Source of the DNA: Irpex lacteus
Taxonomy: Eukaryota; Basidiomycota; Agaricomycetes; Polyporales; Irpicaceae
Reading direction: 5' to 3'
Assembly: GCA_001986395.2 (NCBI GenBank)
Contig: MQVO02000005.1
Span: 620,001-684,000 of the forward strand
DNA: 64,000 nt
Below the pieces are notes generated by a model. It did no database searches. It worked only from the letters and a program-made list of their open reading frames with translations, and had not been told where the DNA came from. Position numbers and translations under genes: made by a program. Positions 1-64,000 of the stretch are shown one piece after another (the first letter of the stretch is position 1; each line of letters begins with the position of its first letter).

Positions 1-557
1 CCGGTGCTCGTAATTGATGACATTCTCCAAAACTGCATCATCACCTAAGAGTTTTATTGCCGGACTATGTTCACGGCTCCCCGGTATACGAGCACAATGG
101 CGTCGTGGACGCTCAAGTTACAGAATGATCTTACACAGGAAGTTGGTCCAACGTTTATCGGATCACTTGAGTACAAAGCCTGACATGGAGTTCATCCTGT
201 CAAGTCAGATTATAGAGAGCTTGTGAGTATACGTGCGCGTGTTCTGTGGCATAAACTGACAAACAAGCACGCAACAGCCTTTCCATGATGTAGCCGTTTG
301 GTCTGGGTCTCCGACCAGCAATACATGCCTGAATGATAGGAGAGGACAGCATACGCTGAAGTCTATCCGGGAGAACTTGGATATGGTCATGTCATTGTCT
401 CTACGCTCGTCCGAGACCGTAGGTGTACAGAAATGACGATGTTAGAGGTTGTGGTGATATAAAGAACTGAGTGAGCTGAGGAGTTGGAAGCAACACAACA
501 TACTTTAACTACAGTCTCCAACTGCATCCATCGTCAAAGTCGTTCTCACTATCTGCT
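1..557. other. Window edge and upstream region; weak partial ORF only
   Basis: A 70-codon plus-strand frame at 14-226 runs into a possible splice donor (gtgagt at about 224). A candidate acceptor near 290 leads quickly to a stop. It could be the last exons of a gene that starts left of the window, but no domain is recognisable and the coding signal is weak. The rest is the upstream region of the Zn2Cys6 gene that starts at 558. Confidence 0.2.
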
Positions 558-2710
558 ATGTCTGACGAAATTCCCCAGCATCTTCCTCGTGGACGAGCAT
601 GCGTGCCTTGCAGGTATGTTCGAGGTTTCTTTGCCCAACTCTTCTACCTTGCTTACTCATAATCCTCCGTCACAGGAAGCGAAAGATGGTATAGTAGTAA
701 ATCCAGTCCTTGAAAGGTTACTCATTAGCACTTCATCACAGAAATGCGACGGAAACCAGCCAATCTGTAACCAATGTCTTCGGTTCAACCGTGCCAATGA
801 GTGCGAGTTCAAAGAAGGGCCAGCACCGTCTACCACTCGAGTCCTGGAACAGCACATTGCTCGGCTCGAATCGAGAATCGCAGAGCTAGAGACAGATGAC
901 CCGAACGCTGTTCGCTTGCATGATCCATACAGTCAATCTCGTCCGGCAGCCAGCAGCACTCATCCGTCGCCTGCGATTCAGCCTGCACAAATCAACTGGT
1001 GGGATATGCCTGAGCCTCCTACTGCGATGCAGCAACTTCTGTATGCACTTTGATCTCATTCCTTAAATGATAGTGCTGACTGCAGGAATAACAGGGTTCA
1101 ATCCTTCCTCCGCCAAGCCTTCAAGATTGGATTTTTCTTCGATCCTCAAAGGTTCTTCAATGGCATGGCATCAACTACCGGTGCCCGTCCTCCCATTGTC
1201 ATTCGTAACGTCGTGTATCTGTGGGGTATCACGCTCTCTCATGATCCACAATATATTCAACACGAGTCCAAATATCTTGGTCGAGCTCTCCGAAGCTTAC
1301 AGGTCGCCCTCTCCGCGTGTTCGATTCCTCAACAACAAGGAGGACAAGAAGGCAATGCTCTGGATGTCCTACAGGCTTCTGTGCTTCTCGCAAACTACTT
1401 CTTCCATCATAATCGCCTACTCGAAGGCAAGTTCCACGCCAGCGCGGCAACCTCCCTCGCACACATGTGTAACCTACACAAGCTCCTTAGTCCTACCGGT
1501 GCAGGGGGAACCTCTGTTATCGAGTATCTCCCACGCCCTGTCGATGTGACGCAGGAGTGCGAGCGAATTCATGCGTGGTGGGCTGTCTACATATTGGACA
1601 AGACCTGGGTGGTAGCGTTGAGAGCGCCCTCCACGATAAATGAGGAACAGGAAAGGGGGTTGGTGGTTGATACACCGTGGCCCATTTCGAAGGATTTATA
1701 CCGTCAGGTAAGATTCAACGCGACCATATCCCCGATTTACCAAAACGTCTAACTGATTCTCCTTCATATGAACAGCACCCTTCGTCCTCAAGAGCTAACC
1801 ATGGATCTACTACTAAGCGTTTCCTCGCCGAAACCCTTAACGATAACTCCAATTCTGCCAATAGCGATCCTTCTTGCCTGGCTCTCCTGGCTAAGGCAGC
1901 AACGTTGTACGAGCGAGCGAATTACGTTGCCTCATACCTAGAGAAGAGTAAGCTTCTTTTGTGGTGAAATGCATGTGGAAGGACTAATGGACATTCACAG
2001 ATACACCAACCTACCCAGTGGCGATCAGTACCCTGGATGCGTCAATCGAACGCTTTAAACAAGGTTTACCTGCTATCGAGCGGTCCGCACAGCTGTCACC
2101 GGACACTGCGCATACACTGCTGCTCATCCACTGCTTGACACATTCCGCAACAATTCAGTTGCACTGGCCACTGACATCGCGCAGTTCGACGTCTATAAAC
2201 CGCTGCATGGTGGCTGCGACTACTATCGGGCGAGTTGTGCAGGCTTTGGACGTAAAGCAAATGGAGTTTATAAATCCGGTGATAGGCGTACGTACTCATA
2301 TTCCGACCAACGTCATGCATATGCTTGACTCAGCTGTGAATGACTGTATTGACCCATTTGTCCTTCAGGTCCTGGCTAGCACTGCAGGCGAGGTGCTCGC
2401 TCAGGGAGTCCGCTCCTTACGGAGCTCTCGCACAGCATCTGCTTCCTCTTCAAGTGTTTCCGGAGAGGAACGATTCATGCTAGCATTGAGCCAGCTGTCT
2501 AACTCCCTCAGTGGTGCTGCGGGTGCCCCATTCATAGGTAAGGATCGACGATTCTTCTTTTCTCTTCTTGTGCTCCGATGCTGAGGAATCAGCATCGCCT
2601 CACTGGTCCCGTATTGACTGGTGGAGATATCGGAACTTGGACTGACTCTTCTTGATTTTGATTAGAATATCAAAGTGGCAAGATTCGCGAAGTGCTGGCA
2701 ACGCTGTAGT
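558..2710 (+). CDS. Zn2Cys6 fungal transcription factor (paralogue 1)
   Basis: This is a nuclear binuclear zinc cluster activator or repressor. The start is the ATG at 558, followed by RGRACVPCRKRK split over a first exon, a tiny exon near 675-687 and a third exon from about 742. Together these give the spacing C-x2-C-x6-C-x6-C-x2-C-x8-C (CVPC..KC..ICNQC..EC). A leucine-containing coiled coil follows (VLEQHIARLESRIAELE), as expected for a dimerising Zn2Cys6 protein. A fungal-specific transcription factor middle region follows from about 1085, including a ...WAVYILDKTW... segment. The last exon is about 2666-2710 and ends IREVLATL-stop. The ligand and targets are unknown. The same layout recurs in the genes at 4090 and 15995, so the three are probably dispersed duplicates. 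Confidence 0.85.
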
Positions 2711-4089
2711 TGTGATACCGGAAGATATTTATGGCTCTGAGAATAACTTATTACAATGACTGGCCAATCCGTCCCCTAGAGATCTTTCAGCATCTTTTTA
2801 TTTGCTTCCTGGAAGCCTTCTGTTTTTGTACCCATAGAGTTAGAGTATTTATTTGCACAGCACCGATGTACCGATGATAGTAGGATTCGGATATAGACAA
2901 ATCATCCCCGACTAATTGTTGTAATCTGAACCTTCACTGCATTGTGCGTCTCGTACGGCCGGCGGAGTACGTTTTGTGCTAACAGCTGCGAGAGAGTACA
3001 GTTTGATCGGACATCGGGCAAAACCGGATAAGATGACGTCGTGGACGAGCAAAAGGCGTCAAAGCCATTGACTGCCTATTTCGGCAATATCTCCGGCCAT
3101 ATCAGGCATGCTTACAAATATCTGCTTTGTAATGGACGTGACTCTCGGATGATAGCAGTACTCTTCTTGATTGTCAACCACTCACATGCGCACACACATA
3201 TGGTTCGGCAGCACAGCTTTCATTATGTATCTCCCCACGAACTAGCAGGAAAGTGCCGCAGTTACGCAAATTTTCGTCTACAGGCTCCGCCGGGAATCGA
3301 GAAGACCTGGATAGCATTCAGTCCGCCGGGAACGCATCTTATTCAGCTTAACCCGACTGCTCACGCGTCGTGTACCCATGGGGCGCGTCGCGTACTTATG
3401 AGGTTTTGTCAGCTTCTCCAGATCCATGCTATGATTCCGGTGTTAAACTCGAGCGCCCTCGTCGGGCGACATCATAACCGACGTCGGCGTTCACCAGATA
3501 ATGCACGCAACCATGCCGGATGTACCAGTATGTCCTAATCTCGTACAGAAATATGGGTCGGATACTGTGGCGCTGAAACACAGTGTGTCAGGACCTCAGA
3601 TATAGCACCGAGAAAGCCTAGTCATGCTCACGACCAAGAATATGCAATGTGGGTCTCCGCTGGCACCATCAGCCATACAAACTCCTTTGCGCCCGTGAAC
3701 GGGCCGTAATGATTCTTTACCTGGCTTGCGGGCTTCATGGTAAGTATTGGAGTATTCCCAATCGGACCCTCTGGTGCGAAAACCCGTTTCGCCCGCTCGC
3801 TGTCAAGCTTCGTGGGGCGCTTTGTCACACTGGTTCAGAGAGTCGCAGGCAGAACCTGAAAATTTGTGCGTAGAGTTATGTTTCACTGCCACCCTCATGG
3901 CTTTCTGAATCATGTTGGACTCACCGTGCTATCTCACTTGCAGAAAATACACCCGTACCGACCCAATGAGTTCGGGATGGATACGCGCCCCTCGGCCATG
4001 AGCACACAACCCTTCGTGGTTCCTTGTATATATTCGGCACCTCGAATGACGTTCCCACCTCACACTTGTTCTACTCGATCTCTAATCCG
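2711..4089. other. Intergenic region between two Zn2Cys6 genes
   Basis: An open frame of 165 codons lies at 3041-3538 and smaller frames lie at 3649-4180. None shows a recognisable domain, a convincing intron structure or a coding-like composition. The right part is the likely promoter of the gene that starts at 4090. I see no RNA gene or repeat here. Confidence 0.4.
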
Positions 4090-6445
4090 ATGGCTCAATT
4101 TGTTGGCTCCTCACGTCAGCTTGAAAGAGGTAAAGCGTGTCTTCGATGCAGGTAAGCAACTGTTCGGCTTCGTACTGTAGGTGCTTTTGCTGACATACCT
4201 GTTGCAGGCGACGAAAGATGGTGGGTATTGCCGTTGTTGGGTTCGATCATGTCACTGACAGCTCCTTTCAGCGCTGCGACGGTCAACGACCCACATGCGA
4301 TCAATGTATGCGGTCTAACATCCTAGACTGTGAATACACGGACGAAGGTCTGACCGCGTCGCAGATCCTCGAGCAAAATATCACTGCCCTTGAAGCACGC
4401 ATTCGGCAGCTCGAGGGGGATCCTGGGTCAGTATTGCTACACGATCCGCAGACGATGGGGGGCACATCACAAACTCGTAGTGCCTCCCCAGAGCAATCTG
4501 CCACCCACACGGCACAAAGAAATAGAAGAATGTGAGTAACCCCACATGTTGAGCCTCACTACATGTGTGAGAAGGCTCTGTCTGGTGTCTCCCACATCTT
4601 TCTCCGCATTGCTGACGGTGTTTATCATTTACTTCCGTCTAGAATCCAAGCGTTCATCAACTACGCTCCTAACTTCGGGTTTTTCCTACACCTTCCTCGG
4701 TTTCTAGAGCAACTGAAAGCGTCTATCCCGCATACGGCCCAGTCCCCCATGCCTGAGTCTCTTGTCTATGCCGTTTACCTAGTCGGCATGCTGCTTGCTA
4801 CCAGTAGAAGTGGCAGCGACGGCGACGGGTCTAACAGGGATTTACCACAGGTTTTGGAACGAGTGCAACAGGCCCTGTCCGCCAGTATAGACTCCTCCAA
4901 GACTCTGTACGTCCTCCAGGCAGAGGTACTGCTTACGGCCTACATGTTCCACACGAATAAACGCACCGCGGGCCACTACCACGCCGCTGCAGCGATGTCT
5001 ATTGCCGTCGGGTCCAAGCTGCACAAGATTCGGAGTGCAGAGTGGGCCGATGTTGGGGCCGCCGTGGTACCGGACTCAGAGGTCCAATTGTTCCCACCTG
5101 TGGACGATGTAGAAGAAGGAGAGAGGGTCAGAGCGTTCTGGACAATTTTCTCGCTGGACCGGTGTTTATCAGTCACGTTCCATTCGCCATCATTACTTAC
5201 ACAGCATGGGACCGCTGCTACGCGTGTCGATGCGCCGTGGCCATTGGAGATGAGCGAGTATGAGCAGGTGAGTAGTCTGATCTGGGTCTTTGCATGCCTT
5301 GGCTCCGTTTATATGCACCCACCTCCCGGCGGTTTTATCCCGTTTGGTATCCTTCTTCCGCCGTCACAACCGGTCGTTCTTTTGACACTTTTTCATGGAC
5401 CCAAATAGCCATCTGCGCTGCTGACGTGTGCCTTCGCTTAACCATGATTACTGACTTCAATATCATCTAGCATTTGCTGATGCCTCAGGGCAATACAAGC
5501 GCAAGAACTGTTGAACAATTTCTCGACGGTCTCACCACGGAGTCGGTCAATCAAAGTTTGCTTGCCCTTCGCGCGAAAGCCGCTATTCTACTCGAGAGGA
5601 GTTCGCAGCTAGCTGAAAGATGGAATCCCAGTAAGTAAACTATCGGTGAATCTAGCTTTTCAACCACGCTAACTACCCTTGGCCTTGCCGAACATGTAGA
5701 CGACCTGAACTTCCAGGCACAATTTGTCTCGCTTGACACTCGAATCGAGCAACTTAAAGCAGTTCTTCCAGCGTTGGACGACATCAGCGCTGATAGGACA
5801 CGGTCGCAGCAGCTCCGAGAGTTGCTCGTGATCTACACATTAAATTACACGGCGAAATTGCAACTCCACGCACGTTTGGAACCGACGTGGGACGTCGACA
5901 GGAGCAAGGCTCTTAACGCTGCGGTCTCGGCTGCGCGATTATTGCAAACCATCAACGTCGGTCATCTGAAGTTTGTTGACCCGCTCATGGGGGTAAGTGT
6001 CACTTGTCTAGTCGTCGTTCTTTCAATTCCTTTGCACCGCTACTTCTCAATGTTCCCCGCTCCCTTTCTCCTTCCTCACCATATATAGCATGCATCGTCG
6101 CACTGTTGCTGATGACGGCTTGTTAATAGATGCTATGGGCCCTTATCGGTCGGACGCTATCAGACGCCCTCGTCAAACTGAAGCAGCATGTCAGGTGCAA
6201 TATGCTGCCCTCTGTGACCGTCTCACCTCAAGAGATAATGGTTACAACTTCCCTTACCAGCGTCCTGGATGCCATGGACGCTTTACGCGAGAATTGTGCA
6301 TTTATTGGTATGTCCCAGAGACTCCTCCGTTATCACTCGTATAGGATGATGTACTAACATGGATTATACTATGCATATAGCGGAAGAGGCTGACAAGCTG
6401 CAAGCTCTGGTTGCACAGAACCAAGAAAGTACAACAAGCGCGTAG
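4090..6445 (+). CDS. Zn2Cys6 fungal transcription factor (paralogue 2)
   Basis: The first exon starts with the ATG at 4090 and encodes ...RQLERGKACLRC. It is spliced at about 4152 to a short exon giving RRRKM, and then after the intron at about 4219-4272 to RCDGQRPTCDQC. The cluster spacing is C-x2-C-x6-C-x6-C-x2-C-x7-C, and a coiled coil follows (ILEQNITALEARIRQLE). The middle homology region spans about 4640-5270, with ...VRAFWTIFSLDRC.... Further exons run to a final exon of about 6381-6445 ending in ...ESTTSA-stop. It shares exon positions and architecture with the genes at 558 and 15995. Binding specificity and ligand are unknown. Confidence 0.82.
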
Positions 6446-7029
6446 AATTCGTTTGGAATAGGACAAATTACCGGAGCATTACTCAGTCAGCCGTGAAGTT
6501 TACTCAGCGGAGCATCAACTATAGAATACATTACTTCATCCCCCGCTGACCAATAATGTGGTCGTTTGTGTTACGAATGAATGATAAATTTCACATGTAA
6601 TACCGAGTACTCAGCCCATTCATCGTATTACTTCAGTCCGAACAGTCTCAGGCATCACGTAGAATATTAACGATTATATAGAATCATGCCAGAACTAGCA
6701 ACGGGACATACTCCATGAATTGAAATAACACGGCATCATCCGCACATCAAAGAGCTTTGTACTGTCGCGCAACATCTCTCAGTCAGAATCTCGACTTGGC
6801 AAGCTCGGTGTGAAGCATTAGGAAAGTATAGTAATACACAAACAGAAGCGTATCAGGACTAGCCTACGGGAGGACTCGCTACGCAACAAAATTGTCCGAC
6901 ACAGTCAACACTGCGACTATTCTACGACGGGTATACTTACAGGGCTCTTACGGGAGCAAGAGGGCGGCGGGGAGATATCCAAAACGAGGACGACACATCC
7001 AGCATGCACAAAAAATCACGTCCACAATT
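6446..7029. other. Intergenic region between convergent genes
   Basis: This is the shared 3' flank of the Zn2Cys6 gene on the plus strand and the RING gene on the minus strand. I see no supported gene, RNA or repeat. Confidence 0.5.
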
Positions 7030-8484
7030 CTACTTTGGAGGAGAAGGTGCTAATCCGAGACTGGCTCGGAACCGCACAAAGTCGGTGGGCGTCATACTCT
7101 GCCAATGGGACACGAGAAAGTTCATTTTGTCTCTGCCGATTCTACGAAAGTCATCAATACATGCGCGGAAAATAGGTATAAACGAGAAAAGCACTAACTT
7201 GCTCCTGCTCTCCCATTCCGTCCGGCCTGCACCTCCCACTTTCCAATCCAAGGCCTCTTCACCGCCGTCTAGAAATACCAAATCCGGAGGGTCTTGAACA
7301 GCGGACTTCGCCTTTCCCTTTCCCTTGCCCTTCCCAGGGCTGGTACGGACAGGCGATTTACCATGGCCGTGACCATGAGGCTGCACAATCTTCGAAAGCG
7401 TGTTGACGAGAGAAGTGATAACGTCGTCGATCAAGCGAGAGGGTGTGAACGGACAGGAGGTGGATGGTCGAGGAACTCGAGGAAAAACTAGCGGAAGGGG
7501 CGAGCAGCAGAAAGGACATTCCATGTCGTCGCGCCATTGGCCTGTTTCGGAGTTGAGGTACGTGAAGTACCATTTGAGGAGGCAGATGGAGCAGAATGTG
7601 TGACCGCAGCGGGGAGGTGTGAGGGCGTAGGGGCAAGCACTGGAAGAAATTAGCTGAAGATAGATAAAATAAGTACTATTCCCTTACAGAACTTCAAAGC
7701 AGCTATAGAAGGTGGGCAGTTTGACGATAATCAGCCCTGACATTTATGGTGATGAACCTACGTGAGCGCTTACAGAGAGCATGAATGGACATCTTCCAAT
7801 GTCTTCATGATTTCCGCCGCACGCTGCCCTTGCGTGATGGCGAACACACTGTTGGACTCCTCCTCCTTCCTTGCTATGGTTGTACGTAGTTCGGCAACGG
7901 TTGCGTCTTTCGCCTTCAGTTCCGCGCGCAGAGCAGCCAATTCTTCAATAGTAGCTTGACTTTGCTCTTTATCATCTCGGCTATCGTGTATCACCGTATT
8001 GAGCGTGTCGACAATAACATGAGTCGGCGTTGTTTCCAGTACCGAGGTGTGTTTCGATGGTACATGTCTTGGGCCTAGTAGAGAGGGGTTCCGTCGCTGA
8101 TTCTCGGGCTGAGAAGGTCGTAGGCGTGCGAATCGGGGTAGAGAGTCCAATGACTCTTCGCTGGACTCGTATTTCAGTGGTGAAGGTATGTTCGAGGTTC
8201 GATCGACTTTTGACTGCGAAGCTGATGGTGCTGCAGAGCGCACCGCGCGACTACGACTGGTCTTTGTACGAGCTCGCTGTGCCAGTGTAGTCTTTGCTTT
8301 CTCTGATGCCTGGGCCTTCTCTGTCGCCTTGCGCTGCCTTTTGCGAGCTGTCGAGTGAGGTTGGATATGTGTGAATAAAATAAAGTATACAGGGCGTACG
8401 TCGTGCAAGGTCTTCGTCGGCTGTTTCCATCTCAGGTCTCTTCTTCCGGGTGCGTAAAGTCATACTTGTACCACTTGTTGACAT
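7030..8484 (-). CDS. RING-finger protein with coiled coil (putative E3 ubiquitin ligase)
   Basis: The start is the minus-strand ATG at 8484 (MSTSGTSMTLRTRKKRP), followed by an intron and a basic, Ser-rich exon. A coiled-coil stretch follows (EELAALRAELKAKDATVAEL). The exon at about 7030-7640 encodes a RING core, with CGHTFCSICLLKW at about 7570-7610 and the last pair as ECPFC. The first Cys pair is formed with residues before CPYALTPPRCGH, near a splice junction I could not fix exactly. After the RING come a Pro- and Lys/Gly-rich segment (GKGKGKGKAKSA) and a conserved-looking C-terminal tail ending at 7030. RING proteins usually transfer ubiquitin from an E2; the substrate here is unknown. 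The ligase role is inferred from the fold only. Confidence 0.72.
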
Positions 8485-8815
8485 GTTTGAAGCAGAGTAA
8501 CAAATACGAGTAGTAGCAGTAGCACTTCGCAAGATAGAGACGATACAGATGGTGGTAGAGATGAAAGGACTTGAACGAGTGGCGGGTTTTATGACCCCTC
8601 ATTTCAGGCCGCCGCCATCACAGCGCGCATTACGCGCGATCACGTGCACCTCATCAGTGCTGTAATTATCTCACAGGCCTTTGCGTTTTTGTTCAGCTGA
8701 ACGTCAATGAACGTGTCATGAAACGGGTATCACAATATTATCACATTTATATGTATAGATACGGAGGTGAGACAAGTTTCTGCGAGCCCACCATCTAAAT
8801 AGCGCCGATACTAAT

Positions 8816-11167
8816 TCAGCTCACGACCATCCGCGCTTTATGCATACGCTTCGCAGCAGTGGTGTTGCGGTAAGGATCACAGACGTGTGGATCGTTGAGT
8901 TTGGAGGGATCCTGCGTGAGATAACCTCGCTTGAGGCCGTCCAAGTACGACCTGACTGCGCGTCAGCAAGACCATCGACATACGACTAAACGCACTTACC
9001 ACTGTCGAGAGAGATCTCCAGCTTGCTCAGAAATCTCAGTTTTGAAGTTCCAGAACTGTTAAGGTTGGTTTAATTGGGTGAAATATTATAACGATGTCAG
9101 CACTCACGATCCATCCCCTGCCCTGACTATACGCGAGCTTCTGCGCGTCAGCCCATTTCAACAAGAATTCGTCCGTAGCTTGGAATTGAGTGGGAAGACC
9201 CCACTCGCCGAACCACAAAGGCGTATTTCCAACAGCCGCATCAGATTGTACGCGATCCAAGTCTGCATCATACGATAAATATTTGTCATCTAAGAAAGCG
9301 ATGAACACACGTACTGCAGATACTGGTGAGGTATGCCTCTTCGGTGGGATCAGCAACACCCTGTGATCATTGTCAGCGATGGAATACCTAGGAGTGACTC
9401 TGATAGTACGTACACCAAAGCTGTAGTAGAGATGATTATCGTATCCCTGTGGCCCAATTGCGGCGTCGGCCGGGTTGGCCGGGTTATTATGCTGCCAGTT
9501 CACATCCATGAAGCTAAACATACAGTAGAATCATCAGTATCGGACCACCATACCGACAGCACGTGAAGCTTACTTCGCAACGAGGGGTGCGCGTTGACTA
9601 TGCACAGGAGCCGAAGGTAGTTGGAAGTTAAATATCGCAGGAATAGCGAGTTCAAATCCAATGCCCGCGAGGATGGGAACAGCATCTTTGAGCACAGACT
9701 TAATCTCACTGGTAAAGATGCCGCTGCCTGACGAGGACGCCGCTGTGTTCAACACGTCTGTGAAGTTCGTGTCTGTGGGCTTGAAGTTCAGGCTTTCACC
9801 CGGTACTGGGATCCCGAGGAGAAGTTCCACAGCGCGGATGGTCTTCACAAAGTTCTTCTGGACTATGCGAGGTGTCAGTCGCAGTATATTTCGAGGAACA
9901 AAGGATCTCACAGTCGCCATACCCAGGAGTCTGGGTTGCATCCATGATCGGTTCTGTGTAGCTTGTCAGGGTCGGCTCAATGTCAGAAATATTTACTGAC
10001 CATTGACGGCCTCAATAGCAAAAACGGAGCCAAAGTTGGGATCAAGATGAGAGATTGTAGTCATAACCGCTGTCCAGACCAAGGCACGGTGGTAGTTGTA
10101 ATCGGTCTGCAATGTTCTTCCATTAGTCATGCGAGAATCACGGTCAATAGAGAGGACCAAAGCAACTGGAACGCACGTAGAACTCGACGTCTTGTGTGCA
10201 TCTTGAAAATCATGGAAGATGCCAGCGTCAGAGCGGGAAGCCTTTCAATGAAATTTGAGTTCACTGACCTTCCGGTAAATTGCTGGCCCGCTGTTTGAAC
10301 GCCAGGGAGAGCGTGGTGATCGAGAATGGCCTGTATCCCAGCCGCCTTGAGCCAGCTGAGGCCTCGTTGCTAACAGCAGATGTGTCAGCTCAACACATGG
10401 AAGACGACTGTGTGAATAGATGACTCACGAGATACTTTAGGCCACCTCGAGGGTAAAACTCCGTCTTCCTGTCGACCAAGGCTTCGACAATCCAATAGCC
10501 AAGCTGAGTGATCACGAGGGCGTCAGTATTCAATACGTGCAGATCATGTCCACGGTACTGATAGACGACTGCAAATGACATACCGGAATGCGAACGGTGT
10601 TAATCCCAGCGGCTTTCAGCTGTGACACGTTATCCTCGGTGAACCAAGTAGACCTGATCAAGTGCGTCAGTCAGAGCTGATCGTGGATGAGTCATGAGAT
10701 GCACTACCGACCAATGCTTCGCAAAAGCTGAATCGACAGTTTTAGGGTACGCTTGAGCGTAAGCGCTTCATGGCAGCATATTAGATACTGAATAAGGACA
10801 GTGAAGACCAAAAGATGGTGCTTACAATTCGCTTGCAATGCATTGGGAACAGTCATCGCATGTCTGGCCACCCATCGCAGCCCACTCTGTGGATTATGGA
10901 CATTTGAGCGCTGCGGGCGATACGATGACGGTGATTATGTGGGTCTTACCTGCAGGTAACATCCAGGCTTCCAGAACCAACCTACGGACATTATGTTAGC
11001 GCGTACTAAGGCTTAACAAGAGGCAAAAGGTTCGTATAGAGCAATACATACCATGAGCCAAGATTCACGCCGTAGATTTTGTCGGGACCACTCGCCGCGC
11101 TCGCAAGGATGGGGGCAGCACATCGAAGGAGCAAGGCGAGCAGTGTGGTGGTGGTGAACGCCTTCAT
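8816..11167 (-). CDS. Secreted exo-beta-1,3-glucanase, glycoside hydrolase family 5
   Basis: The minus-strand ATG at 11167 opens a signal peptide (MKAFTTTTLLALLLRCA..). The mature protein begins near KIYGVNLGSW, the usual N-terminus of fungal GH5 exo-1,3-beta-glucanases. More than ten short introns interrupt the gene. The acid/base Glu is in the VN|EP motif split by an intron near 9990-10008, and the nucleophile Glu is in FGEWGLPTQ near 9210. INTVRIPLGYWIVE lies near 10490-10610. The coding region ends at 8816 with ...HKARMVVS. The enzyme would release glucose from beta-1,3-glucan in the cell wall or medium. It could instead be a paralogue with a different beta-glucan preference, which cannot be told from sequence alone. 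Confidence 0.85.
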
Positions 11168-11221
11168 CTTGCAGGGAGGGCTGAGGCTCTGAAGTCCCAA
11201 GGTGAGGTGAGGTGAGCCAGC

Positions 11222-11229
11222 ATTTATAC
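11222..11229 (-). promoter_or_regulatory. TATA box of the glucanase gene
   Basis: TATAAATG on the minus strand, about 55 nt upstream of the glucanase ATG. This is a typical position for a fungal TATA element with a short leader. Confidence 0.5.
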
Positions 11230-12659
11230 TGTGTAGTGCCATGCATCGGAAATCTCGCTAATAAGCAGATGGACTACTTTTTTGAGTGATGCGCACTAGT
11301 AACGTGTACTCCCCGAATTGCCTCCGCGCATTTGTATCGCGACTAGCATTAAAAACGTCGTGAAACGTTCTGATGCGCGGCGCTATGAAGCCCCATGACG
11401 GTTGCAACGTACTGCAGAAGAGCTCGGCGTATAAGGGGAATCGAGGTCTCTCTGACTACTCGAAGCTGCAACACGCGGATGCTGCTCAGGTGCTTGGACC
11501 TTCGAAGGAATCTTTTCAAACCGCCGCTGAAAGAAGAAGTCGGCGAGAGCAAAGAATACGGCTGAGCAGACGGTACACTGTGACACGTGGATACCAGGCG
11601 CTTGGCGCGCTAGGTTCGTCCTGACGAGCCTGAGAGGCGGAGAGATAGCGGACGGTGAGCTGGCCAGTCACGATGCTAGAAGAGAATAGGGCCACCCACA
11701 TGCAATGAGAGTCTCAGATTATTGCCCCTCGTCTCGACCAGTCTATATGTCGAAAGGGAGGGTCACAAGAGCACAACGAAGTCCGGCATCGCGACGGTGG
11801 TGCCTGAGGCCTGGAAAACTGAGACGATCAAAGTATGCTCAGGATCATGCTGTGAAGATTGGGACGTCTGCCTGGCCTGTACATCGTTAGGAAGTGGTGG
11901 TACTTAGACAAAGTTGTCGAAGCATCTGTTATTTCGGTCTGTTCGGAAGGTCCAGATGTTCGTGTTCGGCAGCCGAAATAGCTGTCGATATACTAAACAG
12001 TGCTGGAGTAACAGTACGGATAAGTAACAAAGATAGCATGGACGAAAAGAATTCATGCCAGCAATAACATCTGCGCTTGTCTGGAGACGGGCCCTGTTGG
12101 TCATCCTTGCATGAGACGTATGCATCGTTTGTGACGGCCACTGAGAGAAGAATACATGACTCCAAATGAATCAAGCCGGTGGTGCGATGTTTTACAATGG
12201 CAAGTTGCAGGTCTGGACACATAAAATTGAGCTCTTCGGAAGATGACCGAAAACGAAGACTTGCTATCTATTGAAGCTCCCGCAAAGGACCACTATATGC
12301 ACCAGCTTCAATAGATTGCGAGGCTCTTGCTCAATCATTGAAGTATTGTACTCAAGTTACAAAACGTCGATGCGTTGCAAAGTAAGTGTATCCAGTTGTG
12401 ATAGGTGGTGGTGGTGGTACTGGGACAAGCCTCAGTTGAACGCAGTGAGTTGCTGTATACACCGGGTAATTCGGGGTTAGGGTTTGTTGATATCCCTCAC
12501 ATCTGATTGGAGCGTGCATAGGGCGCATCACCGACGCATGTCACACGTGACGGTGACATTACCAGCCCGTGATTCCAGCTTGTCCGACTGAGTCCGTCGC
12601 CCGACCTGCTTCCGCAACTCTTCTACTCGTCGTCGTCCACAACCACCACCACCTCAACC
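11230..12659. other. Intergenic region with a telobox-like motif
   Basis: This is the divergent promoter region between the glucanase gene (minus) and the succinate dehydrogenase anchor gene (plus). Short open frames at 11349-12222 overlap on both strands without domains. GGGGTTAGGGTTTG at 12474-12487 matches the fungal telomere unit and the telobox core. A CT-rich stretch lies just before the ATG at 12660. Confidence 0.45.
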
Positions 12660-13621
12660 ATGGCCTCAGCAGTCGTCGTGCGCTCGCTCGTTAACAGAAA
12701 CTTTGCCTCTGCATTGGCGCAGAGGTCGGCGCGACCTCTGGCTGTCCAAGGTGTGTGAATCACTCTGCATGTTTCTCGAGTCTATCACCGCACGATGAAT
12801 GACCTTCTCGTTCCCTATTCCCTTTTTTCTGGCAATGTCTTAAGCTTGTGAGATGATACTAACGCGTATTCGACTGCCACAGTCCGCCGCTCTTCCTCTT
12901 CCTCTGATACCGCCTACGTACCCGGAGGACGTGAGTAGTACTGGCACGATTCCTGTTGGATGGCCACTGACCGACTTCTATGTTAGCTATCTACAAGGGC
13001 ACCGTAAACGACCCAACTACCTTCCCACCTCCAAACCGCACCCACGGCTCGCACCACTGGGCATTCGAGCGTTTGCTCTCTGCAGGTCTTGTGCCCTTGA
13101 CTGCCGCCGCGTTTGTCACGAGTGGCTCTGCCTACCCCGTCCTGGACGGACTATTGGGAATCAGCTTGGTGGTCCACAGTCATATTGGGGTGAGTGTAGA
13201 ATACTTTTGCCTTCCAACTCATGCGCTCCGTCCATGGATTCTTGGGTGTAGTCAAACTGGCCGCTCTTCTCCCGCTTTACGCCGCCGTTTTGGTGGCTGC
13301 TTATGGCTTATTTACAGTGCAAATGAATTCATTCATGCTTCTTCTCAATGTTCAAAATTCCACACGGCCCTGAAACTGACTCGTCTTATCTACTAGTTTG
13401 ACGCTCTTTTGGTCGATTATATCCACAAGCGCAAGTTCCCTGTTCTTGGTCCTGTGGCTTCTTGGGCCCTTCGCGCTACAACAGTTGGCGTTTTGGTCGG
13501 CGTCTACCAATTCAACACGAACGATATTGGTACGTCATTTAAGATTGCCGTTTGTTTGAGGATCGACACTCAATACCGGTGTAGGTCTCACCGAACTCAT
13601 CTCGAAAGTTTGGGCCGCGTA
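12660..13621 (+). CDS. sdh4: Succinate dehydrogenase membrane anchor subunit (CybS), mitochondrial
   Basis: This is complex II subunit D, which anchors the catalytic dimer in the inner mitochondrial membrane and binds heme b and ubiquinone. The N-terminus from the ATG at 12660 is an amphipathic targeting sequence (MASAVVVRSLVNRNFASA). After two short exons the mature part begins near AIYKGTVNDPTTFPPPNRTHG and continues with SHHWAFERLLSAGLVPL. Three transmembrane helices follow, with the conserved VVHSHIGFDALLVDYIHKRK segment (His heme ligand, Asp-Tyr quinone site) split by the intron at about 13189-13396. The last exon ends at 13621 with ...LTELISKVWAA. Its length of about 185 residues fits the family. 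Confidence 0.88.
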
Positions 13622-15994
13622 GGATGGGTTCCGTCGTATAGAGCGCTGCATGGATTCGATAACGCATTACAATGGAAGATGTCACATTGTCGAAATTTTG
13701 GGCCGCAGTTGTATTGATATTCTTCTACTATTTCTCGTCCTGCTGCGTGTCCACTTGCTGATCCTCCGCAGTGCCAGGGATTATCGTCTATCCTGAGTAC
13801 AAGATAAAGAAGTGACGTCTAGAATGGCTCTTGTTCTCTGTTTGGTATGCTGGGAGCTAACGTACTGTTTCGACGAACATCCTGTTCTCCCTAAGTCAGA
13901 TGACTGGTCAGCAAAAAGACTCTTTCGCGTCGCGTGAGTCTTACATTACCGGCGGCTCAATGTATGCTCGTGCGCTGCGTCATACTGACACCATAAAGCC
14001 CGAGCTTCGGTATTCGTTAGGAAGACTCTGCCAATGGGCATCGTGCGCATTACTTAATTGATTCTACAACGCTTATGAGAGACGGCGCAGCCATCTATCG
14101 ACTACTTATTACAGCAAGCTATCAAGGCACGTCATTAGTAATCCACACTTCAGCCTTCTATCTGCTTACAACTATGCAGGTACACATCGCCGAATGACGC
14201 AGGTTTGACCCAGCCTTCGCTGTCAACGATCTTTAGCGTTGAGCCGGCTGCGACGGCCAATGGTACGTACATTCGATCAAACCTACGGGTTGTTTCCAGC
14301 AACGATGATTCTCTTCCCCTCGTCAATGCAGTAAAGCATCCTTGTGCTGAAACAGTCTGATGTCGTTCGTAGCTGGTTGAATGGCTTATCTGCTGCACCG
14401 TTGGACATCGACCCTGTACGCAGCCGACGTCGATGTCACGAACCCTCGCCGCCGGCCTATATCGACCTCGTTGAGTCCCACGAATGAGACTTCCGCCCAG
14501 CATCAAAACTGATGGTGGAGTAGCAAAGGAACGACCCGCACTCTGGTATCTATGCGCATACAGTTCCTTTGTTCTACTTTCGTGGTGTTCTACTCATTTA
14601 CGATGATGATCCAGGTTCGCGATTGTATGTACTCGTATCTTCTGCAAGGGACTTGAAACTGTCCGAGAAGCCCTTCTGTTGCGTTCGCAGATATTCCGCC
14701 TGTTTGCTCATTGTTCATGCAGGAGAACCCTTCTTCAGACACGCGTCAAATGTGCGCTCCGATGGAAGTTCAGTCATCGGGCCTTCCGAATATAGGGTGG
14801 TATGTTCCTTGGGTCCATACACGTATACTCTGATCTTACAAGAGTGTTTGCAGATCTACGTAACCGATATGCAGCCCGGGACCTCTTGACCCGGTGACTT
14901 AACCAGGGCGTGTACTCGTTCAAAGAGCAATGAACGCCAGATCTCCCGATTTGCCAGCCCCCGTCTGCAAGCCCACGCGTGCTTTCATACACGGCCTGAT
15001 ACGTGCTGCGCTCGCAGCTCATAGTAACGTCAGCCCTCCTTTGCTCGAGGGCCGCAATGTCGATCTTCGTGCCGAGGCATAAGAAGACGTCACGGCATTA
15101 ATATCAAGTCGACAAAGGCCACTCAAACCTTGTAGAAACGCCAGCAGCACATCAGGCTCAATGAACCGCAAGTTCTGAGATAATTTGGGGATGTTGTTCA
15201 GCAATCTGAGTGCCGCTTCAAGCTGGAGAATGCACATTGATAGGTAGTCCCGGCGCACGTCACGATGTAATCTTGTGTTGAGAAATTACAATGTTATCAT
15301 CACTGCAACAGTAATAGCTGCGCATCTCGTACCAGTGCAATGCACCCAAAGTACCATGTTTCTACATACAGTTCCACATTTGGGCGGCGTCGTTTGAGAT
15401 GAGTTCCAGTTTATGCGCGCTGTTCTCCACGTGGCGCGTATTAGGACCATCCCGGCCGTGGTCGGCAATTTTCGAGTTCTACGAAGCGTTTTGCCGAAAT
15501 GACTGGAGAATGCCTCGTAGGTTCTCGCAATCTGCTACAGCTTGGAGTAAGCAGCTAAATATGCTACTCACCCTTCGGGCGGCGATGAAATACCACGGGC
15601 AGCTCGAAATAATGTGAATGTCGTTGACGTAAGAAGCTGGTATGTCTACTTTATCCACTTGTCGACGGAGTCTGATTGAGTTACTGAACAGATCATAGGA
15701 CAGGCACTGCTGTCTAGAAAATTGACACAACATGTTGATTCTGCGTAGCAGCCCGATAGTGGGGTCGGTGAGTAAAAATCACAAAATCGCAATCGAAGAT
15801 TAGTCATTACTTTAACTTGAACGCCCAGATCTGCAGAAAATGTGATACCGCCCTTTATCCGATACTCTTTGACGCATAAAAGTCAATGCCTTGAAAGGTA
15901 CTTAAATCTCAAAGAACAACGCTCGAGGTCCGCAAGCTTCCTCGGTGCCTCCCGCTTGTTTATCCCTCATCATCCTCCACAGTTTGTAGCTGAT
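13622..15994. other. Intergenic region, possible gene remnant on the minus strand
   Basis: No complete gene is visible. Minus-strand frames at 15019-15258 and 15286-15733 contain leucine-rich stretches (LEAALRLLNNIPKLSQNL) that recall the LRR part of fungal F-box proteins. A candidate intron sits between the two frames of the second. Stops and the lack of an F-box make a decayed fragment more likely than a live gene. Frames at 14150-14889 look random. Confidence 0.3.
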
Positions 15995-18233
15995 ATGCAG
16001 TCGAGCCCGGGGTCCCCGAGCGACAACAGTCTCAGACATCCGACACCTCCTCAACCGGGTCCCTCAACGTATACGAGGGCGCCGAAGGGGAAGGCATGTC
16101 TCAATTGCAGAAGACGCAAGTTGGTGAGCACTGTCCCCTGATGGAACCGCTGCTTACGACATTAATCTCCGTCCATGTCACTTCCAGAAATGCGATTGTG
16201 CCAGACCTGTCTGCAGTCAATGTGTACGTTACGGCCGGGAGCGAGACTGCGAGTACACAGACAAGCATCAGCTGAGCCGGACAGAAATGCTGGAAGAAAC
16301 TGTTGCTACTCTGCAGGCGAGATTACAAGAGCTCGAGCACCCAGAAGGTCGCGGCTCCCCACCGATAGGTGTAGGCCATGCGCAGTATTGGCCCAGTGGC
16401 GTCGTCGGGCGGTCTCCTAGAGGCTCTCAAAGTCCCCGTGAGTTGTGTTGTTATTTATACGCCTCATATGTATTGCCGACATGTACACGTCAAAAACCTG
16501 GGTAGGCCCTTCCGAGTATGCCGCGCCTACGTTCAACGAATCAAAAGCATTGTATGTCTTCTCGTATTCGCTAAATATGACAGGCGGTGACTTGACCTCA
16601 TTCACACAGGTTTGATGCCTTCCTGCCGTATTGCACCGACGTGGGATTTTTCCTCAACCCCAACCGACTCCTCCATTGGCTCTGTTCGCGAGTCGCTCCT
16701 GCCTCCCATGACGTTCTGGCTCACCAGCCCATCATTACTCCGGATAGAGCCAACCCCATATTATGGGCAATATTCACTTGGGGCGCTACTTTCACAGATA
16801 ATCCTGACTTGAAGCAGCACGCTGAATTGTACGCTTCGAAGGCCGTCCAGCTACTTTCTACATCCCTTCTATCGGACGACCCCTCTCGCCCTAGTGTTAT
16901 TCATTGCGTACAGGCAGAAGCTCTTCTCGCCACCTACTTCATGTACTCTGGAAAATTTGTTCAAGGCAGGCAACATATCTCATCCGCAGCATCCCTCCTT
17001 TGGACATACGGGCTTCATAAGATTCGCTCCAACCCTGTTCCAGATCCTTCGTTAATGAGGTCTATACCTAGCTCTGAGGCAGAATTGTCTCTACCCCCAC
17101 CGGTTGATAGTGTCGAGGAAGGCGAGCGCATCAGTGCATTTTGGCAAGTCTACGTTCTCGACAAGACGTGGGCCACTGTACTAGGAAAGCCGGGTGTACT
17201 CGGCGAGGGCTGTAGTCCGTTGGGCTGGGTAGATACGCCATGGCCCTTGGCTGTGGAGCAATACGTTGAGGTGCGTTGCGCATTTATAGCCTGCCTATAA
17301 CCATCTGACTCCTCTGCCAGGGACCAGTCCCGCTGGACTACGGCGTCAGTGGTCGAACTCTCCATAGGTTTCTATATGAAGTACAAACCTTCCAACCTGC
17401 GGCGAAGCTTCCCACCCTGGCTCTTCGTGCACAAGCTTCCGCGCTGCTGGACCGAGCGTTGTTCCTCTCATCTACATATGCCACAGGTACGCAGGTTGTC
17501 TTCGCATGAATTGTCTTCACATCATAGTACGAACTCAATACCACCTATTAGATCCCGCTCTTCGTAGAGTACACAACGGGGAATTCGACAACTTAGAAAC
17601 GACCCTCAATAAGTTCACTCTGTTCCTCGGTACGCTTAGAGAGTCTCAAGCACTACAGTCGGCGGAATGGACACGAAGTATAACAATCACCCAATGCATT
17701 ACCCGTCTTGCCGTCATGCAACTGTATTTTGCATGGTTTGAGGAAGACATCAAGTGCGCTTCGAAAGTCGTAAACGCATGCAAGGCAATAGTCGACCACA
17801 TTCGCGCGTTACCGCCTTTGCATCTCAGACATATAGATCCTTTGCTGCCGGTGAGCGACCCCGGCCCATCCAACATTCGCCGTTCTTAACTGATATGTCA
17901 TGTATAGGTCATGTTAACCTCAGTTGCTCAAGTATGCTGTAACGAGCAACTGCGGATGCGAAACCCGTCAATATACAAACGACAACTAGTGGCATGCAAT
18001 CATCCGTTTTGGCTGGAACAAACAGTCAGTGAGGTGGCGGATTGGATTGCCGTAATCAACGGCGATTCGAAGCTGTCAGGTACGTATATCAACATCTCTT
18101 AGTTGCGGCATAGGCTCACATCCTGCCCTTTTGGATGCATTTGACAGCACTTCAGCACAACACCGTGCAGAGCTTCCTCTCGGCATTGCTGATGTCCAAT
18201 CCGTCAGTCGGCATGCCATTAGACTCACTGTAA
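15995..18233 (+). CDS. Zn2Cys6 fungal transcription factor (paralogue 3)
   Basis: The start is the ATG at 15995. Exon 1 carries a Pro/Ser-rich lead and KGKACLNCRRRKL. After an intron (about 16122-16188), exon 2 gives KCDCARPVCSQCVRYGRERDC. The spacing C-x2-C-x6-C-x6-C-x2-C-x8-C is canonical, with one extra Cys in the first loop. A coiled coil follows (MLEETVATLQARLQELE). The fungal-specific middle region spans 16610-17270 and contains ISAFWQVYVLDKTW, matching the segment in the gene at 558. The gene ends at 18233 with ...SVGMPLDSL. It is probably a nuclear regulator; its targets are unknown. Confidence 0.85.
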
Positions 18234-18812
18234 TTGTCTGCACCCATCTCCCTTTGCCTTGCGTCGATCGTCGTGCTATCCAAGGCTGGAGCGTTGAAGT
18301 TAAACACTTCTCTACTGTAATATAATAATTGTCAATACTAGTTGTGCGTGCCAAGCATCTCAAGTTACACAAATCTCACTCTCAATCTGTGTGCCCAGCG
18401 ATAACCCCTCAAGGATCCCTTCCGTTAACCAATCATCATCACCTGCTCTTCACCTTCAACGATTTACCGAGGCTGGCTGCGCTCAACGATGCCAGTGTGA
18501 CCATCTCACCGTATGATCTACCTTGGAATCTGAGCGTCAATCTGAACTCGAGTGGTCGGCTCAACCGAAACAGCCGCAGGTGAAATGATTTATAACCTCA
18601 TGCTTACCTTGTGTTCACCTTGGCACTTTCATTTCCCCAAGGCGGTTGCCTACTTATTGTCAGCGACCATGCGCAGCCTCTCTAGCACATGCATCAACCG
18701 CAGCATATAAGTAGTAGGACACGAAACATAATTCCCTAAGCACCCCCGGGCCTGCTTCAAGTTAAAGCTTCACCTCGGTGGTCTGGGTGTTCCTTGCCGA
18801 TCTGGTGCCACA
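18234..18812. other. Intergenic region upstream of the lipase gene
   Basis: A small open frame at 18329-18583 has no domain. The sequence GCATATAAGTAG at about 18704-18715 is a plausible TATA element for the lipase gene, about 100 nt before its ATG. Nothing else is seen. Confidence 0.4.
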
Positions 18813-20013
18813 ATGTTCGCTGCACGCTCATTCGCTCTTACTGTCCTTTCATCCTTGATACTCGCTTGCTTCGATACTGCCACTGGTCTACCGACAAGAC
18901 GGCAAGGCGTCGCACCGCTCTCCCAGGATCAGATCTCCGCCTTCTCACCATATACATATTACGCTGCTGCTGCGTACTGCGAGCCATCTACGACGCTAAC
19001 CTGGACTTGTGGCACTAATTGCCAATCTAATCCTTCATTCCAGCCTGTGGCATCAGGAGGAGACGGCGGTGTAACACAATTCTGTGAGTATTTCACTCTT
19101 TCCAGGTGAGATCTTGCCAGCTAAATAAGCTTTATTATAGGGTATGTTGGCTACGATACCGCCCTGCAATCGGTTATTGTCGGTCACCAGGGAACAGATG
19201 TCGATAAAGTGTACGATCCCGCGTTCCTCTCCGTTGCTCGGGCCATCGAACTCATTAAACCGTTCAGTCTTCCCGTATTAGAGGATATTGATATTATTCA
19301 AGATTTCTTGAACCCTACTCTTTTCCCTGGAGTAAGCTCAGCTGTGAAAGTCCATGAAGGATTCCGCGACTCTCATGCTAAGTATGCTCTGTCACATCTT
19401 CATGTTTCAATCTAGTATTTTGACACTTTGTAGGTCCGCATCTGCAGTCCTTGCAGCGGTGAACACCACGCTTGCCAAATACTCAGCAAATCACGTCACT
19501 GTCGTCGGCCACTCCTTAGGTACTTACATCTCAGATCTTTACATTTCAGACGCCGTTGTGTATACTGACGTGTTCCTCATCTGCAGGTGGAGCGATCGGG
19601 CTTCTATCTTCGTTTTATCTGTCCCTTCACCTTCCAGCATCCACTACGTTCAAGACCGTTTTGTATGGAATGCCAAGGGTACGCAGCCTCTCGAATCAAG
19701 TAAACATCTTATGTATCGCGCTGCTCAGGTTGGGAACGAAGCATTCGCAACCTTGATAGACACACACCCCTCTCTATCGCTCTCTCGTATCACGAATCGT
19801 CGTGACCCTGTTCCCATTCTTCCTGGTCGCTTCCTCGGTTTCCACCACCCATCTGGCGAAGTCCACATTGATGACCCGTCCGGATCGTGGATCGCGTGCA
19901 GCGGACAAGACAACACATCGGACGAATGCGAGATAGGCGATACGCCAAATATATTTGAAAGCGATGCAGATGACCACACAGGTCCCTACGATGGAATTAC
20001 GATAGGATGTTAG
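18813..20013 (+). CDS. Secreted class 3 lipase (alpha/beta hydrolase)
   Basis: The ATG at 18813 opens a signal peptide (MFAARSFALTVLSSLILACF) followed by a short propeptide-like LPTRRQ. The mature part starts like other fungal class 3 lipases (LSQDQISAFSPYTYYAAAAYC). The catalytic Ser is in VTVVGHSLGG, split by the intron at about 19519-19585. The catalytic Asp is in NRRDPVPILPG near 19795-19830, and the catalytic His is in DDHTGPYDG near 19970. Four introns of about 50-60 nt break the gene. The likely reaction is hydrolysis of triacylglycerol or feruloyl-type esters outside the cell; substrate choice cannot be decided here. Confidence 0.87.
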
Positions 20014-21232
20014 GAGTGCTTCACTTACCGCATATACCAAGTAGTAACAAATACTTTTGTATCACCTTGTGGTTTTCTTTTGAACTTGAACATAAGTACA
20101 ACTTAAGGTTTTACCAACTTGATGCATCTTCACCTCAGGCTTATGCCAGGGTATTATTTCACTGGCGGTACTGAGATTTTCGTGATCCGTTTATCGAAGC
20201 ATGTAACTGAGTACAGAGTAGCGGTGTGGCAGGTCCTTCAACTTATTTCAACACGAGGTTTTACAGAGCAAGCGCCGATTTGAAATACTACACCTTCCTT
20301 ATCGGGAGCCATGTGACGCTGAGCTTCTCAAGCAGCGGCTTTCTCGGTTTGCATCTTGATATTGAACCACAACGTCGTTATTAATGTTGGATGACAAGGT
20401 CGCGACACTCGACAGTCTCGTGTACCTTTGCTGCTCCTGACAATCAGCTGACTGCTTACACCCTTGTCGCTGTGTTCGGCATAAGAAGTGGTCTATCAAA
20501 CATGGAAGATCACCTGCCGGTAGACGTGGGATTGTTTCCCACTGTGCAAGTTACCATGGCACGGTCACAGTCGCCGTTAGCGTTGTGAGTGATGGATTTG
20601 ACTTATATTTAGGACATTTATGTATGCTGGCAATACGCAAAATACATTTCTTCTGCAGTTGCCTTTCGTCCAAACTGACGTCTTCAAGTTAGGCTCTCAT
20701 CTCATACAGCAGAGGATCTTCAAGTCGGTGTTGCTCACCCATAAACGGTATTCGCCTTGCTCTAGACCATAAGCTCGTGGAGTTCTCACGAATTTACAGC
20801 GTAGATGATCATTTCGGCTACGTATCTCCTCGTATCTAATACCGTCACTGGTTATCGCCGCTCCCACAGTCTGCAAGCCTTCCCGTCATCTGTCACACGG
20901 CGCTCCGAGTTGAGATGAGCGTTCACACCTCAGGCCGAATACATGAAGAAGTCCCACCCGTGTACCCTTTTACCAGACCCACGAGTTTTCTCTCAACCAC
21001 CAACTTGTTCCCTGGCTGGTATAGGGTGAGCCTGAAAGTTGATGCAGTCTCAGCGATGTCTAATCGAGCCAGACAGTACTAGCAGATAGCAGCCGGATAT
21101 CACGATGAAAACTTGGAGCTTGCCAGTTATTGGACGTCCTCGTACTTCTAGAACCAGTACTGTGAGCGCAATACCGTGACACTCGCTATATGCCGCGTAC
21201 CGCAGAACTGAAATATTCTCCCGTAGAACCAA
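20014..21232. other. Intergenic region
   Basis: No gene with a recognisable domain is visible. Small frames at 20299-20588 and 21050-21319 overlap without splice support. An upstream coding exon of the F-box gene that follows may lie near the right edge. Confidence 0.4.
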
Positions 21233-22588
21233 GGCGAAAGCACTTTCACTCTTGCACAAACGATCGCTGCCGAGTTGCTGGATCAAATATTTGGCTATCT
21301 CCCCAGAGCAGATCTTCACGCTTGCACTCTCGTATGCCGCTGGTGGAGTGCACGCAGCTCCCTCTATTTTCTCCGCAAGGCAGGCGTAATTTCGAAGGCA
21401 AAGTTATTCTTCATCCAAACCGGACTTCAGCATTTCAGGACCGCGGCCACTTCATCTTCACGGCTTATATGCTCTGTACGCGAACTCTGTCTTCAAGGCA
21501 CTCTTGAATTACCGGCCCTTCAGGGTGTGATACGGGAATTGAGATGTCTACGCACTTTGGAGCTCAAGAAAGCCCGTTTTTCTTCCGTGAAAAGGAGACC
21601 ACCAATAACCGCCGCCAGTCGAACTCAGCTGCAAATACTACGATTATCCGACGTCGATCCACCTCGGTCTGATTCATCATCGTCCACATCCTCGTGGAAC
21701 GTACTCTCCTTATTCTCTTCTATCGGGATGCTGTGTCTGTCTGGGATTTATCCTAACGGGGCGGACAACGTAGGCTTTCTTAGGGGTATAGTGTTTAACG
21801 CACCGAAAACGCGCATACATGCGCTCTCAATGAAGAGCGATCTGCTCCCTTTTGCTGAATCCGTATTTACGCTTGCCATGGATTTTGGCTCTTTGAAACG
21901 ACTTAACCTTGCATCCTTGTCCATCCTTCGGCATACCAATGCTCTTGCGGAATTTTTGGTCGCTCATAACAACCAACTTACTGGCCTCTACCTCCAGACG
22001 ACCCTCGGCGAGTTTGTCCAGGACATTCAAATGGCTACTCAAGGTGAATCTGCAGTTCATTCCCCAATGTTTTGAAGAATCTGATTCATTCGCTCTGCCA
22101 TAGTTCTTCAGGAAGCTCAACTCTTGGAACGTCTGAGCTCTGCACTGGCGTCCTGTGCATCCCTGTGCAGCTTTAAAATCAACTGTTGTATCACCGTGTC
22201 AACCCCCAGAGTCGCTCCAATGGTGACATCTTGGAACAATCTCGCCAGGAATTGCCTCCGCGCAGGTCCCTCGCTTGCACACATTTACCTCAAATTCTCC
22301 TGCTACGAAACGCGTATGGAGGGCGAACCCTCCAAGCCTTTCGCCGCGGTCACAGACTTCTTCCAATGCTTGGACTGGACGCTTATTGACACTACGGATG
22401 CCGATGAAATGCACGAAATTACTGATCGACGAGTTCTCATCAGGATCAAGGCGCATAATATCGAAGAGTACATGATGCGACAGTGCGGCTTTGCAGTCAA
22501 ACTTGGATCGCGGGTCACGAGACACTACGAAGCTCTCATCAGGTCTAAAGTCGCGGCCGAAACTCAGAAGACTTTGCTTTTCGTATAA
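21233..22588 (+). CDS. F-box/LRR-like protein (tandem copy 1)
   Basis: The frame from about 21233 encodes an F-box (AAELLDQIFGYLPRADLHAC followed by TLVCRWWSARS) and then about 350 residues with irregular leucine-rich segments such as VIRELRCLRTLELKKARF. There is an intron near 22044-22105 and a last exon ending at 22588 (..ETQKTLLFV). The F-box frame has no in-frame ATG. It is preceded by a stop and an acceptor-like ..CCCGTAG at about 21223-21232, so at least one upstream exon is missing from this call. F-box proteins recruit substrates to SCF ubiquitin ligases. The neighbouring gene is a paralogue with the same structure. Confidence 0.7.
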
Positions 22589-23227
22589 GGACCGCGAGTG
22601 TACTGCTTAATTTCGAAAGGTGAGCTCCACGTACATGCTCGTTACTTTCTCTAACGCATATAGCAGAATTCAGAACCATTAATATTGAAATAAGCTTTCT
22701 ACGCCTGCTTGTACTTTACGCTGCTACCATTGCACCTTATACTGATCGCTGGATACGACATCCAGTTAATACAGACGATCATCTGTAATTGGCTCTGCCC
22801 TGCGGGGTATGAGCGATTGTCGGGATGTTAACACGTGTTGCCCCACTAACCCGAGCACGCAAGACAGGATTTGCGGCCTGCAAATTACATCAATCTGATC
22901 TAGCTCACGTTGCTATCTCACTTTTGACGGTGCTAGACAACGCGCGGCACGTATGTCTGACCTTGTCTGTCAAGAGATGAGGGCGTCCAGACACCTTAAA
23001 ACCAATATACCCTCGAGGTATCTTTTCAACGACCTTCTCCGTACTCTCACTCACGAGCCAGGTACCCGTAGCTTCGGTCTACTCGAGGTTACACCCGGGC
23101 CATCGCTATGCTCAAAAGAAAGCTTCAAGCAATCGCACGTTCTGGCAACGCTTCCTACACCAAGGCTAGTATGGATACGCTCTCACCGAGTGGTCCAACA
23201 CGTTGACGACTTCACGCCGTATCACGA
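22589..23227. other. Region between the F-box paralogues; possible upstream exon of copy 2
   Basis: An open frame at 22953-23237 may include the 5' exon of the second F-box gene, since that gene also begins after an acceptor. I could not identify a matching donor with confidence. No other feature is seen. Confidence 0.3.
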
Positions 23228-24616
23228 CGTGCATAGATTCACCATGACCATCCTTCTAAGTCCTCTGCCGCACAAACAGCTCCCGCCGAGGTTTTGGACG
23301 GAATCTTTCGATATCTTTCAAAAGAAGACCTCGAGAGCTGTACGCTAGTGTGCAGTTGGTGGTGTACCCGCAGCTCCCATATACTATTCCACAAGCTCAC
23401 TATACCATCGAAATCGAAGATATCGCTCAAGCGCTCTGGGTTCAACACATTCTATGCGGTCGCCAGAGGCTCACATCGTCTCGCCTACGCAGTGCGCGAA
23501 CTGTACCTGGATGGCTGCCTGGACTTTCTAGGCCTCCGAGCTATGGTCCAAGATTTGATATCCCTAGAGACACTGCAGCTCAAAAAAGCGTATTTCTCCC
23601 CTCTCAGCGGGAAACGACCGACACTCCCAGCAGCCACGGGTCGCAAGATCCAGAACCTGCGTCTGCTCGACGTTGGTATACACCCGAAGACATCTTCTTC
23701 TGGCCCGTCTGTGTGGAACACGGTAGCGATGTTCTCTTACATAGGAGAGCTGCGTATCTCGGGCGTGTATCATACAGGCACCGAGAATGTTAACATCCTG
23801 CGAAGCGCGGCATCCAATGGGTTGAGAACACGGTTGTCTGCACTGTGCGTTCAGGGGGACTTGGTATCTCTTCTCCATACTGTGTTGCAGCATAACGTCA
23901 ACTTCCTTCATATGAAGCACCTCGCGATTCGGTCGATGTCTATCCTTAAGCACGGACAGCTTCTTGCCAAGTTTATATCTAAGATGGGACGGAACATCAT
24001 GTCGTTTTACTACGACGGTGCGGTCGGTGGGCATGACATGAATGGTGAGAGCCTATCGCATCAAGGTGAGTTTATCTTTCGAATGCTCTATAGATGACTA
24101 AGATGCTGACCTTCGTCTTACTTAGTTTCTCGAGAAACGCGTATTTGGGAAGACCTTCGCATCGCACTTTCGACGTGTTCCTCCCTCAGGAAAGTCAGAA
24201 GTCACTGTCGCATGACCCTTTGTGACGGCATGGTCTCACCCATGTCAACATCATGGAACGACCACGCAAAAGCCCTCCTTCGTGCAGTTCCCTCACTCAA
24301 AGACGTCCGACTCGAACTCTCATGCCACGAGATTTTGACACCTCGCTCTTCTACTGGCCTGGCGTGGGGGTTCATAAACAGTCTGAACTGGTCGCTTATT
24401 GAACCTGTCGGTGAAGATGGCAGTGTTGTGTCCAACGTTGGCGAGAGAAAAGTGACGATCATCGTCAAGGCGTTGGATTTGCAGGACCGGGATGGTCTTT
24501 ACTGGCTGCAGCAGTCGGGTGTGAACCTTGATCTTAAGCCTACCAGAGCTTATGAAGATCTCATTAGGTCGAAGATTTCGCCCCGGTATCAGGAGATGTT
24601 GACGTCCGGTGGATGA
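23228..24616 (+). CDS. F-box/LRR-like protein (tandem copy 2)
   Basis: The frame opens after an acceptor-like ..GTGCATAG near 23231 and encodes AEVLDGIFRYLSKEDLESC followed by TLVCSWWCTRS. Leucine-rich segments follow that align with the upstream copy (for example SLETLQLKKAYFSPLSGKRP against CLRTLELKKARFSSVKRRP). There is one intron at about 24066-24125, and the last exon ends at 24616. The intron sits in the same place as in copy 1, which supports tandem duplication. The N-terminal exon is not resolved. The role as an SCF substrate receptor is inferred from the domain only. Confidence 0.7.
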
Positions 24617-25129
24617 GGGTGAGGGTAGTATTGTTGCTTACTTAGTGTTCTCGACCAGGTTCTCTTATCTTAAGTTCCGTACGGCGCATAGGCAGCAACA
24701 CATTCGTCTTCGTTCCAGTCCTTTCCTCCGAGTCTTCTACTACTTAGTTTGTACGTGCCTGGAGGTATTGTTGTATGATTGGCGTCGATACACTCGTATT
24801 CAAGTTGTCTTGCATATTTCTGTACTCTTTAGTCATTATTAGACACGGGTATAATATAGCAAAATGGAATATGTACGCAAGAACTTACAGCACCTCAGGC
24901 TGTTCATGATCAAGTTCGCGGGCCCGGGAGCGGGTGCCACCCCATCATCGGGGTCCTGATCCGACATCCAGATTTCGATCGACTTTACTTTCATCTTCAC
25001 ACTTTCGCACCTTTTCTCAACACGAACGGTAAGGTACGTCTCTCACTTCACTCCACACACACCCACTAACAACCCCTCTCACCTCTCACCTCCCACTTCT
25101 CACCCCCACATCAGTACTAGCCCTCACAT
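24617..25129. other. Intergenic region, CT-rich leader before the RRM gene
   Basis: Positions 25015-25125 are strongly pyrimidine and CA-rich (ACCTCTCACCTCCCAC), as is common just before highly expressed basidiomycete genes. No gene is seen. Confidence 0.4.
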
Positions 25130-27046
25130 ATGTCAGACGACACCCCAATAACCAAACGCCTACACATCTCAGGCCTAACGCCCTCCATAACACCCTCCGA
25201 CCTCTCCCAGAAACTCGGTTCGTTCGGGACAGTCACAGCTCTCGATGGGTTTGGACAGGTGGATGCGCTGGGACGGCCGAGGAAGTTTGGGTATGTGACG
25301 ATTGAGACTACTAAGACTAAGTTGGCGAGATGTGAGTTGTGGTGTTGTTTTTCTTTTCCTTGTTATACGGAGAAGTTGGGATGTAGGATGTTAATGGGTG
25401 GTGGTTTGGATTTGGTGTAGGTATGAATTTGCTCAGTGGGGTCACTTGGAAGGGCGCGCAGTTACGTTTGGGCGAAGCGAAGCCTGATTTTCGCGAACGG
25501 TGCGTGTCCCCTCTTCTTGCAACACCATCTGCTCACTTAAAACAATTTTGTTACCTTAGCTTGGAGGCAGAACGAAAAGCGATGGAGGAAGGAGAGCCCC
25601 CGCGCAAGAAGCGTAAACTACCTCGAGGCGTTCAGGGAGTACACGCATCGGACATGTCGCTCGTCACACCAGAAAACGTCGAAGAACGTGGTGGATGGAA
25701 AGTCACTCCTCTCGGGCGAATCTTCAAGCCTATACGTATGAGACCCGAGCATCCTTTGCCTCCGCCTCTGGTATCGAACTTGACTTCTAGCACCAAGCTG
25801 AAGAAAGGAGAGAAAGACAAAAAGGAGAAGAAGAAGAGGAGAGTAAAGGAGCCTCCGGTAAGGGCGAGGAGACGGACTATTGACCCGACGAAGTGGGGAT
25901 CGACGCAGTTGAAGGGCGTGTTTTTGGAGAATGCTGGTGATGGAATAGGCTTGGTGGAACAGCGGTATGCTAAACCGTTGGTGGTAGATGTTGAAGTGGA
26001 GAGCAGTGAAGATGAGGATAGCGAGGAAGGAGAAGAGGAAGAGATACCACAGGATGATGGACTGAAACGCTCGGAGCCTGAGGTTGCGTCGCGCGATGAC
26101 GAGGAGCCCGCTGCTCGAACGAAAATAACTGCTCCTCTGATCGAAGAAGTGCAAAAGCAGGCCCTCCCAGTACCCATACCTCCACCGCCATCTACACTAA
26201 CATCTGGCAACGCAGTCGCTTCTGAGCTGCTCGAAGAGAAAACTGCTGCACTGGGACTTTTGCAGTCACTGTTTGGCGGCCGTGACGATGACGACTGGGT
26301 CGGTCGGGAAAGCGTAGATTCAGACATCGAAATGGACGAGCAAAGGGGTGTTTCGAATTCAGCACTGACATCCGCTGGCGCTGTAGACCAGGAAATCGAG
26401 GAGGTTCCTATGAGCGTCGACGCTCCAGCACCGATACGAGAAAGCTCGCAAGAAAAGGAGGAGCCCGTCGTTTCGAGTGCGCAGCCTGAGGAGGATTCGG
26501 AGGCACAGAAATCGACAGCGCAAAAGACGAAGTTGAAGGATCTCTTCGCGCCACAGGAAGAAAGCAGTGAGTGTATTGCGATTCTCTATCTCGTGCATCT
26601 ATTGATTCTAGCGAACTACTTCAGCCGGGTTCTCGCTTCTCGGACATCTCGACCTCGACCTCGAACTGGATGACGATACGCTAGATGCAACATTCACTGC
26701 AGCACCTCAGACCGCTCACGAGCATATCACCGAACGGGCACAGACGCCCATTCACGTCATCCCTGACGGAACCTCGCACACTAGGTTTACTCTGGACCCT
26801 TCTCTACCACTGTTCTTCCCGTTGTCCAAGGACGCGCGAGCTAGTGGCAAGGGACGCGTGAAGGACACTTTGGACGTCGCTCGTGAGAGGGGGTGGGATT
26901 GGAGGGGGTTTTGTCGGACACAAACGACGGAGGAGATTAAGCAGAGGTGGGAGGCGCAGAAAGTTGAGCTTACGAAAGATTGGAAGAGGCGGCATCGGGA
27001 GGCTATTAAGAGCAGGAGGCGGAGGGGTGGAGGAGACGGAGAGTAG
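25130..27046 (+). CDS. Nop8/NOL8-like RRM protein, ribosome biogenesis
   Basis: The ATG at 25130 starts an N-terminal RRM. RNP2 is LHISGLTPS, RNP1-like is RKFGYVTIE, and LRLGEAKPDF closes the fold over two small introns (about 25332-25420 and 25501-25560). A Lys/Arg-rich region with nuclear-type signals (RKKRKLPRG, KDKKEKKKRR) and a long acidic Glu/Asp region follow. The intron at about 26567-26625 leads to the C-terminal block GFSLLGHLDL...DDTLDATFTA and PLFFPLSKDARA, typical of the Nop8/NOL8 C-terminus. The gene ends at 27046 in a basic tail. In yeast, Nop8 acts in the nucleolus in 60S subunit assembly. The assignment rests on the overall layout and the C-terminal block. Confidence 0.72.
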
Positions 27047-27373
27047 TGTCTCAACACAGAAATCCTTTCTCTCTCAAGTGGTTATTTCCTGTTGGTCGTG
27101 TATGTTACAAACCTATGTATATACTTACGCGCAGTGTCATATCGAAACTGTAAGCCCAAAGTCTTCTTCGGATCTGCGCCCAGAAACCGTCGCACTTAGA
27201 CGCTACCGTTCCTCCTCTTACCCTCTTTCTCGGCCGACCCGGGTGTCCTTTCCTGCCAGCTCATCGTCGTCAACAACAGCGAGCAACGAAAACGACGACC
27301 CTGAGAGCGAACTTTCACCCGCAGGCTATTCCTCGCACGCACCGGGCGCTTCGACGACCGGCTTGCCAGTGCA

Positions 27374-30300
27374 ATGAGCTCACCATCTCCCAGTCCTGCT
27401 CGCTGGGGACCTCTCCGGACACTGCTGCGTCTCTCACCGCTTTTGATAATCGCACCGTTATACGCGTATAAGGAATACCATGGTTTGTCAACTTTACAGC
27501 TGAACTATATTTTAGTCGTGTTGACGTCAGCACTTCTTCGATCTCGCTAGCGTTGCCACAACCTCTCGTAGACCTGTGAGTGTCTAATTGTATCTTTGCG
27601 AATATCGAGGTGTACTGAAGCAAATCTTATAGCGTGAACCCTTCGACTTCATTACCACAAATATCCGAGGCCCAAATCCTCTCACACGCGAAGACACTCT
27701 CTGAAGATATCGGCTATCGCACAGTCGGAACACGCGAACATGCACTGGGAGACGCGTGGATGGTCAAGCAGGCACAGGAGCTGCAGAGGCAATGCGAGGA
27801 AGTCGTGAAAGCCAACCCGACAAGGAAATTGGAATGTGAGGTGTGGAGGCAGGAGGGGAGTGGCAGCCACCGGTGCGTCCTATACACATGCTTGCGCACC
27901 GGTACACCAGTCTCAGTCTTAGTTACTAATTATTCGACGCGTCCGAAGGTTCGATATCATGGGGAAACGGCTCTACAAGACATACGTGAACTTGTCGAAT
28001 ATTATCGTACGCGTCTCTGACGGCACAGAAGAGGGCAAGGAACACGCGGTCCTCGTTAACTCACATTTGGACAGCACCCTGCCTTCGCCTGGTGCCGCGG
28101 ACGATGCTTTATCTGTTGGTGTGATGATAGACTGTATTCGTGTGCTCGTCAATACTCCTGGCTGGCAACCGAAGCATGCTATAATCTTCTGTGCGTTTTC
28201 ATGGTTTTTGTGGATTTGTGGGATCTGATGTCACGGTTTTTGGATAGTGTTCAATAATGCGGAAGAGTCCTTGCAAGATGGATCGCATCTGTACTCTACT
28301 CAGCATCCTACGGCAAAGACGTAAGTGTGCATTTGTGGGCTCCACTAACATCTACTCACTTGTTATCGTAGAGTTCGTGCTGCTATAAACCTCGAAGGTG
28401 TGAAAACAGTTGGGAGTCGTAGCACGCGTACTTATTCTACTTTCACTAGCTGCTGGTACGACTGGACCAGAGCTACTCTTCCAGGTAAGCCCACAATTTC
28501 GCTCCAAAGTCCAAACGCTAATTCACTCCCTCCTATGCGCAGGCCACGTCAGAGGAGATGATCCAAGCCTACGCCCATGTACCACGTCCCTTCGGCACCA
28601 TCATCGCCAGCGAAATATTCGGCTCTGGTATCATGATGTCCGAGTACTTATTAAGCATGTATCTTCTCTCACAAATTCCTCTCTGACCATGCGGACTCTC
28701 AGCACGGACTTCCGACAGTTTGAGTTATATCTCAACGTCACTGGTTTAGATGTAAGTCACAGTCAATTGCAAGCGGCGGTTTTGCAGGTGAACTCATGAC
28801 AACCCGCACCAGATGGCTGTGACGGGCAACAGCTATTTGTATCATATGCGCAAAGTGAGTTTAGAGCCTGATATCGATTATCCGTGTGAACTGACAGCGC
28901 TGCAGGACCTAGTAGAAAACATAGAGCCAGGCGTTGCACAGGTACGCCTGGAATTTGACCTACATTCCCATCATCTCCGTGTCTAACTAACCCAAACACA
29001 AAGCACATGGCCGAAAACACTCTCGCACTGCTACAACACCTCTCCTCCTCAGAATCCCCGCTTCCCTCCCTGACAGCAGGCTACAGCAAACCATCAACAG
29101 TCTACTTCCAGAGCTTCTCGCGCTTCTTCGTCTACTCCTTCAAGACGGCCCAGATCCTCTACACCATCCTCTTGGTGCTCTCGCTCGTCCTTGTCAAGGT
29201 TACCTTCGTCCCGCCTGCTCCGGCGCTGAAGCAAGGCCGGGGGATCATCTCGGACAATTTGAGAGGTATCGTGGCGATTGGGGGAGCGGTTGTTGGTGCG
29301 GTGGTTGGAGTGAACGTCGTTGCGTTCGTTATGCGATCGGTTCTGCAGAGGCCATTGAGTTGGTTCACGCAGGAGTTTTCGTGTGTGTTGCTCTACGGAC
29401 CAGCAGCTCTCGCAGGTAAAGACGTGTATCACTCTCAATCCTAAAAACAGCTTCTGATATGTATGTGAATCTCAGGTGCACTCGTCTCACAGCTATTCGT
29501 ACCTCGCGTACGCGAGATAACCGTCATGACCTCCATGCTCCTCGCACAATCGTTCTCCGCCTTCCTCTTGCAGCTGCTCGGCGTAGGCTCCGCTGCACTG
29601 TTCTTCCTTACCAGCCTGTCCTTGTTCGTCGCGCTTGCGGTGAATACAGTAGCGAAGCAGCCCGGCCAAGACGTGTCGTTGTGGGCGTACGCCATTGGCC
29701 AGTCTATCCCCTCGACCACGGGTGCACAGATGATGTATGGGGTATTGGAAGTGTTTGTCCCGTTGGTATGTGTTCTTCTCCTCTTAGCGGACCAAGATGA
29801 TTAATGGCGTCCATTCAGACAGGTCGCATGGGAGAAGAAGCCCCCGCTGAGCACATCATCGCTACCATCGTCGCGATCAGCGGCGCATACGCCCTCCCTC
29901 TGTCCATTCCATTCATCCACAGGTGGCCTCAAGCAGTCTTGAAGCGATCCATCGTGCTGCTCTCTATCCTCAGCGCACTCGCTATCGCTGTGTTCTCTGT
30001 ACGAGAGCCGTTCGATGCGATGCACCAGAAGAGGGTGTTTGTCGTTCATATGGAGAATGTGAGCTCACATTCAGATGATTGGTGGTAGGAATACTAGTGA
30101 CTGATAGCAATGTGCGTCCTAGATCACCAGTGGCGAGCAGAATCTGCACGTCGGTGCAGCAGACAGCGCCCCGGGTTTCAAAGCGCTCACGCACGATATT
30201 GCTGAACGCTTTGGGGTGGAAGGTGTCCCTCCGCAATATGTCGCCATGAACGATTGGAACCCTGAGTGGGACACTGTCTACCCGTTCTCTGCTGTACGTC

Positions 30301-30931
30301 TCTTCTCCTTACTATCATGTGTATCTGCCCCATGAACTGAACCGTGAATAGTTCATCACGCCGTATAAGCTGGATTTGCCTTTGCGACCGGAGTATATGG
30401 ACCCGTTGGAACACTCGTTCACGGTGCAAGCTGTGAATGATACCATCGATGCTGTGGCGGGTACGAGGAAGCTCACTCTACAGGTCAACCACCCGGGGAT
30501 CATATGGACTAGTACGTACCTACTCAACCTTGAAATGTACCAGAACTAACCTGACCGGGTTACGTGTTTCAGCCGTCGCCTTCGATGCCTACGTCCTAGA
30601 ATGGACACTCGACAAGAACCCCCCAGCTGAATACGCACGGCACCATATCAAAGAAGGGTCGTTCTACGGGCACGACGTCTGGACGGTCGACCTCCTCATC
30701 AAGCATCCTCCCCCTTCGTCTTCCCCCGACGATAGCCATGGGGGAAAGATTCGTGTGGACTTTGTCGGTATACACGAGAAGGCGATGTGGCCGGGAAAGA
30801 AGGCGGAGAAGGCGCAGGGCGGGAGGGCGATGCAGTTGTTTGAGGAGTTAGATGGGTGGTTTGATGAGACTAAGGGTGGGACTGTGGATGCGACGATGTT
30901 GGGGTGTGTTGGTGGGGTGGCTTGGGTATAG
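27374..30931 (+). CDS. Vacuolar membrane protease, peptidase family M28 (Pff1-like)
   Basis: The ATG at 27374 is followed by one N-terminal membrane helix and then the M28 domain. The zinc ligands are visible in order: His in LVNSHLDST (about 28055-28080), Asp in GAADDALSVG, Glu pair in FNNAEESLQDG (about 28250-28275), Glu in INLEGAGTTG (across an intron near 28400-28455) and His in YLYHMRKD (about 28837). The second half has about eight hydrophobic segments (29100-30010) and a lumenal C-terminal domain ending at 30931. More than ten short introns are present. This is the standard layout of the fungal vacuolar M28 membrane protease. Its substrates in this organism are unknown. Confidence 0.88.
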
Positions 30932-31143
30932 GAGATGTCTTGTTGTTTGTGCTTCTTGTGTGCGTAGTTGGCTGGTGCTCCTCATATATCTTACAATGCA
31001 CATCAATCGTGGGTGAACGCAGTAAAACGTAACGCGTCGCAGAGTGTTTGATATATTATCGTAAAGGGTAGTCGTTTGAGTGAATACTTGCACTTTATAC
31101 ACGCCCTTTGATGTGAGAACCTCGAAGCAAATGGTAATTTAGA

Positions 31144-31150
31144 GAAAAAG
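31144..31150 (-). terminator. Probable RNA polymerase III terminator of U6
   Basis: The minus strand has CTTTTTC just downstream of the U6 sequence, a run of five T residues that fits a Pol III stop. Confidence 0.5.
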
Positions 31151-31218
31151 GAAGCAATAAATATTGAGACCCGTAGGTCTACCACTCCGGGAAAGCGTGT
31201 CATCCTTGTGCAGGGGCC

Positions 31219-31249
<31 letters not shown>

Positions 31250-31275
31250 TTCGTATGTCACCCCGAAGGGGACAC
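31150..31275 (-). ncRNA. U6: U6 spliceosomal snRNA
   Basis: The minus strand reads a 5' stem-loop with a UUCG tetraloop (GTCCCCTTCGGGG, 31261-31273). It continues with AATTGGAACGATACAGAG, the ACAGAG box that pairs with the 5' splice site, and then AGATTAGCATGGCCCCTGC, which contains the AGC triad and the U4-pairing region, followed by ..AAGGATGACACGC. These blocks are nearly invariant in U6. No intron interrupts the gene, although introns in U6 are known in some basidiomycetes. The 3' end is approximate. Confidence 0.93.
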
Positions 31276-32579
31276 TGTCCAAGGTGCGGTGTAAGGTGGA
31301 TCGAGTGAGGAATTGAATTTTGTTCAAGCCGCGGGCGCAAAGCGCTTGACTCCTGCACTGGGGAACCAAAACCACATCTGCCAACTTTCCAGAGCAGATC
31401 AGCCACTTGAACCTAAGAGTACATCTATGAAGAAATCAGATAGCTTATAGCAGCTAACGCTTTCCAAACACTGGCAATAGATCGCGACGTAGCTCGACGT
31501 CTGGGCGCCTGAAAGTGCTTCCAGAAACGGTAGGTATGCTCTTTGTGGCGTCGAACGCCTCCCGCGGCAGCGTTCCCACTCGGAACTCTCAAGGCCACTG
31601 GCATGAGTTGCGCTACGCCACTTACATACACACCGTTTTCGTCTCATGGATGAAAAGGCTAGCGACAACTCTGATCAAGGGCATATGCTATGCGCGGGTG
31701 CTGCCACTCTTGAAAGAGTAGTAAGTTCATAATGCTCACGGGCTTGAAACTAATTATACAGCTCATGTGCCAGTGTGGGGTCATAAACCCTTACATGGTA
31801 GGGCGCGACGAGCGATAACATGTCGCTGATTATATGGAAAGAGCACGGACTTGAACTCCATCACACCCGTGTAAGTTAATCCTTGCATCGTTCGCTGGCA
31901 GTTGATACGCAGATTTTGACGACACCGGGTGTTGCCCTTCTTTGCTGAACGCTCGCAGGTCTGACAGGGACATTGAATGGAACATCCGTATTCCAAGGAG
32001 CGGTTCTGCGTCTCGTATATAACTTTCAGAGGTTAGCAGCGGGTCCCATATTCAGGAAAGGAGAGCGAGACACAGTTTAGGAAGAGGCAAAATCCGTGGA
32101 ATATTGAGGGCTTTATAAGGCAAGCCACGTCAGGGTGCTAGCCAAAATGTTGACCTCCAACAAAATCATGATGGTGATAAGTATTAGGACCAAATCTGGT
32201 GAGCGAGGCTGTCCGGTGTGGCGGACAGAAGATTCTGCCAGTGCTTAACCGAACATGAAGATGTTGTCCGTACGGAAGAAGAATCGACTCGTCAACGGCA
32301 GATGAAAAGTTCGACATCCATCATGCGAATGAAATACGGGCTTCATTCCGCTGATTTCAACTCAATATCCGTGCCTGTGGCGAATCCCACGGACGCTACA
32401 ATGGGACTGGATGGCAGTGTATCACGCCCGCAAACGGAGATCACGACGTATATTGATATCGAGTGGTAAGGTTTTCATTATGGGGTGAGGAGACGGATGT
32501 GCCGAGGATGCGCTACCCGGACAGATGTGCTCCAGGACCTTGACGCTTCCGAATTGTTGAACACCTGGCGACGGTGAAC
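31276..32579. other. Intergenic region
   Basis: Several overlapping short frames occur (31399-31721, 32218-32469) without recognisable domains or splice structure. The left edge should hold the external promoter of U6. I see nothing else supportable. Confidence 0.4.
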
Positions 32580-32587
32580 TATAAAAG
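32580..32587 (+). promoter_or_regulatory. TATA box of the membrane-protein gene
   Basis: TATAAAAG about 90 nt before the ATG at 32676, a strong match at a normal distance. Confidence 0.6.
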
Positions 32588-32675
32588 GACAGACGGCACT
32601 TTCCAGCGCGATACTGAATCCCCTCCTCGGGTTTGACATCTCGATTCTTTCCTTAATCCTCGATCGTCTTTGGAC

Positions 32676-33808
32676 ATGAAGCTCTTCACTGGCTTCACCG
32701 TTCTTGTAGCTGCCGGCTCTGGGCTCGCTCAAGACTTTCTGATAGACACCCCGTGCGTACAAGCGTCAGTAAACCGCATACAAGAATGTCAACTCACTCC
32801 CATTATTTTGTAGTATTGGCGGTGTTTTGCAATGTGTGCCCATCGAAATTGTTTGGGTAGGCGGAACTGGTACGCGCGCTCTTTGCAAATAAACGTCCAA
32901 CGACTCATTCCATCACACAACCGCAGGCCCATTTGACCTTATGTATGCCAATTTTACTTGCAAAGCTGTGGTAGTTGCTTACACGCATTAGCTTTACTTC
33001 CGATGTCGTCGACGCTCTCCAAATCTACCGCAAAATTCCAAAGTCACCTTTCCTTTGGTCGGCTAATGTCACCGCTGGTGAATGAATGTTTATTTCCGTC
33101 AAGTTGTCTGACATATACTCACGTGCATGTTGTCAGGTACTCGACTTGTTATGTCTCTTCTCGACGAGGCCAATGGCAATGAATCTATTTCCGGTAACTT
33201 TTCGGTTTCAGACAGCGGTAAGTGTGGGCTTCAAGATAAGTACACTTCCAAAGCTGATGCTGTTCAAAATGCCAGGAAATAGCAGCTGCTTGAATCGTGA
33301 CTCATCATCTACGAGTTCCAAACTAGGTAGTACCGATAGAGAAAGCCATACCTCGTGTACGTGTATAACTCCAGGCATCCAACGCATGATCCTTCATATT
33401 GAACTTCATTTCAGCTGCCACCTCGACCACATTCAGTAGTGCCAGTCGGCCCTGACGACGTGAGTTGCTATATACCTTTTTTACGAATTGTAAGCCTGGG
33501 TCTAACATCTATCTCTTCTCTCCTTCCCATGGTGACTTAGCGGGACCCCCAGTACCGACAGTGCTGGTATCACCACCAGCTCGAATGGAGCGTCTCAGAG
33601 TTCTCCTCTACCAAGTAGGTTAGTTATTCTCTGACTCAACCTCTGTGAGTCACATCGGTTGCTAATATAGTTGCTGCAGTGGTGCAGCAAATCTTCAGAG
33701 CAGTCCTACACATCATCTTTCGGGTGGTGCCATAGGTGGTATCGTGGCAGGAGTTGTTCTCCTCATTCTTCTCTTAGCCGTCCTCATCGCCATTATGCGC
33801 AGAAAGAG
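32676..33808 (+). pseudogene. Secreted single-pass membrane protein, N-terminal part; disrupted by the 30 kb insertion
   Basis: The ATG at 32676 opens a signal peptide (MKLFTGFTVLVAAGSGLAQ). Short exons follow, encoding a small beta-rich ectodomain of the kind common in Agaricomycete surface proteins (GGVLQCVPIEIVWVGGTG, then ANVTAG and ISGNFSVSDS) and a Ser/Thr-rich stalk. The transmembrane segment at about 33718-33796 reads GGIVAGVVLLILLLAVLIAI and is followed by the stop-transfer residues MRRKR. At 33808 the gene runs into the left end of the mobile element. The remaining cytoplasmic tail continues in frame at 63839. If read through, the interrupted copy would add only a few residues and stop at 33839. 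The function is unknown; a cell-surface sensor or wall-associated role is a guess. Confidence 0.75.
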
Positions 33809-33856
33809 ACTTGGGGGAGTGAGGCCATCAAGTGGCAGGTAACGATTCCTGAGTAT
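33809..33856 (-). repeat. 3' terminus of the giant element with stem-loop
   Basis: Read on the minus strand, this stretch contains ACTCAGGAATCG, then TGCCACTTGATGGCC (a small imperfect stem-loop with loop CTTGA), and ends CCCCCAAGT at the host junction. The same sequence with only three differences in about 45 bases forms the 3' end of the two nested elements, at 35422-35466 and 50502-50546. Confidence 0.65.
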
Positions 33857-33889
33857 TTTGTTCTAATTTACAGCTAGTAATTCTATCTA

Positions 33890-34274
33890 CTATCCAATGA
33901 CAAGATTGTAAATGACTACTACCGCCTTTCTTTGACCAGGAGCTGTTTGTAGTAGTTGTGAATGCATGTCCTTTATATGTGACTCGTATCTTGACTTTGA
34001 TCCTGTCTGAATTCCGTCGTTGTACCATATTCTTCCCTCCGCATCAATAATTCGGCATGTAAAGTGAAATCCGCCAAAGTAAATGATACCTGACAATCGA
34101 TAAATGTCTTCGTTGAACTGAATTTGTCTTTCAAATCGTACTGGTAGTTTTTCATTTAATCGGATGTGTATAAATGGAATCTTTGCTGTATATTGATATT
34201 GATATTCAGTTTGTGTCTTTTGACACCTTGGACACTTAGACTTTGTTTTTGTATTAAAGAATGCATGCATCCAA
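33890..34274 (-). pseudogene. Rep/helicase protein, displaced C-terminal 128 codons (papain/USP-like domain, His half)
   Basis: The minus strand encodes WMHAFFNTK, a CPRC zinc-knuckle half, and then GGFHFTCRIID and GRIWYNDG (about 34014-34080). This is the His-containing half of a papain-like/USP-type cysteine peptidase fold. The matching Cys half (SCAYDTLF) is at the end of the frame at 49124-50501 on the plus strand. Joining 50501 to this segment restores ..GQSISN|WMHAFF in frame. The stop at 33890 lies about 80 bases from the element's 3' end. The separation is explained by insertion of a nested element followed by inversion. The Lys/Asn-rich, AT-rich codon use matches the rest of the Rep/helicase gene. 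Confidence 0.75.
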
Positions 34275-34629
34275 TTACGATTTCTGAGTGTAACGAAGAT
34301 AATCGTCTTCAGTTCGGTCAGGATCTGCCAGGTTTTGTCAGTAACGCGACCTGCTGTCAATGCGTGGGAATGTGCCTTCTGTTACTGAGTAACAAGCTCC
34401 ATTAGAAACATTTGTAGTTGGGCGCTTTTTTATGGGAATCTGTATTTGATGGATAGAGAGCCCAAAACTAAGTCATTCGATATGATTGTTGCACCAGATT
34501 ATAGCTACGGAGTAGGCCTACCAGATGGTAAAACTACCATGAGGTAATCCCATCTATGAGGAGAGATATGAGCTGGATGGTATTGGATGAGGACTTGAGG
34601 TTCAAACCCAGCCAAACTCCGACAAAAGC

Positions 34630-34696
34630 GCCCAAGTGCGCAAGCAACTCGCACCAACTGCTTCAGAAGGTTGTGGGTTCAATTCCCCCTTGGGTC
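34630..34696 (+). repeat. tRNA-like module B in the left nested element
   Basis: GCCCAAG at 34630-34636 pairs with CTTGGGT at 34689-34695 as an acceptor stem of seven pairs, including one G-T. Between them are CTTCAGAAG, an anticodon-arm-like segment, and GGGTTCAATTCCC, a good B-box/T-arm. The length of about 66 bases is short and the D-arm is poor, so this looks like a degenerate tRNA or a SINE-type promoter rather than a working tRNA. Confidence 0.45.
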
Positions 34697-34979
34697 ATAT
34701 TTTATAAGTTGCTCACTTTTGATCATGTAGAGTCCAGAAAATACTGTAAAATGGGTAAAATAATCTATTGACATGGGTGTGCGTTAAATATAATTTATTA
34801 TAATGTATATATGTTTGAATTAACGATATATGGTTAGGCATAGTAAAATAGTAACTGACCTGAGCGCCATCATATTATGTGCCATATTAAGTGATATAAA
34901 AATCACAGATGTGGCAATGGATTATTTTTACATTTAATGGTATTTTATGAAGCATTATAGGATAAGAGAATGGGTGAAA

Positions 34980-35048
34980 CAAAAAAGTGGTCTGTGAGGG
35001 ATTGGAACCCGCAACCTTCTGAAGATGTATGTAATCATGCTTAGCCAA
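34980..35048 (-). repeat. tRNA-like module A in the left nested element
   Basis: Inverted copy of 50920-50988 with the same A-box-like, B-box-like and T-run elements. Confidence 0.4.
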
Positions 35049-35465
35049 TCTAGGCAAAGTTAGCGGAAGCAAAATATTTGAGGTAGCTAGATTGGTCAAT
35101 ACTGTTTAGTAAGCAATTTGAAGCTAATCAAGTAGACAAATCATATAAATTGTATACTTTTGTGAATAAACTGGTTCCTAAAGGATGTTATGCTCAATGA
35201 TCACATGCTTTCTTTCAGATAGCTCAAGAGGGCAGTGGTATAGGCTCACCGCTTCTTTTGGCGCTTATTTTGCTGTTTCCAGATGTTGTCACATAACACA
35301 GTTATGTGCAAGTGTGAAAAATGAAAATATGATTTCTGGACCGGATTTTGCTCAGGATTCCGAATATGAGCTCCAAATGTCAGTAGCTGCAGTATTTCAA
35401 GAGATATTTAGCAAAAAGACACTCAGAAATCGTTACCTGCCACTTGATGGCCACACTCCCACAAG

Positions 35466-35498
35466 TTGAATTACTATCGTACCCCTCCACCTGTTTGA
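35466..35498 (+). pseudogene. Displaced last codons of the TET/JBP fusion gene
   Basis: Just outside the left nested element the plus strand reads TTGAATTACTATCG.. and reaches a stop (tga) at 35496. Joined to the minus-strand frame that ends at 51693, it gives ..CKFSRLWK|LNYYRTPPPV-stop in frame. This is the second independent junction that is repaired by reversing the inversion. Confidence 0.65.
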
Positions 35499-35593
35499 TC
35501 TACGCAGTTAACCTCGTAGATTTCTAATCTTTGTTAAAACGTTCGTTTTGTATGACATTAGCAGTTGTATACTATTACGGAGATTCCCTTAAT

Positions 35594-36910
35594 CTAGTTG
35601 TCCGTAGCCATTGATTGTGTTCTGTCGTCTAATCTCATTTTCTTCATCGCTTCACTTGTGCTTTCTCCTTCGTCCTCCGTCGCACCGTATCCTACCTTCC
35701 TCTTTATCTTCTTGACCTCTGTCTTCGACGGTACCTTCAGCCTCTCGAACACTGCGTCGTTCAGTTCCTGCTGAAGTGTAAGCACCAACTAGTTTAGATT
35801 TGTTGTGATTCTTACCTCGTGTACCTTTCTGCTTAACACGCACACTGACCTAAGTTTACTTAGCATCACGAAACGACCTTTGGATACAGGTACTGTGCAA
35901 AACGAGGCTTGGACCTCGACTAGCAGACCTGGTTTAATCGTAACTGGGCTACAAGGTATGTAGCGGCGTCTGTGGGTCTGTTAACAACTACTGAGGGACA
36001 AAGGCTAGACGTATTTACCCGTTGCTGTCTCGTGTCATCTCAAAATACAATACTTGGTTGTCTTCTGTGTGACACCCACCCTTTGCCTTGGATCGCAGCA
36101 ACCTCATGGGATCCACGGAGTCAGATATGTCGGACCGATCATACTGCTTCGCCAAATAGCTGGGTGTGAAGTAACGGTTGCCAAACTCGAGACATAATAG
36201 GTCCTCGTCTGTCAAAGGCTTCCATTCGTTGAGGGTGTCGGAAGGTAAGTGCATTGCGAACCGCGAGTGAAGTGCGATTATAGCCCTCACACTCCCATCG
36301 AATTCTTCGCAGCCTAGCCCTGTCAGGACTACAGACTGTTTCGCTGTCGTAGGGTTCTTGGTCAATCTAAGGTTTGCCTGTGTTATTCACGCGTTTGCCA
36401 TGATGATAAGACATTACTCACTGTGCTTCCTTGGTTATAGGCGGCAGGTCCGCCCGCAATAGATATCCTTGAACCCTGAACACTACCTCTTCCCTTTCGT
36501 CGCCAGTGACTGGGTAGACTATGTCTTTCTGACCCGTCTCGTGAGTCCATAGTTCCGTTGATATTGTAATCCTCTCAGGCTACGTCAAGTCAGTGGATAC
36601 GTATGGCGCAAACATTGTTATTTTACACATACTTGTTGAAACAACCACAGTTGCTTGTCCTTGTCCTGAGAGTCTGCCGCTTCCTGGAATACTTTACTCA
36701 AGATCTCTTCTAGTTATGCGAACATGTGAGTGCTGGCTTTGTTTGATATTTTTCGAAGTTAGTTACTGACTGTAGCTACTTTGGCGTGAATACAGAAGGC
36801 TGAGGGCCATTGTTTCTCCAACCAAACGAAGGTTTGTTCAATGCGACCGTTATCGTCTTCAGCGACGACAGATTCAAGGTACTCCCGCAACCCAGTTTGG
36901 TCGCTGGTTC
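35594..36910 (-). CDS. Uncharacterised multi-exon cargo gene
   Basis: No family is recognised. Minus-strand exons can be chained with good splice sites. They encode EYLESVVAEDDNGRIEQTFVW (split here) near 36800-36900, DKDKQLWLFQQ near 36650-36690, and PERITISTELWTHETGQKDI near 36500-36580. The exon at 36015-36360 gives GLGCEEFDGSVRAIIALHSRF and continues FAMHLPSDTLNEW. The last two exons carry PVTIKPGLLVEVQASFCTVP and, after the acceptor at about 35780, QELNDAVFERLKVPSKTEVKK up to the stop at 35594. The start codon is not resolved and may lie at about 36.9-37.3 kb. Many introns and near 50% GC make it host-like rather than transposase-like. Confidence 0.55.
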
Positions 36911-37866
36911 TGTATTATTTGTTATTTGTGTGTCTTTGTCTTACTGACGTCTAAATTATTTAATCTTTAACCAGTGGGAATGCTATGGCGGTGGCCCTCG
37001 TCATGCTATTTGCTGCCGCACGCATACTGTACCCGCAACAATCACTGTTACTCTATCATTATTGTGGACTCATCATCGGCGGGACTACGGACTGAGTATC
37101 GGAGCACCGCATGCGCCATGCCGACGCGATAGCGCGCCGTACCTGTGCGTATCCGTCGGCACGCATTGATTTCACCCTGGAGTTCAAGCCTAGGCATCCC
37201 CAGATCGATAAGTCAGATTGACTGCTTATGTTTGAAACGTCATTTGCGGCCATTGACGGATGGGGTGGCTCCCTTATCTTTATCACTTCTTGAGATCTTC
37301 TGCCCTATTCGCCTCGATGTGGTGTTGCGTCCCTTGGGATTGGATGGGTAGATGTTATCTTTCGGTGCGCGTTTCTATCGAACAGTCTCCCCCCTCCTGC
37401 CTGTCTCCCGTCGTATTGTGTTAAACCTAATTTAGCGACCTTTCAGCAGCTTTGACAGAATCTGTCGTCAATCGTCCTCGTGCATTCATATGCTTTACTT
37501 TAGCCGACCAGCGAGTTAATTGCCTTCGCTTTTCTTGGCAGTGTTGGACCGCATGGCGGCAGGGCACATGAGACGGTATCGCGAAACAGCGGAACCCCCA
37601 AGTTTGCTTGTTATCCGTTAAACCATCTTATCTACCATCAATCTTGTTCGTGGAGATCTGGTCCCGGTGGCAACGCACATTCGTCGTTATTTCGCCATAT
37701 CTGAGTCATCCTGTCGACTTGTGTCGCTACCTCGGTACTTTGCTGCCGTCGGGTTCATGCCTATCTATTGCACTTCATTGTCTCCCCCCAAATACTGCCT
37801 TCCAACCTCTTCACTTCCTTCATCTCTTCCCGGACTGAACTTTCGGTCTACGCTTTCACTCCCGCC
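36911..37866. other. Cargo intergenic region, probable divergent promoters
   Basis: It lies between the minus-strand gene ending at 35594 and the plus-strand gene starting at 37867. A small minus-strand frame at 37059-37286 could be a 5' exon of the former. A CT-rich stretch at 37790-37865 precedes the ATG at 37867. Confidence 0.35.
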
Positions 37867-40800
37867 ATGCCCGCAGCTAAGTGAGAGCTTTCGTTGACGT
37901 TCATTGTTCTTATGACTTATAATACTGTTTCTAAAGGAGCAGAACAAAGAAGAAAGTCTCCGCGGCAGCGCCCTCAAATCTCGACGACAGTGGCGGTGGT
38001 CTTCGTACACGGTAAATGGTCCAACATCTTCCTACCTCAGCACGTGGGAATGACACTTTCTCCTACAGTAGTAAAGCTCAGCAAGTGCTCCAATCTGAGG
38101 AGTCCGAAGAGGAGCCTCTAGCGTACGTCCTTTGAACAAATTTTGGCTCCCACCTGTTCAATGACTGCTCCCAGTAGCTCCAAGCCATCCACTCGTCGCA
38201 AAGCTGTGGAGGTAGAGGTACCCCTTCTTAGCCCTGAACAACGTCTACTTGTCAAGTAAGTTTAGTTGTATTTATGGTGAACCGTGTGGCTTATGGTTTA
38301 TAGAAGAAAGGCCCGCATGTTTGTCGACGATGAAGCCTCCGAGGATGGCCGAATGTAAGTCTCACTGGCCACGGACCTTTGCATTTCTGACTCTCTGCTT
38401 TCTTAGGGAGACCTCGTCGGATGAAGAGAACGATGAAGATAGAGCCTTCATTGACGATAGAGCTGAAGAGTACGCTGCTTTGCTTCCTGGCTCCTACGTC
38501 TCACTCATAATTGTGTAGGGAGCTCGAAGAGGAGTCGGACGACCATGCGCTCCCAGAGATCCCTTCGCCCGTTACTAAGACGTAAGTGGAAAATATAACC
38601 CCTCACATTTATACTCATCTTTTTCTAGTAAGAAGAAAGTTCAAGCTCCCGTTGGCAAGGGCAAGGGCCGTGCCGCGATTGAGAGGTAGCTAATGCCTGT
38701 CCCATAAAATCCTTACCCTCATATACTCATAGTAACTGTAGCGACAGCGACTACGACAAGATCGAAGAACAGACTCCGGTCAAGAGGCGCTCTAAGAAGC
38801 TTGCGGTCGACAGCGAGGACAGTTCTCTTGAGATCGTTGAGAAGGAGGAGGTGATCATGTCAGCGGGTAAGGGCAAAGATAAGGCCTCACCTTCCAAGAA
38901 GAAGCCTGTACCTGCCAAGTCGGCTGGGGGAAAGAAGGCGTCGACCAATAAGTCCGTGAAGGATGCCGACGATGACGACGACGATGTTGTCCTGCTCGAG
39001 AAGTAAGTTTGATTGGTAGATTCTGGATGTTACCCTGATTTACGTTGCGCTTCTCAGACCTACCTCGCCTACCAAACGGAAGGGTGGTGTCACGGTTGAA
39101 CAAGTCCCGCACAAGATAACGATGCCTGCCGTACCGAAGAAGTCCATGGCCAGTTTAAGATCTGCTCCTCCTTTGATGGACCCCAAGAACAACCCCTTCA
39201 TAGTTCTCGACGATGATGAGAAGCCAGCTGTCGAGGAACAGTCTCCTAGGAAGAAGTAAGTCCTCTTACGTCTAGCCCTACTCTGAGATGCTTACTAAAG
39301 TTGGACGTTAGGGCAAGGTCCAATCACATCGTCTCAGACGAAGAGGAAAAGGAGACAAACGTTCAGGATACTCCGTGAGTCGTAACCCTTTGTCATTTAC
39401 AAACACTGACAAGTTGTATTAGCGTTACAAGAATCAGCAAGCGTTTGTAAGTAATGTTGTTCTTAGCACATAGTTCGTTGACTGAATATTGAACAGGAAA
39501 GCGAGTAACATCAAGCGCGAAGATACGGAGTCCGAGGATTCTGAGCAAGAACTTCGTAAGCCAAAGCCTACCAAGAAGGAAGTCGTCAAGCAATCCGGTA
39601 AGGGCGGTCGCAAAGGGAAGAAGCCTGTCAAGATGGAGGAGGAAGAAGAGCCGGAGCCTGCTTTTGACAAACAGGAGCGTAAGCCGAAGAAACCTGTCAA
39701 GAAGGAGGAAGATGACCAGCCGATGTCAGACGATCAGCAGGAGGAGACCGCTGTGAAGAGTGAAGAAGAAGATATCAAGGAGGCCTTGCCTCCACCGGTC
39801 GAGGTGGTCTCGAACGTCAACGATCCAGAGCAACGTAAGTTTATGTGCTACACGTTGCTCGACACCTACGACGGTCCTGGAGAACCTCCTGTGATCAGGT
39901 AAGATCCTTCGTATCTGCTGACTGTGGCCTTCTAATTCTATTCGCAGTTATGCTCGAGAAATCAACACCTGCTTCGGCAGCTACGGAGAGGACAGTAACC
40001 TACTCATCATGTTCAGACATGCGATGAGACGGGTCGAGATAGCGGAGAATGACCCAGCCTTTCCGTAAGTGGTTGTGATGGTGTTATGACGGTTGCAAGC
40101 TCACACTATTATCGTCCAGGATTCTGAAACAAATCACTGTTCAGGCCGCCTTCGGCCGTTTCTTGTACAACCTAGCCCGTGTTCACCATACCGACATCGA
40201 TGTGGAAATCACCAAGACCCCTAAGGGCTACCCCCAGCCAATCTACCGGTGCCTCTCCAACATGATCGGTTTCCGCGCGTTCGACCCTAAAGATCCGGTG
40301 GCCTTCACGATGTGGGGCACCGTCTTGGATAGCAAGTTGTTCACCCCGGTGGAAATTCACACCAAGGACGGGCGGGTACTTTACCAGCGGTACATAGTGA
40401 TCATTCCCCTCAGCATGGAATTCCAGCGTACCATGAACACCATCGCGAACATCTGGGACGAGGACGTTATCGGGTTTAGTGCTGGTAACTTTGGACTGAC
40501 GTTCAGTACGGTTCCAAGCCCTCTTAACTTTGGTGAGTGAGCTATAACGTTGTCGACCACGACCCTGATCTGATTGCATCAGACGAGGGATCTGCTCCCC
40601 GCTCTCCAAGAAAGAATCGCAAGCCTGCCGCCCGAGGCCAGTCTGAGGAGCCTGACCTCCGGCTGCCCTCGCGTAGCGTCGGCAGCAAGCCAATCGTTGG
40701 TGCCAAGAACCCTTCGGTCAACACTCAGGATCAAATCAAAGCTTTGGCTGCTCAAGGGATGTCATGGACGTCGGCGCAAGGTGTGTGATAATTTCTCTTG

Positions 40801-41057
40801 ATAGCTATTATCGTTTACTCAATCATATCGCAACAGTGCCCATCTACGACTTGACTCAAGCTGTACGTTCCGATAATCCCCCCGCCTGCAACCAAGAGAC
40901 TCTGTCGGGCGCAACTGAGTGGATTCATGGTGAAATTCCCGATGACTCTTACGTTTGCCTTCATTATGTTCCCGGACAGCATGATCATGGTACGGGGCAC
41001 AAAGACGTTCAATTTAACCTCTTACGTGTAGTGGTGATGGCGACTCCTTCTAGATAG
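37867..41057 (+). CDS. Uncharacterised nuclear-type cargo protein with charged N-terminus
   Basis: The ATG at 37867 gives MPAAK, spliced to SRTKKKVSAAAPSNLDDSGGG. About ten small exons follow, rich in alternating Lys and Asp/Glu (for example KASNIKREDTESEDSEQ, KKEVVKQSGKGGRKGKK). This composition suggests a disordered, chromatin- or nucleolus-associated tail. From about 39835 a conserved-looking domain begins (KFMCYTLLDTYDGPGEPPV), running through FGRFLYNLARVHHTDIDVEI, IYRCLSNMIGFRAF and VEIHTKDGRVLYQRYIVIIP to 40540. A further low-complexity segment and a C-terminal exon ending at 41057 follow. I do not recognise the domain. The many clean introns show that it was acquired or kept as genomic DNA, not via cDNA. 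Confidence 0.6.
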
Positions 41058-41304
41058 ATAACGACCTTCTAGATGCTTAAAGTCGCACTATAGATGTTTT
41101 TTGAATGACGATAAATTTGTGAGATTGATAACTGGTGGAGAGACGTGACAGAAATAAATTAAACCGATACCTCAAAATTATTTAAGACTGAACAGTATTC
41201 TTTGGACGCAGCAAACACCGAAAGAGAGCAGGACGATATATAAGAGGTGGATGGGGGCATTATGACCGACCTGTCTGTCCTTTGCCCATTTTTATTCCCC
41301 TGCA

Positions 41305-42576
41305 ATGGTCGCGTTCTCAAAAATCGTGGAAGTCGGCGAGCCGTTTCTGCAGATTCTACGCCATCTCAATGCTGCCGCCATCTATCGCCTCATGAGGGTG
41401 TCGAAGACTTTCCGCGCAGCTGTGGAAGGTGCCCGTCCAAATCTCTTCAACATCTATCGTCAGCTGGCGCACTACTTCGCCAATCCCAACGACTTTCGCC
41501 ACATGCAGTCGCGTACCGGCGCCATCATCTCCGGCTCATTTGCTCTCCAGTTCTTCCGTCGCTTGCAGTGGAACGGCTCCGACATGGACCTCTATGTTGG
41601 AAAGGCTGCCAGGCATGAGGTGGGACAGTGGCTTCTCGACAACGGCTACACCTATGCGCCCAGGCCTGCCATAGTCCACGACGTCACTCATGAGGAACTA
41701 GCCCCTGCCCAGCATACAGACTACCTCACGGCTATTGAACATCTTGCTGAGGCCCCGGTGAACGGTGAAGGGTATCTGCACGGTGTGGCTGGAGTGTTGG
41801 ATTTCATGCGGTATGTTGAGGGAGACCTAGAGGGAAGGAAGGTACAGCTGGTAGTGGTCGAGGAGTGTCCTATGGCAACGATCATGAACTTCCATTCTAG
41901 TAAGCTCCCTTCCTATTTCTTCGTACCGTGTTAACCAACTGTCGTAGCTGTCGTCATGAATTTCATCACCTTCAACACCGCTTACTGCTTGTATGCTAAA
42001 GCTTCGACAAGAGCTCTCATCAACTTAGTCCTGAAGGACCCGACCGAATCCATTTGGCGTGCTTTGCACAAGTACGAATCTCGCGGGTACCATACCAGAC
42101 GGTTGGTTTATGGACGCACGAAATCACTGTTCTACGACGACCTAGTCCGTTGGGTTGGAGATGGACAGAGTTGGCGCATCCCTTTGGCCGATATAGGGTT
42201 CGCGTCTGAAGTGGCAAAGCGTGCAGACCCAGTTTCGGTAACCTCCTGGTCTTTAGCGACCTATCCACTGGATTACCACCGGACACATTTCCGGGTATGT
42301 GCAAACGAACCCTCAGTGTTTCCCATTGTTGTGGGTACGGTCAGTGCTGCAGCGGTCATCCGTAAGATCATCCTCACCGCTGGTCAAACGGAGGCCTGGC
42401 ACGAGAACGAGCCCACAACCACGGGGGGCGACAAGTGAGTGAACGTATTTGTACGAGATCAACTATCTACTGACTGTTTGCTTGGCAGTGATACTCAAAT
42501 CGTTGTCGAAGCGATGCTAAAGTATTACCAGAGGGGGTTGTATAAAGACGTTCACGGGAAATGGCTCTTTCCTTGA
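41305..42576 (+). CDS. F-box-like protein with nucleotidyltransferase-fold domain (cargo)
   Basis: The ATG at 41305 is followed by an F-box-like helix region (FLQILRHLNAAAIYRLMRVS). A nucleotidyltransferase-like core follows, with SGSFALQFFRRLQWNGSDMD carrying the Gly-Ser motif and the DxD of the catalytic loop (MDLYV) near 41580-41600. One intron is at about 41899-41946, and another near 42437-42488 leads to the last exon ending at 42576 (..GKWLFP). This combination is a familiar but uncharacterised Agaricomycete family. Whether the enzyme is active is unknown, because only part of the usual carboxylate triad is obvious. It lies directly upstream of the Rep/helicase gene, in the same direction. 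Confidence 0.6.
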
Positions 42577-43138
42577 ATCCAGATTTAGAGTACGATGGAC
42601 CCATCAATGGTCGTAGATATCTTTCCTGTATTCTCAACGTATTAAATACTCTCAAAAATCAAGTCTTGTATTTTGCAAATGGCTGATTGGAGCTGCGTCT
42701 TTACTTCCCACTTTCTCCAATTTCCAGTGAATTGATTCAAGAACAAGACGTGAATAGTGGACGAAAGAAACAACCGAGAAGTTCAAACCCTAATATAAGG
42801 TCAGGCCAAATATGTGCAAATAAAACTTGTCAAGAGCGCCTACCTGCATTCTTCTCTCTTTTAACTACGACCATCATCGACCATCATCATCACAGGTACG
42901 CCGTAGATTGGCATGAAATATTTTTGAACAGTGATTCTAACTAGTGTGTGCAGAATATAGAATGCGTACCTGGTCATACGTGATCTTAGTGTCCAGTATA
43001 TTCTGGACGTGCCTTTTTATTGCTGGACATGCAGAGGTTGAGCACGATCGTCAATATTATCTGTCTAAAGTATGGCAAAAACGTACAGAAAGGTGTGTTT
43101 GGTATAGGTTGTTGTATTGCCCAAGTGTTTAACTGTGT
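42577..43138 (+). other. Upstream region and possible first exon of the Rep/helicase gene; base composition changes here
   Basis: From about 42.65 kb the sequence becomes clearly richer in A+T than the cargo genes to its left. An open frame at 42944-43100 ends at a donor-like GTGTGT, with an acceptor at about 43152. It could therefore be a 5' exon that joins the long frame at 43139. Confidence 0.35.
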
Positions 43139-46100
43139 ATGCTTCTTATTAGATACAATGTCCAGCTATGTTCTGTTGAACATGAGCAGACGTTCTCAGT
43201 TGACGTGGCCGGCGTCTATACAACTTCTCCGGCGCTACTTGGTAGCATGGTTTTGACAGACACCATCCCAGAAACGTCTGTGTCACTTTGTGACTTGGTA
43301 TTGCCAATGACCAACCCAAAAACAATTGTGCACATATATCTATACATACTACTCTCGTGGAGGTTTGGAAATCAAACATTAAAGTTCAAAGTTATGAAAA
43401 GGTATTGGCTTAGCATACGAAACTGCATGACTAGATCACAATTTATTATGCAGTTGTGTCGATGTAGTACAACTATCCTAGATTTTAATGGAAAGTTGAG
43501 CCTTAGAAGTGCAGACAAAGACAGGGTGGTATACATTCGCAGGTTATACGAGGCAAGTCAGACCTCATGCGTCGGAGGTGGAAGACTAGTAGTCAAGTGG
43601 CATGTCAATGAGCTTCAACCGTATACCAAAATACAACTAACCAGTGAATTTTACTGCTTTCAATCATATACTGTCGTTACATCAATAATTAATGATGTGA
43701 ATGGATATCCTATAGAGATGCCTTTGAAAAATCTATCGGAAAAGCTCAGAGCAATTGATCTTGAGAACGTATGTCGAGCACATAGTATTACAGTCAAGAA
43801 ACGTGAACGTTATCTTGCGATGTATCAAAACCGACTCTCGACACATATGTGTGTTAGTTGTCCACAATACGCATCAATTTTTGTGCCTATATCTGTGTCT
43901 GCACCTCTCAGTGATAAGGTCCGAACTAAAGCACACCGTGAAAAGATGACTACTCTGCAAAAAGATCAAGAAAGAGCAAAGGACCGTATAAAAGTAGAGA
44001 AGTATCGTCAAAGATTCCCACCAAAGCTTGGTAATCTTCATCACGAACATGCTATTATCAACGGATTTGTGACAGATACCAATATTAATAATCTTAAAGA
44101 ACAAGGATGTGCTGTCTGTGGTTGTCTGACGCCAACATCACAGCTATCACCTTTGACCGATATGAAAGCTTGTTTACATGTCTTACAACGCTCACATGTT
44201 ACAATAAAAGAGAGATTTAATGAAACTGATCCCGTGGATCATATTCCTGGGCCAGTGTTGGCAACAAATTGTGAGGGCGTCTGCACTGAATGTGCCATGA
44301 GCTTGAAACGCAAACAGATGCCTAGGCAAGCATTGGCTAATGGACTATGGCTTGGTGATGTTCCACCAGAACTTGCGACATTATCATGGATGGAACAGAG
44401 GCTTGTTGCACGAATAGTTCCAAGTGAATCATTGGCCAGAGTTCACATGTCAAATCTATACAAAATAAGATGCAATGTTGTATGTAATGCATTTCCGACT
44501 GAGAAAATATATCATGTTTTGCCACCTCCAAAGGCTGAGCTTGAAGATGTACTTGCAGTGATATTCATATCACCAAATGCACCTTTGCCAGCTGATTTTA
44601 AGCGAACACCTCTGTTAGTAAGACGTGACAAAGTTGCAAAGGCTTTGGAATGGCTGAAGAGAAATCATAGTGATTATAAAGAATTACAGATCTCGTATGA
44701 AAATCTAGCTGATTATCCGGAAGATGTGCCACCAATCGCAGTTGACTTTCATCCATCTACACATAACAGTCATCTTGAAAGTACTGCAGTAAATGAGACC
44801 GATGACGCATATAGTACAGACAAAGGTGACGCTCCATTTATAGTGCATGGGCTTACAAGTGAGCAATTAACTGATTTATGGGATGGTGACCCTAAGCATC
44901 TATATTTGAAAACCATGGACTATTTCAAAAAGGGAAATAAAGCATTGGGGATTGGAAAAAACAGTAAGATTGAAAGTATATGGAATAATCCACGGCTGTA
45001 CCCTGCAATGTTTCCGTGGCTTTTCCCGTATGGATATGGAGGTCTTGGTAATGAGAAAATTCAGTTTGGTGTCTCTGACATGATTCGAAAGCGCCTGTGG
45101 CTCACATACTATGATCAGCGCTTTCAAAACGACCAGTTCTTCTCTTTGATTGCATTTAATCATCAGCAGATAAAAAATAGTAACAATGGAGGATTCTTAT
45201 TAGCAAAAAAACGAAACTTCAAAGATGTTGTCGATAGAATTATGAATGTTAGTGCTGATACGTTGGATGATTTGATAAGAAGAACAAAAGATGGTCCTGT
45301 CACACCTGAAACAGAAGAGGAAAAGAACTGCTTTCGTATATTAAATGATATTGACTATGTGGCAGCTAGTGTAGATGGTTCAATAACTAACAGACGACGG
45401 ATGCGAAATGAAATATGGTCTCTTACTGCGTATTTAGGAGCTCCTAGTTGGTTTATCACGTTTGCGCCTGCTGACGTGAATCACCCTATATGTTTATACT
45501 ATGCCGATACAAAGCAGAAGTACTGGCCCAATATTCCAACACAGAATGAGCGTATTCGTTTAATTGCAAGTAATCCTGTTGCAGGTGCTAGGTTCTTCAA
45601 ATTCATAACTGAGATGTTTATCAAACATGTCTTGGGATTTAATAACAACACTGACGGATTATACGGCAAAACTTCTGGATACTATGGGACTGTTGAACAA
45701 CAAGGTAGGCTGACTCTTCACATGCACATGCTTGTATGGATTAAAAATAGTCTGACACCACAAGAGCTCAGGGAACGAATCATGGATGAGAAGTCAGACT
45801 TTCAAAAACGTATGGTACAATACTTAGAATACTGTCATCAGGGAGAATTTACAACTGGGACAATGAGTGAACTTGACGAACGTATTAAAACAAAATATGA
45901 TAACAATCCAGATGAAGTACATCCAACGCTTACTTTACCGCAGCAATCTAAACCATTTTGTGATCAGAAGTGTATGGAATGTAGCATTTGTGCGGAAGCA
46001 TTGGATTGGGATAGGCAAAGACAACAAGAGACTGATGAAATACTATACGCGTCTAATATCCATGTGTTTCAAGAATAACTGTTTGGATAATAAGTATCAC

Positions 46101-49100
46101 ACATGTAAAGCCAGGTTTCCTCGAGAACTGCAAGCAGAAACAGCTGTTGATACCGAATCAGGTGCTTTGATAATGAAAAAGGGGGAGGCGTGGGTAAATA
46201 CATTTACACCTACTTTAACGTACTTGCTCCGGTGTAATACTGATGTGACAAGCTTACAATCTGGTACTGCACTGAAATCAGTAATAGCATACGTCACTGA
46301 TTACATTACCAAATCACCATTAAGAACACATGTTATTTTTGATGCTGTGAAGACAGTATTTGCTAAAAATATGGAGGAACCAGTGAAAGGCGAAGAAAGA
46401 TTGAAAAAAGGTAGGTCAGTAATCACAAAGGTTGTAAACTCACTGACTGCCAAAAGTGAAATAGGATCACCCATGGCATCAATGTATTTGCTTGGTCATT
46501 CAGATCACTATACTAGTCATCAGTTTCAACATTTTTATTGGAAGTCATATGTAAATGAAGTTAACAGTGATTGGATTTCCGAAGACTTTGATGATACAAA
46601 AATGGATGTTGATGTCAATCCGCCTGATAACCAAGAACAGAAAGTGGTTATGATAAAAAATGTAAACGGTGTTGTTGGAATATCACCTGTTCTTGATTAC
46701 ATGTTCCGACCACGGAAATATAAAAGTGTCAATCTTTACGACTGGATACGCTTCTCTAACAAAACGAAAGCTGGAAAAAGCAGCACAGCTAAAGTTAAAA
46801 AGGAATCTGAACGAAAATGGGACGTTGAATACATTATTAAACATGACTGGCTTATGAAGAATGGACAAGACAGTGAGAAGTTGATGTTCTTGATTCAGTG
46901 GGCAGCTGGAGATACGACATGGGAAAATCTTTACACGTGTGATGAATTGCAGGCCATGGATGACTACTTAGAACGTCTTGGTGTTTCTCATTGGAGTGAG
47001 CTTCCAAAGGATCAAAAAACCAATGAAAAAGCAGAAACAAGCGAGAACGACGATAAATCAAAAATGGTCTCAGATAGTGATACAAGCTCAGAATCAAATG
47101 CTGATTCAGACACAGATTCATGCTCAGAGTCAGGTGAGAGCTCAACTACTGATACAAGCTTACTATCTGATGTAGATGTCAACAGTGACGATAAGAGCTT
47201 AAATCAGTCGAAAGACATTAAAACTAATGATGACCATTATAGACGACATTTGAGTGAATCTGACTATCACAGGTATGCCGATTTTCTTGAAGAACATCCT
47301 CAGTATGGTACACACAAAGTACGTTTGATTTCAGAGGCAAAAGGTAGAGTACCAGATTTTGTGGGCGGTCCGTTGCCAAGACACGATCGCGGAAATAGAG
47401 AAGAGTACTGCATGACTATGTTGACTCTTTTTCATCCATGGAGGCGAGGAAAAGATCTCAAAACTTCACATCAGACATGGAATGAGACATTTGAAGGATA
47501 TCAATTTACTGACAGGCAGAAGGAAACCATGAAGTTTTTTAACGTGAGATATGAGTGTAATGATGCTCGTGATGATTTTTCGGCTCAACGTAAAGCTCAG
47601 CAAAGCGATAGAAATGGGTGGCCACAGGATATTGATGACAAAACACTTGAATGGTTAGATACTCATGACAACACTCAATCATATTCTGAGTTCTCTAGTA
47701 TTGTGAATGAAGATGAAGATAACACAAAGTTTTCGGAATCAATGTTGAGTAGTCTCAGAAGAATGGCGGAGACAGAAGAGCTTGCAGAGGCAAATGGTTT
47801 ATTGGAAGATTTGGTCAATGTCAATGAAGACACGTTGAAATCATTGCCGAGCTTTGTTGAAACTGCTGATGATGCTAAATTTTGGCACAACACTTTAACT
47901 CAAACACGCGACGAAATACTCCAGAAACGGCATGCGAAAGTCCTCAAACAAAGAAAGCAACCAGGGAATGATAGTGATGAGGAGGATACTGAAGGATCAC
48001 TAAAGATCGTAGACGAATCATATTTCTCAAGACTGTACAAACCAACAAAAGAAGAAGACAGAAATTTGATAAATGAAATCTGTACTTCATTCACTTTGAA
48101 CGAGGAGCAAGATAGAGCGTTCAGAATAGTTGCAAATCATGCCACATTGAAAAAGCCATCACAACTAAAAATGTATCTGGGAGGTATGGCTGGTACAGGA
48201 AAATCTCAGGTAATCAAAGCACTAATGCAGTTCTTTAAAGCTCGAAACGAAGAATATAGATTCACATGCATTGCTCCTACAGGTGCTGCAGCTTCACTAA
48301 TTGGAGGATCTACTTATCACTCTTTCCTAGGTATGAACACTTTCAACAAAGAAGCAGAAGATCGTCTATCCAATTTGTCCGAGGTCAAGTCCCATTTACG
48401 TGACGTAGACTATATATTTCTAGATGAAGTGTCAATGCTTGACTGCCGTAGCTTATATAGCATATGTAAAAAAATGTGTAAAGCAACAGGTGATGAGGGG
48501 AATCCATTTGGAGGCAAGAATCTGATTTTAGCAGGAGATTTTGCCCAACTGCCTCCGGCAGGTTCTGGAAAAGCATTGTACGCTGCTAAAGTAGAGTCTA
48601 TAGTTCATCGAACTTCATCAGTTTCAGAGCAAGAGGCTTCAATAGGAAAGGCATTGTGGCATCAGTTTACAACTGTAGTAATTCTACGTGAAAACATGCG
48701 CCAACGATCACAATCAAAAGATGATGCCAAGTTCCGCACGTTGCTAGAAAATTTGAGATACAAAGCTTGCACGAAAGAAGATATAGCATTTCTGCGACAA
48801 CGAATTGCAGGACAATCAAAGGAAAGGCCAAAATGGAGTGATGAGCAATTTCGCAACGTGTCGGTGGTGTGTACTTACAATGCAATTCGTGACAAATTAA
48901 ACGAACTTGGAAGTGTTCGACTTGTAAAGGAGTTAAATCAGCCATTGCAGTACTTTTATTCCATAGACCGTTTACATACCAACACAAAAGAACGTACACG
49001 ACAAGCACAGCAGAAGAATATTGATCCGTTACGTAGATCAAACAACTTGAGTGTAAATGATCAATACTACTTATGGAATTTGCCTCCAAGTTGTACTAGT

Positions 49101-50501
49101 CATCATCCAGGCAAGCTGCCATTATGTTTGGGAATGCCCATCATGATAAAAAGAATAAAGCAACTGAATGCTCAGTAACAAATGGTGCGGAAGGTATTGT
49201 AGTTGGTTGGAAAAGCAAAACCATTGATGCAGAGCATGATGCCTTGGAAATCTTGTTTGTGAAACTGACAGCCAACCCGACACCAGTACAGTTACCCGGT
49301 CTTCCTGAAAATGTTGTGCCTATTGTTGCAGAACCAATAAACATAGGTTGTAAAATTCATGATGGAAGAACTATTGACATTACACGTACTCAAGTACCTG
49401 TGTTACTAAACTTTGGTATGACAGACTTTGCATCCCAAGGTCGCACCCGAAAGTATAATGTAGTTGACATTCAGAACTGCAAAAATCATCAAGCCATATA
49501 TACTTGTCTGTCAAGAGGGTCCAGTTACAACGGAACTTTAATAATTCAAGACTTTTCAACAAGACACATGACAGGTGGACTCGATGGATATTTGAGACAA
49601 GAGTTCCGTGAGTTGGAGCTGTTGGATGAAATCACCAAGTTGCGTTTCAACAAAAAGCTACCAGCAGGTGTCTTTGGGCAAACAAGATCACACTTGATAT
49701 CATCTTATCGTAAAAAGAAAGGTGATAAATATACTCCCAAAGCTATGCCTAATGCTTTGAAATGGTCAGAATCAGAGCCATACAAACTGGCAGACCCATT
49801 TGATGAGGCAGAATGGGAAATTATTGATCATAAAAAAGTAGCAGAAAACATAGCAACAGAGATTGACAACAAAGTTACCAAAAAGCCACGCAATATACGA
49901 CAGGCGAACTATGTTACGGCTCAAGGTACAGCAAGATTACCACAACTTAGTTCTTCTTCCAAACATGTCCAACATAAACGAAAGCACAGTGAAATGCCAA
50001 ATATGCCAAACAAGCGACCTACAATAGAAATTAGCATGTTGAGAGAAGAAGGTCCAGTGGGTTTCGTCTGGCATGATGAAACATTCAGTTGTGCGTACGA
50101 TACTTTATTTACTATCTTGTTAGACATACTACGTACTACACCCTTTGATTGGAGAAATATTGTAGAACTGAGTGGAGGATACTTGCAAAGTTTTGATTTA
50201 ACATTCAGTTCAGACGACGGTACAAGTTTGGAAATGAAAAGACAAGCTGTTCGTCAGTTGTTATGCAATGACTATCCCACTCAGTTTCCATTGTCTAGAG
50301 ATGGAGCAGATATACATGAGCTATGCTATTACATGTTAAACTTAGGGGGAGCATCAGGCAGAAGAGCTCTCTACTGTAAAAATTGTAAAGAGGAGGTAAA
50401 GTCTAAAGTACTGAATCAAATCATGTTACTACATTGTACAAACGAAGTATGGAAAGGAAAGACAATAAGAGCAGGTTCTGCAGCTGGGCAAAGTATATCA
50501 A
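43139..50501 (+). pseudogene. Helitron Rep/helicase protein, broken by two frameshifts and an insertion
   Basis: This is the rolling-circle replication initiator and PIF1-type helicase of the element. The first frame (43139-46078) has an N-terminal zinc-rich region with LANGLWLGDVPPEL (about 44330-44375). The Helitron Rep domain follows, with WFITFAPADVNHP and the two-His motif GRLTLHMHMLVWI (about 45707-45745). Near 46065 the frame shifts, as if two bases were lost from a GTGTG run, and continues as CLDNKYHTCKARFP. The second frame holds a chromodomain-like insert, an acidic linker and the helicase: Walker A GGMAGTGKSQ (about 48180), Walker B FLDEVSM (48420) and GDFAQLPP (48537). Near 49145 one A seems to be missing from an A-run. 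The third frame completes the helicase (YTCLSRGSSYNGTL, about 49500) and starts a USP-like domain (SCAYDTLF). It is cut at 50501. Confidence 0.85.
46815..46982 (+). other. Chromodomain-like insert in the Rep/helicase protein
   Basis: The region reads KWDVEYIIKHDWL, then KLMFLIQWAAGDTTWENLYT, then AMDDYLERLG. This matches the chromodomain order: two short strands with V-E-x-I, then the strand L-x-x-W followed by T-W-E-x-x-x-x, then the C-terminal helix. Two of the three aromatic cage positions can be placed (Trp before DVE, Trp in IQW). The third (usually F/Y after KG) is not aromatic here. An acidic Ser/Asp stretch follows at about 47040-47210. Chromodomains target LTR elements to methylated histone H3. 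That role here is an inference. Confidence 0.6.
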
Positions 50502-50919
50502 ACTTGTGGGAGTGTGGCCATCAAGTGGCAGGTAACGATTTCTGAGTGTCTTTTTGCTAAATATCTCTTGAAATACTGCAGCTACTGACATTTGGAGCTC
50601 ATATTCGGAATCCTGAGCAAAATCCGGTCCAGAAATCATATTTTCATTTTTCACACTTGCACATAACTGTGTTATGTGACAACATCTGGAAACAGCAAAA
50701 TAAGCGCCAAAAGAAGCGGTGAGCCTATACCACTGCCCTCTTGAGCTATCTGAAAGAAAGCATGTGATCATTGAGCATAACATCCTTTAGGAACCAGTTT
50801 ATTCACAAAAGTATACAATTTATATGATTTGTCTACTTGATTAGCTTCAAATTGCTTACTAAACAGTATTGACCAATCTAGCTACCTCAAATATTTTGCT
50901 TCCGCTAACTTTGCCTAGA

Positions 50920-50988
50920 TTGGCTAAGCATGATTACATACATCTTCAGAAGGTTGCGGGTTCCAATCCCTCACAGACCACTTTTTTG
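50920..50988 (+). repeat. tRNA-like module A in the right nested element
   Basis: TTGGCTAAGCATG resembles an A-box. It is followed by CTTCAGAAGGTTGCGGG and TTCCAATCCC (B-box/T-arm) and, after ACAGACCA, a run of six T residues at about 50982-50987. No matching 5' acceptor strand is visible. The mirror copy is at 34980-35048 on the minus strand. Modules A and B share CTTCAGAAGGTTG, so they may have one origin. Confidence 0.4.
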
Positions 50989-51271
50989 TTTCACCCATTC
51001 TCTTATCCTATAATGCTTCATAAAATACCATTAAATGTAAAAATAATCCATTGCCACATCTGTGATTTTTATATCACTTAATATGGCACATAATATGATG
51101 GCGCTCAGGTCAGTTACTATTTTACTATGCCTAACCATATATCGTTAATTCAAACATATATACATTATAATAAATTATATTTAACGCACACCCATGTCAA
51201 TAGATTATTTTACCCATTTTACAGTATTTTCTGGACTCTACATGATCAAAAGTGAGCAACTTATAAAATAT

Positions 51272-51338
51272 GACCCAAGGGGGAATTGAACCCACAACCT
51301 TCTGAAGCAGTTGGTGCGAGTTGCTTGCGCACTTGGGC
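51272..51338 (-). repeat. tRNA-like module B in the right nested element
   Basis: Inverted copy of 34630-34696 with the same acceptor-like pairing and B-box. Confidence 0.45.
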
Positions 51339-51692
51339 GCTTTTGTCGGAGTTTGGCTGGGTTTGAACCTCAAGTCCTCATCCAATACCATCCAGCTCAT
51401 ATCTCTCCTCATAGATGGGATTACCTCATGGTAGTTTTACCATCTGGTAGGCCTACTCCGTAGCTATAATCTGGTGCAACAATCATATCGAATGACTTAG
51501 TTTTGGGCTCTCTATCCATCAAATACAGATTCCCATAAAAAAGCGCCCAACTACAAATGTTTCTAATGGAGCTTGTTACTCAGTAACAGAAGGCACATTC
51601 CCACGCATTGACAGCAGGTCGCGTTACTGACAAAACCTGGCAGATCCTGACCGAACTGAAGACGATTATCTTCGTTACACTCAGAAATCGTA

Positions 51693-54600
51693 ACTTCCAC
51701 AACCGGCTGAACTTACAAAGTATATGTTCCACGTCGATAACATTCACCAAGAACTCACGCAGGCCTCTGCTTGTAAGCAAGAAACCCAAGTCCTCATGGA
51801 AGTCGTCTATCGCCTGGACAAGTCCTTCAGGAGATTCGACGGGGTCAAAGTCGTCCTTTAAGTAACCAAGCAGGTGTAAGCCAGACATGGCTCCTCGATC
51901 CACGTCGCCTATGGTTCTCGCCATAAATTCCCAGGTAGGAAGTTCCACCAGTCCGTAGGATACCATATCGGCGCAGAGCAAATATACGGACAACTTCCCA
52001 CAGCCTGGTAGTCCGTGTTTGCCCTTTATGCGCCAAAGCAATGCGTGCATGTCCTCGAAGGACAACGGCCACTCCTGCTCCTCGGGCCAGTCGCATTTCG
52101 AGGCCACTTCCCAAAAGTGCTGAGCGTTTTCTATGACGCGATCATGTATAGGCTGACCGAGGGCTCCGCGATTGCAGAAGAAGTCTTCGGCCTCATCAGG
52201 AAATTTGGTGCGGAGGCTAGCAACGTACTTGTTCCAGTCAACGAGGTCGGCGAACATTGGTTTCATGAGTTCCTTAGGTCGCAGAAGGTAAGCCTGGGTA
52301 TTGAACATGATGTTACGAAAGAGAAGGGCGTTGAAGAACCCAGTTCGCGATCGCATGAACGAAAGGTCCAAGTTGGCCATCATTATTCTCCTCGAGGGAC
52401 CTAGTTCTCGCATACACATACGGGCGTCGGGTTGTTCATAGATGAAGAGTTGAGTGGGAGTAAGAGAACTCGGGTCCCCTGTCTCTAAGGCTTTCGAGAC
52501 GGCCCGAGTGTCCAATATGAGTTCAACGACATTACGACGGCGGTCGTACACGCCACAGGGTAAGTGAGTATTTTCTTGAAATCACGACCATTATGAGTTG
52601 AAGAAGCACGCTAAGAAAAATAAGCCGCACTCACCTATATGATTCGATTTCTCGTAGTTAAGCTGCAGGGAATACGCTTGGCTTAGACGCAGGAAAGACC
52701 TGTAGGATTCGTTCAACAGTGTCACAACATCCCGGGTCCGACTGGAGGCGGAGCGAAGATGCGTCGCGAAGTCGTTCATGGCGTTGGGATCGTACGGTAA
52801 AATCCTGTCGGTTGTTCTGGAGTTATAGTTGTGAGGGGCGTTCTTGAACAAGAATCGAGGCAACGCCGAGTAAAGGTCCCATACACGTGGAAAGTATAGA
52901 ATACCGGGTCCGAATACTTGAAGGAATTCGTCGATTAATTGGGCCCGTCCCTGCATAACGAAGCTGGAAGGGAGGTCAAACCAAAACCGTAAGATGCGTC
53001 CTAGATACGTGGCGGATACACGGTTAAGCTCCTCGCCAGAGAGTCGCTTTCGAGTCTTCGTCCGTTGCAACAACGCCCAATCCGGTTCGATATAGCGGTT
53101 ACTCGGAGAGCCATGATCTTTTATATACGACCGGGAGTTGAACACGATGGGTAGCTTGACAGACAGGCGAGCTTGAATGTCACGAAGGAGCTCCTCTATC
53201 CAGCTGGAAGGGGACTCGGTGAAGGTACCGCGCTGGAAGATCTCGTTGCATAGGACATGTTCCATATCAATGACGGTTTTGGCGAGTCTGTGTTCGTGCA
53301 GCATAATCCGTTGACGAAGTATAGAGTTCCAGATGCCGCTGTTGGCTTCTTGTTGCTTGGCAATCGAGAACGTCGAGAGATAGTTCGATAACGTTGCGGG
53401 GTCCATCCGAAAGGGAGTGTCAATCGATTGGTAAGAGTCAAGAGAAGCCATTGAGTCGCATACTACTCCCAGGGATCCGGAGTGAATGAAAGACAGGCCA
53501 TACGTGAGGCGGTGCACGTCACGTATCACCATGTCTGCAGTCAGCGATTCGCAGTACTCTTTGACTGCGTGTGATGTCAACGATCGTTTCCCAAACAAAT
53601 AGTATACGATCGACTTACTCTTCTTCAATCGACGCTGTTTTCCATCCTCGTCTTCCAAACGGGGCTTACGTTGGACACCAGCAACTAAAACGTTGGTAAA
53701 TCAATCGCCATTGGTGGTGCACGTACAACAGAACTCACCTATCTTGTTGGCATTCGTGTTTGCCTTCGCAGTTGAGGTGGGTGTGGGAGGGAGTTGAGGA
53801 TGAGTTAATGTAGAAGAGGTACTCGGTTGAGCTGCGTTAGGTGTCGAGGGAGTTGACAGCGACACCGAAGAAGGCCTTGCATTTTCTGGCAAGGAGTTGG
53901 CAGCGCCAACGGCGTTAAATACCACCATCTCGCTACCACGGGTGTGGACAGGGCTGCCAGTAGAAGACGAGTCTGAAAGCGCCTCGTCATTTGCGTCGAC
54001 CAGTGCATATCGCAACTCGCTCGGGTGATACCATAGCCCAGGGTCGGGAGAAGGACCGGGCAATGGACCAGGCGTTCGAGCACGAGCTACGTGGTCAGGG
54101 AGGGATGCAGATCTCAGGACAGCGTCGGGTGCCGTGGTATTGACACTTCCAGGGAGGAGGGGAACGGGATCGATGGGGCTTTGCGAAGGATCGTCCGATT
54201 CATCACTGAATGAGCTAGATCGACGGGGAGGAGCCTCGCGGAGGTGACAGGACGTCGTACGCAGGTTGGAGACATTGGCAACGTCGGTAGCGAGTGACAC
54301 TTCTGGCTCGCGATGGCTAAGAGCAACTGAGCCCGTTTCGGAACCCTGGTCCTGACCAGGGGATACAGGACGATGGTCTTTCGTCGAGGCTGCCCGATCC
54401 GTGTCTGAATCCTCATTTTGGAGAGAGGGCACAGGAGAATAGCGGTTGACCCCGCCTTCCGAGGCTGTATCTGAGCCCTCACCATGGCCAGGCGGCACAG
54501 GAAGGTAGTCCTCGTCCACGCCTTCTGATTCCTCGTCTTCCGAGCCCGTCTCGAGATCCTCGACCTGAGCAGGGGGAACAGGAGGGTATTCGTCCGCCAT

Positions 54601-57110
54601 GTCTTCTGAAGGGGTACCGAGGAACCCGATCGACTCCAACAAGGCTTGATCGAACGAAGCTGAACGAGACCCGTCTTTATTACAAGTTAGAAAGAATAAT
54701 GCCTCTGAGAGTGACCAGGGTGGCTCACCTTCTTCGTCCGAGGCATCCCGAGGGTCATTTAAGCCAGACAAGTCGTTCTGATTGGGTCTTTCTACGACAC
54801 AGTACATGCACATATTAGCCACACTATTTACTGTAGACGATGTCACGGTTTATACCTTTCCTCGTCGAACGCCGCACGTCACCCTTACGACGTTTCTCTA
54901 CCTCACCAATCCTCTTACTTCTCTTGCGCAGGCGATCTCTAATGTCTTCCGCCTCGTCGTTATCAGACTGCGCGGCACGTCTGCGCTTCGTCCGCTTCTT
55001 GCGAGGCGGCAGAACAGTGGCTTTCATGTCATCGTAAGGAGGCAGTGGAAGTACACGCCGTGTGGGGAGTTTGTAACCTTAGTCGGTCAGTAAGGATGCA
55101 TTGGAAGAAATGAAAGAATTCTCACTGGTGGGACGAGTCTTCTTTCCTCGGTCGGTAAGATATTCAGGTTTAAAAGGGTTGGGCGCGACCTCCGCTATCC
55201 CTCTAGCCATACGGTTGTATAAAACGTCCAACATGTCGATTTGGGCTTGAACGTGGCCTTCTGTGTACCGAACCTGCACGTCATCGACAGGGCCCATGGG
55301 CCAAGGCTCCAAGTCGACCAATTCGCCATCTTCGTCGCCGTACTTAAAGGCCCCCAAGAAATCGGTCTTCCGGATTTCAACGCGAAGAGCAGGGGGTAGT
55401 TGCTCCATAACGTCGTGAGCCCATAGCAACAAGCCACGGGCAAGATAGTTGACGACCGCTCGTTTATCCATCGTCGTAATTCCATCTTGCGCCATAGTGG
55501 TGTGTCCTGTGTAGTAACCTTGCGGAGGGATATTGTGTGGTCCGCCGGTACTGTGAGCGGTAAGATAGAAAGGGAACTTGGAATCGCGCATCATGCTAAA
55601 GCAGTGGGACGCTTTGCCGAGGACGAGGGACTTTGGAGGGTAGCTGATGAGAAGGGCACGACTCGCCCACTTGGGAATAGGGCACAAGTCCGGAACCAAG
55701 GGACGGGTACTGCCATGTAGTTGTAGACCAGTGAAGAAAAACTGTTTACTGCACGCAAAAATGAGATCTCGATAGAGGATTACGATAGACTCAACCTACA
55801 AAGGCTCTAGCACAGTATAAAATCCGCTACCCAAGAAATGCATTCGGCCAGGCTCCCACCCGCCGCCTTGCGGGAGATCTGATATGACGGTAGCGCAGGA
55901 CAAGTGGGTGGGAGAATCTGCTTTATCAACATGACGGCCCCCGAACCGACCGTTCGTGGCAGCAAGTGACTGCTCTGTAAATAGATAAGTTAAGTAAACG
56001 AAACTGCATGGGGTCTCGCCCTACATACCTTCACCCACACGCTGAGGTTCTGCAACGTTCAACTGGCACGAGGGCCACATGTAGTTCTCGTATGTTCCAA
56101 TTCGCGGGCTGTTCACGAGTTCGGCGTACGATTCGAGAATAGTCTTCAAAGATTCTGGTGCCATGCGAGTCCACATCTCCATGTTATAGTCCATGCAACT
56201 CTGCGACAAATGTGAGGACGGGTACGAATATACGACAAGGCGAGGGCACGTACTCTGAGAGTTTCTTTGACAGCAAGCTGAACCGCGTCCAATTCCCCGT
56301 CGATGATCTTGAAGGCGGCAGGTGGACCAGAGGTATTCATGCGCTTCTCAAGCATGTTGGATAGCCCGTAGCAGCGAGTACCAACGTTCACTTCGCTAGC
56401 GCGAGATTGTTCTTCGAACCAAATTCTGCGATTGTCCCTAGTGTCCTGCGGACCCAACAGAACGTCGCGGCACTTGGTCAAAGCGTCGCGCTTGCTCTTC
56501 ATGACAGGATCTTCATCCCTGTAACAAGTCAACACGGTACAATCATGTCATTGGTGTATTATTTACTTTGTGGCAATCAGAATCTGCAAAGAATCCTCCA
56601 TGGCATCACCGTGCTGACCAATGTCTCTAGCGAACACAGCATCCCCTTCCTGTAGCTCAATAAGGCCTTCGAGTTCTACGAATAAATGTGAGTTATATAT
56701 GCATGCACGCACAGAAATAACATACCAGGATTACCTCCAGGGGCGTTGGTCAAGCCGGTGGGAGTGTCCATCTCAAGAGCCCTGGCACGAGCTCTTGCAC
56801 TAGCTTCTGGCGAAGAATCGACGAGGTATACGTAAATAACGCCCTTGCCTTCCGTGTCTCGTACGGTACTAAGCTGAGGATGAACGCCGGCGGTGTACTT
56901 GTACAGGTGGGGCAGGGATGGGTGACGACCGGGAACGTCGAACACGTCCAACCCCGAAAGGACTTGGGGATCATCGGACCGAACGTCGTAGAGCAAACGA
57001 GGATTAAGATCGTTGGCAGGCATAAAGCGGGAAGTTACTGAGCGTTGGAGATTGCGAGGTACGAGGAGAAGTAAGAGTCGACGAAACTTGGTGAAGAAAA
57101 GGCCACGCAA
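51693..57110 (-). CDS. TET/JBP-family dioxygenase fused to a helical base-modification-like domain (3' end displaced)
   Basis: Minus-strand exons join in frame from MPANDLNPRLLYDVRS (57021; a longer start at 57110 is possible) to 51693. The catalytic core is typical of TET/JBP 2-oxoglutarate/Fe(II) enzymes. It has GGRHVDKADSPTHLS with the HxD pair at 55925-55933, then SDLPQGG and EPGRMHFLG. After an intron FFFTGLQLHG supplies the second His (55715-55717), and SRALLISYPP supplies the 2-oxoglutarate Arg (55658-55660). A basic linker (RKKRTKRRR) and an acidic/Pro region with four degenerate repeats (DEYPPVPPAQ, EDYLPVPPGH, NRYSPVPSLQ, KDHRPVSPGQ) follow. The C-terminal 600 residues are helical. 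ALLFRNIMFNTQAYLL and GLPGCGKLSVYLLCADM resemble the alpha-GPT-PPlase/HMUDK helical group. The expected role is oxidation of 5-methylcytosine or thymine in DNA. The last 11 codons lie at 35466-35498. Confidence 0.72.
53990..54620 (-). repeat. Degenerate protein-level repeats and Pro/Ser-rich linker in the TET/JBP fusion
   Basis: About four units of roughly 30 residues each contain [Y/H]-x-PV[P/S]-x-x-x followed by acidic residues (ETGSEDE, DTASEGG, DTDRAAS, ETGSVAL). After the repeats a Ser/Pro-rich stretch continues to the exon end near 53740. It probably works as a flexible spacer between the two folded regions. Confidence 0.5.
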
Positions 57111-59986
57111 CGCCCATGGTATTTATACATATGGGAGAAACGACCGACTAAGCACATAATGTCAACATACAGCGGATGTAAACTCGATACGAAGACTTAC
57201 AGATCGTAGAGTTCCGACTCCCGAAAGGGGCTGACAGTGGTCGATACCCGCAGGGAGTAAACGATCGACATGCGACGTCGGTCGGCGAAGGCGGAAGGTA
57301 AGGACAGATAGGGGCAGGGTGGCAAGGAAGCATGAAAGAGGTTCGAAAGTGCGGCTGCAGAGGCGGAAGAGGTGGAAAAGGGAATGGCGGCAAAGACAGG
57401 AACCACGAAGAGTGAAAAGACATTGTGCTAAGACTCGGATGGGAAGACTAGACAGGATCATAACGGCGGAACAAGCGACCGATGGACGACGGGAGGGAAC
57501 AATACTTCGGTAGACTCCACAAGATTCGCCACAGGACAGGAGTTGCCACATAATGGAAGAGCGAGCGAGAGACGGATGCCATCGAGGAGTGGCGGGACGA
57601 AAATAGGAACGCGGCTACGATCAATCCACAACCAAGAAGACACGACAGTCATCGGGGGAAGAGTAGTAATGGAGCATCGATTAAGCCAAAGCAACGACCA
57701 CGTGCGGCAAGCAGATCATTGGGACTGAGGCGGACGGGATAGGTTGAGACCAAGGCGATCGAGAACAGAGAAAGCACGCCAACCGAAGAAGGGCTTGGAA
57801 AAGCCTAATCGGTATAACATGACGATCACATCCGACTACGGCTGACAGAGGCTGGGCCTCCATCGTGAACGACGCACTACTATGTATGCCCCAGGAGTCA
57901 GATCAAGAACGGCGCTCTCATCGTCGAGAAAGAAGACGCACAGTTGAGTGATATTAACTGGGAGGAATAGCAGCAAGAAGCTGGGTGGTGGAGCAATCCA
58001 AAGGAAGGAACCGTGACAATCGGCTGTAAGACCATGCCTCACAGTAAGGGGAAAGACCTCAGGGTATATAAGGAAGACGTACTGTCGTCGTACAACACAG
58101 AATGGGCGAGAAAACGCAACAGATTGTGTGCCGCATTATCTCTGAAACCTGAAGCTTAACAGGGGGTATGAGTATCACGCCTAACTCTTCTCGCACAAGG
58201 ATAATCGTCACGTAAGACGAATTGACCAAAAATCGACTTCATTCGATTTGCTTCCGCAATGAAGTCGATTTTTGGCTAATATTGATTATGTACAGGAACC
58301 AGGACAAACGCGATCGATCGACAGTAACCCGGCAGGTAGGCTCGTGAACATACCACCGTACACTACCGTGTATTGATACTTAACATACAAATACAAGTCC
58401 GACGACGCAAGCAGATGAGCTAGTATACAAACGTGTAACTCACCAAATGATACGCATGTCATTCTCAGCAAAGCGAAGGCGAGGGCGAGTGTCACCTGGA
58501 CGGGTGCTTATCGTGCTACAGGATACGGCCATCAGAACGTTGCATAACAACAAGCAAAATCCTACAACGGAGGCACTCACTCGTAAGGCTGTACAATGGC
58601 CGCTTGCAATGGGTATACCCAGTAGATGCTCAGACCGAGAACACAATGCCCTGAAACCAACAGGAGCGCGTTAGACACGTACAGACCTCCAGACAACGCG
58701 AGTAAAACGAAGAAACAACCAAAAACTATTGATCTAAAGCGATAACACTGAACTTACACCACATAGCATCAAGACGATGGTGGCTTGAAGTGAACGATGA
58801 TGTCATAAAACCGCCAAAATTCGTTCAAAAAACCGATAACGGAGCGCGACGCGCTAAAGATCGTTCGAGAAGCCAACCGCCTTACATACAAGAGGAACGA
58901 CTAGAGAAACAGTATGATACACGCCTCCCACGTACATGAAAAGGAGGGTCTATCTGTACTGGATCAACGAGCAGCATATACTCACTAAGTAAGGGTTCGC
59001 GCTCGTAACTACACCTAACGTCGACCTTCCTCCACGTCGGATATGCGACCAAACCTTGCACGGACTTGCCTTGAGGCCTGTACTCTCGACCTGACCATCA
59101 GTCGTCTTCCCCAGCAATGTTAGACAAAGCCGAGGACGACAACTAGCAGGTAAGAGGAAAAAGAAGGAAACCACATCAACGCAGACGTATCATGCAATGA
59201 AAAACTAGAGAGAAACGCACCTCGTAACCCATAGAGGCACGACGGCCGACCCACACTTGAAGAACTTGACCATCGACGGCGGCGACGAACGAGACGATGA
59301 AGGTTAAAGGCAAGATGGAGAGATAGGAAACAAGCGCAGAAGTAAGGCGCTGCCACGAGGTATCCCACGCCACAAAGTGATGGGTTCCCAAAAGAGAAGT
59401 AAACGCCCAGCACACCACGTGCGGAACAGTCGCCCAAGACACGGCCTTCGCGTCTGAACAACTTCACCTCTCCCTTCATCTCTCACCGCCATCCGATATT
59501 CGTTTAGCTTTGTCTAACATTGCTAGGCGCGATATTGCGATACACCACACCCCTCTATTATCCTCAATACGCCTAACAGTGGTTTAATCGACACAAAGAA
59601 GACAGAAACTATCGCCGACTCGGAATCGCGGTCTATAATCAAGGGTCTAAACTGGCAAGTAAGTGGCGATCATTGACTCGACGACACAGTTGGAGGCGAC
59701 GTGCTGATATGACGGTGAAGCTAGGACTACGGTGGTCAACCCGCACCAGTAATACACAACACTATAACCGGTAGCATGTAAGTGTCCTTTTTCCTCGCGA
59801 TTACAACGAAAGCTCAACGCAGAACACGACGATGCTATGATATGCCAGTACAGCCTTACTATTATCTTGTAGTACACGTCGCTCCGCCGCAAGCCCAGCT
59901 TTCTATAAGTATGTACCTTTAGAAACTTCTAGCCAATGTAGACGCATACTTACCATACAATACACGCAGTTACCGTACGCATCAAC
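57111..59986 (-). other. Region without a clear gene; possible decayed membrane-protein gene
   Basis: Several minus-strand frames are hydrophobic, for example HVVCWAFTSLLGTHHFVAW and ALVSYLSILPLTFIVSFVAA near 59250-59420, and AVVG-like stretches near 58440-58600. They may be exons of a multi-span membrane protein. I could not chain them: frames close soon after each candidate acceptor. A degenerate gene is possible. The stretch 59500-59986 contains the divergent promoter of the gene starting at 59987. Confidence 0.25.
58226..58275. repeat. Perfect 18-bp inverted repeat (hairpin) with 14-nt loop
   Basis: CCAAAAATCGACTTCATT at 58226-58243 is the exact reverse complement of AATGAAGTCGATTTTTGG at 58258-58275. 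It lies in a non-coding part of the cargo and has no counterpart elsewhere in the window. Confidence 0.85.
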
Positions 59987-62900
59987 ATGGAGCAGCCTTC
60001 TACCCACTCAGCTATACCCGCTCCGCCTCCTGCCCAACCACAGAAGAAGAAAGGGAAGGGGAAGGGGAAGGGGAAAGGGAAGGGGAAGGGGAAGGACGGC
60101 GATGAGGAGGAGGAGACCCTCCACCCAGGCTCAGAGGCCGCAAAACTCATTCGTCGTTCAACTAAGCCGGCCAATACTCATGTATTCTACGACATAACAT
60201 CTGGACTGTACACTTCGTTGCAAGCCGAGTTCCTACCACTCCCTCCCCCCGCTAACGACAAACTCAGAAACATCTTCCACGCGTTGAAGACGCGGTGGGC
60301 GTACGACGACATGTTTTACCTCGCCTTCATCCCCGTTCAGCCAACGTACGACTTGCCGATGCTCGACTGCTTGTCGCCCATGGCCTTCAAGGTCGAGACC
60401 GCGATCACCAACGGCGTGTGGTGCTATAGGATGGAGAAACAGTTGTGTGATCGCTGGAAATCCCTAGAGAATGTCGTAGCACGGCTGCAACAGAAATTCC
60501 TCTCACGAATAGCCGGAACATACCTCCTCACCCTCTCTCCACCCTTCCCTAGCTCCTACGGCTATGCTTCGGACTGGCCGACAGAAGAAAAGGCAACGCT
60601 AGCCGCCCGACTCGCCCGAACCGCATTCACTATGCGATTCGCGTTCCTCTCATATCTTATCTTGAAAGAATCGATGAAAGGACGTAACACATGGCGGGAA
60701 CTTACTTGTCAAGGGACGATCCAGTTCCTCTGTCGATATGCAACACCATACGAGCATCATGGGTCTGCGACTACACCATACCTCGAATCGGTGCCTTCGT
60801 CGACATCGGTGGGAGAATAAACCGAGACGGCGGACGCCAATGGCACGAAGAGATCGACGACATGCTACTAGCAGGCATCCCGCTGTGGTTCGGATACGCT
60901 CACAAGCCGACATACGCACGCGACATATCTGCAGTCACCAAACTCGAATTCGACCGGCACATGCCAACTATCGAGTCTTGGATGGCTCTTCGCAAAGTTA
61001 CAGAGAGAGCGTACAATACCGATAACGAGAACTTCCACGCGAGTCAAAAAGACGACAACCCGAACGCGATTGTAACGGCCGATATTATCAAAGGAGACTA
61101 CTACGGCTGCCTTGTACAGGTAAACGACACCACCGACACCACCGACCCCCCCGAACCCCTCACACGAGCATTCGTTCGAAGACGTTCGGGGAGGACGTCT
61201 GCATATGATATAAAGTTTGTGGACGGTAATTGCTACGATCGCGACGCGGATGTCGCGGTGAAGACACATCAGCAACTGGAGCTCTCGACGAAGTTCTTCC
61301 GCTATCGTCAACGGGGCAATGAAACTTACGCATCGTTTGTACTCCGCGAGAGTTCACTCCGTTTATACTTCTGGGGGATGGCGAGCGGCGACGAAAAGCG
61401 GAGGATATTGGCGCGGGAGGAGAGGAATCGAGACCAGCCTGTACCTACCGGGAGAGGACCTGCTGTATACGTGTGGCAGCTACAAGGCGGTATTCAGTTT
61501 CGAAGACGCGTCCGCGTAGGGAGGATCCGCGACCTCTGGGACAGGACCACCCCTGAACAACGCACGTATAACTCCATGAGGGACGAATACGACGTCGACG
61601 ACACGGCTCGAGACTTGCTGGATCCAGAGCCGTCGTTACTCACAGATACTGCAGCCAACGACAACTGGATCACGGAAAGCCACACGAGATCACGTTCCGC
61701 TTCGCCCAACTCCCGCCCACCCACAACTCGACGATCTCGGTCTCCCATTAGAAAACTCAACGACAGCAGCGGGAAGTCAGCGGATGGCCGGACTCTATCG
61801 TACGCAACCATCGAGGAGAACGACAATTACAGCGCTGGAATTCACGATGGACTGGTGGACATGGCGAACACGCTCCTGGGGTACTCTGGGAAATCCGTGA
61901 CAATCCGAGAGATGCTCGTCGACGTACACACCGACGATATCAACGACTTGCTCAAGTACAGGTACGGATACACGGCACCGACAACCATCTGGCAACCACA
62001 GGAGAAAGAGGCGATAGAGTGGGCATCTAAGGGCTGGGATAAGCTGTACCGCGCTCTGGGGCAACGTAACAAAGACCCAGACACCCCCGCTTCCAACGAG
62101 GACGCGAACGCTACAAGTTCGGACATACTCCTAACATCGGTCCCTGCACTGCCGTCAACTCGAGAAATTCCTTCGTCGGATTTACCAGCCGTGGCCGACT
62201 TCATCGCAGCCTTCAAGAGGAATACTACGATTAGGGAACTTTCTGATCTGGACGCAAGGTCGGTGTTGTCCTACGCGAACCCTGCCTACCGGACTCTATC
62301 GACCTTGAAGTACCAAGAACTTTCCACGACGACTTCGGGGGCCCAAACTACTAACTGGTACATGCTTGACAAATTGGAGGATATCCAACTGGAAACTAGC
62401 CGAAGATGCAGGGTATCAACAAAACGGGCAACGAATATCCTGCAGTCGAAACGAGCAGGCTTTGGACGATCTGCGGAACAAATCGCCCTGTCGATGCTCG
62501 CAAGAGGTATGACTCTACGCCTCTCGTTACCTGTCAGTACACCTGTCGCCACCCCCAATCGCGACAAGCCTTACACCACGGTCGGTAGTCATGCAACAGG
62601 CGTAGGTATCAAACCGCATGGCATAAAGTTAACCAAGCTCGACTACAAAACGTACATGGCAATGCGAGACGAACTGTTAGCGGGTCCTGCAGGTGAAGCT
62701 GCGTTACTGTCCGGGGGGATCTTATGGAGGCTGGCGATTAACGTGCGTAACATCGAGGACGTCGTACGCGGACCGGACACAGACGACGTCTCAGAGGATT
62801 CGAGAATACGTGAAGTGACAATACTCGGCAAGAAGTTCGTCGAGACCATACTTACTGAACAAGATAAGTACGTCATCGTCGGCGTGTATCGAGTGCTACT

Positions 62901-63221
62901 CGACGGTAAGTTGTCGAACAAAATCAACATGTATTGAACTCACAGGTATTAAACGCAGGAACCGAACGATCCACCAAACCCGCAGACGCATCCATTACCT
63001 CATGGTGGCCTACTCCTGAAGCCTGGGAAAATAGTGGGTTTAACACCGGCTACTGGACGTCAGAGGCAGAGTTCTGGTATCGAAAGAGAGTAAGGGCCAT
63101 CGAGGATGGTACAGCGGTGCCCTACACGGCTCAAGAATGGCGTTCCCACCTTCGTCACACAAAGTCCGACTCCCACAAGTTTATCGAACATGTTGAAGCT
63201 CACTCGATATTGAAACTGTAG
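59987..63221 (+). pseudogene. Uncharacterised large cargo gene with an apparent frameshift
   Basis: The ATG at 59987 starts a Pro- and Lys/Gly-rich lead, then LHPGSEAAKLIRRSTKPANT and a helical segment up to about 60715. The homologous-looking continuation (SWVCDYTIPRIGAFVDIGG, DMLLAGIPLWFGYA) lies in another frame from about 60720. No intron fits between them, so one base appears lost or two gained near 60715-60725. The long second frame contains a Ser/Arg-rich segment and reaches a donor at 62906. The intron 62906-62958 joins ..VLLDG to TERSTKPADASITSWWPTPE and ends at 63221. The paired motifs (T-I-P-R-x-G-A-F-V and the C-terminal WxPxxxxWENSGFNTGYWT region) recur in uncharacterised Agaricomycete families. 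No function is assigned. Confidence 0.55.
60040..60097 (+). repeat. AAGGGG-type microsatellite encoding a Lys-Gly run
   Basis: Imperfect hexamer repeats of GGGAAG/GGGGAA encode KGKGKGKGKGKGKGK near the N-terminus of the gene starting at 59987. A similar but shorter Lys-Gly repeat is found in the RING gene at about 7315-7340. Confidence 0.75.
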
Positions 63222-63812
63222 CAGATGCAATTGTATAATATTGATGATTGAAATATACGCACGCGTAGTAACAATTCTAACACATCTACCTCCAGAGCTC
63301 TACTCTACTTATTATAAGCAATGGAATATGAATTGAAAATGAACGAACAAAGAATACATAAGTAAGTAAGAAAGAAAGATAAAGTGAAAAGAGGAGAACT
63401 GTACTACGCAAACAACCATAACCTACGTACGAACACTTGGAATGAAAGGATAACCGACAACCGGTGAGCGCTTGCTCCACAAACGAGTCGGAGTGTCAAA
63501 CTCATGTAGGGCTCGGTCGTCATCAACATCCATCCAGCCTCTAGAAGATGCTACACAGGAAAAAACATATAGAGGAGCAGATAGAATGGGCATACACATC
63601 TGGCTATACACGATGGTGAAAAAAGATATAACTAAAGTATTCTAACAGAAGTGAAATGAACGAGGATGAATTTGTAGAGAAGTTGAAACACCGAAAGCAA
63701 GGTTAAAACACCGAAAGCATTTCAATGTATACACGAGAGACTCCCACGGTTTGGCAACGAAATCCGTGACGGACAAGCGCCGTAAATGGACCAGTGCGGA
63801 TTGGAACGATTC
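63222..63812. other. Non-coding 5' flank inside the giant element
   Basis: This lies between the last cargo gene and the 5' terminus. A purine-rich AAGTAAGTAAGAAAGAAAG stretch is at 63359-63377, and GTTGAAACACCGAAAGCA at 63683-63700 is echoed by GTTAAAACACCGAAAGCA at 63702-63719, making a short direct repeat of about 18 bases. No gene is supported. Confidence 0.45.
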
Positions 63813-63838
63813 TTTCTTCGTTGCACTCAGGAATCGTA
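63813..63838 (-). repeat. 5' terminus of the giant element
   Basis: The minus strand reads TACGATTCCTGAGTGCAACG. It differs at two positions from the 5' end of the nested elements (TACGATTTCTGAGTGTAACG at 34276 and, inverted, at 51692). The similarity fades after about 25-30 bases. Confidence 0.65.
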
Positions 63839-64000
63839 ACAGCAGCGCAACAAAGAATTCACACTAGAGACAACTGCTGAACCGTACGATGCAACTCAGG
63901 GCCAAACCCAGATGGCCGAATCCTCTTCTAGCATGCAAGCGTTGGCGACGCGTGAACGAACATTTGGAGAGCCGAAGTTCCTCCCAAGACAACCTTCCCC
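63839..64000 (+). pseudogene. Cytoplasmic tail of the same membrane protein, displaced 30 kb
   Basis: Joining 33808 to 63839 keeps the frame and gives a basic juxtamembrane stretch RRKR|QQRNKEF followed by an acidic, Thr/Ser-rich tail (TLETTAEPYDATQ, MAESSSSM). This is the usual composition after the membrane helix in this type of protein. The frame is open for all 54 codons to the window edge. The displacement is the main evidence for the size of the insertion. The gene's end lies outside the window. Confidence 0.75.

Follow-up and report, generated by a model that had tools for sequence, protein, structure and literature searches.

The DNA analysed here, referred to below as the window, is a stretch of 64,000 nt from Irpex lacteus (contig MQVO02000005.1 of assembly GCA_001986395.2, positions 620,001-684,000 of the forward strand). 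It contains a giant transposable element that carries a Rep-helicase (gene A), the genes B, C, D, E and F1 and two nested Helitrons, and that lies in the reading frame of a host membrane protein (Table 1). The strand given for the whole element is that of the Rep sense in its sister copies, with the 5' end at 63839 and the 3' end at 33810. Gene B includes a GS...DxD stretch, which we take to be nucleotidyltransferase-like.

Table 1. Features of the giant element and of its insertion site (positions within the window)
Feature	Positions	Strand	Basis
Host membrane-protein reading frame, up to insertion point	33666..33809	+	Frame and paralogue comparison
Whole giant Helitron2-type element	33810..63839	-	End comparison; host frame and paralogues across
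Inner arm of asymmetric inverted repeat, 32 nt from left (3') end	33842..33853	+	Sequence read, copies compared
Gene A, C-terminal part, cut by nested copy 1	33890..34274	-	Sister Rep comparison
Copy 1 of the nested non-autonomous Helitron (1191 bp), inside Rep	34275..35465	-	Copies, sister Rep genes
15-kb segment inverted between nested copies (true inversion or assembly error)	35466..50502	.	Sister Rep continuous
Gene C, several exons	35597..36574	-	Copy comparison
Gene B, multi-exon, with weak F-box match	39020..42435	+	Copy comparison
Gene A, main part (DUF6570, Helitron_like_N, PIF1), over three frames here	43133..50502	+	Pfam and copy comparison
Copy 2 of the nested non-autonomous Helitron, with the same sequence as copy 1	50503..51693	+	Copy comparison
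Gene D, weak similarity to 5-hmdU DNA kinase helical domain	51694..53700	-	Pfam/profile comparison
Gene E, Fe(II)/2OG-dioxygenase-like (HxD...H...R), several exons	54827..57122	-	Copy comparison, motif
Gene F1, about 1000 aa	59942..63218	+	Copy comparison
Outer arm of asymmetric inverted repeat, 2 nt from right (5') end	63826..63837	-	Sequence read, copies compared
Host reading frame continued, extends past window end	63840..64000	+	Frame and paralogue comparison

The initial annotation placed one 30-kb element at 33809..63838. The single element is retained, but comparison of copies moves its limits to 33810 and 63839. When the genome was searched with the ends, a check proposed in that annotation, the left end was found at at least 41 other places and the right 99 bp at at least 40; the best 40 candidates were scored in each search, so that both counts are lower bounds. 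Of the 41 left-end matches listed, 40 start at query position 29 or 30 (33808/33809) and the remaining one at position 20, showing that the left boundary is real; eight of the 41 listed extend about 390 bp. The host bases flanking the element are A on the left and C on the right, and target duplication is absent. All 13 distinct left junctions have an A before CTTG; among the 19 distinct right junctions, TCGTAA is followed by C in 10, by T in 8 and by A in 1.

As first reported, the host frame reconnects across the element (RRKR followed by QQRNKEF), being open for 48 codons before the junction and 135 codons after it. Taken by itself, the open frame is modest evidence, because about 4% of 5425 sampled positions lie in an open run as long. 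Paralogues that span the junction provide stronger evidence that a host gene was interrupted. The joined host protein produced 28 matches, two of them to the host gene itself, and all 26 others run across the junction position, which supplies the empty-site comparison within the same genome. The best of these paralogues (C257:669930-670478, query 2-168) has 41% identity; several matches are weak, with E values as high as 0.07, and one contains a stop. Searches of the genome for an allele of the host site returned only the site itself for the left flank, and the site itself plus one partial place at 73% for the right flank; a PDB sequence search with the host ORF gave no match. Since the host frame joins across the element, the main insertion took place without target duplication.

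The 12-base sequence ACGATTCCTGAG and its complement near the opposite end, both noticed in the initial annotation, form an asymmetric inverted repeat that is conserved in sister copies. The available portion of the description of Helitron2 (HLE2) gives asymmetric repeats of 8-15 bp, with a spacing of 0-2 bp to the 5' end and of about 20-30 bp to the 3' end (Bao and Jurka 2013, PMC3627910). In our element the repeat is 12 bp long; one arm lies 2 nt from its end and the other 32 nt, a distance just above the stated range. The 5' end reads TTACG in the Rep sense, thus beginning with T, no target duplication is present, and the Rep combines Helitron_like_N with a PIF1 helicase. Repeats near the stated distances, the 5' T, the lack of target duplication, the Rep with PIF1 helicase and the existence of short non-autonomous relatives are all shared with Helitron2 as presented in that portion (PMC3627910). 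The earlier proposal of an HLE2/Helitron2-type element of 30 kb that entered a host membrane-protein gene and left no target duplication is supported.

Two other classes were considered and rejected. A canonical Helitron1 needs 5'-TC and CTRR-3', whereas the element has 5'-TTAC... and ...CAAG-3', and a Helentron is contradicted by an intact 2568-aa Rep, whose eight Pfam matches include no added endonuclease family. A hairpin at each end is a further Helitron2 trait. At the right end a 7-bp complement involving the repeat can be read, yet it is not the predicted optimum, while a hairpin is predicted at the left end; compared with shuffles, 11, 65 and 43 of 200 fold as well as the end hairpins. 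An Rfam scan, covering Rfam families and not a profile of HLE2 ends, gave nothing over the gathering threshold, and no tRNA genes were found.

Among the end matches, only long copies were fetched, a ninth (C58:72913) being left out. Both ends are present, 26.3-30.0 kb apart, in seven of the eight long copies read (window included). The exception is C155, in which the right end is absent within the 31 kb read; C308 has two possible right ends, at 28.5 or 29.1 kb, of which the farther was used, and the right-end match of C185b spans only its last 38 positions. Chance pairing of the ends was considered and rejected. It is very improbable that the element is a composite, with a left end from one Helitron, a right end from another of the same family and unrelated DNA between them: the genome has many short relatives with either kind of end, both the window and C308 contain nested copies, and C308 offers alternative right ends, but the seven complete copies hold the same gene order inside and the host frame joins exactly at both ends.

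The usual picture of a Helitron is a Rep-helicase to which pieces captured by accident have been added. The initial annotation viewed five host-like genes as cargo captured in a single insertion. Such passive and variable cargo would fit the presence of several genes with introns, the alternation at the right end between F1 and a dissimilar gene F2 (found in the F1 position of C307, C54 and C308), the two lineages of D and E, and the existence elsewhere in the genome of a separate host gene that exceeds the HMUDK cut-off. Against it, copies at unrelated sites share an identical gene order: Rep-helicase (A), B, C, D, E and, at the right end, F1 or F2. Protein identity between copies ranges from 98% down to 26%, and dN/dS is 0.07-0.32 in all 18 of the 22 tested ORF pairs that have finite dS, indicating purifying selection, with many dS values near saturation. 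Moreover, gene D is linked to Rep domains, a Helitron_like_N domain lying within 26 kb at 16 of 21 D loci, and no Rep domain being nearby at the other five. These loci come from one D search; in a separate search with the window ORF, 17 of 38 rows matched only the ORF tail, which is nested-Helitron DNA, and were omitted. Helitron_like_N had 31 genome matches, one below the cut-off being omitted. Given the sister copies, capture in this insertion appears largely refuted, and we regard it as very unlikely.

Because the same order recurs in sister copies, under purifying selection and with D beside Rep domains, genes A to F appear to be core genes that belong to the element itself. On the evidence of one genome, it is likely that the window element is a member of a family of giant Helitron2-type transposons, about 26-30 kb long, with their own conserved gene set.

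The Rep-helicase frame ends 80 bases inside the left end, as originally noted, and the HMH motif and Walker A of Rep are present in all eight copies. In the window, Rep is disrupted and not intact. All seven sister Rep genes have the empty site of the nested copy, and they show directly that it was inserted between A and T without duplication. The two nested 1.19-kb repeats have 100% identity over 1193 nt. Most of the window Rep is on the opposite strand because the segment between these repeats is inverted. Assemblers can wrongly cross repeats of such identity, and an assembly error rather than a real inversion is a serious possibility, somewhat short of even; recombination between such repeats is ordinary too. 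The inversion did not figure in the earlier account of this DNA.

Genes D and E raise the question of what the core genes do. A match of D to HMUDK_hel (PF18723) occurs in three of seven D members, always below the Pfam cut-off (best E 0.011), and is missing from the other four. When the whole genome was scanned with HMUDK_hel (E up to 1), D was not reported, only the host gene mentioned above, and comparing D with the latter gave a weak result (P 0.038, probability 1.4%). The predicted model of D (pLDDT 75) had no structural match at E <= 0.001 in a viral or PDB library. In E, the pattern of iron ligands H, D and H and of R is present in seven of seven copies. Tet_JBP did not match E, in pieces or spliced, nor was E among the matches of a genome-wide Tet_JBP scan; its profile showed no significant similarity to three TET-like ORFs found in the same genome (P 0.22). 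The structure model of E was unusable (pLDDT 37), and of two E pieces searched against PDB sequences, one had no match and the other a single match at E 0.86. Viral contigs gave 33, 12 and 0 pattern matches for D, E and F1, none of them confirmed.

It is nearly an even possibility that the element is a giant Helitron with conserved genes in which D and E do not modify bases, having instead replication, packaging, toxin-like or other roles, as neither protein passes a family cut-off. The conserved HxD...H...R of E, the recurrence of one weak Pfam family among D members and the position of D beside E at 17 of 18 E places (grouped by eye) speak against this, and as judged from sequence a base-modification role of D and E is plausible. 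More tentatively, and with a rather low likelihood, fungal giant rolling-circle transposons may keep as core genes a phage-like two-step base-modification system, in which a putative oxygenase E would oxidise a methyl base and D would act on the product, masking or un-silencing the element's own DNA, with phage-like swapping of modules.

Transposition of a giant Helitron2-type element may proceed as in other Helitrons: Rep would nick one strand at the element end, the helicase would peel off a single strand of roughly 30 kb, and this strand would be inserted by rolling-circle transfer. With less certainty, D and E together might modify or de-modify bases of the element DNA, allowing it to escape from methylation-based silencing. 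If D and E do act on DNA, fungal transposon defence against methylation would become testable.

Starships are giant multi-gene fungal elements that have a tyrosine-recombinase captain gene and move by another mechanism. The window element resembles them only in giant size and multi-gene content, since it has a Rep-helicase, and no tyrosine-recombinase Pfam match was found in the subset of ORFs scanned. The suggestion that it is a counterpart of the giant cargo elements of ascomycetes holds to that extent. A Helitron2-type lineage retaining about six genes at 26-30 kb is a giant mobile element of a non-Starship kind.

The accessible part of the Helitron2 description contains nothing similar to an element of 26-30 kb that conserves about six genes (PMC3627910), and the portions of the open-licence literature available did not describe any Helitron of 26-30 kb whose core of several genes is conserved. 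According to the available text of Kojima (2025, PMC12730594), TET/JBP-carrying fungal DNA transposons include a Helitron2 of Agaricus bisporus, which likewise has a dioxygenase gene within a mushroom Helitron2; the PE type described there has HxE, whereas E has HxD and is unmatched by Tet_JBP. HELPO1 and HELPO2 of Pleurotus are also basidiomycete Helitrons with extra genes uncopied outside Helitrons, but as described in the available part they reach 13.7 kb, with one to four extra genes and T[C/G] and CTRR or CTTG ends (Castanera et al. 2014, PMC4289320). FoHeli of Fusarium oxysporum shares the asymmetric inverted repeats and Helitron2-like ends, and is smaller, about 5-11 kb in the section available (Chellapan et al. 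2016, PMC5148889).

Mosaic copies within one genome offer a direct way to study module exchange and the rolling-circle transfer of a 30-kb strand. Co-resident copies probably swap modules by recombination or template switching. Within a single pair of copies, divergence depends on the gene: the window and C307 have 97% identity in Rep and 29-31% in D, and modules have therefore been exchanged between copies.

The element at window positions 33810-63839 is one copy of a family of giant Helitron2-type (HLE2) elements that carry a conserved gene set of their own and exchange modules, a description that replaces that of a Helitron with captured host cargo. In the genome searched (G000, 44.3 Mb, 317 contigs; the window is C185:620001-684000), a 421-bp query spanning the left boundary, which is the 3' end in the Rep sense, found itself and at least 41 other places. 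Matches started at query position 29 or 30 (33808/33809) in 40 of 41 and at position 20 in one, and at least eight extended about 390 bp. The right terminal 99 bp recurred in at least 40 other places. The flanks outside the aligned junctions were mutually unrelated. The base before CTTG was A in 13/13 distinct left junctions, and that after TCGTAA was C in 10, T in eight and A in one of 19 distinct right junctions. A short Helitron nested in the Rep gene has its empty site, CAAATTGG, in 7/7 sister Rep genes, where the window reads CAAA|CTTG...TCGTAA|TTGG; this nested copy inserted between A and T, with neither duplication nor loss of bases. Applied to the main element, this rule places it at 33810-63839, between a host A and a host C. 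The initial annotation, which had placed it at 33809..63838, is borne out, with the boundaries reset. These ends agree with Helitron2 as far as described in the available text of Bao and Jurka (PMC3627910).

The host coding frame had also been proposed to reconnect across the element, and it does: the joined flanks encode a transmembrane segment followed by RRKR|QQRNKEF, in a frame open for 135 codons (an open run this long occurs at about 4% of 5425 sampled positions). The joined protein gave 28 matches, two of them the gene itself, and the other 26 all cross the joint, the weakest with E near 0.07. Searching the genome with each flank turned up no second allele of the site; the left flank found itself alone, and the right flank found itself plus a partial place at 73%. 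The genome is fungal, as the fungal-specific domain PF04082 was found in three of eight host ORFs scanned.

Searching the genome with the ends did uncover further long copies, with the same gene order rather than different cargo, the right-end gene varying. Eight long copies, named after their contigs and including that of the window, were analyzed, a ninth (C58) being left out. Both ends are present in seven, spaced 26.3, 27.3, 28.2, 29.0, 29.1, 29.5 and 30.0 kb apart. C308 has an alternative right end 0.5 kb closer and a nested short element, the right-end match of C185b is confined to the final 38 positions, and in C155 the right end is absent within 31 kb and about 13 kb separates the parts of Rep. 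ORF comparison among all copies gave a common order which, starting at the left end, is A (Rep-helicase), B, C, D and E, followed by either F1 (window, C18, C21, C185b) or the dissimilar F2 (C307, C54, C308) at the right end. A and B occur in eight copies and C, D and E in seven, the exception being C155 over the stretch covered. Pairwise identity is 60-97% for Rep, 34-98% for B, 54-77% for C, 26-61% for D, 32-67% for E, 38-65% for F1 and 58-67% for F2. Of 22 ORF pairs tested, 18 had dN/dS of 0.07-0.32, many with dS > 1, and dS was saturated in the other four. Long open frames despite such divergence indicate that selection keeps them, and the same genes in one order in sister copies, with these dN/dS values, argue against captured host cargo.

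Gene-by-gene identities within the same pairs of copies are sharply unequal. C18 and C308 are 96% identical over 7.7 kb of Rep DNA, beyond which the sole further match at the thresholds used was 248 bp at 67%. C307 and C18 share 82% identity in Rep and 93-100% in most of B, while identity between the window copy and C307 reaches 97% for both Rep and B and is 29-31% for D, and their F genes are not the same. Clonal descent does not yield such contrasts; modules have been swapped between copies.

We grouped the D matches by hand into 21 loci and compared them with 30 Helitron_like_N domains above cut-off. D lies within 26 kb of such a domain at 16 of 21 loci, against 3.5% expected per locus (binomial ~1e-19, assuming independent copies, although the copies are not independent). 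Rep is on the usual side at 15 loci, not so at C155, and not nearby at five. E matches occur at 18 places, 17 adjoining D as grouped by eye. Also by eye, 12 of 21 places with F1-like genes are within ~31 kb of a Rep domain, and D is missing at five of these 12, suggesting perhaps a second giant Helitron lineage. The arrangement at C155 would fit the insertion of one giant element into another. We read the D and E pair on C147 and C316 as a duplicated or haplotype region.

Coordinates of features in the window and elsewhere in the genome
Feature	Position	Remarks
Nested Helitron copy 1	34275-35465	1191 bp; identical to copy 2, opposite orientation
Nested Helitron copy 2	50503-51693	1191 bp
Tandem repeat	63682-63719	20 bp, 1.9 copies; just inside right end
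Joint-crossing paralogue	C257:669930-670478	query 2-168, 41%
Joint-crossing paralogue	C257:674385-674960	query 1-168, 37%
Joint-crossing paralogue	C58:2839030-2839569	query 1-168, 39%
F1-like, D not nearby	C58:2801769	11-25 kb from Rep (all five)
F1-like, D not nearby	C147:24592	
F1-like, D not nearby	C58:2682334	
F1-like, D not nearby	C308:620516	
F1-like, D not nearby	C308:1276872	
D and E of another element (L039)	C155:5-3915	stop 146 bp before left end of C155 copy
D and E	C147:186642-193295	no Rep domain nearby; scores equal to C316 pair
D and E	C316:7794-11251	no Rep domain nearby
TET/JBP-like ORF (L045)	C37:802358	L045-L047 nearly identical
TET/JBP-like ORF (L046)	C140:29736	
TET/JBP-like ORF (L047)	C315:896890	adjoins Helitron right end
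TET/JBP-like ORF	C307:87745	
Host gene with 5-hmdU DNA kinase helical domain (L048)	C257:903959-904868	244 bits

The window copy is probably not autonomous. Its Rep is spread over three frames, whereas C18, C21, C308 and C185b have a single ORF of 2568-2754 codons. Nested copy 1 interrupts Rep, and copy 2 sits, judging by eye from its flanks, at the end of D. Rep parts on two strands in the window are adjacent in sister copies; the inversion between the nested copies may be genuine or, alternatively, an assembly error. Most of the Rep gene (window ~43000-51000) has a G+C content of 38-40%, compared with 44-55% in most of the remaining element.

Size by itself is not new, since maize Helitrons reach 35.9 kb, as stated in the Pleurotus paper (PMC4289320). 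The available text of that paper gives up to 13.7 kb and one to four additional genes for Pleurotus Helitrons, and Fusarium Helitrons reach ~11 kb (PMC5148889, available text). Nor is a dioxygenase within Helitron2 new by itself, as Kojima (PMC12730594, available text) reported TET/JBP genes carried by Helitron1 and also, for Agaricus bisporus, by Helitron2; the PE type described there has HxE and gene E has HxD.

Gene A contains DUF6570, Helitron_like_N and PIF1 domains, with HMH and Walker A in 8/8 copies. By strict pattern, FSC.YD occurs in six of eight and GGFHF in four of eight, boxes that we take to be those of a cysteine peptidase. Gene D matched PF18723 in three of seven members (best E 0.011, below cut-off), and its model (pLDDT 75) gave no significant structural match. 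Gene E has HxD, HG.T and W..R in 7/7 copies. Profile searches of E gave no Tet_JBP match, a genome-wide Tet_JBP scan did not report it, structure prediction gave no usable model, and comparison with a set of TET/JBP-like ORFs that did not include L047 gave no significant similarity. E could be TET/JBP-like at roughly even chances, and joint action of D and E is less likely than that. E motifs without a Tet_JBP match and a sub-cut-off D match leave DNA modification as a lead. The genome-wide PF18723 scan did not report D and found only a separate host gene, and comparison of D with that gene was weak. This host gene, on C257, carries the 5-hmdU DNA kinase helical domain (PF18723) above cut-off, followed by what looks like a chromodomain.
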